Below the pieces are notes generated by a model that was not told the origin of the DNA, did not search any database, and saw only the letters and a list, made by a program, of their open reading frames with translations. Shown piece by piece: positions 1-64,000 of a stretch of 64,000 bases of DNA; positions within the stretch are counted from its first letter, which is position 1; each line of letters opens with the position of its first letter. This stretch comes from Limnomonas spitsbergensis (taxonomy: Eukaryota > Chlorophyta > Chlorophyceae > Chlamydomonadales). Position numbers and translations under genes: made by a program. The stretch spans positions 3,077,501 through 3,141,500 of the forward strand of contig JAYJMM010000099.1 of assembly GCA_037349105.1 (NCBI GenBank). Reading direction: 5' to 3'.

Positions 1-260
1 TGTGAGAGTAGAGGTGAGAGATGTGAGAGGTGTGATATGTGTGAGAGGTGTGAGAGGTATGATAGTAGAGGTGTGAGGTGTGTGAGGTGTGAGAAGTGTG
101 GTAGTAGAGGTGAGAGGTGTGAGAGGAGAGGTGAGAGGAGAGGTGTGAGAGGAGAGGTGAGGTGAGAGGTGTGAGAGGAAAGGTGAGGTGAGAGGTGTGA
201 GAGGAGAGGTGAGGTGAGAGGTTGAGAGGAGAGGTGCGAGGTATGAGCCAGCAAGAGGAG
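1..260. repeat. GT/GA-rich minisatellite
   Basis: The window opens inside a degenerate tandem array built from variants of GTGAGAGGTGTGAGAGGAGAG. Unit length is irregular and no reading frame looks coding. The unit contains GGTGAG, a strong donor-like string, so the array could be a junction-derived expansion of an intron whose gene lies left of the window. That link is inference only. Confidence 0.8.
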
Positions 261-1233
261 GGTGAGCGGTGTCATAGGTGACAATGCGAGCCAGGTGTGG
301 TGTGAATGCTTGCTTGCACTCCTGGCATGAGAAGAACCACCCGGGTGGTGTGACAAGTGTGAGAGGTTGACAGGGCGAGCCAGGTGTAGCGTCCGATTCC
401 AACCAACATAAGTGTAAATGCATCGTCCTTCGCACAGAGGCTGCACTCCTGGCACGAGAAGAACCACCTGGAGGGGACCCGCGTGTGTGTGTGGCAGACA
501 AGCAGGAGGTGAATGGTGTGACATGGGAGTGAAAGGTGTGACATGGGAGAGGTGTAATACACAAGAGGCGGGAGCAAGCCATGTCCTGTGTTCGAGAATT
601 TCGTGTGAAGAAGCATCTGGGGGGGACCTGGAGTGTGTGCATGCGGCAGATGTGTCACAGAGAGGTTTAGAGGTCAGAAGTCAGGGGGGGTGATGGGCTG
701 GCAAGCTAAGAGTGGTGACATTTTGGTCAGGGGCTTTTAAAAGCAGCATGACACGTTGGGAGCTAAGGAAGAACTGCGGGGCAAGGGAAGAAACATGTAA
801 GGCGCTGAGTTTGACATGCGCATCGGCATGGAGGGCTGGACAGGAGGGGATGTACGTCTGGAAATAAAAACAATACAGAGAAGTCTTTTGTTTTCTAGGT
901 AGCTGTGCTCACCGGCCGTGGTTTGCATTGTCCTTCCGAACTCTCAGTCGTGACGCGAAGGCGGGGGTCCCGTCGGGGCGAACGCAGCGACAGTGGGGAA
1001 CATTACGGCTCTGGCTCATCGAAATCAAAGGACGGGCATGTTCAAAGGCCGTGAGTCCAAGCAATTGGGCCAGGACGGGCCAGGAAGTCGGAAGGGTCAG
1101 ATTTGTCGCAACCGCGCAACCCCTAAAACCCTTTCCGTTGGCATTGCCATATTTTCGATGGGAGCGCAGAAACTGAACCGAAGCAACGCTAACATCGCTA
1201 ATTGTATGCACAATTGGCTGGTAATGATCTTTG
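261..1233. other. Unassigned region upstream of the YLPM1-like gene
   Basis: Two related segments lie at about 280-350 and 375-480. Both carry GCACTCCTGGCA followed by GAGAAGAACCACC, so they form a short duplication. The rest up to the start codon at 1234 must hold the promoter and 5' leader of the downstream gene. I see no convincing TATA box. Short open frames on both strands overlap each other and show no recognisable protein. Confidence 0.4.
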
Positions 1234-4200
1234 ATGTATAATCAGAATGGGTATCATGCGTATGGAGCCCATTCTGCGCAAGCAGGCAACTGGTCTCCAG
1301 CGCCCGAACAGAGCAACGCAAGGGCTCCCCCAAACGGCTCCCACTACAACCAATATGGCTCGGTTCAAATGCACGGCCAGATGCATGCGCAAGAACCGAA
1401 CTCGCATCCCAACGGCGGGTTGCAAACAAGCGGCCAGCAGAGGTAAGGAACTTTCCTGTCACTCTGCCCACCCACCCTGTCCGCTTCTACAATCCGTCTG
1501 GATAGAGAAATCGGAATTACAGTCGACGCATTGATCTGGCTGAGACACTGTCCACTGCGACTTGTAGCGCTGCTGGTGGAAGCGCTTGGCCCAGGGCGCA
1601 GGGACATACTCAAGCTTCAATGTCCAATCAGCAGCCAGGAGGAATTAACGTGAACATGCCTAATCAGCAGTTAGGAGCTATGGGCATGAACACGGTTAAT
1701 CAACAAGAAGGAATGGGCTTGAGCATGCCTAATCAGCAGCAAGGTTATATGGGCATGAACATGTCTGACCAGCTGCAAGGAGGTATGGGCATGAACATGC
1801 CTAATCAGCAGCAAGGAGGAACGGGCATGAACATGCCCAATCAACAGCTAGGAGGCATGGGCATGGGCATGAGCAACATGAGTATACTCAAGCAGCAGCA
1901 AAACGGTGTGGGCATGAATGGCATGAGCATGCCGAACCAGCAGCATGGAGTAATGCGCATGGGCAGCATGAATAAGCCAAACCAGCAGCAAGATGGTATG
2001 GGCTCAAACAGCTTCAACTCGCCTAGCCAACAGCAAGGCACAACGAGCATGAATAGCTTCAATTTGCCAAACCAACAGCACAGCGCAATGGGCATGAATT
2101 TACCTAACCAGCAGCACGGCGCAATGGGCATGAATGGCGGCATAAGTCAAGCTCTGCACCTCTCGCAGCTGCGACAAAGCAGCCAGCAGAAGCCCCCCAC
2201 TCTCGCTGGGTCCCAACCCCCGCCACCTAGCTCCTCCCTGCCGCCTCAGTGCCGGATCCAAAAGATCTGGCCTGAGGCTGATCTGCCCGCGCCAGATCCC
2301 TACGCTCCACACCACCCCGGGCAGCTCCAGCAGCTATTGGGGCCTCAAATCCCGCACCAGACACACCAGGGCGGCATCAGCGGACAAGGACAGCGCGCAG
2401 GAGGCGTGTCGCAGCAACAGCTGCAGCAGATTCCCCTGCAACAGCAGCCCCTGCAGCAGCAGCCCCCGCAGCAGCCCCCACAACAGGTGCTCATGCAACA
2501 GCAGCCCCTGCAACAGCCTCCGCAACAGCAGCCTGTTGCACCTATCCAGGGTGGAGGTGGCAATGGCGTCATCGCTGCCATCAAAGCTGAGATCTTGCGG
2601 AAGAGGAAAGTCATGGCTGCTGAAGCTGCGGCAGCGGCAGACGCAGCAGCGGCTGCAGAAGCCGCGGCGGTGGCAGAAGCTGCAGCGGCGGCAGAAGCTG
2701 CGGCGGTGGCAGCGGCTGCCGCGACAGCTGCTGTCAGGCCTGGTGCGACTGCTCCCCTCCCGTACGGTTATCTGCATTCTGAGACGCCCATGATGCCACC
2801 ATCTGGCCCCGATCGACACGAGCTGGGCCATGGGCAGTGGCAGGCGTCAGGCCAAGATCAGCACGCGCTGGGTCAAGGCCAGTGGCTTCCCTCTGGCCCC
2901 AGTCAGCCCACTCCAGGCCATGGGCGATGGCAGGAGTCAGGCCAAGATCAGCAATCGCTGGGCCAGGGCCAGTGGCCAGCTTCTGGCCCCAGTCAGCCCT
3001 CTCAAGGCCAAGGTCTGTGGCAGGCGGCAGGCCAAGATCAGCAAACGCTGGGCCAGGGGCATTGGCCTCAGGACTCTGATGCTGGGCCGCCTCTGTTTGC
3101 GGCGCACCAGGTCCCCGAGCTAGACGGCCCTCCGCCCCTCCCGCCTCTCCCGCCGGAGGCGGCGGCTGCTCCGCCCCCTGATCTACCGCAGCAGCAGCCC
3201 CCGCTGCCCGCCCAGCATTCGGAGCCTCACCCCTCCCAACAGTACCTACTGCCAGGGCAACTGCAGCCGCTGCAGCAGCAGCACCAGGAGTTGATGCAGG
3301 AACTGCAGCAGCAGCAACAGTTGTATCCTAGTCAAGGCGCCCCGGGGATGCCGCAGCAGATGGCTTACCCTCAGCACGCCGGACACCCGATGCAGCAGTA
3401 TGCGCAGCAGCAACAGCAGCAGCAGCAGATGCACTACCAGCAAATGCAACATCAGCAGTACCAAATGCAACAGCAGCAGCACTACATGGGGTGGATGGGC
3501 GGACAGCAGTACAACCCCGCCTTGCTGGCTCAGCAGCAGAGCATGCTCGTGTACCAGCAGCAGCAGCAGCAGCAACAACAGCAGCAATACGCCGCAGCAG
3601 CCACAGCAGCGGCGGCCCTGGCCGCGGCCCACACCGGCGCGGCGACGGAGTTGCCGCGCAACCCCGCCCCTCCGCCCAAGCCGAGCCATCTGGTGGTTGA
3701 TGCGCGGAAGCTTCTCAAGCCTCCTGGCCGTGAGGGCAGGCCCAAGAGGATCTTGGTGGTGCTGAGGGGCCTGCCGGGCAGTGGGAAGAGTCATGCTGGC
3801 CGTGCTATCCGGGAGCTTGAAGCGGAGCTCGGCAGCGCGAGCCAGCCGCCACGCATCCTGTCCCTCGACGAATACTTCATAACGGTGCGGTTCGCCACGT
3901 TTCAGATGTAGTAGGGATCAATGTCTCCCTCTGTACCTGTGTAACCTGTCTGTAAGTGTAACCCTGTCCCCTTCCCCCTCACACATACTTGTAGGAGGTT
4001 GAGAAGGAGGTTGATGAGGATGCTGCATCATACACACACACACATTGCTCACACACACACACACACACACACACACTTACACCACCAACTAACATTATCC
4101 CCCCACACACACATTCACACGTACAGGAGGTTGAGAAGGAGGTTGATGAGGAGGCTGCATCGTCCTCGGCATCTGGCCCCGCTCGCGGCCGGTCCGTGGC

Positions 4201-7200
4201 GGGTGGCAGGAAGAGTCAGGTGATTGCCATGGAGTACGTATACGATGCTGACATGGAAGGTGAGGTGCAGGGGGGTTAGGGCTGAAGTAGGAGCGTACAT
4301 CCAACCACCCATATCAGTTATTGTTAGGGTTGAGGTGGATGGTTATGGAGTAATTATATGATGCTGACATGGAAGGTGAGGTGCAGGGGGGTTAGGGCTG
4401 AAGTAGGAGCGTACATCCAACCACCTATATCAGTTATTGTTAGGGTTGAGGTGGATTGTTATGGAGTAATTATACGATGCTGACATGGAAGGTGAGGTGC
4501 AGGGGGGTTAGGGCTGAAGTAGGAGCGTACATCCAACCACCTATTGTTAGGGTGCACCGTGATTAGGGTTTTTGTGACAGGGACAGTACAAATGCCCCCT
4601 GCATCAGGAATGTGCAGGGTTGAGGGTTAAGTGATTGGAAGTGCTTGTACGGTACTGACATGGCACAGGGTTAGGGATTAGGGCTATTTTATACAGCGTC
4701 AATGGGACAATCCACCCTATGTAAGTTTTGGACGGGATAGGGCTGAAAGTGAAGGGTGTGGGAAGACATATATGATGCTGGCATGGAAGGTGAGGCACAG
4801 GGTTATGTATACTAGGGCTTACGCTGCAGCATAATGCAACCACCTTGTATCAGTTTTGATGGGGTTGAGGGTTGGGTGATTAGGAGACAAGGTGCAGTGC
4901 AAATATTGAATGTGAGGCGCAGGGTCGGGGATGAGGCATTTTTTTGGCAGCGTCGATGCAACCACCCTATATCAGTTTTTGACAAGGCCAGGGACAGGGT
5001 TGAGAGATTGGGAGTCTGTGCACAAGGCAGATAGGTATGGACCTGTTACCCAACATCTCACCCCGACATTTCACCCTACCTCTTACCCAACCTCTCGTCC
5101 ACTCTCTGGTGCCTGCTGTAGTGACGTACCAGCGTAGCCTCTGCCGAGCTGCCTGCAAGGCCCTGGAGGAGGCGCGCTCTCCCTTCCTGGTGGTGGATGC
5201 GCCACACATCAGAGTGGATGACTTCAAGGACCTCTGGGCAACCGCTCAGGTAACTGCACGGGTAACGGAGCTGCCAGGGTAGCTGCATGGGTAACGGAGC
5301 TATTAGGATGTCTGCAGGGTGGACGACTCGAGGGGCATACGGGCAACCGCTCAAGTATGTGGACATCCGCTCAGGAAAAATCTGATCCACGTGGCGTCTA
5401 GTCACACAGCACACACTCCCTCATTTGACATGCCCACCACCCTCTCTCCCCCCATGCACCCATGTCTCAGTGTCTTGTCCCCCCCGACGTTCATCCCGAG
5501 GTGGCAAGGTGTCTCTATCAGGCTGATGTCCAAAAAGAACACGGCATAGACTTGACGCTGTGTCGCCGCCCCTGCACGCTCTCTCTCTTATTTTTAAACG
5601 CACCACGACATCCCTGCCCCCATCAGTAGTATCCCTTGTCCTGCCCCCCCTGCCGCCTGCCATCCATCCAGGGGTGCCACTCAGTCTGGCATCCCAGAAA
5701 CCGCACGATATTGACCCGGAGCTGTGTCACCGCCGCTGCACGCTCCCTCTCTCCTTTCTGGACTCTTCCACCCTAACCCTCAACCCCCAAATCCTCTCTC
5801 CCCTAATCCTCAGTGTCCCGTCCCCTGCCCCCCCATCCCCCGCCCCGCTCCCCCCTGCCCTCCATCCAGAGGTGTCATTACAAGGCTTCTGTCCAAGACG
5901 GCACGATATGGATCCGGTGCTGTGTCACAGAAACAACGCGCACCTCCTTCAATGTGCCCGCCACCGCCTCTTTCCCCCCCCATTTTTAGCATCCCACCCC
6001 CCGCCCTGCTCCCTCCTGCCGCCCATCCAGAGGTGTCATTACGAGGCATCTGTCAAGAAACCGCTCGACAGGCACCCGGAGCTGTGTCACGGACACAACA
6101 TGTGCCCACCACCACCTCCCCCCTCACCATCCTCAATATCCCATCCCCTGCCTCCCCCCCTCACCTCCCCTGGCGTCCATCCAGAGGTGTCACTATGAGT
6201 CTTACGTCCAGAAAACGCACGATACGGATCCGGAGCCGTGTCACCGACACAACATGCTCCTCCTTCAATGTGCCCACCACCGCCTCTTTCCCCCACCATT
6301 CTCAATATCCTATCCCCCACCCTGCTCCCCCCTGCTGTCCATCCAGAGGTGTCACTATGAGGCATACGTCCAGAAACCGCACGATACGGATCCGGAGCTG
6401 TGCCACCGCCGCTGCGTGCATGGTCGCTCCTTGGAGGATGTCAAGCTGGCGGCAGATGCATGGGAGGAGCCACCGGCACTGTACACGTTGCTGGATTTTG
6501 GACCCTTGTTGAGGGCCGCGTCAGGTAGGGAGCGCGTTTAAGCATCATCACAATGTTAAGAAGGGCCGTACATTGATCGGGGGCGGTGGATGTGTGTAAC
6601 CTGGGCAAGGGGGCAGGGAGGAGCCGCCAGCAATGTACATGTTGCTGGATTTCGGGCCCTTGCTATGGGCGGCGTTAGGTAGGAAGCATGTTGATCGGGC
6701 AGGGTGTTTGTATCACCCGGGCAGGGGGTGTGGCAGGAGCCGCAGGCGCTGTGCACTCTGCTGTATATGTTGGGCCCTTGCTGAGAGCGGCGTTGGGTAT
6801 GTGCTTGTTGACCGGGGCAGGGGGGGGGGGCTGTCTCTCGGGCAAGGGGTGAAGGAGGAGCCTCCGGCACTGTGCATGCTTCCAGATTCCGGGCCCTTGT
6901 TGTGGGCGGCGTTGGTTAGGGAGCATTGAATTAGCCAGGGACTGATGCCTGATTGAACCTGACAGGTTTTGAAATGGAGTGTGACGTTGATTGTGGTGAG
7001 GACTGTGACATGGAGTGTGACATGAAGTGTGACATGGAAGTGTTGAGTACAGATTTTACCATTTATGTTACTGTCCGGTGAAGAAACAACAAAGTCCTGT
7101 GCATGGGGAACACTGTGGGCTTGCCACTGCTCAAAAACGAAGTTCGTGTTTGGATGTTTGTGTTTTAGGCTTTGTTTAGCACAAGTTAATCCAGGTACAG

Positions 7201-9999
7201 ATATACCGTAAATTTGATTTGCCTTCCCTCGGGAATGAAACAACGATTGCTTTTAACGCTGCCCTCGGGGCAAATCATGGACCTATACTCTTAACTTCTG
7301 ACTAGAAACTGGCATCGACAAAAGATATCCTGTATACTCATGGATCCTTCAACGCCAAACAACGTTAATTGTGAGGGAAGGCAAAGCAAATCTACAGCAA
7401 GAAGGAATGGACCATGCCAGACCTTGGAGACACTGGTACAGGAACCATATTTTCTGCATTGCATGAAGAAATCTGTAAATTGAGAACTGGAGTGTTGCGT
7501 TGCTTGTTCTCTTGACCCAGGTCCTGACAGCATCCAGGAGGTGGACATGGGGGACGAGGATGCCCTGAATGACGCGGCTGGCCGCGGCGGCGACGCAGCG
7601 GATGCTTCGCCGCGCCGCAGCCGCAGCGGCCAGGCCGAGGACGACAGTGACGAGGATGAGGACAAGGACGGCTCGAGGGCGGGCCCCTCTGCGGGCGCTG
7701 ACGGCGACGGCAGATCCGCAAGAACGGCGGGCGGGGAGAAGGGGCGGACGCCGCCGCCGCCGGCAGCCAGCCGGTGGAGTGTCGCCGACCCCGATGACGA
7801 CGATGGGTTCGGCAGCAGGGGCGGACGACAGCAACGCACGGGCGGGAAGCGCGGACGTAGCGGCGCCGCCGCCGCAGACGCAGCCGCTGCCATGTCTGCC
7901 GCGGACTTGGACATCCTACGTCAGCTCGACAATGAGCTGGTGGCTGCGGGTTCAGGGCCGGGGATGGCCATGGACGCGGTGGAGGTACTTGCCGCCAAGA
8001 AGCGAGCAAGGAAGCTGCGAAGGGTGTGGTGGCCGGACCAGGAGCCGGCGGCGGCGCCGCCGGGATCGAGCGGCTTCTCCGTCAAGACGTCCAAGAAGGT
8101 GGGCGGGAGAAATGTATTTTGTGAGCATGTCTGAGTTGTGGGCAACGGTTGTATTGTTTAAGCTTTAACCCTAACTCTGAGGTGGGGTTTACGCAGCTGC
8201 AAACGTAAAATTAGGTTTCACTGTTCAGGGTTGAAAACCTAACCCTGAACGAGGTTTTACACTGGAGAGCGGTTTGAAAGTGTTGGGAGCGAGGTTTGGG
8301 GTGTAGGGTTGGGAGCCGAGGGTTTAAATGGTCAACCCTGAACGATTTTTTATACTGAAATGCTTAAATGTTTTACCCAGTACTAAACTTAAATGCTTTA
8401 ATGCTACAGAGCGATTTGTAGGTGTTGGAAGCCTACGATAGTACGATCTATTCCTGTGTCAAGTCATGTTATCTTCCGCGGCCAGCTCATTCTCATTGCT
8501 GAAGAAGGGAACGCTCTATTTTGACCTGCTTGCCATGTGGCAGGTTGTGGAGGTGTCCATCAACCCTCAACCCTAAAAACTTCGACTGTGTGGACCCTGA
8601 TCCTCAAACCCTGAACCGGAAAATCTGTGACGGCTGTTTGAGTTGCCCTGAACCCTGAAGCCTAAGGTTCACTAAACCCTGCGACAGCTGGTGGAGGTTC
8701 AAAAAAACCTGAACCCTGGACCCTGGGACAGCTTGTGGAGGTGCACTTAACCCTGGACCCTAAGGCAGCTTTAGGAGGTACCCGGAACCCTCAACCCACA
8801 CCCTTAAGACAGTGTTTTAGACATCTACTAAACCCTAAACCCTTTGACTTTTGTGGAGGTGCTCTTAACCCTCAACCCACACCCTTAAGACAGTGTTTTA
8901 GACATATACTAAACCATAAACCCTTTGACTTGTGTGGAGGTGCTCTTAACCCTCAAACCTCATCCTTTGACAGCTTCTGGAGGGCTACAAGAAAACCTCA
9001 ACCTTGTGACAGCCTGTGGTGGTAAAAGAAACCCTTAACCCTAAACGCACACCGAGGTGACAGCTTGCGCAGGTACACTAAACCCTGAACCTTGTGACAG
9101 CTTGTGGAGGGGGAAACAAATCCTCAACCCTAAACGAACACCGAGGTGACAGCTGAAGCATGTACACTAAACCCTCAACCCTTCATGCACACCCTCGTAT
9201 CAGCTTGTGGAGGTAGACTAACCCCTGAACCCTGAACCCTCACTTATGTGACAGCTTGTGGAGGTACACTACGTGGAGGGCCTGGGGCCTGCCAAGGGCG
9301 ACACCGCGATGCAGTACATGCTGGCCCCCGGCGGTACACTGGCCCCTGGGGGCTTGGCTGCCGGGCGGAGCATCCCTGGCCTGCCGCAGCTTAGCGCGCA
9401 ACCCTATGCGCAGGCGGAGGGGCCTCACTCATTTGCGGAGCAGGTGAGGCTGGCTTTGACTGTTTTAAATGTTTAGGGTTCAGTTAAAATGTGTTAAGGG
9501 ATTAGGGTTCAGTTCTAATATGTGATCTCACTGTAATGCGGCCATAACGCAGGTTCCGTGGTGTAACTGACATGTAGCTGAGTCACGAAAAAAGAAACAC
9601 TGCCGGCCTCTCTTGGGATTTTTGGGGGAGTTTATAGTTGTTTTTAAAGCTCCACTAATGCTTTCGATAAAATCCACGACTCCTGGTCATGGATTCGAAC
9701 ATCATGAACGTGTTTCGACTCTGCAGGGTCATATCTCAGGTTTCTATATGTATTTTCATTTGACTGCTGATAGTCCATAGTTGTTCGTTACAACATTCTT
9801 GTCCTGGCCGATTCATTTTTTGTGTGCAGGCCTCCCATGGGGAGAACCAGTTTTTTTTAATCTCGAGCCCTGTACGAATGCCGGTTTTGGATTCCAACAT
9901 TGCAGACCTCTTTTGACCCTGCAGGTTCGGGCCGAGCACACCATTGAGCACGCGCTGTTGAAGCAGACACCCTCCCTGAAGGAGGAGGAGGAGGACTAG
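1234..9999 (+). CDS. YLPM1: YLPM1/ZAP3-like P-loop protein
   Basis: Eight exons join in frame: 1234-1442, 1595-3884, 4127-4259, 5122-5249, 6347-6524, 7521-8098, 9255-9443, 9925-9999 (1259 residues). Residues 1-780 are low complexity: Met/Asn/Gln-rich repeats, polyglutamine, an alanine-rich stretch and WxxSGxxQ-type repeats. A Walker A loop, GLPGSGKS, lies at about 795-802 and is followed by LSLDEYFIT. The downstream exons continue with EVEKEVDEEA, YVYDADMEG, a VVDAPHIRVDDF strand, CVHGRSLEDV, and a KLRRVWWPDQEP motif near 1150. This order matches the C-terminal kinase-like module of animal and plant YLPM1 proteins, which are nuclear and linked to RNA/phosphatase-1 regulation. That role is family knowledge. 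Residues 980-1080 are acidic and disordered. The first exon start is the least certain part. Introns 2, 3, 4, 6 and 7 carry tandem copies of the adjacent splice junctions. Confidence 0.88.
3995..4126 (+). repeat. Duplicated 5' part of YLPM1 exon 3 with its acceptor, plus CA repeat
   Basis: About 32 bases starting GAGGTTGAGAAGGAGGTTGA occur after a GTAG at 3991-3994 and again after the acceptor at 4121-4126. The copies are separated by a (CA)n tract at about 4033-4077. Either acceptor would give EVEKEVDE. Only the second continues as an open exon to a good donor, so the first is read as a duplicate acceptor. Confidence 0.8.
4227..4560 (+). repeat. Tandem copies of YLPM1 exon 3 end and donor
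   Basis: Three tandem units of about 115 bases begin at about 4227, 4342 and 4457. Each carries ATGGAGTA..TACGATGCTGACATGGAAG followed by the donor GTGAGGTGCAGG. The first unit is the real exon end (4259). The later two have ATGGAGTAAT, which breaks the frame. Weaker copies appear near 4660 and 4770. Confidence 0.85.
5498..6346 (+). repeat. Five tandem copies of YLPM1 exon 5 acceptor region
   Basis: Copies start near 5498, 5668, 5867, 6028 and 6180, spaced 150-200 bases. Each shows a pyrimidine tract, CCAG, then a diverged version of AGGTGTCACTATGAGGC and about 60 more exon bases, ending near the HRRC codons. The intact exon begins at 6347. The copies keep a usable AG but lack the second half of the exon and any donor. 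Confidence 0.88.
6600..6930 (+). repeat. Three tandem copies of YLPM1 exon 5 donor region
   Basis: Segments at about 6618-6690, 6733-6805 and 6847-6920 repeat the end of exon 5. They show GGAGCC..CC..GC..TGTACATG, then GGGCCCTTG, then a diverged GCGTCAG/GTAGGG donor. With the acceptor-side copies, exon 5 sits between two families of its own fragments. Confidence 0.85.
8550..9254 (+). repeat. Acceptor-seeded array with telomere-like motifs
   Basis: Intron 6 ends in a degenerate array. Its unit alternates GACAGCTTGTGGAGGTACACT, which is the exon 7 acceptor and first codons, with AACCCTAAACCCTGAACCCT-type sequence. At least eight variants are visible. The real acceptor ACAG ends at 9254 and opens the exon with Leu-Val-Glu-Val. 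The telomere-like half resembles plant-type (TTTAGGG)n on the opposite strand. Confidence 0.8.
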
Positions 10000-11316
10000 A
10001 AGCGCGCCTGGCCCCCACCTGGCCCCCCCTCCTTCCTGCCCCCTCCCCCTCGGAGGGGGGTGGGTATTATGAGGGCGTCGTGAGGGCGGACGTAGCAGCG
10101 GCAGCAGCAGATAGCACCGCGGCCCACTGGGACGGTCGGCCTGGGTGGCGGCATCCCGCATCCCGCGTGAATTAAAAATGCATTTTGAATCTCATCGCTG
10201 CCCGGCCTCGTTGGCTTTTATATGCATTCCGCACGCTCACACTATCCTGAAATGTGCTCCCTGCCAGGCCGCGCGACTCTCCGGCAGGTCGCCGCCGCAA
10301 GCTGTCTCGCAGGTCTCTCGTGGTTGGACACACACACGCTTCAGTTGTGCTGTTGTGCTGTTGTCAGTGGCTGAGTAGCAACGCGACCGTTAAGGGTCAG
10401 GTTATTTCTTGGATGACGGGTTCTGGCTGCCGCTGCTGCCTCTCTAGCCAAGGTGTGTGTGTCTGTGTTCATCAGGGGTTGCTTTGGCTACGACCCGGCT
10501 AAACCCTAAAACCTAAAACCTACGGCCGGCAGGGGGCTTGGTTCAGCAAGCCCTGTTTTGCCTGGGCTGCCAGCCGTAGGCTCTGGGTTTTCAAGGTTTG
10601 GCAGACATCGGTCCAGTGGTGGCCGCCCCGGCCGTCCTGGAAAAGTTGGTCCTGTCATCCTGTGCACACTAAATTCATTCCCTGGGTTTGGGTGGGGCCT
10701 GGCTAGTGCTGAGGCCTAGAACACGTGGCTTCCTCCATCCACGCATCCGGCCGTTTAATTAATCTATGACAGACAAGGGTTTGTAACATTGAGAGTAGGG
10801 TTTTGTGATTGTGAGACTGCTGGGCTTATGGGAGGAGTGCATCTGGTACATATCTGTGTTGACCGTGTGTTGACCTTGTGTCTTTGCCGACTGCTGCATA
10901 TAAATGAATGGATACGCAGCAACAACAACAAAAAAGGTCTGCTCTGTCTACCGGTATGTATGTATGTGCCCTGACCCGAGCCGAGCGTGGGGCAGGGCCC
11001 AGCAGGTATGCACCATTCTTCGGTATATCTCTCCCTGACACCATCATGTGCCCCTGCCCCTTGCCACCCGCAGAAACGACGCGGCGTGCTCTTGCATCGC
11101 GACGCGCTCGTCGATATGGCATGGGAGGCGGCAAATGCGGTGGCTGGTGCCTTCTTCCATTAGTGTTGTCTTCTGTGGAAATGTGCCATGTACGACTTGG
11201 GTTGTATCCGAGTCTTCTGGAGGCCCGCACCATTATGTTGAGCCAATCCGTGTGTCCTATAGGGATCTTGAGCAGCTTCTATTTGTGGGTCAGATGGGTA
11301 GCGTTAGGACAGGAAT

Positions 11317-11371
11317 TGTAGTCCGACTGTTTTCCAGATTTTCATGCAACCTGGAAAACAGTCGGACTACA
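11317..11371. other. Perfect 21-bp inverted repeat (hairpin)
   Basis: Arms at 11317-11337 and 11351-11371 are exact reverse complements (TGTAGTCCGACTGTTTTCCAG) with a 13-base loop. There is no T-run after it, and eukaryotic terminators do not look like this. It could be a small-RNA precursor or the remains of an inverted duplication. Confidence 0.85.
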
Positions 11372-12075
11372 GTTGTATCGGGCGTTAAGGAGGCGCATTG
11401 GGTTTGTGGTTTAGGATCTCAGGGCACCCGGATTCTTAAGGTAGACCAGTCCAAAATGAGATGTCAGTATCCAGATATTTTCCAGGCCATTGGGTGCTAT
11501 GGAAGCGCATCGGACTCCAGCTCGCAAACGAATGTGTACTCGTATCCGTTCTCATGGGCTAAGCGTGTCCACGACGTGACACATCTGGGCCCAATTGCAC
11601 TGTTTGGCGCCCACGAGAACGAGCCTTTTGAGCAGGGCCCTGATGTTCAGAACGGTGCAACGTGTTTCTTGGCGTGCACTTCTGAAGAGCGAAGCTGTGA
11701 GGGATGTATGTGGGGGGGGGTCTTGGCAGAAGCAACATGCTGACCAATTCAAAAGCGCAACTTAACGGTTTTCTCAAATTTGGAATTGAAGGCTGAGCTA
11801 CGGAAGATAAATCACGTTTTCCAGTGCCTGCTTCTGAGACCTGCGGCAGCCAAGATGAAGGGTGTGAAGGAAGAAAACCTGCTACATGTGGCCCAAGATG
11901 AGACCAGGGGACAGATCAGACTGATAATTCAGATATTGATTCTCTGGAGCTTGAGAGGGGCAGGGATACTTCGGGCTGCCTTTCCCTATAGGGGAAGGGG
12001 GTATATCTTACTCCTTTGTGTTCTTCTCCTTCTTTCCCTCCTTGTTTTCCTTTTCTCCCATCGGGGCAGTTGGGC

Positions 12076-12515
12076 GTCCTCGCGGCCGAGCCTTTTTGTG
12101 CAGAGCCCAGAGGTGTTATGTCATTGACTATCTTGAGGTTAACATCAAAGGTCGCACAACTATATCAAAAGCATAATCAAATTAATTGGTCAATTTGTGA
12201 AATATACCACTGCCATTTAGTTTCATTGTGGCTGCCTAGCCTGCACATCTCATAGGCATTGAAATGTTGAATGCCATATGCAGTACCAGTAATGAAGCAG
12301 AAATGCCTACTTAGCCGAGCCTTCTTTTCAAGGGCCCGGAGGTGTACCGCCATTGACTGTTTACATGCTTGCAAGCTTGCATGCCTGGAGAGCGCAGCAG
12401 TGAGAGGGTTGTGCATATAGATGCATGCATGGAAAATCAAGCTGCTTACCAATAAATGACGTTACACCTTTGGGCCCTGCTCAATAAGGCTCGGCCGCGT
12501 GGGCGCCTAACTGAA
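12076..12515. repeat. Three copies of a short dispersed repeat (family A)
   Basis: Copies lie at about 12076-12127 (+), 12313-12360 (+) and 12455-12515 (-). The core is GGCCGAGCCTTTTTG, AGCAGGGCCC, AGAGGTGT and a CATTGAC end. The same core recurs at 37430-37690 (three copies, -), 46003-46035, 54470-54520 (-) and 59183-59233. It is non-coding and looks SINE-like. Class assignment is inference. Confidence 0.7.
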
Positions 12516-12997
12516 AGGGGCAGAAAAAAAAGGAAAAGTGGGGAAAAGAGTGAAGGGACTGGAAATGAAAGGCAAAAGAAGTTCCAGCCTGTGAGAACGC
12601 CTACTCCTCAACGCTGCTTACCAATGTGCCCTCTCAAGTCTCTACACGGGTGGCAAGGGCTGGCACCCGCTTAGTTGCGATTATAGTTTCGGTAGTTAGT
12701 TGCTCGTCGTTGTTTTCGATCGCGGCGGAGTCGACGTCCCCCGGAGTCGACGATCGATCGCACCCTCAGAATTCACTCGTGCGTGGTCGTCGCCCGGCCG
12801 TGCGGGCAAAAATCTGATCCCAGCAGATTCCGATCGAAAACTTGCAGTGGACTCCTGTCTAGCCCCCTCCAGCAGCAGCAGCGGCAAGAGCGGCAGCAAC
12901 AGCAGTATTTTCCCGTTGCAAACACGTCGATTTACGAACGCAGCGGAGACTTCTTGCTGAAATACCTCGCCCGGCGGTCTATCGATCAAGTTGAACC

Positions 12998-15900
12998 TTG
13001 ATCCCTGCTCGCCGACTTGTCATGGTCCTATTCGCGCGGGGAGGCCCCCGAAAAGCCGCCCCAGCACCAGCCCCCATCCTCCTCCTGTCCATTATACTGT
13101 TTTCCCAAGCCGGCCTGCTCCCGGTCGCACACGCACAGCCTGCTGCAGCTGGAAATCTCAGCAGCCCTGCTCAGCCAGCTAACAGCAGTAGCAGCAGCCC
13201 GATCAGCAGCAGCCAGTACCAGGCAGGGCCTTCAACAACAGCGGACGCAGCTAGCAATGGCCCAGCTGCAGCAGCAGCAGAAACAGCGGGAAATGGCTCA
13301 GTTCCTGGGCTGCAGGCGCTTCAACAGCAGCTCTTTCCAGTCTCGGACACGGATCAGGGTGAGAAGAAGCTGAGAGGAAGCAGAGAGGATGCAGGCAGGC
13401 CAGGCTTATCTAGGCTACACGGGGTGGCTGGGAGGGATGTGAGTTTGGGAGGAGGCAAGCAGGTCAGCCCTATCCAATATCCATGGAGAATGACTGAATG
13501 GGGCAGGCCAGGTGGACTGGGCCGGCTGAGAGGAAACAAGCTGATCAGGCCTAATCAGGCTGCATGGGGCGGGCCAGGTGGGCTGGGCCGGCTGTGAGGA
13601 AGTAGATTAGCAGGCTGATCAGGCCCAGCCAGGCTGAACAGGACGGTCAGGGTGGGCTGGGCTGGCTGACAGTAAACAGATTAGCAGGCTGATCAAGCCC
13701 AGCCAGGCTGAACGGGACGGGTTGGGTGGGCTGGGCTGGCTGAGACTGAGGAAACAGATTAGCAGACTGATCAGGCTTAGCCAGGCTGAACGGGAAGGGC
13801 TGGGTGGGCTGGGCCGGCTGAGAGGAAGCAGGCAGATCAGGCCTGTCTAGGCTGATCTGGGTGGGTAGCTGGAAGGGCTGAGAGCAGGGATTGTTTTTAT
13901 TCAGGTTTTTATGGTTTAGGGTTACGAGTCGTATCCAGAGTGTACACCAAAGTATTTTTATTCAGCGGAGCCGAGGTTCAGCTGTACGGTAACAAAAAAC
14001 AAGGAGATGAATCAGGGTCGGGAAAGATTTGGCACCAAGAACACCGACAGAACTCGCTACTTGAAGTGTCGCGAATAATTTCGAATGCCACCAAAAAGTT
14101 CCAGGCCGCGAGGGCTAAGAGTACCGTAAGTAGTCTGACCAGGCCTATCAATAGTGAACGGAGGGGGCTGGTAGCCTGCCTTGAGGCCAAGAGTGGAGGA
14201 GCGTATATTTCCAGCCTCTCGCTATTTCCCCTTGAGACTTTAGACTCAGGCTCATCACTGAAGGGTGAAGGGTGGAGGGTTAAGAGAAAGCCTCTGGGTG
14301 GCCACCACTGGGCAGATGGGGATCAAGCCTTCATCGGCCTATGGCTGGCGGCGCAAGCAGCAGGGCTTGCTGCAGGAAGCCTCTGCGGGTGTAGCCCATG
14401 ATGTAGCAGACTTGCAGCTGAGGCAACCTGAAATTGAGTGTGTTGGTAGGAGCCTTGCTTTTTCGATCCTTCACCCGCCTCCCCCTATCACATGATACGA
14501 GCTCTTTATTGCGCCTCATACCCGTAATGAAGATTTATTGCTTACCGGTATTTGAATTCATGTTTTCCGTGCAGTCTTGCAAGGACCGAGCTCTCCGGAC
14601 CCCTCCCCCGCCTCCCCGCCCCTCACTGCGGCCATGGACGGAGTAGCCCCGCCGTTCGCGCCGGACACGCCGCCGGAGGCAGATCCGGTTTACGAGTCCG
14701 AATGCATCCGGCTGCTCCCTGACATCAAGGCCAAGCTGCTGGATGCCCTCCAGGTGGGTGCCAGTTGTGCGCCAGGTGGCATCTGGTAGTGTGTCCAGTA
14801 GATGCTGGCAGCGCGCCAGCACTCAAGGTGGGTGTTGGCGATATGCCTGGTAGTCTCTGTTAGTGGGCCAAGTGGATGTTGGCAAGCGGGTGGCGTGCCA
14901 GGCAGTTTCTGGTATGGTAGTATGCCAGGTGGGCACTGGTAGTATGCCAGATGGGCACTGGTAGTACGCAAGGTGGGCACTAGTAGTATGCCAGGTGGGC
15001 ACCGGTAGTACGCCAGGTGGGCACCGGTAGTACGCCAGGTGAACACCGGTGGTACGCCAGAAGGGGGACCAGTTGTACGCCAGGTGGGCAGTGGTTGTAC
15101 GCCAGTTGGGTAACGGCAGTGCGCTTGTAACGCACCGGATGGGTTATGGTAGTGGGCCAGGTTGATGATGAGTAATGTGCGATGTGTGGCTCTAAATGGT
15201 TCTGGAAACCGCCAGCCAGGTACCGGTGTACAACTATTTACCGGGTGTGAAACCGTGTATGCGTCCCTATCCATGTGCCCTTCACATTTCAAATTATATA
15301 TCAGGAATCTCGCGGGTATTGTTCCTCATTCCGCCAGAGGATAGGCGCCTAATCTCATTAGGCGTTGCGAATAGGTCTGGTGAAATGAGGCATAGTCTAC
15401 TTGAAAGCGTGAAGCATTTGAATGCGTAAAGACTCTTTGGCGCACAACCTCCACAATGGCACCTTGCAGTAACCTTAAGAATTTCAAAATTCAAATGCAG
15501 GCTGCTCATGTGTACAAATCTTCTCAATGGCACCATGCATTGACCTTAAGAATTTCAAAATTCAAATGCAGGCTGCTCGTGTGTACAAATCTTCTCAATG
15601 GCACCTTGCATTGAGCTTCAGCAATTCAAAATTGAGACAAATGGCACTTTGGGGCACAAGATTTGAAATGGCACATTGGATTCATCTTTCAAAATCCAAA
15701 CGCATGCCTCTCTGAATTTCGGATTTAAACATCGACACTGGCACCTTGGATTGAAAATCAGAACATTACAATTCATACAATGGCCTCTCTGGAGTACAAC
15801 ATCCGCTATGGCACCTTGGATTGACCTTTCGGAATTCAGAATTCAAATGCATACCTATCTGGAGTACATCATCCGTAGGGGCATCTTATGATGATCATTG

Positions 15901-18900
15901 GAAATTGAGACACAGGCATCTCTGGAGTTCAGGATCCACAACATTGGCCATTTGGCACCTTGGATGGACCTTCCGAATTTCAAATGCAGACCTCTCTGGA
16001 CTACAACATCCGCAACGGCACCTGATGTCAACCCTCGGAAATATAATTCTTGACATTCAAATGCAGACCTCTCTGGACTACAACATCCGCAGCGGCACCT
16101 GACGTCAACCCTCGGAAATCCAAATATTGACATTCAAATGCAGACCTCTCTGGAGTACAACATCCGCAACGGCACCTGACATCAACCCTCGGAAATCCAT
16201 TTCTTGACAATCAAATGCAGGCCTCTCTGGACTACACCATCCGCAACGGCACCTGATACCGACCTTTGAATTCCAAAATTCAAAATTCAAATGCAGGCCT
16301 CTCTGGAATACACCATCCGTAACGGCACCGTGGACTTTGGTCTCACCGGCGAGGATGGCGAGACCAGCAGCTGTTCCTCTCAGGGAGAAGGGGGGTGCGC
16401 CTTCAGCAATCCCAGCAGGTGCGCCCTGGCCATCGATCAACGATGCATGATTGGGGAACTGGAAACATAACCTAAGCCCCAAGCTGGCAACCCTGAATTT
16501 ACAATTCTGACCCCTAACTCCTGAACCCTGTAAAAACTGGAAACAAATGAAATGCCACGAACTGGCAACCGTTACATAACCGGAAAGAATCCAGCCACAG
16601 GGGAAATGAATGGGCTTTGCGAGGTCTTACCGCTATTACAACATCCCAAGTGTTGAAAAAGGATGAAGATGAGCATCTCGCGACGTAGCTGTATTGTAGC
16701 TGAATCAACCTCAGGAACACAGTAGCACCCAACCAGCTGTGCCCCTGCCCCTGCCCCTGATCATCATATCGGTGTTCCTGCCCCTGCCCCTGATCACTAT
16801 AACGGTGTTCCTGCCCCTGCCCCTGCCCCTGCCCCTGCCCCTTATTATCATATCGGTGTTCCTGTTCCTGCCCCTGCCCCTGCCCCTCCCCTGCCCCTGC
16901 CCCTGCCCCTTATCATCATATCCGTCTTCCTGCCCCCTCTCCTGCCCCTGCCCCTGCCCCTTATCATCATATCCGTCTTCCTGCCCCCTCTCCTGCCCCT
17001 GCCCCTGCCCCTTATCATCATATCCGTGTTCCTGCCCCCTCCCCTGCCCCTGCCCCTGCCCCTTATCATCATATCCGTCTTCCTGCCCCCTCCCCTGCCC
17101 CTGCCCCTGCCCCTTATCATCATATCCGTGTTCCTGCCCCCTCCCCTGCCCCTGCCCCTGCCCCTTATCATCATATCCGTCTTCCTGCCCCCTCTCCTGC
17201 CCCTGCCCCTGCCCCTTATCATCATATCCGTCTTCCTGCCCCCTCCCCTGCCCCTGCCCCTGCCCCTTATCATCATATCCGTCTTCCTGCCCCCTCCCCT
17301 GCCCCTGCCCCTGCCCCTTATCATCATATCCGTCTTCCTGCCCCCTCCCCTGCCCCTGCCCCATACCTGCCCCTAACCCTGCCCCTACCCCTGCCCCAAC
17401 CCCTACCCCTACCCCTACCCCTACCCCTACCCCTACCCCTGCCCCTACCCCTGCCCCTACCCCTTATCATCATATCAGTGTTCCTGCCCCTGCCCCTGCC
17501 CCTACCCCTGCCCCTGATCATCCTAGCTGTGCCCCTCTCCTGATCATCTGTGTGCAGCCTGTACGGCCTTGTGCGCCTGCCCCTGCCCTTACCCCTGTCC
17601 CTGACCATCCTAGCTGTGCCCCTGTCCTGATCATCTGTGTGCAGCCTGTACGGCCTTGTGCGCCTGCCCCTGCCCTTACCCCTGCCCCTGACCATCCTAG
17701 CTGTGCCCCTCTCCTGATCATCTGTGTGCAGCCCGTACGGCCTTGTGCGCCTGCCGCTTGCCCCAGAGGAGGATCCCACCAGCAAGGCCACTGCTGCGAC
17801 GACGCCCAAGAGTGTGGCTCAGGTCAGGCAATGAAGTGTCCCACAGCACTTGCACCCCCCTCCATAATGTAAGCATACGACATATTTTGCTTATGAGATC
17901 CTGGGTCCGCCCGGTCCATACTAGCAAATGAACAATAGGCCCAGTGGGGGCTGAAGCAATTTATTATATGTTCATACTATACCGCCTTTGACTGGCCATT
18001 CATTATACGGTAACCACTGGCCGGATGGGGACCAAAGCTTGACCGGCCCACGGCCGGTGGCCCCAAACAGCAGGTGAGCAGGCACTGCCTGCACCGGGAC
18101 CCCATGGCAATGGGCTGTGATGTAGCTGACTAGTAGCTGCTTTGGAGCACCTTTAAATAAAGAGGGGCACACTGCTCTGGTGCTGCAGCGAGCCCTGTTT
18201 GATTCGACACATTTTTGGGCTTGTGGCCGGCGCTTTCTGGCAAAAAACAATTATTCGATTTAATTTAAACATGTTTTTTCAATTAATCGGGTCTTGGATC
18301 TTGTCATGACAGTTGTGCGAGGGTTTTGAAACCGGTATTTGAAATCCGAAATGAATGCCAGATGCCAGAGTTTCTGACGCCAGGGATTCCGGTTGTGGTT
18401 TGTGTTGTGGTTGTAAAAAAACAATCTTTGCCTGGTCTTTAGTTCCGCATGCCGATAGGTGGTACCAAATATCTGAATATTTGAATACCCGGTATACACA
18501 GCACTCTTTCGATTTCAAGTCTCTACAACCCTTGAGTCTGATACCGGTATATCTTTTTCGTTGGGTTGTGACGTTTTGTGAAGTTTTGGTTGAATATGGG
18601 TTGAATATCTGCTCCCCGTCTTATGCGACTGAATGTTCTGAGGATTGAAATCTGGTACATCTACTGCTACGGATTCCTTTGAAGGAGTTTGAAATCTGTG
18701 ACACATCTTATGCAACAGATTGCCCTGTGGTTTGATTGCTTGATACTCCGTGACATGCCTGATGCTGCGGATTATCTGGTGATGAACTACTTTTCCTTCG
18801 ACCTAACAAAGTGTGAGGCTGGCCAACCCGTGGTTTGAAAATCAGGGTCTTCAAAATCAAGGTGTCGCACCTGCCACCCCAAGGCTGCGCGAGGCACGTC

Positions 18901-21900
18901 GCGCGGGGATCGCAGACATCGTAGGGATCAGCGGCCGCAGCGGCAGCAGCAACAGCGGAGTTGCTCCCCCGGCCGAGAACGTTCGTAACTCAGCGTACCA
19001 GCTTCGGCCGGACGAGGTAAAGAAAAACCAACACCTCCTCTTGGGGCGTGAATGTTCAGGGAATAGGAGTTGTGCTCCCTGTTCAGTTACAGAACAGCTT
19101 GGGGCCTTCATTTTTATAGAGATCTCATTATCATTCGGTATTAGCCATGCGGCTCGGGATGATGATGACGGCAAATATCAGAAAAAATGCGAAGTGGAAG
19201 CATTGGAAGCTGGTACACGTTGTAAACAGGTCGCTTGGCAGAATCACTGGATTTGATTTCAAATTTAAATTCGAATTGTGCAGGTCCTGTTTGCCACTCT
19301 CACGGACCTTGCTGAAAGGGGCCGTTTGTTGTAAAGACCAGCTAAAAATTTCAATTGTGGACTGACTGGGTGCCAATTTATATGATTTCAAACAAAAAAA
19401 TTGTCCTGATTGCCTGTTGTACAGTACTGTGGGATCAAACTGAAGACTCTGTGTACTGCCTGAGTGAGGCCGACCTGTTCTGTGTACAGTACTATGGGAG
19501 CAGCAAATTGAAGCAAGATCGGCCTGCTGTGCATGCAGCCAGAGCAAGGTCGGCCTGCTCTGTGCACTGCCTGAGTTGGGGCAAAGGCTAAACGTCAGTT
19601 GGGGCAGAGGCTAAACGTCGGTTGGGGCAGAGGCTAACCGTCATTTTGAACCTCACTGGTCACCAGTCCCATGCATCCAGTGTGAGAGTGTTGTAGAGTG
19701 TGTGAAGTGAGATGCTCCGCTGAATGAAAAAAACATATTTGCTCATTTTTGCGCAAGATGTCCGTATTGGCTTAGGCCCCATGCTTTCCGTATTTCTGTC
19801 ATAAATAAATAAACAATTCGCCCTGAGGCGTGGATTAAGGAAGCCGCCCTTTCGGCCATAGCACCAGGTGAGCTGTCATGGCATTTGTGTTAAACGAGTA
19901 GATATGCCTTTAGACGTTGCTTGGCTGCACGGCACATGCGCGGATGCGCCAGCGCGGCTGTTTCGCCGTGACTGGGCTGCTGCAGATCCTGGAAGCTGAT
20001 TCACAATATCTGCAGCCAGGTCCTGGGTTTTGGGCCTTTGGGTTATTGTTAAGTTGTCATCGATGCAAATAATGGTCTAGGGGGCTTCTGGTCTCCGATG
20101 ACATGCATTGCCCTAAAGCAAAAGGCTGTGGGTGGTTGCGTCAAGTTTGGAACAATAACGTGCAAGATTCGGCTCGACCACCTGCTGATTTCATGTTAAC
20201 TGCTGATTTCATGTTAACTGCTGATTTCACCATGATTCTCAGAACCGAGGTTTGAAATCTAAATCTGAATCCTGCTGCAGGTTTTGTTGCTTGTAGGCTG
20301 CCTGCCCCCAGCAGAGGCCAGCCGGTATTTCTCATTCACACCTTACACCTACGCAGCCTACGACAGCAATGTGAGAGCAGCGGCTACAAGTACTCAGGGG
20401 AAGCATACAAACATGTGCAAATATACATGTTTATAGGGAGAGCTGCTACAAAGTGCAGATATTGGATCACATTGGATTGCATTGGATCACATTGGATTGC
20501 ATTGGATCGCCCTGGGTTACATTGGATCACATTGGATCGCATTGGATCGCCCTGGGTTACATTGGATCACATTGGATCGCATTGGATCGCCCTGGGTTAC
20601 ATTGGATCACATTGGATTGCATTGGATCGCCCTGGGTTACATTGGATCACATTGGATTGCATTGAACCGCCCTGGGTTACATTGGATCACATTGGATTGC
20701 ATTGGATCGCCCTGGGTTACATTGGATCACATTGGATTGCATTGATCGCCCTGGGTTACATTGGATCACATTGGATCGCATTGGATCCCATGGGATGGCC
20801 TCGGATTGCCTTCGGCTGCATTGGATTGCAATGGATCGCCATGGATGGATTCTGCTATTTGATGCATTGGATCACATAGGTTCATATTATTCTCTATTAA
20901 TGTGTCTGATGGCACCCCACCTGTCCCTTGTCTTGCCCTTCTTTCCTTTGCCGCCTCCGGCGTTCAAATCTTCACGATTCAGACCTTCGCGGTCGTCAGG
21001 CAGCCTTTTATATCAGTAACCTTTTAACCCGGAACGTTGAGCCCTAAAACCCGTCACAAGTTTGGAACCCTCAGCCCTCAGACTCCTACCGATTATCGGA
21101 GACCTCTCCCACGCACTTAATGTGCTGCTCGCTCTGCTTGACTGTAAAATACTTCCACTCAACCCTCATCCATTTAGGCCTCAACCCCTGCCTAGACTCG
21201 TACTGAAGTATGCCCATACTGAAAAGAGATATCTCACGTCTGAAACTTTGAATCTAAATATCTACACCCATCACCCTAAACGACCCGCTGCGTGACATGC
21301 CTAATGCAGACCAGCTCATGGGTCACCGTGTTTGGCTCCATGGGGGACAGCCGCAGCGTCGTTCGGCAGTCTTTTGTGTGTGACCCCCAGCAGGCAAGCG
21401 GCGTGAGTTCTGAATCGCATGAGGTAGCCTTGTGCTCGTGTCCTATACCGTATGTGCCGGTGCACAACTAGGCATCCGCTATATTTCATGATAGGAAGAG
21501 AATTGGGGCGGGGCCGCTAGGGGTCCCCTCTCAGGATCTGTGATCTTATTTTGAGTGTGCCGGATACCTGAAGGGGGGGGGGGCCTTCTGTCCAGCTTCC
21601 GCCCTGCAATCCATCATATGCTTCCCCCCGGTAGGCAAATAGGCGTGGATCCTGTGTGCTCTCGTACGCAGTTCTCTGGTGATCAATGCTGTTAGAAAGA
21701 AAGAACGATAGACGCCCTGAGGCTGTTGTCACTGCTGTTGTCTTTTGTACCCACCAGCTTTGGGGGGGCTTCCGTTTGGGCAGCGTTGGGGAGCTTTCGT
21801 TTAGGTGACCGATGCTGGACCATTTCAAGCCTGCAGGCAAGGAGGCATGGAGGACTTCTGTTCTGGTGTAAAAATCTCTGGGGCCGTTTTGAATCGATTG

Positions 21901-24900
21901 CAGCTCAAGCATGCGTAGGTAAGGCCCGGGCCGGTCAGCTTTGATCCGGACCCCTGCATACAGGCAACGTGGCAACCAGGCAATTCAATTAACCTCCAAT
22001 TATTTTATCTCCCCCATTCCTCTCACCTCTATTGCGTCTAACGCTGGGACATTTATACCTCACCATCCTCCACTTTGCAGGCAACCTGTCTGGCTGGGGA
22101 CACCTTGTATGGCCTCCAGAACCGCTTGTCGGCCTCGCTGCCCTCCGACGCTGCCTGGGAAGCCGCCTCCTCCTCGTCAAATGCAGCCACGCCTGAAGCG
22201 GGCCCGAGCAACAGCACTGTGCTGGGATACTGGTGGAACCAATGGCTCATCATGAGCAACCAGATAGGACCGAACGCCACATCAGCTGCCGCCGCCGCCG
22301 CCGCAGCAGCAGCAGCTGCCGCTGCCACAGCAGCGGGCAACTCTACTCCTGCCCCTATGGTAGCGGCCGCAGCTAAGGAGTACCTCGATGATGTACAGAA
22401 CAGCACCTCAGACGAGGAGCGCAAGGCGCGCTTCCTGCGTGATCTCCCGCCCTCCAAGTTTGAAAGGTTCACTGTGGTCATTATGACAGCTTCACAGGAG
22501 GCAGCAAAGCAGGTAGGTACATGATAATGCATGGCGGTGCATGGGGTGCATGATGATGCATGGCGGTGCATGGCAGTGCATATTTGAACGGTTCACCATG
22601 GTCATCGTGATGGCCTCACAGGAGGCGGCACAGCAGGCAGGTATATAATGTGCATGGCAGTGCATAGGGTGCATGTCGGTGCATGTTTGAATGGTTCCTT
22701 GTAGGGTCATGAGGGCCGCACAGGAGGCGGCACAGCAGGTAGGCATACGATGTGCATGGCGGTGCATGCTTTAATGGTTCACCGTAGTAAATCATGACAG
22801 CCTCACAGGAGGCGGCACAGCAGGTAGGTATAAAATGTGCATGGGCTGCTTGGCAATGCATGGCGGTGTGCTACAGTGCCTGGGCTGCATGGTGATGCAT
22901 GGCGGTGTGCGGCAGTGCCTGGGCTGCATGGTGATGCATGGCGGTGTGCGGCAGTGCCTGGGCTGCATGGTGATGCATGGCGGTGTGCGGCAGTGCCTGG
23001 GCTGCATGGTGATGCATGGCGGTGTGCGGCAGTGCCTGAGCTGCATGGTGATGCATGGCAGTGTGCGGCAGTGCCTGGGCTGCATGGCGGTGTGCGGCAG
23101 TGCCTGGGCTATATGGCAATGCATGGCAGTGTGTGGCAGTGCCTAGGCTGCATGGCTATGCATGGCGGTGCGCGGCAGTGCCTGGGCTGCATGGCAATGC
23201 ATGGCGGTGTGCGGCAGTGCTTGGGCTGCATGGTGATGCATGGCGGTGTGCGGCAGTGCCTGGGCTGCATGGTGATGCCGTGCCAACATGACGATACATC
23301 TGCTGCATGATCATGGTGCATGAGCTGTGCCTCTAAGCTGCAATGGATGAAAAATGGAATGTATGTTAGCCTTCCCCCTCCTCCTGCCCTAGGTATAGCA
23401 CACAGTGACTGCTCGCTTAAAGCTTCCCTATCACTTACACATAGTCAGACTTGAATCCATCTTTCAAAATCTGCGTGCTCCCCCCCCCCTCCTCGCCTCT
23501 CTCCCCCCCTCCCCTCTATCTTCCCCACAAAGTGGAGGAAACAGCGATTGCACACTAGAAGCTTCCCTCTTAGCCATTCTTGGTCAGACTGCAATCTATC
23601 TTTCAAATACGATATTACTGTCTGACTGGAATCTATATTTCAAAGACGATGAGCCCCCCCCCCCGCTATTTGTTCATAAGGTGGAGGAAACAGTGACTGC
23701 TAAATTGAAGCTTTCAAACATCTCCAGCGCCGTCAATGTCATCCCGATCCCAATGGATCCATTTAGGTCAGTTGACGGCAGGGGGGGTGACAAAGAGCGG
23801 GGCTGATATCTCAAATTTCTGGTTCCAAGGCTCCATTGGACATGCAGGTTGTGTGTGATCAGTCTTCCAGATATTTACGAGATACTTTAATATTCAACAG
23901 ACATCAAGATATTGCAGGTTGTATGGAATCAGGGATCCAGATATTTACGAGATGGTTTTCTGACATCACCTAAAATTTTCAAGCACCCAGGATGCTTTAG
24001 CTCTGATCACGCGAAAAGTGCAGACCTTGTCCACGCTGCGTGTCTGATTATACCTGGACGCTTGATGATATCTCGATGCTTGATAATATCCAGCGGAACA
24101 TATGCCTGACAGTAACTAGGTACCTAAACAGACCTAGGTATCTAATAATATCTAGATACCTGAAAAATATCTAGGTGTCTGATTATATCTAAATGTCTGA
24201 TATTACCTGAAAGGATGAGAATATGTAGAGGCCTGATACTATCTCCTTTAGTCTGAGCTGAGGAAGCAGCTGCCTCTGCCCTTCCCATGTTCAAACCTGT
24301 GTCTTACCACTTGCCTACACCTCTCCAACCACCTCCGAGGTCCAAACCGTATCCTGCCAATGTATCCTGCCCCTACTGCCCCTACTGCCCCTACTGCCCC
24401 TACTGCCCCTACTGCCCCTAGTGCCCCTACTGCCCCTACTGCCCCTACTGCCCCTACTGCCCCTACTGCCCCTACTGCCCCTACTGCCCCTACTGCCCCT
24501 ACTGCCCCTACTGCCCCTACTGCCCCTACTGCCCCTACTGCCCCTACTGCCCCTACTGCCCCTACTGCCCCTACTGCCCCTACTGCCACACTGCCTGCTT
24601 AACGCCGCCTGCATGTCCCGTCCCTTTCTTGAACCTCCCCTCTCACACAACCTGTTTGGACCTTTGGCTTGCCCTACTGTCCTGTCCCTGCACCCTTACC
24701 CCCTCTCCCACCATACTGCATCCCAACCCTGTGCCCCACCCCCTGCACTGCTCCTTGTCGGCCTGACTCCGTCCAGCCCCTACTTCATGATGCTCATGCG
24801 GAACATCACACTGCGTCCCAAGTCTCCCAAACCTTTGTCCTGCCCCCCTGCACTGCCCACTCTACTCTCAGCACTGACATCGGCCTGACTCCTTTCAGCC

Positions 24901-27900
24901 CCTACTTCATGATGCTGATGCGGAACATCGTTCCAAAAGGGGGGCAGGCCCTGTTCAAGGCCTACATGCAAGGTCAGTAGGGTGAAAGAGTGTACAGTTC
25001 ATGATTCAGCTACATGTCAGCTAGGTGACAGCTACATGCCAGAAGTAAATCAGCTGCATGCGAGCTACATGCCCGTTACATGCCAGCTACATGCTAGCTA
25101 TATGTCAGTTACATGTCAGCTACAAGTAAGCTGCATGTCATGTATGCTCTCCAGCCCGAGGTCTCAGGCGTTGCCAGCCATGCTGCTTGGGCTGCCAGGC
25201 GGGTCTTTGGTCCCAATCGGGCCTTTAGCAGCCGCAGGGCAGCCTGCCAACAGTGGCCTTAAATCCCAAACAAAACCTAAATCCCTGACCCTAAACCCTA
25301 AGCTATTAAAATTAACTCAGGTTACCATTAATAGATCAAAAACAATATTAGCTGATGATGATGGACACCACAAATAGCTCTGTCTGCTTCTGCTTCTGCT
25401 TCTGCTTCTGCTTCTGCTTCTGCTTCTGCTTCTGCTTCTGCTACTGCTACTGCTTCTGCTTCTGCTTCTGCTTCTGCTTCTGCTTCTGCTTCTGCTTCTG
25501 CTTCTGCTTCTGCTTCTGCTTCTGCTTCTGCTTCTGCTTCTGCTTCTGCTTCTGCTTCTGCTTCTGCTTCTGCTTCTGCTTCTGCTTCTGCTTCTGCTTC
25601 TGCTTCTGCTTCTGCTTCTGCTTCTGCTTCTGCTTCTGCTTCTGCTTCTGCTTCTGCTTCTGCTTCTGCTTCTGCTTCTGCTTCTGCTTCTGCTTCTGCT
25701 TCTGCTTCTGCTTCTGCTTCTGCTTCTGCTTCTGCTTCTGCTTCTGCTTCTGCTTCTGCTTCTGCTTCTGCTTCTGCTTCTGCTTCTGCTTCTGCTTCTG
25801 CTTCTGCTTCTGCTTCTGCTTCTGCTTCTGCTTCTGCTTCTGCTTCTGCTTCTGCTTCTGCTTCTGCTTCTGCTTCTGCTTCTGCTTCTGCTTCTGCTTC
25901 TGCTTCTGCTTCTGCTTCTGCTTCTGCTTCTGCTTCTGCTTCTGCTTCTGCTTCTGCTTCTGCTTCTGCTTCTGCTTCTGCTTCTGCTTCTGCTTCTGCT
26001 TCTGCTTCTGCTTCTGCTTCTGCTTCTGCTTCTGCTTCTGCTTCTGCTTCTGCTTCTGCTTCTGCTTCTGCTTCTGCTTCTGCTTCTGCTTCTGCTTCTG
26101 CTTCTGCTTCTGCTTCTGCTTCTGCTTCTGCTTCTGCTTCTGCTTCTGCTTCTGCTTCTGCTTCTGCTTCTGCTTCTGCTTCTGCTACTCCACGACTGCT
26201 CCTGCTGCTACTGTTGTCGCTCTCGTTGCAGCTGAGCCTTGGGCAAACTGGAGAATGACGCCTCTTCGCAAGAACCCCATCCTCTCCGGCCTGCTGGCTG
26301 CCAGCAAGCTATTGATAGGCGGTAACGCAGCAGCGACAGCAGCAGTACCGTTTGATGGCCCTATGATCAACAACACCAAGTATGGCAACTACCACGCTTT
26401 TCCCCTGCCAGAGGTGAGGGCTGGACAAATCACAACCCTAAATCCTCAACCCTAGACCCTAAACCCTAAACCCTGACCCTACACCCTTAACCCTATACCA
26501 TAAATCCTCAACCTTAACCCTAAACCCTAAATCCTTAACCCTAAATCCTCAACCCTAAACCGTCAACTCTGAAGCCTAAATCATCAACTCCTTACCCCAA
26601 ACCCTAAGCCCTAAATTCCTTTAACCTATGCTCTTAACCTTAAACCCGACCCCCTAAATCTACGCCCTCGGCCGGCAACCCTCCACACTCAACGCTCAAA
26701 CTTAAAACCTGAACATCTGCAATGTGTGTCTGGTAGGTCGTGCCCCGCGCCGCTACTTGGGTGAACCAGTCCGATCTATCGCTTAAGCTGTTGCTGATTT
26801 GAATTTCGAACTTTGAATCGTGTGTCTGACAGGTGGCACCCTGCACAGCTACATGAATCAACTAGTCCAAGCTGTTGCTGCATCTATTGCTGATTCGAAA
26901 TTCAAATGTTGAATTATGTGCCTGGCAGGTCGTGCCCCGCACCGCTACTTGGGTCAACCAGTCCGTGCTGTGGTTGCAGCTGTTGCTGATTCGAAATTCA
27001 AATTTTTGAATTATGTGCCTGGCAGGTCATGCCCCGCACCGCTACTTGGTCCGTGCTGTGGTTGCAGCTTTTGCTGATTCGAAATTCAAATTTTTGAATT
27101 GTGTGTCTGGCAGGTCGTGCCCCGCACGGCTACTTGGGTCAACCAGTCCGAGCTGTGGTTGCAGCCGGCGTTCAAGTTCTTGCAGGACCGCGTCCAGATC
27201 AGGTCAGGGCTGTTTAGCTAGTCTGAGGGGCTGAGCCCGATATATAGCAACGTTGAAAGGTTTATATTGAAAAGTAATCATTGTTTTGGGGCTGGACAGT
27301 TGTGAGGCGATGACTGCTGAAGCTGAAAGATGGGCTGAACCTAATGAAGCAGATGAAGGAGGGGCTGACGCCGTTAATGCTGGAGCTGCGGGAAGTGCTG
27401 AGGCTGCCGGCATGATGGCAGCACCTTTCCTTTGAGCCTAATTTCAGACTAAATCCTTGTCTCTGAACCCTGGACCCTGGAATACAGGCATGGTGCACAT
27501 TTGCTCAAAGCATCGTTTTTACTTTCATCTCAAACTCCGAACCCTCTCCTCCAAACCCTTTTCTACCAACCCAAAACCCTGTATTTTGAAACCCCCATGT
27601 ATAGAGGCAGCTCCATGGTTTTAAACGGAAATCCTATCCCTAAACCCTAAACACGTATCCCTTAACCCTCAAACATTATCCCTAGACCCTGAACACGTAA
27701 CCCAGGGTGCATGATGAAGTCAGGGTCCAGACAAGAGAGCTGCCACCGACTGAACCCAGAAACGGAGGCAGCGCCCTTGCCTGGAGCCTGGTCCTGAAGT
27801 GTCACAGGGCTTCAAGGACCAGGCTCCAGGGAGGGCCAGGCTCCCCTGGCCCTGGGCCTGGGTCAGGAGCCTGGAGCCTGGACGCCTGGAGCCTGGTCCA

Positions 27901-30900
27901 CAAGTGTCACGCGGCACTGAGCCCTGATCCTTAAGTGTCACACAGCCCTAAACCCTGATCCTTAAAATCTCGAGCCCTGAACTTGGACCCTTAACCTGGT
28001 ACAGTGTCATTGCTCTTGTCTGGAGCCTGGTGTCAGATTAAACCCTCAAACCTCCGCTCTAAATCTTTTTACTCAACCCTCAACCCTACACCCTGGACCC
28101 GGGTGCAGTGGCAGCGCTCTTGCCTGGAGTTTGTTTCTAGTCCATTAAGCCTTAACCCTTAACCCCTAACTCCTAAACCCTGAACCCTTAGCCCCTTACC
28201 ACTAAACCTGAACCCAGGTACGGTGGCAGCGCTCTCGCCTGGAGCCTGGTGTCCGAATCCTTCCTGACCTCGCTCGGTGTCGATTGGGGCGTCGGCTGCG
28301 TGACACGCAAGATAGATCTTTGCAACGGAGACAACAGGGACGCGTCCTACCTATCCAGCTACCCGCTCGTGGAGCTTGGCAAGGCCAGCAAGGTGGGGCA
28401 GAAGTTCGGGATGTATTGCTGGGTTGTAGTACTGACTGCTGGGTCTGTACTGCTGCGTTCGCCAATATTCTGCAACGGGGACAACAGGGATGCCTTGTAC
28501 ATGTCCAGCTACCTTCCAGTGGAGCTTGGAAAGACCAGCAAGGTGGGATGTACTGCTGGTATGGCATGTACTGCTGGGGTGTACTGCTGGGGTATACTGT
28601 TGGTGGGGTGCACTGTACTGCATATTAAGCTACTCCTTGTGGGATTTTGGCAAGGCCAGCCAGATAGGATGTACCGCTGGTACGCGATGCACCGCTATGG
28701 TGTACTGCTGGGGTGTACTGTTGGTAAGGTGCACTGTCCTGCAGGTACAGCTACTCCTTGGAGAAGCTAGGCAAGGTCAGCCAGGTGGGATGTACCATGG
28801 CAATGTAGCTGAATCATGCTAAACAAGCCCCGCCCTGCACCTCTCCTCCTCTGCCTAGGTGTCCTGGGTGCTGGGGGTCAATCACGTGGCGACAGGCATG
28901 GCCACCTACGCCAACATCGCCCTCATGGATCCGATACAGAGGATAGGCCTGCTGGTGAGTACTGCTCCATTGTTGCAGGGTAAAGGGTGTAGGGCTTCAG
29001 CTACCATTCAGCTACTTAACAGGCATGGTCACTTGCACCAATGCCGCCTTCATGGATCCGATACAGAGGATAGGCCTGTTGGTGGGTGCCGCTCATTTTC
29101 AGGACACAGGGATCACTGCTGGGATAGGATCGTAGGACGGTGGGTTTTGGTAAAAAGCCTGAACCCTCAAACCCTAAATATCATAACCCTAGCCCTCAAA
29201 CCCTCCACCGCTCACCCCTCAAACCTTAAACCCTCAAACCTCCAAACCTTGACCTTCAAAACCTTAGTATTTGAACCAAGTGCATTTGTCGGCTCTGAGC
29301 TTGCGAAAAAGTGTCGCAGGCTGGATGCCTTGTTTTTTAATTGAAACCCTTGATTCAAGCCTTTGACTCAAACCCCGAGCTCAAACCCTTGATTCATTAA
29401 CCCTGAATTCCTAAAACGAACACATTTTAACCTTTAACCCTGAACCCTATAAAAATGCACAGGGTTTTGAAGTGTTTGAGCTTGGAAGTGCGGCTGCCTT
29501 CATGCATACTTTCGAACTTAATCCCTGAAAAAGCCTAAACCCTACGAAATTCTAAACAAAAAGCCCTGAACCCTTAACCTCCAACCACACACTTGCATTT
29601 GAGGCCTCTATAACTTTGCGGGGAATGCTGCTGACTTGATGGGCATCCTTCTAATTCCTGAACCTTTGGTTCAAACCCTGAACCCTTGGTTCAAACCCTG
29701 AACCCTAGCCCCTTAAACCATGCACAGGCCTTTGAAGACTCTGAGCTGTCGGGAAGTGCTGATGAATTTATGGCAGGCGGACCTTATGAGGCGATGACCC
29801 CCTTTCTGTTTGCCGTGAGGTTCGCCCGGAACTGCACAGGTGAGTGCGTGCTACACCCCAAACTCCAAACCCCAAACTCCAAACCCGGAACTGCAAAGGC
29901 GAGTGCGGTGCGCTGATATCATCGACGGCTGAAATGTGTGCGCGGTGCGCTCGGGTCTTTGTTTTATCCACATCTTGATTTTTTTTTCACCATGGTCTAT
30001 CTTAACTAGAAATGCGTAGCTCGATTTTCTTGTGACGGTTCCGTGCCAAAAATGCCCGGGACTGCACGACGGGTGAGCGCGGCGCAAGACGGTGACTGAC
30101 ACCACCGCACAACCAACACCACCACCAATCAGCACCATCACCACCACCAACCATCACCACCATCACCAACAACAACAACACAATATCGTTCCTGTGGTTA
30201 AGAAAATAAACGCCTGGGCAATTTATTTCAATGGAAATGACTGCATGGTGTTCTGGAAAGAAATGTACTTTCCAGGACTGTTTTTGGCTGCCATTTCAAA
30301 ATGAATGCATAAATAATACGCCCTGATACGGAGATTGAGCCGTAGCACTCCCAATCCCAAAATTATTGGCCATGTGTCCTGTCAAGCATGTGGACTCTTC
30401 AGTGAGCACAGGGATGAAAGAGTGAAAGTCTGAAAGACTGAAACAGTAAAACAGTAAAGCGTCAACGTAGTACTTGCCTGCATGATGTTCCCACTGCCCT
30501 CCGCTTTGTCTATCATTATCAACAATTCTAGCATTATTCAGCTACACTTCAGCTACCTCCCAGCCTAAACTGGAGGGATCATGTTGAAGCGAGGTGACTG
30601 CTGCTCCGACCACCGGCCGTATGTCTCTCAAAGTTTGGTTCCAATTGGATTAACCAAATTTAATCACCACCTGCTTAACCCGCTAAACTCTAAACCACTA
30701 CCTGATTGTTTGGCTTGGCCAGCCCTGCACAGGCAGACCTGACCACAACGGGTCATTACCTACACCCCAGATCCTCTACCCTGAATCCCAGCTGCGGTAC
30801 AGTTCGCAAGGAGCCTGCCCTCGAAGATGCTCCAGACATGTCAGGCTGCTCAAACCCTGGACCCTGGATCCTAGACCCTGCTCCAGGCATGCCAGGCTGC

Positions 30901-33900
30901 TCGAACCCTGGACCCTGAATCCTAAACCCTGCTCCAGACATGCCAGGCTGCTCGAAACCTGGACCCTGAATCCTAGACCCTGCTCCAGACATGTCAGGCT
31001 GCTCAAACCCTGGACCCTGAATCCTAAACCCTGCTCCAGGCATGCCAGGCTGCTCGAACCCTGGACCCTGAATCCTAGACCCTGCTCCAGGCATGTCAGG
31101 CTGCTCAAACCCTGGACCCTGAATCCTAGACCCTGCTCCAGACATGTCAGGCTGCTCAAACCCTGGACCCTGAATCCTAAACCTTTCATACAAGCAGCTC
31201 CATCCCCGTGCACCCATGCCTCTCAGGCCGTGCCCAAAAATCACCATCACCTTCGAAAAACAAAACCCTGACCCTGCACTCTTAATCAAACGCTCACCCT
31301 GAACCTGTTCGCTGCATCAAATACAAACCCTGAACCCTACATCCAGCATTAAGGCAGCCTCCTGCGCCCCGTCCTCTCACACTTATCAGGCCCGTGCCCA
31401 CAAACCACTGTCCATTTTTGAAAAACGAAACCCTGACCCTATACTCTGCATCAAATACGAACCGTTGACCCTAGATCCAGCATGCAAGCGGCCCCCTGTG
31501 CCCCTGGCCCCCAGGCCTTTTAGGCCTGTGCCAGGAACCACATACAGCTTCCGAACATCGAAACCGTAATTGTGCCTTGTGTACGCGCTGAATCCCGTAA
31601 CCAAATCAGACCCCCCTCCCCCCTCCCCCACTTGCTCCCAGGCCTGTGGAGCTGTGCCAGAAACCAGATACAGCTTTCGAAAATCATAGCCCTAACCCGA
31701 AAACCATAGCCCTAACCCTGTTTGGTACGCGCTGAACCCCACATCAAAATCAGTCCCTGGACCTCACACACCCAGCATTCAAGCCCCCCCCCCCCTTTCT
31801 CCCCCTCACTCCCAGGCCTCTCGTACTGCAAGACCGTCCCCACACAGGGGCCCCGGAGCCTGCCCTCGGCTCGGCCGGCCCTGATCATGATGCGGGCTTA
31901 CGTCAACCCAGCCACTGGCGTGGGAGCTGACACGACCAACATGGTGCATTTCAGGTGTGAATGCTTCAGTTCAGGTGTGAATGCTCCAGTTCAGGTGTGA
32001 ATGGTGCATTTTGGGGGGCATTTTGGTTGTGAATGTTGCACTTCAGGTGTGAATGGTTCAGTTCAGGTGTGATGGTGCACTTCAGGTGTGATGGTGCACT
32101 TCAGGTGTGAATGGCAATCCTAAGGCAATCCTTAACCCTTCAACAATATGAAAAGCAGGGGGGCCAATTCAACCCACAACTCGTGTTTATCAGGGGGGTC
32201 AATTCAACCCACAACTCGTGTTTATCAGGGGGGCCAATTCAACCCACAACTCGTGTTTATCAGGGGGGCCAATTCAACCCACAACTCGTGTTTATCAGGG
32301 GGGTCAATTCAACCCACAACTCGTGTTTATCAGGGGGGTCAATTCAACCCACAACTCGTGTTTATCAGGGGGGTCAATTCAACCCACAACTCGCGTCTAT
32401 CAGGGGGGTCAATCCAACCCACAACTCGTGTTTATCAGGGGGGTCAATTCAACCCACAACTCGTGTTTATCAGGGGGGTCAATTCAACCCACAACTCGCG
32501 TTTATCAGGGGGGTCAATTCAACCCACAACTCGTGTTTATCAGGGGGGTCAATTCAACCCACAACTCGCGTTTATCAGGGGGGCCGATTCAACTCACAAC
32601 TAGTGTTAATCAGGGGGGTCAATTCAACCCACAACTCGTGTTTATCAGGGGGGTCAATTCAACCCACAACTCGCGTTTATCAGGGGGGTCAATTCAACCC
32701 ACAACTCGTGTTTATCAGGGGGGTCAATTCAACCCACAACTCGTGTTTATCAGGGGGGCCAATTCAACCCACAACTCGTGTTTATCAGGGGGGTCAATTC
32801 AACCCACAACTCGTGCTTATCAGGGGGGTCAATTCAACCCACAACTCGTGTTTATCAGGGGGGTCAATTCGACCCACAACTCGCGTTTATCAGGGGGGTC
32901 AATTCAACCCACAACTCGTGTTTATCAGGGGGGTCAATTCAACCCACAACTCGTGTTTATCAGGGGGGTCAATTCAACCCACAACTCGTGTTTATCAGGG
33001 GGGTCAATTCAACCCACAACTCGTGTTTATCAGGGGGGTCAATTCAACCCACAACTCGTGTTTATCAGGGGGGTCAATTCAACCCACAACTCGTGTTTAT
33101 CAGGGGGGCCAATTCAACCCACAACTCGTGTTTATCAGGGGGGTCAATTCAACCCACAACTCGTGTTTATCAGGGGGGTCAATTCAACCCACAACTCGTG
33201 TTTATCAGGGGGGTCAATTCAACCCACAACTCGTGTTTATCAGGGGGGCCAATTCAACCCACAACTCGTGTTTATCAGGGGGGCCAATTCAACCCACAAC
33301 TCGCGTTTATCAGGGGGGTCAATTCAACCTCATCTATTTCAGCGTGTACAAGTAGCATTTACAATATATACAAAAATAGGAAAGTTCCATTTTTATGTTT
33401 TTGTATTGGAAAGCTTCCGAACAAGCAGGCAGTCGCAAGATTTAGCTCCAAGGCTTCCATTCACTGCGCCTCACTAAAACTCTTTCCATTCCGCAGGACC
33501 GTTACGGTGACTCCCGCCGCTGAGGCAGGCCCATGGGACACAATGGCGAGAACCGACCCTTCCTCTATCACCAACAACAGCTGCGCCAAACACCTGTCCA
33601 GTGCCACGCTCTGTTCCCCCACCGGAGTTCAGGTGAGGCAACCACAACCCTCAACCCTTAAACCCAAACCCTAACCATGAATCAAGCACCTGTCCAGCGC
33701 CACGCTCTATTCCCCCACCCGGAGTTCAGGTAGGGTTTAAGCTATAGGGTTTAACTGTTCAGGGCGAGCTCGACCCTCAACAGTTTAACCCTCAACCCTA
33801 ACCATGGATTGGACACCTGTCTAATACCACTCTTTTTTTCACCACAGGAGTTCAGGTGAAGCGACCTGGCACTTACACTTTCAAACCTATAACCTTTGAC

Positions 33901-36468
33901 CCTAGACCTTTTACCTTCAATATGGATCGGACGCCTGTCCAGCGCCACGCTATGTCCCCCCACGGGGTTCAGGTGAAGCGACCTGAGACCTAGACCTTGA
34001 ATCCTATACCCTAAACCTTAAGTATCAATCAGACACCTGTCCGGGGCTATACTGTGCTCCTCCACAGGGACACTGAAATGAATGGACTGCTGTCTTTCAG
34101 GAAAGCGAAGCTGGGCTTGCTTACCATTATTTATTTGTGCTCTTAGGGTTCAGGTGCGGCTACCTCAACCCTCAACCCTCAACCCTATACCCTAAATCAT
34201 GAACCCTAAACCCGGCCCATGAATGGAACACTTGTCCACCCCTAAAATGTTTTCTTCACAGAAGCTCAGGTGCGGTGACCTTAACCCTACACCTTACACC
34301 CTAGGCTGTTACCATGGATCCAACACCTGCCCCGCGCCACGCTGCCCCCCTCCTTGGGAATTCAGGGTTCAGGGTTCAGGGGGTTCAGGGGGTTCAGGGG
34401 GTTTCAGGGGGTTTCAGGGGGGTCAGGGGGTTCAGGGGGTTCAGGGGGGTCAGGGGGGTCAGGGGGTTCAGGGGGTTCAGGGGGTTCGGGGGGTTCGGGG
34501 GGTTCGGGGTGTTTGGGGGGTTTGGGGTGTTTGGGGTGTTCGGGGTGTTCGGGGTGTTCGGGTCCGGGGCTAGGGGCTGGGGGGGTTCAGTGTTTAGGGT
34601 TCAGTGTTTGGGGTTCAGTGTTTAGGGTTCAGTGTTTGGGGTTCAGTGTTTGGGGTTCAGTGTTTAGGGTTCAGTGTTGGGGTTCAGTGTATGGGGTTCA
34701 GTGTTTGGGGTTCAGTGTTTAGGGTTCAGTGTTTGGGGTTCAGTGTTTGGGGTTCAGTGTTTAGGGTTCAGTGTTGGGGTTCAGTGTATGGGGTTCAGTG
34801 TTTGGGGTTAAGTGTTCAGGACTTGGGGTTCAGGGTTTGAGGTTCAGGGTTTAAGGGTTAAGGGTCATTGGGAGATAACGTATGACGACCTCACACCTAC
34901 GCCTTCAACCGTAAACCCTAAACCCTGACCATGGATGGAACACCTGCCCAGCACTATAATTCGTTCCTTCTTGAGGGCTAAGGTGATCTTGGTCCTACCT
35001 CAACCATGGACCCTGAACCCTGAACCTTGAACCCTTACCATGGATCTAACACTTGTCCAGCGCTCTCCTGTCCACCTCCTTGGGAGTTCACGCGTGATGA
35101 ACTCAACCCTACACCTTACACCCTAGGCTCTCACCATGGATTGAGCGCCTGTCCAGCGCTACGCTGACCTTTGGAGTTAGGGTTTAGGGCTAAGGGTGAA
35201 GGGTCCTTGGGAATTCACGTGTGGTGACCTCAACCCTGCACCTTCAATTCAAATCATTAGGCCCATAACACTTGATATGGATGGAGCGCCTGTCCATCGC
35301 TACCAGTGCTGTGCAATTGTGCCGTAGTTTAGAAATCGTGCAAGTAATTACGGTCCTTACTGATTAAAGTAGCTGCATTGATCAAAGTAGCTGAGTTTAT
35401 CAAAGTAGCTGACTTTGCCTTGACATTACGATGACTGAAACAGAGCTACGTTATTCAGCTACGGTAAGGACCGTAATTGGCATCATCGTGCCTGTATTCC
35501 ACATCCATGATTCCTTAACTCTACCAGCGCACCGAGTGGTACAGTCTATACCCCAAATGGTCACACTTGTTGCTCCCCCATGTGTGTATGGTAGTGAGTG
35601 ATACAGCACATACCCTAGCTGGTCACACCTGTTGCTCCTTCACTCTTCCAGTGTATTGAGTGAAACAACCTATGATACCCTAGCATGTCACACCTATTAC
35701 TCCTCCATGATTGTAGGGAAGCAATGACGAACCGGTCACACCTATACAACACAGTTCACACTTTTAAACTCTTAACTTAAGTTACGCATCACATAGTGCC
35801 TCACCCAGTTCACAATTTTTAAAATACACTTAATCTCTTTGAAGTTTCGCTCACGCATCACACAGTTTTTACACAGACTTATACAATTTCACTTAGATCT
35901 TCTTCTTTCCTTCTTAATTTTCCTAGGAGGCGTCCAACCGAACTCTTTTGCACCCACATCATGTTCTATGGCTGGGGCTAATCTTCTGCACGATGGGGTT
36001 CATTCCCACGCTACTGCTCAGTGGTTGTGTGTTGGTTGCTTGCCCAGGGGGGTCACTGGTTTTCGCTCGCTGTCCTAGCGTAATTTAGTGCCTGTACCGG
36101 TTTACGGGCACAAGTCCCATGCATCAAATGTGATGCCCTGTTGGACTGTAAAAACTTCACTTCACTTCACTTCACCTGTTTCTCCATCGGTCACACCTGT
36201 TTATACATTGGTCACACCTGTTTCTCCATTGGTCACACCTGTTTCTCCATCGGTCACACCTGATTCTCCATCGGTCACACCTGTTTCTCCTTCGCTCTTG
36301 CAGGGTAGCGAGTGTTGCAATGCCGTTGCGGCATGGAATCAGCAAGGCTGTTGGTGCGACCCGACGGGTCAGCGGCTGCTCGGAGCCATCCCAGGAGGCA
36401 TCGCGGCAGGGGCGCTGTTGGCTGTGGCAAGGCTGTGCGGACAGCGGTCCAGTGTCACGACTTGCTGA
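12998..36468 (+). CDS. Predicted secreted Cys-rich protein with C-terminal eight-cysteine module
   Basis: Seventeen exons join with every phase matching: 12998-13358, 14575-14753, 16297-16418, 17767-17822, 18862-19016, 20281-20370, 22081-22512, 23681-23766, 24899-24972, 26232-26413, 27114-27202, 28218-28392, 28859-28954, 29728-29839, 31816-31954, 33497-33632, 36304-36468 (882 residues). Residues 27-46 form a hydrophobic signal-peptide core ending AHA. Ser/Ala/Gln-rich sequence and Asn-Ser/Thr sites follow. A Cys cluster with HCCDDAQEC is near 230, and a polyalanine run is in exon 7. Exons 10-15 look like a folded domain (WVLGVNHVATG, RAYVNPATGVGADT). The last eight cysteines are at 812, 822, 832, 833, 844, 846, 873 and 882. 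I do not recognise the family as a whole. An extracellular or cell-wall location is inferred. The shortest exon (17767-17822) and the acceptor at 18862 are the weakest calls. Confidence 0.8.
13358..13900 (+). repeat. GGCTG/GGTGGGCTGGG minisatellite in intron 1 of the secreted-protein gene
   Basis: Degenerate units of about 65-80 bases contain GATCAGGC, GAACGGGA and GGTGGGCTGGGCCGGCTGA. The array starts directly at the donor GATCAGG/GTGAGAAG, and the unit keeps GATCAGG, so a donor origin is possible but less clear than elsewhere. Confidence 0.7.
14751..15130 (+). repeat. Donor-derived 22-bp minisatellite, intron 2
   Basis: About 15 variants of CCAGGTGGGCACTGGTAGTA follow the exon 2 donor CTCCAG/GTGGGTGCCAG. 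Each unit keeps CAGGTGGG or a close variant, so the array presents a ladder of donor-like sites. Confidence 0.8.
15430..16296 (+). repeat. Acceptor-derived array of exon 3, secreted-protein gene
   Basis: At least nine tandem variants of TTCAAATGCAG followed by GCCTCTCTGGAATACA and CATCCG..GGCACC run up to the true exon start at 16297. The last three copies, at about 16045-16100, 16130-16180 and 16210-16260, are nearly identical to the exon start, but a TGA follows GGCACC. Confidence 0.85.
16739..17766 (+). repeat. CCCCTG hexamer array with 51-bp and about 77-bp higher-order units
   Basis: Simple (CCCCTG)n is mixed with a 51-base higher-order unit containing TTATCATCATATCCGT, repeated about nine times at 16900-17350. 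Three units of about 77 bases at 17510-17760 carry CCTGATCATCTGTGTGCAG. The array is pyrimidine-rich and runs into the exon 4 acceptor at 17761-17766. Long open frames through it on both strands are repeat artefacts. Confidence 0.9.
20455..20870 (+). repeat. ATTGGATCAC minisatellite
   Basis: Ten-base units ATTGGATCAC/ATTGGATTGC/ATTGGATCGC combine with CCTGGGTTAC into higher-order repeats of 60 bases, about seven in number, within intron 6 of the secreted-protein gene. All forward frames are open because the unit lacks stops. Confidence 0.9.
22440..22835 (+). repeat. Donor-side copies of exon 7, secreted-protein gene
   Basis: The exon 7 end, TTTGAAAGGTTCAC..GTCAT..GCTTCACAGGAGGC..AAGCAG plus donor GTAGGTA, recurs at about 22580-22645, 22687-22745 and 22770-22832. 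Spacings are 90-110 bases. Two of the three copies keep CAGGTAGG. The intervening bases form a TGCATGG-rich spacer that expands into the next array. Confidence 0.85.
22836..23290 (+). repeat. 39-bp minisatellite
   Basis: About twelve units of 39 bases contain GCATGGTGATGCATGGCGG and TGTGCGGCAGTGCCTGGGCT. The unit shares TGCATGG with the spacer of the preceding donor-derived array, which suggests it grew from that spacer. Confidence 0.9.
23395..23680 (+). repeat. Acceptor-side copies of exon 8, secreted-protein gene
   Basis: Three related blocks each pair GACTGGAATC-type sequence and a C-rich tract with an approximation of GTGGAGGAAACAGTGACTGC..AAGCTT. The third block is the real exon start at 23681. 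Confidence 0.7.
24360..24592 (+). repeat. (CCCCTACTG)n 9-bp minisatellite
   Basis: About 25 near-perfect units of CCCCTACTG lie in intron 8. The exon 9 acceptor reads CAG/CCCCTACTTC, and a partial duplicate of that acceptor and exon start lies at about 24772-24812. The array unit matches the junction and was probably seeded by it. Confidence 0.9.
25384..26187 (+). repeat. (CTTCTG)n hexanucleotide array
   Basis: About 133 hexamer units run for roughly 800 bases. The only visible interruption is CTACTGCTACTG at about 25439-25452, plus the terminal CTACTCC. The array ends about 45 bases before the exon 10 acceptor at 26231, so it forms an enormous pyrimidine-rich tract in front of that AG. The open frame of alternating Phe and Cys across it is an artefact. 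Confidence 0.97.
26440..26700 (+). repeat. Degenerate telomere-like (CCCTAAA)n tract
   Basis: Many variants of AACCCTAAACCCTAAATCCT follow the exon 10 donor. The C-rich strand corresponds to plant-type TTTAGGG. Similar but shorter tracts lie at 27640-27700, 28140-28205, 29155-29240, 29395-29720, 33640-34210 and 43305-43350. They are interstitial and degenerate, not a chromosome end. Confidence 0.8.
26715..27113 (+). repeat. Acceptor-side copies of exon 11, secreted-protein gene
   Basis: Four tandem copies, at about 26722, 26822, 26920 and 27018, precede the real exon at 27114. Each reads TGTCTGGCAG/GTCGTGCCCCGCACCGCTAC, usually with CTTGGGTCAACCAGTCC. Spacing is close to 98 bases. Confidence 0.88.
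28393..28800 (+). repeat. Donor-side copies of exon 12, secreted-protein gene
   Basis: A long copy at about 28471-28549 repeats TGCAACGG.GACAACAGGGA.GC through GCCAGCAAG/GTGGGA. Two shorter copies, at about 28620-28675 and 28742-28790, keep AGCTAC..CTT..GGCAAGG.CAGCCAG/GTGGGA. Between them sits a GTACTGCTGGG microsatellite. Confidence 0.85.
30830..31195 (+). repeat. 51-bp minisatellite
   Basis: Seven units of 51 bases contain GCTCCAGACATGTCAGGCTG, CTCAAACCCTGGACCCTG and AATCCTAGACCCT. The CCCTGGACCCTG portion is telomere-like. The long minus-strand frame across it is a repeat artefact. Confidence 0.92.
31940..32115 (+). repeat. Donor-derived copies after exon 15, secreted-protein gene
   Basis: The exon end ATGGTGCATTTCAG plus donor GTGTGAATG is followed by about seven variants of GTTCAGGTGTGAATGGTGCA. 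Each contains the CAG/GTGTGA donor. Confidence 0.85.
32155..33345 (+). repeat. 35-bp minisatellite, about 34 copies
   Basis: The unit is CAGGGGGGTCAATTCAACCC followed by ACAACTCGTGTTTAT, with few substitutions (GTC/GCC, GTG/GCG). Because 35 is not a multiple of three and the unit has no stop in any forward frame, three overlapping open frames of over 290 codons arise, all giving the same 35-residue peptide cycle. These are not treated as genes. Confidence 0.97.
33633..35310 (+). repeat. Donor-side copies of exon 16, secreted-protein gene
   Basis: About ten diverged copies of ACACCTGTCCAGTGCCACGC..CCACCGGAGTTCAG plus GTGAGG-like donors are spread over 1.6 kb. They lie at about 33685, 33815, 33930, 34030, 34225, 34320, 34935, 35045, 35145 and 35285, with CCCTAAACC-type sequence between. 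A local expansion of TTCAGGG/GTTCAGTGTTTGGG fills 34355-34830. Confidence 0.85.
35510..36303 (+). repeat. Acceptor-side copies of exon 17 and an inserted dispersed repeat
   Basis: Near 35520-35670 three copies approximate CTCTTGCAGGGTAGCGAGTG, the exon 17 acceptor region. TCGGTCACACCTGTTTCTCC repeats at 36175-36295 lead into the real acceptor at 36303. Between them, 35780-36165 is a dispersed repeat shared with 46060-46375. Confidence 0.75.
35780..36170 (+). mobile_element. Dispersed repeat with (CACTT)n tail, copy 1 (LINE 3'-end-like)
   Basis: It shares with 46060-46375 the strings TTCAACCGAACTCTTT (here TCCAACCG), CTGGGGCT.ATCTTCTGCA, TGGGGTTCATTCCCAC, GTTGTGTGTTGGTTG and CCTGTACCGGTTTACGG. 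This copy ends in ACTTCACTTCACTTCACTTC, a simple-repeat tail typical of LINE-type retrotransposition. Assignment to a LINE is inference. Confidence 0.65.
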
Positions 36469-37740
36469 GCCTGCCTCCTTCAAGGACTAAGGAGGGACCG
36501 GGGGGGCCATAGGGAGCCCCTACGGGCATCTGCTGCTGGCTGTGGCGAGGCCGTGCGGATAGAGGTCAAGTGTCACGACTTGTTGAGACAGCCTTCCTCT
36601 AGCGGAGCCACCCCCAAAGAGGCTCAGGGGAGGCTAGGGGGGCCAGAAAGCACAAGAGGCTATGGGGGGACCAGGGGCTCCTAGGGGTCCAGGGGTCAAG
36701 TGGTCAAAAGAGCTCAGAGCTCCGGGGGGGTCAAGGGGGTAAGTGGCTCAGAGAGCTCAGAGCCCCGGGGGGGCCCTGGGGTCAAGGAGCCTAGGGGGCT
36801 GAGTAGCCCAGAGAGCTCAGAGCCCCTGGGGGGTCAAGTGGCTCAGGGAGTCAAGGGGGTCGAAGGGTTCAAGGGGCCCAGGGGATGCCCCACAGGCACC
36901 TTAGCCAGCTGGAGCATGGAGGCCCTTATCTCGCAGGGTGGAGCTTTGGCCACCCCGTTGAATGGACAGGGGCTTGCTTGGCGCTTGGTTTGCTTGGCTT
37001 GCTTGGCTTCCAATCAGCTTGCTTGGCTTGCTTGGCGCTTGGCTTACTAGGCGCTTGCTCGGCTTCCTATTGGCTTGCTTGGCGCTTGCTTGGCATTGAC
37101 AGGGGCTGGCTTGGCGCTTGGCTTGCTTGGGGCTTGCTCGGGTTCCAATCATTGAATAGTTTAATAGACTACTGTGACCATCCGCAATAAAAATGCATCA
37201 CTTATGTCATGATGTACAACTGCCCACTGTGATGTACGACCTCGGTGGACTGTGATTCACTAGCCGCTCGCATACCGGTGTTTGACTGGCCATTGTAATG
37301 CGGCCATCCCGGGTGGCAGACATGGTGGTCAAAAGTTGAACAAGCTCAGTTGTTTTCAGTTTCTTCTGAGAAGATTTAATATGCAGCGATGGACCAGGGC
37401 TTGCATGAGATTGTTTTAAGGGTGTAGAACGGTGCCTACCCGCTGGGCCCTGCTAAAAGCTCGGCCACGTGGGGCTGCTGGTAGGGATTGACTAAGCTCA
37501 ATTCCAGCTACCATGCACAGCCATGACCTTAGTGCAGTTTAAAGAGTCAATGACCTTACATCTCTGGGCCCTGATCAAAAAGACTCGGCCGCGTTGGTGC
37601 CTAACTAGCAGTTTAAAAGGTCAATGTCAATGGCATAACACCTTTGGGTCCTGCTCAAAAAGGCTCGGACGCGTGGGCGCCCAAGTGCCCGGTCGGAAGA
37701 AAATAAACTTAGGGTAAGAGGGAAAGAATTAGAAGCCCAC
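36469..37740. other. Intergenic: repeats downstream of the secreted-protein gene
   Basis: At 36480-36900 there are repeats of GGCTCAGAGAGCTCAGAGCCC and GGGGTCAAGGGG. At 36960-37150 there are GCTTGCTTGGCGCTTGGC repeats. The first 130 bases echo the end of the last exon (GCTGTGGC.AGGC.GTGCGGA..GGTC.AGTGTCACGACTTG at about 36535-36580), so even the terminal exon has a downstream partial copy. Three family A repeats lie at 37430-37690 on the minus strand. Confidence 0.65.
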
Positions 37741-37752
37741 AAAGGAAAAAAA

Positions 37753-39178
37753 TCGTGGGGATCTTTGGCACCTTTCCCGGGTTTCTTTTGGTGTATTTAC
37801 TTTTCTTCAACCATTCGCTCTTTTTCAGGGTTGTTTTCTTTCGGGTGCGAACAACCATCGGCGTGTCAGTGCGATAACGCACGGTATGCAACAACTTTTT
37901 CTGCCACCAGCAGGTATCGAACTCGCGACCTCCGCTTGATCAGCATCGTCGGTGCTAGGCTGTAAGCGACTGACACCAGTACGGCATTAGTCACGGACGA
38001 TTGGGTGGGTGGCGGGCGAGAGGTGTCATCGCCGCGCGGCCAAAAAGCTTCACGAATACACATCGCCTACACCCGACGTTGAGTAAAATATAACCACATT
38101 GCTAATGCGCTGCTTTTGATCGAGGCCGCACTTGCGGCATAACACTGCGTTGCCACCCAGGCCGTGCATGCCGAGCGTCGCCACTCGTTTCGGTATGTAG
38201 CATGGGTGGTTGGCCGGCGAGAGATGTCATCGGCCCCCAATTCGCAGCGACTGCAATAACTTTTCGAATACATATCGCCTACACTCGACGTTGAGTGCAT
38301 TAGAATCACAATATCAATGCGCATCATTTCATCGCCTGCCCGGTGCCTGCTGAGCGTCGTGAGCTGTCCAGGCCGGCATAGTAGGTTCTGCTGCGCGTGT
38401 TTTTTTTTTTTTTTTAGGGATCTCCTTTATGGGAGACTGTAAAAAAAGTGTGCCTAGAAAAAAAAGGTGACTAAAAAAAAAAAAAAAAAACAACAAACAC
38501 GCGCAGCAGAACCTACTATGCCGGCCTGGACGGCTCACGACGCTCAGCAAGCACCGGGCAGGCGATCAAAAGATGCGCATTGACATTGTGATTCTAATGC
38601 ACTCAACGTCGAGTGTAGGCGATACGTATTCGAAAAGTTATTGCAGTCGCTGCGAATTGGGGGCCGATGACATCTCTCGCCGGCCAACCACCCATGCTAC
38701 ATACCGAAACGAGTGGCGACGCTCGGCATGCACGGCCTGGGTGGCAACGCAGTGTTATGCCGCAAGTGCGGCCTCGATTGAAAGCAGTGCATTAGCAATG
38801 TGGTTATATTTTACTCAACGTCGGGTGTAGGCGATGTGTATTTGTGAAGCTTTTTTGCCGCGCAGCGATGACACCTCTCGCCCGCCACCCACCCAATCGA
38901 CCGTGACTAATGCCGTACTGGTGTCAGTCGCTTACAGCCTAGCACCGACGATGCTGATCAAGCGGAGGTCGCGAGTTCGATACCTGCTGGTGTTAGCCGA
39001 TGGTTGTCCGCACCCGAAAGAAAACAACCCTGAAAAAGAGCGAAGGGTTCAAGAAAAGTAAAGACACCAAAAGAAACCCGGGAAAGGTGGCAAAGATCCC
39101 CACGATTTTTTTTTTTTAGTCACTTTATTTTTCTAGGCACACTTTTTTTACAGTCTCCCATAAAGGAGATCCCTAAAG
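37753..39178. mobile_element. Fold-back element: two inverted copies of a roughly 620-bp unit with tRNA-like modules
   Basis: Arms at about 37753-38414 and 38487-39106 are inverted copies with few differences. The left arm has an extra segment near 37862-37906. Between them lies an X module (38416-38490: AGGGATCTCCTTTATGGGAG, AGTGTGCCTAG, GTGACT, poly-A). Its reverse complement is at 39106-39177, so the right copy is flanked by inverted X modules with poly-A/T. Each arm also contains an internal direct duplication around ACTCAACGTCG.GTGTAGGCG and a tRNA-like segment. It resembles nested SINE or MITE insertions. No coding capacity is seen. Confidence 0.8.
38918..38990 (+). other. tRNA-like segment (SINE head) in right arm
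   Basis: A five-pair stem TAGCA/TGCTG encloses a seven-base loop CCGACGA (38945-38951) with GAC at the anticodon position. Downstream, GCGAG-TTCGATA-CCTGC (38971-38987) resembles a T arm with a B-box-like GAGTTCGATACC. Position 33 is C instead of T, the variable region is long and I cannot form a good acceptor stem, so this is tRNA-derived rather than a functional tRNA. A mirrored copy lies at about 37908-37978 on the minus strand. Confidence 0.5.
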
Positions 39179-39836
39179 AAATACCCCCCCCAAAAGGAAA
39201 AGGCAGCCCGAAGTATCTTTGCCCCTCTCAAGCCTATTCCCAAAGAAGGCAAAGAAACGCAACAAATCTAGGCCTCAACAATGCGTACAACGTCCCCAAC
39301 AAAATCCAGAGCCTCCCATCCAAGCCTGCCCCGGTACAACTGTTAGTTGAAAGGTGTGAATGTGTGTTGCAGGGGGCTGAACCCTATAAGGGAGGTTGTG
39401 TTGACAATTTAACAAAGAAGCTACACTTCGCCTTTTGATTGCTGGGCAGCCATCAGGACCTTCTCTAGTTTCTAGTGGAAACAGACCCCTGTGCCTTCAG
39501 CGTCAATGACTGGTAGCGTCAGGTAGGCCAGCAGGAGGTGGTGTGCATATGGGGCAAAGGCATGCCGTATACCGATGTCCTTCCTGGGCAGGGGGACCTG
39601 TTCCAAGGACAGGGACCAGCATGATGAAACTTTAACACGGTACAGGGATTGTTATGAAATATGGGTGCATGGCTCATTAAAAAGCTGCCTGCTTGGCCCG
39701 ACTTTTGGGCACCAGGCAGGCAAGGGGCAAACGAGGGCAAGGGTGGGAAAAGGGTGGGGCTTCGGATTTGCATTTGAAATGACAGGTCGCTACAATTAAG
39801 TTGATCATTGCAGACGGCTGTCTGCCCGTCCAGGCG

Positions 39837-42800
39837 ATGGGTTATGGTGCGCTATGGTTGCTGCTGTTCCTGTATAGATTTTTCTCCCACAGCTCCGCGT
39901 CAGAGAGCATCCGACCTCGGATTTACATTTACGACTTACCCAGCGAGCTCGGCTCACCTTTCGAGACTTTCGCCGGTATGATAGACAAGCGCTTGAAAAA
40001 TAGTGTTCACTACGAGCCCGACCCCGAGAAGGCAGATTACTATTGGATCCCGGGCGGGGCATCATACCCGGAGATGGGGAATAAGACGGGTCTTGATCAT
40101 CTGATCGGTATCCTGGAGCATGTACGATCAGCGCACCCGTGGTGGAACAAAACTTTGGCCCTGGGCCAAACCCGGCATGTGCTTGTGGCGACACAGGACT
40201 GTGGGATCGGAGAAGCGTTCAGGTACCCTGGCATGAGCGAGCCGAACGAGTACGCATCAGGTGCGAGCGAGACCACAGCGCTGATACATTCCCAAAAGCC
40301 ATGATCGACATGCTCGCATCATCAGACATGGGGCCTGGTAGGGGCAATGTGTCCGGTATGAGGCCTTGCAAGGGGCCTTGCATGGGCAGGCCAAACGATT
40401 ACCCAGCAGCTGCAAGCATGACCACAGCAATGTCGACAACACGTTCCCGCAAAGCTCGTTGTTTAACATGGGCCTTGTCATGGGGCGCGCATGGCGTCTC
40501 TGCGCATTTGCGATGGCCAAGGCACGTCTCGTGCCATCACTGCCATGCACCCCTGCCTCACGCATTGACTAGGGGAGTTTCATGCTAGATTTTATCTCTG
40601 TGATTCCTGGGCAGGCTGACACACGGCAGGCCCTATGGGCTCTCAACACCATGATTTCCCCCATGCACAACAGAAAGCTTTCGGCACACTGCCTAGCAAC
40701 CACCACCAGGCCAATGGGGACTCAATCTTGATGGACGTCCGGCTGATAGACCCAGCAGTAGGGCATACTGCTCCTGGCATCCGGGCCATAAGCCACGATG
40801 TACCTGAATTGTAGCGGAAACACACTAAATGAACACTGCCCTACATGCACAGACTACAACCCCGCCAGCGCCACGCGCAACTTCCTCGTCATTCAGTGGA
40901 ATGGTGTCTCTGACGGCGCAGCGGCAGGCTCCGATCGATGCTACGTGTGCTTTCAACCAGGTGTGTGCGGCCCCACGTCGCTAGTCAGAGAGGTAGCTGG
41001 ACCGTAAACCCTATACCCTGCACCTTTATGCTCTGCACCTTACACCTGAACCCTATACTTGGCTGGATGCTGCTGGCTGCACCTGCCTATCAACGCTGTG
41101 CAAGTTGATGGAGGATGATGTAGTAGATGGTGGCCTCGTAGGAGAGGCTCATACCGGCGGGTCAAATCCTCCTGGGGTCGGTCACGGTGTCAGCCACATC
41201 ACACCCAAGGGATCCGCCTTGCAGTTCATACGCCATGCAGTTTAAATGCCGTGCAGTTCATACGCCTTGCAGTTCATACGCCATGCAGTTTAAATGCCGT
41301 GCAGTTCATACGCCTTGCAGTTCATACGCCTTGCAGTTCATACGCCATGCAGTTTTAATGCCTTGCAGTTCAAATGCCATGCAGTTCAAATGCCATGCAG
41401 TTCATATGCCATGCAGTTTAAATGCTATGCACTTCGTCTGCCATGTACTTCATCCCCTCTGTGCCCTGTCCTTCCACTTCATCCCCCATCACACCTCCTC
41501 GCCCTGTCGAACCTCGCCACGTCACACTGTCACACCTCGTCGTCACACATCGCCCTGTCGAGCATTTTTCAATATTTTCGTGCAATTCATGCACCGTGCA
41601 CTCCACACCCCGTCATGATATCTTCGCTACTTCAAATCTTGATCAATGATTGCCCGTGTCTCGTTCCTCTGCTACCAGTCCAAGTTCGGCAGGCCGCCCT
41701 GCGACCGCTGAAGGCTTCTTTGGGACCAAACCTGAACCAGCCTACAACTGGTGGCCAAAGCAGCATGGCTGGCCGCAAATGGGGCCGCCAGCCAGAGGCC
41801 GGAGTGTAGCTGACATGTAGCTGAGAGTCCTGAGACACGAAAAAACAAACTCTGATGATTGCTCGTGCGTGCCTGTAGGGAGGGACATTATGATGCCCAC
41901 GGCTGAGAACGTGTGCGGGCCGCTGTGTGGTTACACGCTACAAGAGCTGAGGGTGGAGTCAACTTGGGCTCCACACCATGTGCAGGTGGGGCTTGCACTG
42001 GCCACTTGTTATCGTGTGTTTTGGCTACAGTTCAGCTACATCACGGTCCAAGGCTAAAGGGGGCCTGGTGCAGCAAGCCCCCTGTTGCTCGATTGGGCCA
42101 CTAGCTGCAGGCCGGTCAAGGTCCCAATCAGCCCAGGGGTGGCCCCCCGGCGGCCTCCTTAAGGCGGTCTGTTCTACATAATAACGAACATAGATGAGGT
42201 CTACAGATTCTTCGTTCAAAAAGTATCGAGTGCCGCATGAAAGAAGCACTTATAAGTACATAATGAGAATGGTTAAGACGTGGATATGGTTTCGGCCCAT
42301 GCTGCGCTGTTCCCTGAACTCATGATATTTACCGAGTTTAAACCCTAAATCCCAATCCCTCGTTTTCTGAGTCTTGAACCCAGGCATTGAAGGTCAGCTT
42401 GAAGGTCTCGTCACTAACCCCCAGGCAACACATCCTAAACCCTGAACCCAAACCACGAGCCTTCAGGAGCTCTGAAACTCTTGGACAGCAAGCGTGGTAT
42501 TCTCATGTTTTCGGCAGCATATTGGGCCTGGACCCTAATCCCTATAACCTATCGGCGGTGGGCTCCCCCTATCACCTGCTGGTCAGGAATTTCTGGCCGG
42601 CAAGCACGTGCTTGCTCAAATGCTGTAAGTGGTTGCGTTTACTTTGTTACACCAACAAAATCATTGTCTTTGGAGGCGACGAGCGCCTGAACCCACAACC
42701 TGACGCACTTGGCCCTGAACTCTAGCCTTAGCGGTCTCGGCGCTCGCCTGCTCAGGAAGCTGTGGATCGCAAACGCGACAAGACTATGTTCTTTGGAGGC

Positions 42801-45171
42801 AGCATGGGCCCGGACCCAAAGCCCGACGATTCGACCGGCCGAGGCGGAATCTATTGGCAGTACGCTAACGACACCCGCTACCTGATCGCGGCCAAGGGGA
42901 TCTACCCGCACCACGTCAAGTTCATCGACGCGATGCTGTCGTCCGACTTCTGCTACTCGCCGCTGGGCGCGCACGGCGGCGACACAGGTGCTGCCGGATC
43001 TAGATCTGGATCTGCGTCAGGAGGAGGACCTTCTCTCACTGTCTCTCAGTGGTACCGTTTTATTTTCTGTTCGGTTTGGTTGCAGCTGAGCCACACACAA
43101 CTGCCTACAGACGAGGGGGTAAAAAACAACGACCGGTCGCCAAGGCACACGCCCCTGGGCAGCCGGTTTTCGGTGGGTCCCTATTTGCCCCCAGTTGTGG
43201 CTGCCCGATAGAGGTCCATGTTACTTGCCAGTTGCCACCTTGCCACAGTTCATGCCTGGTGCAAGCCAGGAATCATCCCACGGTATGCTCAGCTCGACCT
43301 CCGAACTCTAAACCCTAAACCACAACCCTAAACCCCAACCCTAAACCCCTTAACGCATGTGTTTATTTCCGGAAGCTAACCTCTGCCCCCCTCCTACCCC
43401 CCCCCTCCCTCATCAGACCGATACGTTGCCGGGCTCCTGTTTGGCTGCATCCCAGTCATGCTTAACTCCATCGTTCTGTATGGAGCCCTGACGTCGCACG
43501 CGCTCCCATTTGAAGAGGTGCTGGACTGGAGCACGTTTGGCACGCTGGCGGACACCAACGATTTGAAGGACCTGGACCGGCAGCTGCAGTGCCTGAAGCC
43601 GCAAGTGAGGCTGCAGCAGGGGAGGTGGGGAGCTGGGATGTGTGGGCGGAAAGTGGTAGGAGGGCGGAAAGGGGTGGGAGGGATGGACGCTTGTGATTTG
43701 AAGGACCTGGACCGGCAGCTGCAGTGCCTGAAGCCGCAAGTGAGGCTGCAGCAGGGGAGGTGGGGAGCTGGGATGTGTGGGCGGAAAGTGGTAGGATGGC
43801 GGAAAGGGGTGGGAGGGATGGACGCTTGTGATTTGAAGGGCCTTGATCGGAAACTGTAGTGCCTGAAGCCGCAAGTGAGGCTGCAGCAGGGGAGGTGGGG
43901 AGCTGGGATGTGTGGGCGGAAAGTGGTAGGAGGGCGGAAAGGGGTGGGAGGGATGGACGCTTGTGATTTGAAGGACCTTGATCGGAAACTGTAGTGCCTG
44001 ATGCCGCAAGTGAGGCTGCAGCAGGGGAGGTGGGGAGCTGGGATGTGTGGGCGGAAAGTGGTAGGAGGGCGGAAAGGGGTGGGAGGGATGGACGCTTGTG
44101 ATTTGAAGGGCCTTGATCGGCAGCTACAATCCCTGATGCTGCAAGTGAGGCTGCAGCAAGGGAGGTGGGTTGGCTGACACCCTTATCTTTCAATGGTAAC
44201 GGCGCGGATGTGGCTACGGCCCCAAGCTGCGTTGTTTCCTTAACCTCCACGCCCTAATAGGGCGTAGCTTTCCTTCTTCCTTATCCCCTAACCCGCATGT
44301 GTGCCCTTCAGTTGGGCCAGCTGAGGTCTGCTGTGAGAGATGTCTGGCCATCATTTCTGTGGACATCTGTGTACCTTGCTCACCACGTAAGTCACCATAT
44401 TTTGCTCCGGTGTGCCAGATTCATGCTTTAAGCTGTCCTATCTATACTTTTGTGCGTACTTCTGTGAAGGACCCAGAAGGATGCACAAAAGGGCCCTAAG
44501 GTATAACATCATTAACTTGTGTTTGTGCCAAACTTACCTGGGGGCGCCTTGCTATCCTTTTCTTCCTCTTGTGCCTTCTCCCGTGACTCTCCTAGCTGAT
44601 TTTTTGCTTGCTGAAGTGGCCGCGCTTCATTTCAGCATGGCCCAGAGGTGTACTGTCATTAACCTGGGGGAGCCGCCGAGTGGCCACCATTGGGCCAATC
44701 GAGACCTAGCCTTGACACTTGACAGGCGTACTTATGGGCAGTGGCCTGACAGACGCCTTATGGGCAGTGGCCCGGGGATGCCCCCACGCCCAGATGCCGT
44801 AGGGTAGCGGAATTGTGGCTGGAGCATGCACAATTAGGTGGTGCTGTTCATTGGGCGCCCACATAACCGCAAATAACCACCTTACAAAAGGGGGGTGGCA
44901 CCCGCCAAGGCGCCACCCCCCTTTTGTAAGCCCATCCGTTCTCATGACCTCCCCTAAACTCCCATTCAAAACAATCGCTGTGCAGAGTTCATATCTCGGG
45001 GAGGACGGGTCCAACGATGCGTTCGCGACACTCATGCGAGTGCTGGCGTCTCGTATCCCACAAGGGTTTACGCCGTCGGTAGATACCAAGGCCCGGATGG
45101 CGCACCGTAACTTCCCTTGCAGGGAGGACAAATCGCTCAACAATATTCTGTGGGCGGATGTCTCATTGTAG
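39837..45171 (+). CDS. GT47 exostosin-like glycosyltransferase
   Basis: Six exons join in frame: 39837-40260, 40853-40960, 41879-41985, 42756-42987, 43417-43604, 44986-45171 (414 residues). An N-terminal hydrophobic segment (about residues 4-14) is a likely type II signal anchor. Exostosin-family signatures follow in order: RIYIYDLPSELG, EADYYW-like EKADYYWIPGG, WWNKT, CFQPGRDIMMPTAEN, a TMFFGG strand, SSDFCYSPLGAHGGDTDRY and GLLFGCIPVMLNS, then LPFEEVLDW. This fits a Golgi inverting glycosyltransferase of cell-wall or glycoprotein glycan synthesis. Donor and acceptor sugars cannot be told from sequence. The start at 39837 is preferred because it leads directly into the anchor. An upstream codon at 39801 (TTG) is non-AUG, and a CAG at 39813 could be a 5' UTR acceptor. 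Introns 3 and 5 carry copies of their junctions. Confidence 0.87.
41205..41450 (+). repeat. 16-bp GCAGTTCATACGCC-type minisatellite
   Basis: About 14 units resembling CCATGCAGTTCAAATG or CCTTGCAGTTCATACG lie in intron 2 of the GT47 gene. No link to a splice junction is evident. Confidence 0.85.
42435..42755 (+). repeat. Acceptor-side copies of GT47 exon 4
   Basis: Two degenerate copies precede the exon at 42756. The one at about 42465-42550 has AGGAGCTCTGAAACT, GGACAGCAAGCG, ATGTTTTCGGCAGCATATTGGGCC and GGACCC. The one at about 42640-42710 has CAAAATCATTGTCTTTGGAGGCG and GAACCCACAACC.GACG. They match the exon start GGATCGCAAACGCGACAAGA, CTATGTTCTTTGGAGGCAGC. Confidence 0.75.
43561..44175 (+). 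repeat. 135-bp tandem repeat carrying GT47 exon 5 end and donor
   Basis: Five units start at 43561, 43696, 43831, 43966 and 44101, exactly 135 bases apart. The first 44 bases of unit one (ATTTGAAGGACCTGGACCGG to CCGCAA) are the real end of exon 5, and GTGAGG is its donor at 43605. All five units retain a GCAA/GTGAGG or equivalent donor. Because 135 is divisible by three, a 262-codon minus-strand frame stays open through the array. It is an artefact. Confidence 0.95.
44881..44930. other. Perfect 19-bp hairpin in GT47 intron 5
   Basis: CTTACAAAAGGGGGGTGGC (44881-44899) and its exact reverse complement (44912-44930) flank a 12-base loop, 55 bases before the last exon acceptor. It could bring a branch region and the acceptor together, or be a MITE end remnant. 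Confidence 0.85.
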
Positions 45172-45298
45172 CTGAGTAGTGCTTATCATGAGAAGATCTG
45201 GAACTTGTGGGACACGTCAGCTGTGCACTCGTGCGCATGGGACCACATCATTCCTAATGACAAATGCCTACGTTCCTTGAAGACGCAACATAGCCTTC

Positions 45299-45775
45299 AT
45301 GCGTTGTATATCATCTCACGGACTCACGGTATCAGTTGGGAACAGTGCCTACCCGTTGGGCCCTGCAACAGCCATGCAGGACAGCAGGGATTCCAGTTTC
45401 TTGATATCTGGCCTGCCAGAGGGTGGGTGTGGGGAGGACTGTGCGGCTCTGGTCTGTGAGACAGTTTGCAAGCTCATGGGTATCACTGTCAATGTCAGTA
45501 GCGCCTTTCAGATGGGCTATTCGGACCCCAAAGGCAAACTAATGCGGAAGATCAAGTTCTGTGTAGACAGTCGTGGCGAGGCCGAGAGCATAGTGTACAA
45601 GAGGACCCAGTTGGCAGGCAAGGGTGTCACCATCTGGGAAGAAATGTCCCCTGCGGAGCTGACAGCACGGCATGAGCTCTGGCCTGAATTCCAGTTTGCC
45701 AAGGAGATTAAGTTGAATGCGTTTTTCACACGTGCTCAGCTCTTTGTTGATGGGCTGGAGGTGTCAGACGCGTGA
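45299..45775 (+). pseudogene. LINE ORF1-like fragment
   Basis: An open frame of about 158 codons resembles L1-type ORF1 proteins. SSFLISGLPEG fits the RNP2-like start of the RRM domain, MRKIKFCV and a YKRTQLAGKGVTIWEEMSP segment follow, and WPEFQFAKE..FTRAQLFVDG fits the C-terminal domain. The usual upstream coiled coil and any ORF2 (endonuclease or reverse transcriptase) are absent within several kilobases, so this is read as a truncated element. It lies just after the GT47 stop codon on the same strand. Recognition rests on remembered family pattern. Confidence 0.55.
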
Positions 45776-46059
45776 GTGTTTGCTTTAATTTGTCAGGACA
45801 AGGGGCAGCTTCGAATTATAAGCCATTGATGGGTCGACTGCCCTCTTGATTAACACGATCCCAATCTCTGATCTCCATAACGTTTTGCATCATCCTTTGA
45901 AATCACTAATTTGAACCATAAAATTAATCTCTTACAGAAGATACACATACACATATCAATCATTTATACTATGTGTTTTATACACATGTCGGGGGGGGAA
46001 AACAGGGCCCAGAGGTGTTTTGTCATTGACACATGTCCGTAGTTCACACCATTGTCAAC

Positions 46060-46380
46060 CCATTTCCGTTACGCATCAGGCAGTGCCCCACATGATCTCG
46101 ACGCTTCCCTGGAACACTCTTGTAAACATTCTCGATTTTTGTAGGCGGTGTTCAACCGAACTCTTTCACACCCGTCATGTTTCATGACTGGGGCTTATCT
46201 TCTGCAGTATGGGGTTCATTCCCACCCTACTGCTCGGTGGTTGTGTGTTGGTTGTTAGCCCAGGGGATCACTGGTTTCCCTAGCTGCCCTAGCATATTTA
46301 GTTCCTGTACCGGTTTACGGCCACAGGTCCCATGTGTATAAATGTGATGCTTTGCTGGACTGAAATAACTTCACATACGC
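46060..46380 (+). mobile_element. Dispersed repeat, copy 2 (LINE 3'-end-like)
   Basis: This is the second copy of the element at 35780-36170, about 75-80 percent similar by eye, ending GGACTGAAATAACTTCAC. It lies some 300 bases after the ORF1-like fragment on the same strand, which is compatible with being its 3' end. It is followed by a family A-like GCTCGGCCGCGTGGGGCTGG segment. Confidence 0.65.
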
Positions 46381-47200
46381 TCGGCCGCGTGGGGCTGGTT
46401 GGGTATGACTAAGATCAATTCCAGCTACCATGCACAGCTCGGGCCATGGTGCAGCCATGCCACCCTCATTTGTGAAGGTGGCAGGAACATGGACCCCGGC
46501 GATATGGACAGGAGAGAGAGAGGATCGATAGCTGACTCGATCCCTCAACCTGTGGGTATGGATGCTACCAGTGTTCGTATGTTTGTCTTCAACTTTGGAT
46601 GAGACGCGAACGATTGCTTGTACAGGTAATGACAATGCGGTGTTGGCTGAAATTGTACATACAAATCGAGGGGGGGGGGTCAAAATCAACTGAATATACC
46701 CCATCATCGAAAGTTGTAGAGCTTGACGAGAGCTTTCCATATATGGTCATGCAATTATTTTGGCCCAGGGGCCTGGGAGATATGGAGGGTCGAAGTGTAG
46801 AGGGGGGGGGGACAAACAAGACATGCCTTTCTGGATATGTATTGTATTTTTTAAAAATCAGATTGAGACGAAAGCTTCACCGTTGCATTCCTACTGCCAT
46901 TTGCCACAGTTATACATCATAAAGCATTCCACACCGAATACCAGACCCCTCTTGGCATGCAATTTCGGCATGGCTCCAGAACCACATGCACCGTGGTGCG
47001 CACACCCATTATGAACTCACACGGTGTACCTGCATTGGCAGGTGCTATGAATTAAGTAATAACCACCTGCTGTGAGCATTGTTTGAAGGTATTAAAATTC
47101 ACAGACAACCCAGTGGCCCTGAGGAATCACCAACGGGGGAAAGAGTGCAAGAGAGGAGCTGAGAAGCTGGCTGCTAGTCCAGCTGGTGGGGGTCCCTGGT
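46380..47200. other. Unassigned intergenic sequence
   Basis: A block at 46381-46490 (CTCGGCCGCGTGGGGCTGG, AATTCCAGCTACCATGCACAG) is shared with 37452-37530 and 54505-54600, a dispersed repeat. The rest has G-runs at about 46670 and 46801 and no supported gene. Confidence 0.5.
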
Positions 47201-47229
47201 CAGCTTCCGCCAGCTTCTAGCCACAGCTT

Positions 47230-47856
47230 GAGCATGTCAGCTGAGTTCCCGTACAGAGGCGATGATGCCAAGCCCTGGCCACTTTGCGATGACAACCCCT
47301 GAGAGTTGGAGGATCTTCAACAAGAATATGGACCACCAGTAGCTGGGGATGCGCCGACGGTGTGCAAGGTGCATGGCGGTGGGAAGATAACGAAGTTACC
47401 AGTTATGCAGTTGCACGTCGGAGCGCACATCGTGCTGCGCCAATGTGGGGCAGCCTGTAGCTTGGAGCCAAGTGGTGCTGAGGCGTGGCATTGTGTGTGA
47501 CGACAGGACATCAGGCATGTGCAAAACGGACTTGAGCAAAGGCTCTACCAGCAGCACGCTAGCAGTCGAGTCCTGCTGCCCCCTGAAGTACAAGATGTCA
47601 TACGCAGCTGCTGAGAGGGGTTCTACCACCAATACTTGCACCGACAGAACAGAGGCTTGCACCATCTGCAGGAGCATCGTGGGTGCCATCCGCCCTAATG
47701 TGTGGAGTTCCTAGATCACATGGAGTCAGCCCACCCTGGAGCTGACGAAGGCAGATGTGAAGAGTATGCCATCAGCGCTGAGGAGGTTTAGGGGGGTGGG
47801 TGGGCAAGGAGCCCCCCAAGAAGCAGAAGACCAAGCTTCTGAAGCAGCACGCTTAA
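47230..47856 (+). pseudogene. Frameshifted coding relic with zinc-knuckle-like motif
   Basis: Several frames piece together a decayed protein. CTDRTEACTICRS ends in NVWSS at a stop (47712-47714). The next frame continues LDHMESAHPGADEG and EYAISAEEV. A final frame gives a lysine-rich KEPPKKQKTK tail before TAA at 47854. Cys-x2-Cys, Trp, then His-Met..His recalls a C2H2-type finger found in some transposon-linked proteins. At least one frameshift and internal stops (about 47300) make it a pseudogene. Family is not established. Confidence 0.3.
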
Positions 47857-48601
47857 GTTAGATGCCACTCCTGTATGAGTCCTCTCGTTTTTGGAGCCTC
47901 GTGGTCTCCAGCGAGGACAGGTAGTTGGCAGGTGGTACCGTAGCTAGAGCAATGGTATATTATATTTTTCATCGCTTGACATTTGTACCAGCTACATTTA
48001 TCGACACCATTATAAGCGCACTGCTCAGCTGATTGAAATCGACCCCGCTCCCTTCCTTAAATTATGTTTTTCGACTGAGAAATGAAGGTTTACTAGGTTC
48101 TGGAGGCGGGGCGGGGGGTAGCCAGTGATCTATTCACATTTTTTCATCATGGGGTGTTGGATTTTTCTGCCCCCCCTTTATAAATATATAGAAATGTAAA
48201 CTGACGTTTGAATCCCAGGTTTTGTGATACCGCCATATATGCATTCCATATCCATGATCCCGTTCAGAGCGCACACCATTCCGTCTTCAGCAAATTCCCC
48301 AATCTGGTGTCCACACACACACACACGAGGCAGCTTTCCAAGCCAGACCGAGTCCACAGTTATTGCAATCCTGCCAAACCGGATTCAAATTCAAACAGCC
48401 TTTGTGCAGGGGACCAACACAAGCCCATACTGGCCCCCAATATCTACATTTGAAAAGCGTCGCTGGTCGTTTCTTTCGCTGTTCGTGACGCCGCACTCAT
48501 ATCCCCACTAGTTTAGCCCCCTGATGCCCCCCTTTCGATAGAATGTCCACCGCAAGCGCACATCCTCCCCCCTGCTTTCATCAGCAAGAGGCTGTGCATG
48601 C
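47857..48601. other. 3' flank of CCT7 (minus strand)
   Basis: This AT-richer stretch includes TTTATAAATATATAG near 48178 and short C- or G-runs. It should contain the CCT7 3' UTR and polyadenylation site. I cannot place the cleavage site with confidence. Confidence 0.4.
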
Positions 48602-51600
48602 TCATCGCCTCATGCCCCTGCCCCCCCTGCCTCCCCTGCCCCTGCCGCGCCCGCCCGCCGGTGCGCCTTGATCTGGCGCCTCGCTCTTGGGGTTGCGAAC
48701 CGTCTCGTCCACGCTGAGGATGAGGCAGGCCGCCTCTGTTGCGCTGGCGATTGCATTCAGCTTCACCAGCGACGGCTCCCACACAAATGCGTTGTACGTG
48801 TCCACGACGCCGCCAGTGTTCACATCCACACCGTAGTTCTGGAAAGGCAGGAAACGATGGAGGGGTCAGGCGACCCAAGGTCAGTTTTCCAGAACAAAGC
48901 TACCTATCAGCTGCAAACCAGCTCTCCACCGGAGGCCCCGGGTGTGGCCAGCCATGCTGCTTGGACCGCCCGCCGGTCGTAGGCCAATCCAGGGTTGGTC
49001 TGACTTGGGGGGCCTCGGATGGCCACGGGGCGGCCGGCTAATGGTGGCCATGTAGTACTAACAAGAAATTCATAGCAAATCTGGAACGAATCGAGAGAAC
49101 AAGAGCTCGACAATTATGCAAGACCTCCCGCCTCACCCAGCCGGGCAATATTCACGCTCTTGCCTTGAAAAATTGCTGTAGGGTCTACCCTTAACCCTAT
49201 TTTTCACCTCTGTAGGGTCTACACTAAACCCTTTTAAAACCCTGATCAGACTTAAGCCTCTTGGCCCCGCGTAACCCGCGCACCTTCCCAGATCCGTCCG
49301 CTTGTGCATGCTTCTGTCTCAGCTTGCTCAACACGTCCGTCGCGTCAAAGCCAGCGTTGTTGCACAGTTGGCGGGGGATGACCTCCAGCGCCTTAGCAAA
49401 CGCCTTGATGAACAGTTGCGCCTTGCTGGTGTGCGTTAGGGCTAGCTCGCGCAGGGCCTTGCTGACCTAGGGGGTGCAGGTGGCAGCAAAACGGGGCAGA
49501 GGCTGAAAACACTCTGGCGAGGCGCCTAGCTGGTGTGTGTTAGGGCGAGCTCGCGCAGGGCCTTGCTGACCTAGGGGATACAGGCGGCAGCAAAACTGGG
49601 CAGAGGCTGAAAGATATTTGAGGGCAAGGCGCCTTACTGACCTAAGGGGTACAGGCGACAGCAAAACGGGGCATGCGCTAAAAGATACTCGAGGGCAAGG
49701 GGCCTTGCTGGTGTGGGCCAGGTCGCGCATCGCCGTGCTGACCTAGAGGAGCTAAGGGGGCAAACCTTGAACACTTGATCGCCTTGAGCACCCACCTCCA
49801 TCTCGATTGCCCCGCCACCTGGCACGACCTCTGAGTGCTTCAGCGCACGGCGCACGATCATAATCGCGTCATGCAGCGAGCGTTCTGCCTCGTCGATGAA
49901 TTGATCGCTGCCTCCCCGCAACACAATGGTCGCGGTGCGCGCGTTGGGGCAGCCCATCAGCATGTTGTACCGCTCAGCACCAACCTACGTGCAGTACATG
50001 CCTGTACGGATCAGGGTCGAGGGTACATGCACAATGGTCGAGGTGCGCGCGTTGGGGCAGCCCATCAGCATGTTGTACCGCTCAGCGTCCACCTGCAAGC
50101 AGTACATGTTGTTATCGCAACCACCAAATGGCCTTTTTTCGATAGGGCCAGGCAGAGCGGACCGGAAGGGGACCAGCAACCAAACCGAAACTGACCCACG
50201 CCAACCTACAGAAAAAATGGACCAAACAGAAGAGACAAAGGAATAACCAGCGGCAAGAAACCAGACCACAGACAGCAGGACCAGGAGCCAAAGTCAATGC
50301 CAGCCAAATTCAAACACCGGAGCCAGAATCAGATACCGGTAAGTTGAGAGGGTGAGTAGCGCAGTGAATCAGCCAATGCAAACCTCAGCTGCAACAACAA
50401 CAACAACAATAAAGGCTGCGGTTTGTGAACCAAGGCAGCCCATCAGCATGTAGTCTTGCGACCACCTGTTGTGACCACCTGTGCGAAGCACTTTCGAGTC
50501 CCGACTCTCCGGTGGTTTTATTTCCTCTGGCATTTGTTTGCAACACTGCCATGCAAGATTTCCACTGTGCAGAGATGTCAGAGAGTCCCTAGATACAATC
50601 TCAGCAGAGCGTGCCTTGACTGAGTCTCTAGAGGGCGCTACGCTTCAGCTACATCACGGCGGCGCTTCAGCTACAGCCAAGGCGGCCTGGGGCGCCCAGT
50701 GGTGGCTGCCAAGCAGCCTGTCCCAGGTGCGCTGGTGCCTACTGTGGTGCCCGACATGCTCCCTTGCAGCGTCCCCCTCCCAGCCCACCTGCTTCTCCTC
50801 GAATCTCGTACATGTCCCAAGGAAGGTCTTGGCCGACTGGGCCGTCAAGCCATTGACGGTGGTCTGCACCCGGGCGCCCGTGGCCTTGGACACACGTTCC
50901 AAGTCAGGGAGCTCGACCTAGCGCGCAGCGCAGGCAGAGGATTTTATGTACCAATGCTCGACACAGGCAGGATATTATGTACAAGTGCACGACACAGGCA
51001 GGATGTAATGTACAAATGCACGAAACGGGAAGGAAGCAGAAAATTGTCGAGGTGTGGAACACCGGTACTGGTACAGATGCCTGACATCAGGGCAAGATGC
51101 CGGATACTAATTTCATTCAAATTATAATTGCAGGAAACTGGTAAGATGTTGAAGATGTTTTGTGGGCGAAGGTGTACAACATCGGCAGGGAGCAGAAATG
51201 TACCGGTGATCAAACCGCTGCCTGGACATGAATCTAAATACAGCACATAATGTCGAGCATGTACGGCATATAGTGGTGGCAGATATTCTTTAGTATGGCA
51301 TATAGTGTATTCTTTTGTACAACAGATACTCTTTTGTTACCAGGGGGATCACAAAGCCAAGGTGGCTGATGCACATGGTCCCATCAGCGATTGAAAAAAC
51401 CTTACTAGGGGGCAGAGACTGAGAAAGTGCATGCAAATCTCCTACCGCATCCTATGCAGGACAGCATGCACATCTCCTATCACACACCCCATGCAAGCAT
51501 GGAAGTCAGTAGGAGCATGCAAGAATGGGTGTGGTAGAAGCAAGCAAGCATGGGCGTGTGGTAGAGGCATGCAGCCCCGTGCCTCCGTGTATGCCGACAC

Positions 51601-54600
51601 TCACCCTGCCCGCACAGAACACATTCCGGTCGGCAAAGTACTGCGTGGCGAGGTCGCCAATAGCAAGCCGCGAGAGCACAATGCTTGCGCCCGACTCAAC
51701 GCACTTTGCCAGCTTCTCATAGATGATGTTCCACTCTGCGTCCACAATCGACTGGTATTGCGCTGGGTCGTCCAGTCGGATCTGCGGGCACAGGGTTATT
51801 CAGAGTTTGGGATTGGCCAGCTTCTTATAGACGATGTTTCACTCTGCGTCCACATTGGACTGGTCCGGCCCTGGATCACCCAGGCAGATCTACACAGAAA
51901 AAGGCGGTACGAGATCCAGGGTGCAGCATTTCGAACCCTGACCACCCGGTGCTTTGTGGTTCACAAACCTCGACGTACACAGAACGCAGCGGTCATTAAT
52001 CCAGGTTTCACAGATCGTAAACCCTGATTTACACGGAATCAGGGGTTTGAGAATCATGGTGTAGGTTTCATCGGCCCTACAGAACATACAAAACCTCTAG
52101 GGCCAGTCCAAGCCATGTCCAAGCCTGTTCACTTCCATATCCATAGCTTTATACATGCATTGTAGACCCACGCCTCGCCTCCACTCAACTGCTCACTCCC
52201 CCCCCTTGATAACCCAACCTCACACTGCGCACCTCTGCCATCTTTTCGTCCCCCTTCCTCTTCACCCCTCCCTTCACCTTTATCCTCCCCACCCTTGCTG
52301 TCTCTCCCTTCACCTCCCCTCCCTCCCTTCCCCACTCCTTCCCATCCTTTCCACCTTTCTCCCTCTCACTCCATTCCCATCTTTCTCCCCTCCCCCCCCC
52401 CCCCCATCCTCCCCACTTACGCTCCTTCTCTCCTCCCCTCCCTTCCCCCCTCCCTTCCTTCCCACCTCCTCTCTCCTCTCCTACCCCTCCTCCCCCCCCT
52501 ATTTCCTCCCCTCCCCTCCCCCTTCCTCCCCACCTCCACCCCATCTCCCCACCACCAACCTCTGCGTTCTCCCTCTCCGACTTGATCTCCAGCTCCATGT
52601 TGAGGAGCAGCACCTTGGGGTTATCAAAGCTCTTGGGCTGCTGCTCAAAGCCGGCATAGCTGAACGTCTTTTTAAACGCGACGCCGTCCACCAGAAAGGA
52701 GTCGCGGAGGCCACCACCCTGTGTAATAAAACAAAAAGGTGCACATGATTGAAATCGGCTATCGTGGGAAGTCAAAGCTCTTGGGCTGCTGTGCTGTGGT
52801 GTAGGCTTCGCAATGCCACTAGAGCATCTGGCGCCAGGTGCTGTAGTGGCATTGCGAAGCCTACACCACAACATGCTGCTTAAAGCCATCAGATCTGGCA
52901 CCTCCCCCTCACCTGAACCTTTTTCATCCCGACCAGTTTCAGGTCCAGGGAGACGGGATCCAGCTTGGACACCGCGTCCACGACCATCTGGGCGAAAAAC
53001 TCCTTTTCGCCGCTCACCTGCAAACAGCGACACATTGTTTAGAGTGGTGGCCAAGTTGGGGAAGGGTGTTGCAGAGCAGGAGAATGACAGGGGGTAGGGT
53101 TTAGGGGGGGGGGGCCTAATTGGAGGTCGGACAGGTAAGAGGGCGTTGCAGGGCAGGGGAATAATAGGGGACAGGGTATAGGGGGGGGTGACTATGTGGA
53201 GGATTGGCAGGGTTGAAGGGTGTTGCATAGCAGGGTAATTCCAGGGGGTAGGGTCGATTTCTGGGGGGGCTCAGTGGAGGATTGGCAGGGTTGAAGGGTC
53301 CTTACAATCCACGCCCCAGGATGTACTAATTTATTTATGAAGGGTGTTGCAGAGCAGGGGAATGGCAGTAGACTGGGGTTCAGATCGCACATGCGACCCA
53401 TTGTAGATTTTATCCAGCGGCCTCAACAGCGTACCATCAAAAGTGAGCAGTGCACATCCAGAGACATACAGAATTGCCAAAATTCATGTTACTGTACTTG
53501 CTGGTGTTCACCAGTGGCGATAATTTAAATTGGACATAATTCGAGTGCACGTGCCATGAATTGCATGCATCACATGTCATACATGCATCACATGTCATAC
53601 ATGCATCACATGTCATACATGCATCAAATGTCATACATGCATCACTTTGAATGCATGCATCAATTTCTAACCATGCATCGTCCTGCAGACCTCAGACTCC
53701 CAGCTTGTCATCAGGTCTCCCCTTTCAGGACGGCTCAGATCTCCAAGGTGAACAATAATTTAGCTGTATGGAAAATCACCAGGGGCATGACCACGTGTAC
53801 ACAAGTGCTTGCTAATGTGTGCTTCGGTTGCCATTCTGCTACATGACAGAGGCGGCGGGGGGCTTGGTGCAGCAGGCTCTGCGGCATAGGCCGCCGGCCA
53901 ATGTTCTGTCCCCGATGACCCGGTAGTGGCCGCATAGCACGTGGCCTAAAGAAGTGGTTTGGTGCATGTGTATGCTTGTATGCAGGCATCGTCTTGCAGA
54001 TCTCAGACTCCCAGCTTGTCATCAGGCCTCCCCTTTCAGGGCGGCTCAGATCTCCATGGTGAACAATAATTTAGCTGTATGGAAAATCATCAAGGGCATG
54101 ACCACGTGTGCATGTCTGCTTGCTCTAGCGTGCTTTGGTTGCAATTTTGCTACATCACAGACAGAGGCGGCGGGGGGGCTTGGGGCAGCAGGCTCTTCCA
54201 TATGGGCCACCGGCCTATGTTGTGTCCCCCATTGACCCAGCAGTGGCTGCATAGCAGCTGGTCTAAGGAAATGGTTTGGTGCATGTGTATGCTTGTATGC
54301 AGGCATCGTCTCGCAGACCTCAGACTCCCAGCTTGTCATCAGGCCTCCCCTTTCAGGGCGGCTCAGATCTCCAAGGTGAACACTAATTTAGCTGTATGGA
54401 AAATCATCATGGGTGTGGGCATGCTGCATGCGTGTGAATTCATGCGAGGCGTCCATGCCACCCAGGGTTTAGAACGGTGCACACCCAATGCCCTGCTGAA
54501 CGCTCAGTCGCGTGGGGCTGGCAGGCGACGAGCAACCTCAACTCCAGCTGCCACGCACAGTCAGGACCATGACGCAGCCATGACACCCCCATGGCAGTTG

Positions 54601-56892
54601 TCAGTGCACTTCAAGTCGTCAGCTACCCTATAGCTCTGCCCTGTCCCTACGGCCTCACTTGCTTAGGGTTTCTGCCTTACTTGTTTCTGCCCCAGTTTCT
54701 GCCTCAGATTTAAGAGGTTTCTGCCCCAGGTTTTGAGGTTCCGGGGCCTCGGTTTTTGCCTCACTAGTTTTGGTTTCAGGTGTCAACCCTTGCCCATAGT
54801 CAAGTCTTGACCCCTTCCCCATAGCTTGCGTCTCAAACTAGCTTTGAATTGAGCATGGTAATGGCACACTTCTTCAGCATATCCTGGTTCTCCACATCGA
54901 TAGTAAGGGGTTTTGAGGGCCCCAGGGTATCAACCTGATCCAGCGGCGCGTCTCTCACCAGCTTCGAGTTGAGCGTGGTCATGGCACACTTCTTCAGCAT
55001 ATCCTTCTTCTCCTCATCGCTCGTGCCTGCCAGGCTGATGGACAACTCCTTGATCTTGGCAATGGCTAGCGATGACGCCTGTCGGTAGGCTTTGATGATA
55101 TTCTGTTGGGGAAAGCAAGAGCGGTGAAGAGTTCAAGGTTTTCGTGGAGCAGAGTTACAGTACCAGGCGGATGGGCAGCTCTTTGATCTTGGCAAAGGCT
55201 AGCGGCCAGGCCTGGCAATATGCCTTGATGATGTTATGGGTGGCGCCGCAAGAAGGCTGAGGGGGTGCAAAACAACAACTGTTAGTAAGAGACCGGGTTC
55301 AACACAACAAGGAAGCGACCAGGATCAAAAGGGAGGAAGGGACAATTCTAAAATCGACAACAAAACCGTGAAGAGGCTGGGGAAAGCAGCAACAAGGTCG
55401 TTGAGTGAGACTGGGTTATCAATAACAACAAGTTTGAAGAAGAGACAGGGTACAGACAACGGCGGGCTTAGAAGGAGACTAGGGCAATACAACAACAAGA
55501 CCAATTGAGATACTGGGTTCAAAAAAAAAAGGCAAAGGCAAGATTCAGCCTTGGATCGAGGTGAGTGAAAGATGGATCTGCTGCCTGCAATACCATTCAG
55601 GCAATGCTTCTGAATTCAAAATGTGTACTAGTACTTACTTTTCTGACAGTGTCAAAAAGTGTGAACGTGGGTACGCAGCTTTGACATGCCGACATATTTT
55701 GGCCAGTGGCTAGGCTGAAATCGCCAATCCAACATACTTTCGACTCGCCCTACTGCACGCCATTGGCTACCACTCACCTAATACAGTAATACTACATTCA
55801 AGATGATTGTTCAAGCTTATTTGTCCCAGCTCTCAACGACACAACAAGCGTCGGGTGATGGTACCTAAGGTACAACATCTGGCGCAACAAGGTACCCCAG
55901 GACGCCCCATCAGAGCTTGTCCTTTACAACAGCACACCCCAGTCTTAGTGTGATTTGCTGGTGGTTGTGGTGTGGTTTGGAATAGGGCTGCCAGTGTTTC
56001 TGATGATGATCACGGTGACAGTTGCTCTCTTCTGGCACTCAACATTCTCCTCACATGCGTATGAATACATATGCCTGTGATCTTCAACAACTCGACCTGA
56101 ACCCTAATTTTGAACCGAGGCGCCCAGTCACTCACCCTAGGGTGCCCCCCCTCCTCAATAAAAGGTTTGGCTTCCTTAAGAAATTCTCCTGCCAAGATGA
56201 CAACCGACGTAGTGCCATCTCCAACCTGTGGGGCGAGGGGCAGCAGTATGTGCGACGCAGGATCTCTGACCAGTCACAACCATCAAAATCGCTAGGCAGA
56301 GCGATGATAAGAAGGAGCAATGTGTAGTGGCCTGGAGAATGATCACCCACCATAGTGCATTGCAACGAAAATGGCTAGGCTACTTGTTCGTTATGACAGC
56401 ATGGTCAAACAAGCAAGACTGAACTGTCATGAAGATGTCATGCATGCATGCATGCCATTCGTAACACCCGTCCCACACACCTCGGCATCCTGGGACAAAG
56501 AGACATCTACTAAGCTTTTGGCTGCAGGGTGTACAATCTCCAAAAGCTTCATGATCGTGGCACCATCGTTGGATATTGTGACTTTCCCCTGCAAGCAAAA
56601 TCATGTCCGACATCTATCAAGATCTTGGTGCGGGATGGTTATCAAGATAGACGCAGTGCGCTTATTGAGAAGCACGTTCGCCTTGTCAAAGACCACGTCA
56701 TTTGTAATTCTCCTTTCGGAAGGTTCTGACCTGGCTGTTGTGAATAAGCTTGTCCATACCCCTTGGCCCCAGCGTTGTCCGCACGGCATCAGCGACTGCC
56801 ATACATGCATTGATGTTGCTGACGAGCTGAGGGGTCCCTTGCGAAGTATCTGTCCCTTCTTTCAGGAGAATGATTTGGGGTTGCTGCGCCAT
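48602..56892 (-). CDS. CCT7: T-complex protein 1 subunit eta (CCT7)
   Basis: Eleven minus-strand exons, in transcript order: 56892-56731, 56588-56481, 56225-56136, 55102-54959, 53017-52913, 52718-52560, 51781-51605, 50917-50789, 49984-49796, 49466-49284, 48838-48602 (560 residues). Every exon is a multiple of three, so all ten introns are phase 0. Eta-type CCT hallmarks are plain: [12 protein letters not shown] and [12 protein letters not shown] at the N-terminus, [27 protein letters not shown] (ATP/Mg site), [54 protein letters not shown] and a Gly/Arg-rich tail near residue 550, as in animal and plant CCT7. The product is one of eight subunits of the cytosolic chaperonin that folds actin and tubulin. 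An upstream in-frame ATG at 56904 adds four residues. The one used gives the conserved start. Confidence 0.95.
49467..49760 (-). repeat. Acceptor-side copies of CCT7 exon 10
   Basis: On the plus strand, GCGCAGGGCCTTGCTGACCTAG is the exon 10 start plus acceptor (exon ends at 49466). It recurs at about 49553-49575 almost unchanged, and in diverged form near 49632-49650 and 49705-49745. Between copies is a shared spacer, GGTACAGGCGGCAGCAAAAC. Each copy keeps a CTAG acceptor on the minus strand. Confidence 0.88.
50030..50100 (-). repeat. Second copy of CCT7 exon 9 start with intact acceptor
   Basis: ACAATGGTCG.GGTGCGCGCGT, TGGGGCAGCCCATCAGCATG and TTGTACCGCTCAGC are repeated almost perfectly upstream of exon 9. 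On the minus strand the copy begins after TGCTTGCAG as Val-Asp-Ala-Glu-Arg-Tyr, while the exon used here begins Val-Gly-Ala-Glu-Arg-Tyr. The copy runs for about 55 bases and then diverges without an obvious donor. Confidence 0.88.
51800..51900 (-). repeat. Acceptor-side copy of CCT7 exon 7
   Basis: GGCCAGCTTCTTATAGACGA, TGTTTCACTCTGCGTCCACA, TTGGACTGGT and GGATCACCCAGGCAGATCTA duplicate the exon 7 start and its acceptor side. Substitutions place an in-frame stop where the exon has Trp-Asn. Confidence 0.85.
52795..52870. other. 76-bp near-perfect palindrome in CCT7 intron 5
   Basis: Outer arms 52795-52821 and 52844-52870 are exact 27-base reverse complements (TGTGGTGTAGGCTTCGCAAT then GCCACTA). 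The inner 22 bases continue the pairing with one G/G mismatch and one wobble, so the arms meet with almost no loop. The hairpin begins just inside a partial copy of exon 6 sequence (AAGCTCTTGGGCTGCTG at 52775-52791). Confidence 0.9.
53555..53660 (+). repeat. 18-bp ATGCATCACATGTCATAC repeat
   Basis: Five units of 18 bases lie in CCT7 intron 4, then degrade into ATGCATGCATCAATTTC. Confidence 0.9.
53670..54420 (+). repeat. Tandem repeat of about 315 bp, 2.4 copies, containing a family B dispersed repeat
   Basis: Units start near 53675, 53986 and 54303 and share GCAGACCTCAGACTCCCAGC, TTGTCATCAGG and AACAATAATTTAGCTGTATGG. Two units also contain a GGCGGCGGGGGGCTTGG..CAGCAGGCTC block flanked by TGCTACAT, which matches other GTAGC/GGCC repeats (family B) at 10480, 14290, 17990, 25200, 41690, 42030, 44670 and 63330. 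Confidence 0.85.
54836..55250 (-). repeat. CCT7 exon 4 flanked on both sides by copies of its ends
   Basis: Exon 4 is 54959-55102. Donor side: 54840-54905 repeats its last 60 bases (AGCTT.GA.TTGAGC.TGGT, ATGGCACACTTCTTCAGCAT, ATCCT). Acceptor side: 55160-55240 repeats its first 75 bases (ATCTTGGCAA.GGCTAGCG, GCCTTGATGATGTT). The acceptor-side copy would encode NIIKAY-like residues but lacks the AG in place. Confidence 0.88.
55103..56135. other. CCT7 intron 3, remainder
   Basis: Beyond the exon 4 copy, 55260-55520 holds purine-rich AACAACA/GGAAG sequence with loosely repeated GAGACTGGGTT and GAGACCGGGTTC units. The rest up to 56135 shows no repeat or gene I can support. Confidence 0.5.
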
Positions 56893-57984
56893 CGGAGATC
56901 GCATCGGCGGAATCGGAAGTAAGCACCAAAGCAGAGAAGGCGAAGCGCTGCACCAAACAATGAACTCACCATTCCAAATCCGGACATCATTTTGCAAGAT
57001 CGTCTAAGAAAGTTGGCAGAGCAGTTTCTTAACAAGCAAGGCCAAATTAATATTTAAAATTCAGCAATGTTATAATACGCCAGAGGAGGCGCGTCCATGT
57101 TGGGGCGCGTCAACACGGCAGGCCCCGACATGGCCTAGCAGAATTTAGCGCAGGTACAGAGTATGCACAGCAGGCACCATCAACGGGTCTGCTCATACCA
57201 TAGTCCCTATAGCGCAAACCGCTGCGAACAGAGATCTCTTTCAGTACCCCTACGATTTCCTCCCTGCTTCGAATCAGCAATGATCTCGCAATTGAGCTGT
57301 GCTTTTGTCAGCTGCAGCTGAGCCAAGCTGCATGCCGTGTACCGTGACAGCTTGACTCCTATAACCGCATGGAAGGGTATGTCAGAGGTGGGTCATCGAC
57401 CATCGCATGGGCTCGGGCTCCAAGAAGCATGGCAATGAACAACAGCTGACGACCTGAACCAGGTAGCCGCAGGCCACGACACAGCTGAGCTGAGTCGTCA
57501 GCCCTGCATAAACAGATTGCTTTTGTGCACACAAACAGACAGATTTCCGAGCTAGCTGTTGACTTTTCATCTTGCCTATCACAGTCCCCTTCGGGAGCGA
57601 GCCCCACTACTGGTGGGCGGTCCATGCACCTGGTGTGGAATCCCATCCATGCACATACTGGGAGGACCATGCACATATTGTGCGGTCCGTACATCTGCCG
57701 GGACACCCGCATACCTTCGTGGGAGCCCCCTCGCAACTGATGGAGGCCCAATTATTTGTAGTTAAATAGTACTTACAATTGTACATGCGGTACCGTACCA
57801 TCAGTGTCAAGTGGCGGTATTCAATAGCTTTGGTTCCATTTTTTGTTTTGAATGAAGCTTAATTTTACCCAGCTTTGGCATGGAGGTTTTCTTTAACCTT
57901 GATTTGGTTCCTCAAAAGAATTTAAAAATCTGTTTTTGTCAAATACATTCATCTCAGCATTCTCATCTTGTAAGGAGGCCGTGT
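56893..57984. other. Promoter region of CCT7 and intergenic sequence
   Basis: The region immediately right of 56892 should hold the CCT7 5' leader and promoter on the minus strand. AT-rich TTAATATTTAAAATTCAGC at about 57047-57066 is the only TATA-like patch. The remainder (57100-57984) has no recognised gene. Confidence 0.4.
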
Positions 57985-58280
57985 TCATGAGCCTGGCAGC
58001 GTAGGGGAAGACACCGATGCTTTGTTTCTGATTGCTGGTGGCTTCCTCGCAGCAGTCGAATGTGGATCAATGGCAGCAGCCGGCGCTTCAGCTGCATCAG
58101 TCACCTCCTGGGCTAGATCGAGTACTGTTAGCTCATTCGCAAACTTGCCCTTGCGGGAAGAAACCTGTGCTGGAATGTCCCATCCAAACACATCGTCACC
58201 AGCATCTGAAGATTGCTCGTCCCCGTACTGCGATTCCTCGGCTTCTGCTTCTGCTGCGTCTGCTTCTGCTACTGCTGCTT
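57985..58280 (-). CDS. Possible orphan C-terminal exon, unknown protein
   Basis: On the minus strand an open stretch reads through an Ala/Glu repeat (AEADAAEAEAEE), an acidic EQSSDAGDD, then DVFGWDIPAQVSSRKGKFAN, LTVLDLAQE and ends SSPTLPGS-stop at 57985. A stop lies in frame at about 58280, just before CAGCAGTAGCAG, where an acceptor is possible. Composition looks coding and the sequence is not a repeat shadow. I find no upstream exon and no family match. Confidence 0.35.
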
Positions 58281-58299
58281 ATGCTGCTCTTAATGCAGC

Positions 58300-59955
58300 T
58301 GCTACCTGCTGTGATAGCTGGACCTCAGATGAAAACAAGCGGGCAAGCGTTCTGTGGCTAGCAGTTGCTGATCCATGCCGGCCCATGCCACCGAGGGAGA
58401 TTTCAACTAGTCTGTTCATATTAGATATACATATGCATATATGCGTAATAGCTTGCATTCTGAATTATAGGAGACATTATCCTACTTGGTTGTATGGATA
58501 TCAGGTGGAACAGTTGTAAAAAAATCTAAAAGAGGACGCCGCTGCGGCGTTGATTTGGGGAATGCATGTTGACGAGACGACCAAGCCCCGGTCTGTATAC
58601 CCTTGAAGGGGAAATGGGACTACAGCAGGTCAGCAAGGACAGGAGGAGATGCAAGCCGGCAGCAGGCAGCAATTCATATTGGCTCCTGTAGTCCTTTTGT
58701 GTCACCACTGGGGTGTGCGGCTGAATGTTTTTTTCCTTTTCTTAGACTGGAAGATAGGAGAATAATCACCTTGGCTTGCAACCCTGAGGCACAAATTACC
58801 GACGAAGCTCCAACGCGAAAAATCCAAGGCATGGTCACATGAGGCAAAGTGGCGCGAGTCACACATCATGCATGCTTTCAATGCCCCAGCGTGCAGGATC
58901 AACTTGGGGAGCAGGGATGGGCAATGGGCATGTCCTTCGAACGGTGCTAGCGACTTTTTAGAGTTGTACTGGGGCAGGCTTGGGTGGGATGCCCTGGCCT
59001 TTAAAGACGTGGTAGATGTCGTTCAGAAGTAGACGTTATCAGAGGTTGGAACTTCCTTTGTATTTATTTTCCAGCCTTTTTGCTCTGTCCCGTCACGTTT
59101 CCCCCACTTTTTCCTCCTTTCTTTTGTCATGCCCCCTTGTGTTTGTTTCCATATTTTCTCCTAACTCTTTAGTTAAGCGTTCACGCGGCCGAGCCTTTTT
59201 GAGCAGGGCCCAGAGGTGTAACGTCATTAACACATCTGTCGGAGTGCTCGCTCTACCGCCGAACCTGAAATGATAGTGTGGGCCTGGTGGTTGGGATCGC
59301 GGCCTAGACCGTAATCTCGACCGGTGATTTCGACCCCCTATGACCCCAGACCCGACATGACGCTTGTCAGTTGCAATCTCTAGCGTAAAGTACTTAGTAA
59401 TGGTTGTACATGTACGCCAATTATCATTTTCACACTTTATCAGCAGTCTGATATTAGCGTGTTCCTTCTTTATGTTGCCGCTCTCATGTGAGGCAATACG
59501 CTGATCTTCTGACAGGCCAAATTAGCTCCTGCCTTGATGAGCAGCCGGTTGACTGTCGATGGCGTCATCAGGATGCGTCTCGGTAGGAAGCGTCTCGGTA
59601 GTTCCTGTTGTATACCCCAACCCTCTGTGACCGTACACACATCGCTTGGGCAGTTGGGCTCATCGCAGCTGATCCCATTCACACGGCAGTCCGCAAATTA
59701 TTACTACTGCGCTACCGGTGGTGTTCGGTACCTTCATAAATGACTACTTCAGCAGGGACCACATTTATCGGGCGTATCACACCCGCTTAAAACACACCTG
59801 GCTGAACCTGTACTTTCCGAAATCCATGCCGATTGGGCGCCCCCTTTCTTTCTCTCTGCACAATCAGACACCGATCCGTACGTCCTTGAAAGCCTTTTTT
59901 TCCTTTGGCTGTTCATTGTCTCCGTCACTCGTTTCTTTGAAGCGCAGTGTGAAGA
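58300..59955. other. Intergenic sequence upstream of the 59956 gene
   Basis: It contains one family A dispersed repeat at 59183-59233 (+). GTAGGAAGCGTCTCGGTAG repeats briefly at 59580. No gene is supported. The last 200 bases are the likely 5' leader or promoter of the next reading frame. Confidence 0.4.
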
Positions 59956-60702
59956 ATGGAAGAACAGACGTTGTCGAACATTGTGAGCAGCGCAGACGCG
60001 GCCCTGCCATCGGGCGAGTATGCCTGGAGTGGCGACATGCTGATTCATGAGCTGGAGTCGATGAGCATGATAGACTCGGGTCCGCTTGCATCAGCATTTG
60101 GCACCGTGACTTGGCGAGGACATACCGATCCCTCATTCCCTGGTCTTGGACACGACTCGAGAAGCAACAGCAATATCAACTCGGGTCGGATGACCAAGGT
60201 GCACGAGATGCACCCATCCTCCGGCAACCACGAGGGGATGTCGTCCCGCGGGAGCCAGCTCAGTGATAACTACCAATGGCCGGGGGCAGGGACGGACGAG
60301 CACCTCCTTGGCACTGACATCCTGGAAATGCCGTCCAGGGCATCCGCCCCAGGCATTCACTTGGCATCGCATGCCCGATTCGGCCACATGCTCAGCGGGG
60401 CCAGGGGCTTCCCTCCCGGACAGCCTGGACCTGACAATGCACAGCTAGAACGCCCTGGGGGAACAGACCATCATGTAGATGGGACCTCCTCCGCAGCGCG
60501 CACCTACAGTGCCGAGCAGGGCGACGCCCTGAGCCCTGGCGACCCCAGGCTTGACTCTCCACGTCAAGCCTCTGCACACGCTGCAGCAGCACGTGATAAG
60601 CAGAACCGCGGCCAAGGATACCGCAAGCTCTGGCAGCAGGTCACAAAGGTCGGGCGCGGCCAGAAGCTCAGCGACAGCATGACACTCTCGCCAGAGGTCA
60701 CG
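59956..60702 (+). CDS. Probable first coding exon, unknown Ser/His/Gly-rich protein
   Basis: A GC-rich frame opens with ATG at 59956 and runs 310 codons to a stop at 60886. Coding-like composition fades after a strong donor, CACG/GTGAGC, at 60702/60703 (alternative AGAG/GTCACG at 60696), so I end the exon there (249 codons). The protein starts MEEQTLSNIVSSADAALPSG and is rich in Ser, Gly, His and Met. A basic segment, GYRKLWQQVTKVGRGQK, lies near residue 230. No signal peptide, membrane segment or known domain is seen. The rest of the gene is presumably right of the window. Confidence 0.5.
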
Positions 60703-61500
60703 GTGAGCGCCGACTACAAACAAAACATGACCACGCCTGTGCTCTCCCTGCACCGATCGCAGTCGTTCAGACCCGGATTGCGCCTGACTGCGCACCCCCT
60801 GATACGACACCTATCGCATGCGATGCGCGCATTGCCTGTCATAATGCCCTGGGGACGGTTAATTCCGTCCTGCACCGCTGGCGAGTGACACGTTGCACAC
60901 CCTTCCGACACGAACCCGACACGAACCTGCGCTGCAGTGTCGGAGCTTTCCCCCCCCCTGACCCCCACCCCCACACACACCTTCCTCCCCATACACACAC
61001 CACTGTCTAGACACATCACATAGCCATGCCTGTGCTAGCACCCCTGCCCAGTTGGTCGGAATACAGAACGCCGCTCCCCTCTACAAATCCCATGTATCTT
61101 TCCTCATGTTTCCGATGTGTGCCTGTACCAGCTTTCCTCATGTGGCCATGCACATTGACACTATTAATCGATTGTATACCACTTGCAAGGCACTCATGCT
61201 TACCCCCCCCCCCCCCCCCCCATCAACTGTGTGCGCATAACCTTGAATACGCTCCCGTCTAGCTAAGCATCTGCATGTGATGTGTGCATGCACCAATTAC
61301 CAGCCTCCTCCACATGGCCATGCGTCTTACCAACTGTAAGCAGTGAGCACCTGCTAATCACTCCCATGTACCGTCCCACTTGTATGCAGTGTGAGCTTGC
61401 ACCACCTGCCAACCACCTCCATATAACTCGGACGTTTGTGAAATTAGCATGGAACTGCATTAGCATAAATCTGCATGGAACTGCATGCACCCTCTCCTAT
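60703..61500 (+). other. Putative intron, unique part
   Basis: It contains a CCACCCCCACACACAC tract at about 60960, a C-run of about 18 at 61204-61221, and the first weak ATGCACC/CAACCACC units that become the 92-bp array. No exon is supported. Confidence 0.4.
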
Positions 61501-63310
61501 CCTCTCACATGTCCTATCAGCTACCCACATGCACCTTACCAGCTGTACAAAACGCACATGGTACAGCGTGCACCACATGCCAACCACACACATCCTATCA
61601 GTCACTCCCATATACATATCTAGGTGTACAATGACTGTATGGTACCGTATGTCTTGCATGCCCTGGCTACCAGCCACTCACATGTCCTATCAGCATCTCC
61701 CATGCGCATTTCTAGGTGTCCAATGCATGCATGGTACTGCATAGCTTGCATGCACTAACTACCAGCCACTCACATGTCCTTTCTGCCACTCCCATGTACA
61801 TTTATAGGTGTACAATGCGAGCCTGGTCCTGCATGGCTTGCATGCACCACCTACCAGCCACGCACATGTCCTATCAGCGACTCCCATGTTCATTTCTAGG
61901 TGTGCAATGTGTGCATGGTACTGCATGGCTTGCATGCACCACCTACCAGCCACGCACATGTCCTATCAGCAACTCCCATGTTCATTTCTAGGTGTGCAAT
62001 GCGTGCATGGTACTGCATGGCTTGCATGCACCACCTACCAGCCACGCACATGTCCTATCAGCATCTCCCATGCACATTTCTAGGTGTACAATGCGTGCAT
62101 GGTACTGCATGGCTTGCATGCACCACCTACCAGCCACTCTATGTCCTATCAGCATCTCCCATGAATATTTCTAGGTGTACAATGCGTGCATGGTACTGCA
62201 TGGCTTGCATGCACCACCTACCAGCCACTCTATGTCCTATTAGCCACTCCCATGTTCATTTCTAGGTGTACAATGCGTGCATGGTACTGCATGGCTTGCA
62301 TGCACCACCTACCAGCCACGCACATGTCCTATCAGCATCTCCCATGCACATTTTGTAGGTGTACAATGCGTGCATGGTACTGCATGGCTTGCATGCACCA
62401 CCCACCAGCCACGCACATGTCCTATCAGCATCTCCCATGAATATTTATAGGTTTACAATGCGTGCATGGTACTGCATGGCTTGCATGCACCACCTACCAG
62501 CCACTCTATGTCATATTAGCCACTCCCATGAATATTTCTAGGTGTGCAATGTGTGCATGGTACTGCATGGCTTGCATGCACCACCTACCAGCCACGCACA
62601 TGTCCTATCAGCATCTCCCATGCACATTTCTAGGTGTACAATGCGTGCATGGTACTGCATGGCTTGCATGCACCACGTACCAGCCACGCACATGTCCTAT
62701 CAGCATCTCCCATGAATATTTCTAGGTGTACAATGCGTGCATGGTACTGCATGGCTTGCATGCACCACCTACCAGCCACTCTATGTCCTATTAGCCACTC
62801 CCATGAATATTTCTAGGTGTACAATGTGTGCATGGTACTGCATGGCTTGCATGCACCACCCACCAGCCACGCACATGTCCTATCAGCATCTCCCATGAAT
62901 ATTTCTAGGTGTACAATGCGTGCATGGTACTGCATGGCTTGCATGCACCTACCAGCCACTCTATTTTTTTTTTTTTTTCAAAAAAAAAGAAAAAAAATTG
63001 TATGTCCTATTAGCCACTCCCATGTTCATTTCTAGGTGTACAATGCGTGCATGGTACTGCATGGCTTGCATGCACCACCCACCAGCCACGCACATGTCCT
63101 ATCAGCATCTCCCATGAATATTTCTAGGTGTACAATGCGTGCATGGTACTGCATGGCTTGCATGCACCACCTACCAGCCATGCACATGTCCTATCAGCAT
63201 CTCCCATGTTCATTTCTAGGTGTACAATGCGAGCATGGTGCTGCATGGCTTGCATGCACCACCTACCAGCCACGCGCATGTCCTATCAGCCACTCCCATG
63301 TACATACCAG
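61500..63310 (+). repeat. 92-bp minisatellite, about 19 copies
   Basis: The unit reads TTTCTAGGTGTACAATGCGT, GCATGGTACTGCATGGCTTG, CATGCACCACCTACCAGCCA, then CGCACATGTCCTATCAGC and ATCTCCCATG. Spacing is 92 bases in most of the array, with a few units of 80-100. One unit near 62960-63002 carries a T-run/A-run insertion in place of part of the unit. Each unit holds a TTTCTAG/GTGTACAA string that looks like a 3' splice site. Short frames restart every unit and are artefacts. Confidence 0.95.
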
Positions 63311-63319
63311 CTCCAGTAT

Positions 63320-63680
63320 TGAGTGAATCAGCTACATATCAGCTACATGCCAGCTACAATCCCGTCTCTGGCCGGCGGGCCCATCCATGGCCCCAGCCAT
63401 TAGGTCATAATTTGTATGTCAGTCCAGGTTGTAGGCTGGTCCCAATTTGGCCTTCGGTGGCTGCGGGTAGACCCTTCTAAGGTTGATCGGTGGTCGTAAA
63501 CAAAACTTGTTAACAAGCTGATAAGGAGCCACCGCTAGGTCGAACGGGACCAAACCTGGGCAGGCCTATGAGTGGTAGCCAAAGTAGCATATGGCTGGCC
63601 ACAAATGGGGCTCCGGGCCTGATGCTGGCGTGAAGCCAATACGTACCTGAGACCTGAAAAAATAGGCATTGATGTAAGAC
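63320..63680 (+). repeat. Family B dispersed repeat (GTAGC/GGCC type)
   Basis: ATCAGCTACATATCAGCTAC, ATGCCAGCTACAAT, GGCCGGCGGGCCCATC, GGTCCCAATTTGGCC and ACCTGAGACCTGAAAAAATA resemble blocks at 41685-41850 and 25200-25250. The element family ends in CAGCTACAT or its complement ATGTAGCTGA and contains GGCC-rich inverted segments. It is probably a non-autonomous transposon, by inference. Confidence 0.55.
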
Positions 63681-64000
63681 GGTCTGTTACGCAGTCCAAC
63701 GGCAATACCGTGTTTCTGATTAAAACCCGTTAAATTCAAAGGACACGGTAATGACGCTGATTGTCATGACTGTAAATTGCTCAACCCTGACAATTATCGC
63801 CCCCCCCCCCCCCCCCCGGTCCGCATCCCTGACCCTACACCCTGGCCCACTGTACACTTTTACCCCCCTCTCCCCCCCCCGTATCCCTGACCTTACGCCT
63901 TGCCTCTGTCCCACTGAACACAATTCGGAGGATCTGGTGCGGTTTGCCACAAAACTCCACATGGAGCACTATTACCCTTCACTTCGTATCCCTGACCCCC
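63680..64000. other. Right edge of window
   Basis: C-runs at about 63801-63818 and 63873-63880 alternate with a repeated TATCCCTGACC.TAC.CC motif (63825, 63880, 63980). No gene is supported. Confidence 0.5.

What the first reader, a model, noticed from the sequence alone, without database searches (positions are those of the whole stretch)
3990..56230. Splice-junction-seeded tandem duplication across four unrelated genes
In the YLPM1-like, secreted-protein, GT47 and CCT7 genes, the exon-intron junction itself is copied in tandem into the adjoining intron at about 20 junctions. The copied unit always includes 20-100 exon bases plus the working GT or AG, and the copies lie only on the intron side next to the source. 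Both strands and both junction types are affected. Random minisatellites would not be expected to coincide with exon edges so often. The pattern suggests that splice-site-spanning units are preferentially duplicated, or preferentially tolerated because an extra splice site at the edge lets the intron grow while one exon copy stays in use. Tandem duplication of AGGT-containing exon sequence is an established idea for intron creation. Here the same process would lengthen existing introns repeatedly.
Basis: seen in the sequence. Interest (0 to 1): 0.9.

Follow-up and report, generated by a model that had tools for sequence, protein, structure and literature searches.

The report
Spare splice-site copies beside exons
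In this green-alga genome about one in six of the exon-intron junctions tested, all placed by protein homology, has a duplicated copy of itself lying inside the neighbouring intron, and these copies likely come from ordinary tandem duplication that survives longer next to exons, which would give a natural test of how cells choose between near-identical splice sites.

Summary
The copies are real. In three modelled genes of the window, 9 of 38 junctions carry a clear intron-side copy, plus three weaker ones. Outside the window, 46 of 273 junctions do, in 12 of 14 chaperonin genes; none of 206 foreign-sequence controls reached that level. Spacing is about 110 bp.

Counted on both sides, junctions are not more duplicated than intron interiors. 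Against one-sided positions of the same introns, junction copies are about twofold in excess: 29/182 against 15.0 expected, window genes left out. The whole excess lies in diverged copies (25 against 10.5); near-identical ones show none (4 against 4.6). Copied GT/AG decays like its neighbours (33/43 intact); offsets ignore reading frame.

Best reading: position-blind tandem duplication, with better retention and perhaps renewal at junctions because the exon half cannot be lost. Simulated position-blind birth gives only 1.2-1.4-fold against 2.4-fold seen, so a modest birth bias at junctions is not excluded.

Assembly statistics match the snow alga Limnomonas spitsbergensis (PMC11228838), which was annotated with full-length transcripts; those would show which copies are spliced. 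The planned larger gene sample was not obtained: the genome search stayed busy.

The parts
54959..55102 (-). CCT7 exon 4, copied outwards at both of its edges
   Evidence: spliced alignment
54828..54899 (-). copy of the exon-4 donor (exon end plus GT), offset 119
   Evidence: self-BLAST pair with 54948-55019, 86%; 10 edits in 45
55163..55238 (-). older copy of the exon-4 acceptor region, offset 133; the C39 paralogue has copies at offsets 131, 373 and 506
   Evidence: 79%; 16 edits; C39 copies
51813..51891 (-). weak copy of the exon-7 acceptor region (exon 51605-51781), offset 108
   Evidence: self-BLAST 81% with 51705-51783
50030..50108 (-). copy of the exon-9 acceptor (exon 49796-49984), offset 108; same period in the C39 paralogue
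49467..49750 (-). array of exon-10 acceptor copies (exon 49284-49466), copy junctions at 49569, 49640 and 49738
43560..44169 (+). GT47 exon-5 donor array: source exon end (exon 43417-43604) plus tandem copies of 135 bp, about 4.5 units in all
   Evidence: no such copy at that donor in the C39 paralogue
40261..40430 (+). stretch that holds the copy of the GT47 exon-1 donor (exon end 40260), copy junction near 40409
   Evidence: 11 edits in 45, offset 149
3979..4029 (+). copy of the YLPM1-like exon-2 acceptor (exon 4127-4274), offset 128
   Evidence: self-BLAST 88%; 7 edits
4229..4544 (+). YLPM1-like exon-2 donor with tandem copies of 116 bp (a further copy near 4796)
5250..5360 (+). stretch that holds a weak copy of the YLPM1-like exon-3 donor, offset 99
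   Evidence: 15 edits in 45
5617..6346 (+). acceptor-side copies of YLPM1-like exon 4 (exon 6347-6524) at offsets 162, 316, 477 and 675
6525..6926 (+). donor-side copies of YLPM1-like exon 4 at offsets 153, 270 and 388

Best explanation
About one in six exon-intron junctions tested in this alga has a tandem copy of itself inside the intron, spaced about 110 bp, and these copies likely arise from a position-blind duplication process that runs through introns and simply is not stopped at junctions. A unit that spans a junction leaves the protein unchanged as long as the outermost donor or acceptor is still used, so it would be tolerated like any intron-internal duplication, and only intron-side copies would survive. 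Of such a pair one half is exon, which cannot be deleted and changes slowly, so junction pairs would stay recognisable longer than pairs lying wholly in introns. Inferred addition: the conserved exon half would let copies keep recombining with the exon, so some junction arrays are renewed rather than lost. Shown: the copies, their frequency, one-sidedness, spacing, the decay of copied GT/AG at about the rate of neighbouring bases, and an excess confined to diverged copies. Inferred: equal birth rate, longer retention, renewal, and which copy is spliced.
For: Two-sided junction coverage is not above intron-interior coverage (33/294 against 449/3309). The near-identical class shows no junction excess (6 against 5.4 of 205; 4 against 4.6 of 182 without window genes), while the diverged class does (27 against 12.0; 25 against 10.5). 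Copied splice dinucleotides are intact in 33 of 43 aligned copies (0.77), about what the pair identity of 0.86-0.88 predicts (0.74-0.78), and offsets modulo 3 are 18/13/18. Averaged over 38 paralogous introns, intron identity between paralogues is 0.27-0.34 beyond 20 bp from the junction, while copies are 0.86-0.93 identical to their source there, so copies are mostly much younger than the split (CCT7 pair dS 0.84-1.29). Renewal: junction duplications occur at the same junction in both paralogues more often than expected (9 of 76 against 4.7 with shuffling inside intron-length classes, P 0.007). The CCT7 exon-9 acceptor copy has the same 108-bp period in both paralogues, yet copy and exon share lineage-specific bases. 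A simulated equilibrium intron with uniform duplication comes close to the interior rates.
Against: The simulation of uniform birth with a constrained exon gives only 1.2-1.4-fold for diverged copies, against 2.4-fold seen (3.0-fold with a 400-bp search) without window genes. A 1.5-2-fold birth bias at junctions fits those counts better by 1.4-3.9 log units against the main uniform setting (0.7-2.7 against the setting with the strongest exon constraint), and by 0.2-1.7 with one gene per paralogue pair against the main setting. Retention beyond the simulated amount, and renewal, were not simulated. The excess reaches 60-100 bp into the intron, where exon constraint alone should not act. Exon and intron parts of the copies are almost equally diverged (0.88 and 0.86), although slower change of the exon half should make the exon part clearly more alike. 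The youngest class is small (4 to 6 cases). Leftover intron similarity between paralogues, exon-derived parts masked, exceeds the null maximum in 2 of 8 introns with shared copies but also in 6 of 30 without, 5 of these in the L038/L039 pair, so it does not single out renewed arrays.
Confidence: 0.48

Rival explanations
1. Junction-seeded birth: units that span a splice junction are duplicated more often than other intron stretches, for instance because of co-transcriptional structures or nicks at exon edges.
For: Twofold excess at junctions in the same introns; a simulated 1.5-2-fold birth bias fits the summed counts better than uniform birth; the same junction is hit in both paralogues more often than expected, in 6 of 8 introns without leftover shared intron sequence above the null maximum.
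Against: Near-identical copies show no excess: 4 seen without window genes where a 1.5-2-fold bias predicts about 8-10 (250-bp search), or 5 where it predicts about 7-8 (400-bp search), a weak contrast; two-sided coverage at junctions is not above intron interior.
Confidence: 0.27
2. Functional retention: inner copies serve as spare or regulatory splice sites, for example to make unproductive isoforms, and are kept by selection.
For: The CCT7 exon-9 copy sits at the same place and period in both paralogues and, read from its inner AG, is open for 35 codons and ends in the TAG of the real acceptor, in both; [quoted passage not shown]
Against: Copied GT/AG is no better kept than other positions of the copies (donor 0.91, acceptor 0.85; other bins 0.74-0.93); no frame preference in offsets; differences between the two CCT7 exon-9 copies show no codon-like pattern (by eye).
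Confidence: 0.1
3. Coincidence plus survivorship only: random tandem arrays in a repeat-rich genome overlap junctions, and the apparent excess is entirely the slower decay of exon-anchored pairs.
For: Tandem duplication is frequent along the window and the C39 stretch, also where no gene was modelled; uniform simulation predicts 1.2-1.4-fold excess; with one gene per pair and no window genes the counts are small (17 against 7.8 diverged).
Against: Diverged-class excess of 2.4-3-fold exceeds the simulated 1.2-1.4-fold.
Confidence: 0.12
4. Artefact: assembly errors, or the copies are real exons of other transcripts that the models miss.
For: None found; no RNA could be examined here.
Against: The assembly that matches rests on PacBio reads of 33-kb L50 plus Illumina polishing (PMC11228838), longer than these arrays; the spliced window CCT7 is 92% identical to its best hit, and five relatives show no insert at its ten exon joins, apart from a one-residue length difference near the first join in two; copies are found in 12 of 14 genes outside the window.
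Confidence: 0.03

Closest known systems
Intron gain by tandem duplication of a segment crossing an intron-exon boundary (potato RdRp; PMC4974935, abstract, introduction and start of methods read)
   Same: A tandem duplication whose unit spans an intron-exon boundary and carries working splice signals into the copy.
   Different: There one event made a new intron; here no intron is gained, existing introns only get longer, and it is seen at about one tested junction in six.
Tandem duplication of AGGT-containing exon segments as a source of introns (Rogers 1989 and Hellsten 2011, as described in PMC4974935; originals not read)
   Same: Duplication supplies splice sites without changing the protein.
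   Different: Source there is exon only; here the unit is exon plus intron and the old splice site would stay in use.
Tandem repeats enriched near intron ends in Chlamydomonas and Volvox (PMC3887541, passages and one methods section read)
   Same: Green algae; repeats more frequent towards intron ends; introns richest in repeats.
   Different: That survey used units of 1-50 bp, and the passages I saw do not ask whether the exon edge is part of the unit; here the spacing is about 110 bp and exon sequence is included.
Tandem duplication by repair of adjacent single-strand breaks in plants (recalled, not read; the search did not list a primary paper on it)
   Same: Would give direct tandem units of tens to hundreds of bases.
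   Different: No evidence here on the repair pathway.

Membership tests
Intron gain by tandem duplication | unit carries splice signals and spans or abuts a junction | tested here: met
   49 of 293 junctions with exon-anchored copies; 33 of 43 aligned copies keep GT/AG
Intron gain by tandem duplication | a new intron appears at a position without one in relatives | tested here: not met
   for CCT7 only: both paralogues share all 10 intron positions and the duplications lie inside existing introns
Green-algal intron-end tandem repeats (PMC3887541) | repeat density higher towards intron ends | tested here: inconclusive
   one-sided profile of diverged copies peaks at junctions, but two-sided coverage is flat across the intron
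Green-algal intron-end tandem repeats (PMC3887541) | short units (1-50 bp) | tested here: not met
   median offset 112-121 bp
Introner-like elements | many similar introns of one dispersed family | tested here: inconclusive
   junction probes matched one random foreign stretch each in only 1 of 294 cases; the whole genome was not searched for them
Mutually exclusive or alternative exons | copies carry a full exon with splice sites on both sides and keep the frame | tested here: not met
   copies hold one exon edge, median 30 exon bases; offsets ignore frame
Mutually exclusive or alternative exons | copies appear in transcripts | not testable with these tools
   no transcripts of this alga were available

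The most novel reading that the evidence does not exclude
Exon edges act as templates that cannot be lost and that keep re-seeding ~110-bp tandem units into the neighbouring intron, so that introns in this lineage grow from their splice sites outwards and carry self-renewing decoy splice sites that the spliceosome must reject by recognising exons rather than introns.
Probability: 0.23. Interest if true: 0.78.

Novelty: new variant of a known kind. Interest (0 to 1): 0.52.

Why it matters
If roughly one junction in six carries a decoy of about 87% mean identity within some 500 bases, this alga is a natural experiment on splice-site choice: the protein needs the outermost donor and acceptor, that is the longest intron and the shortest exon, the opposite of what simple pairing across the intron would pick. 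It also gives a measurable route by which introns lengthen, and a quantitative way to separate biased birth from biased survival of duplications. The matching species has a published annotation built with full-length transcripts, so it can be tested directly.

Tried and rejected
Rejected: 'junctions are hot' in its simple form (two-sided coverage not raised); 'no excess' (the one-sided same-intron control shows twofold); decoys kept as functional sites; frame-preserving selection.

Led nowhere: enlarging the gene sample. The genome search was answered twice and reported the machine busy. Random intergenic stretches were not obtained. The 'secreted-protein' gene could not be modelled. Dropped before counts: L049 (a second CCT1-like copy, 37% identity to the reference against 63% for L047); junctions whose flanking exon is shorter than 24 or 30 bases; the last GT47 micro-exon of the window, an artefact of the array itself, and introns without room for the search; introns under 150 bp. 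One search was spoiled by self-alignment and is superseded. One search failed on an import name and was rerun. The short first run of the equilibrium simulation (diverged ratios 0.98-1.54) is superseded. A cruder matched control with large arrays included gave 6, 15 and 16 junction copies in the three classes against 20.2, 3.7 and 9.4; its near-identical class rises to 0.18 in positions with over 700 bp of intron room, probably because of one large array, which is why I turned to the same-intron control. In one search the L044 amino-acid-21 row (112 of 207 'own' sites) is not a homologous alignment; without it the tally is 95 own, 25 other, 11 neither.

Full report
WHAT THE WINDOW IS. The window lies in G000, contig C99:3077501-3141500, a genome of 260,226,709 bases in 124 contigs. 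CCT7 from the window is closest to green algae; named hits include Dunaliella, Volvox, Gonium and Chlamydomonas at 82-84%. Size and contig number match the Arctic snow alga Limnomonas spitsbergensis (260,248,090 bp, 124 contigs, 54.15% GC; window 53.3%) (PMC11228838: outline, passages, first part of the results and the data section read). That identity is inferred from the statistics, not shown by a record.

GENE MODELS. I wrote a spliced protein-to-genome aligner. With references recalled from memory it gave 15 usable genes: CCT1-CCT6 and CCT8, two CCT7, and six HSP60-like, with 150 introns of median 448 bp. The two CCT7 genes (window, and C39:6055491-6062468) have the same ten intron positions and identical exon lengths, proteins that read through cleanly, dN 0.013-0.019 and dS 0.84-1.29. 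Five related CCT7 proteins have no insert at the ten joins, apart from a one-residue difference near the first join in two. GT47 (PF03016) was modelled in the window and in C39 by reciprocal alignment. The YLPM1-like P-loop gene (AAA_33) was modelled from its own open frames, so its exon edges rest on less. All splice sites are placed by homology and GT/AG; no RNA of this alga was available.

THE OBSERVATION. 36-base probes centred on junctions have a copy with at most 9 edits within 700 bp at 18 of 147 donors and 19 of 147 acceptors; all 37 copies lie on the intron side; probes against foreign target sequence gave 1 of 294. With 45-base probes anchored in the exon, 49 of 293 junctions have a copy at 14 edits or fewer; 46 of the 273 outside the window do, in 12 of 14 genes (CCT1 and CCT8 have none). 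Foreign comparisons (206) never fell below 16 edits. In the window's three modelled genes 9 of 38 junctions qualify and three more are weaker. The exon part has median 30 bases.

IS IT MORE THAN RANDOM PLACEMENT? Counted on both sides, junctions are no more duplicated than intron interiors: 33 of 294 against 449 of 3309 (non-short-period, at most 8 edits), and 31 of 877 in exon interiors. But a junction can only keep copies on one side, so the fair control is one-sided. Against one-sided interior positions of the same introns (250-bp search, 17 models), junctions show 33 of 205 against 17.3 expected; without the window's genes 29 of 182 against 15.0; with one gene per paralogue pair and no window genes 21 of 137 against 12.2 (P 0.001); the first two were reached in 0 of 4000 draws. 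The excess is all in diverged copies (4-9 edits: 27 against 12.0; without the window 25 against 10.5). Near-identical copies show none (6 against 5.4; without the window 4 against 4.6). In the profile without window genes the diverged class peaks at the junction (donors 0.11-0.15, acceptors 0.18-0.19) and falls to about 0.02-0.07 by 150 bp into the intron; the young class is flat at about 0.015-0.05 inside introns. An earlier control matched on intron room but not on intron identity gave the same picture for diverged copies (31 against 13.1) and fewer near-identical ones than expected (6 against 20.2), the latter probably driven by one large array.

WHAT THE COPIES DO. Of 43 aligned copies 33 keep the splice dinucleotide, as the overall identity predicts; offsets modulo 3 are 18/13/18. 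By position, GT in donor copies is 0.91 identical and AG in acceptor copies 0.85, inside the range of the other bins (0.74-0.93). So there is no sign that decoys are kept or erased by selection. Averaged over 38 introns, identity between paralogues drops to 0.27-0.34 beyond 20 bp, so copies with 0.86-0.93 identity there are mostly far younger than the split. At sites where paralogous exons differ, copies follow their own exon 95 times, the other 25 and neither 11 (leaving out one non-homologous row).

RETENTION OR SEEDING. An equilibrium simulation with uniform duplication, deletions and a constrained exon comes close to the interior rates and predicts 1.2-1.3-fold (young) and 1.2-1.4-fold (diverged) at junctions. 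The observed young ratio (0.9-1.1) is compatible; the diverged one (2.4-fold without window genes, 3.0-fold with a 400-bp search) is higher. A 1.5-2-fold birth bias fits the summed counts better (1.4-3.9 log units against the main setting, 0.7-2.7 against the strongest exon constraint; 0.2-1.7 with one gene per pair against the main setting) but predicts somewhat more young copies than seen (about 7-10 against 4-5). Longer retention at junctions than the simulation allows would fit both classes; I did not simulate it. A candidate is renewal: the same junction carries copies in both paralogues in 9 of 76 cases against 4.7 expected when shuffled within intron-length classes (P 0.007). At the CCT7 exon-9 acceptor the 108-bp period is the same in both paralogues, the stretch between copy and exon still aligns, and yet copy and exon share lineage-specific bases. 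A wider test was not conclusive: with exon-derived parts masked, intron similarity between paralogues exceeds the null maximum of 42 in 2 of 8 introns with shared copies (scores 55 and 59, right at the acceptor) but also in 6 of 30 introns without, 5 of them in the L038/L039 pair. Renewal therefore remains an inference. An earlier, cruder simulation gave 1.2-1.6-fold young and 1.4-1.8-fold diverged; its introns shrank without replacement, so one search is preferred.

THE GENERAL BACKGROUND. Near copies within 700 bp are frequent along the window and the C39 stretch, from 0 to 0.44 of positions per 4-5-kb block, also where no gene was modelled. GT47 shows how young an array can be: 135-bp units at 96% matches, with no copy at that donor in the C39 paralogue.

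RELATION TO WHAT IS KNOWN. A boundary-spanning tandem duplication that created an intron is described in potato (PMC4974935), and short tandem repeats are enriched towards intron ends in Chlamydomonas and Volvox (units of 1-50 bp; PMC3887541). I saw no report of exon-edge copies at this frequency in the listings of searches, which cover an open-licence library only.

LIMITS. The sample is 15-17 genes, mostly chaperonins; paralogues are not independent; the young class has 4-6 cases; simulation parameters for deletions are assumed; the fourth gene of the finding is untested.

I recounted the junctions per gene and read the exon-9 inner frame by script. For these I lowered the best explanation from 0.50 to 0.48 and the novel case from 0.25 to 0.23, and raised seeding from 0.25 to 0.27.

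Noticed in passing
window 39849-56874 and G000:C39:6055000-6074000: CCT7 and GT47 lie side by side in two places of the genome (CCT7 dS 0.84-1.29), but convergent in the window and in the same direction in C39: an old duplication followed by rearrangement. HSP60-like genes also come in pairs.
   Followed up: partly
window 49985-50092 and the same place in L032: If the inner CCT7 exon-9 acceptor were used, the frame stays open for 35 codons and then meets a stop formed by the TAG of the real acceptor, in both paralogues: a possible unproductive-splicing switch.
   Followed up: partly
window 25383-26186: A 99% pure (TCTGCT)n array of 134 copies.
   Followed up: no
window 26434-26615, 28145-28215, 34163-34213, 43304-43349: CCCTAAA-like repeats inside the window, resembling plant-type telomere repeats (motif recalled).
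   Followed up: no
window 11949-12128, 37546-37753, 39175-39318, 59152-59235; C39 stretch near 23620-23890: A dispersed repeat of roughly 60-190 bp in both orientations, 82-92% DNA identity between places, possibly a mobile element.
   Followed up: no
window 61569-63305 and 32156-33329: Two long high-identity tandem arrays, about 92-bp and 35-bp units, outside the modelled genes.
   Followed up: no
L049 (G000:C102:974500-983000): A second CCT1-like copy that aligns at only 37% identity with poor splice sites, likely a decaying duplicate.
   Followed up: no
L040 (G000:C37:663800-673799), CCT2 intron 9: A 2.5-kb intron with a tandem unit of about 41 bp, 35 copies found within the 1.5 kb searched, beginning next to the donor.
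   Followed up: no
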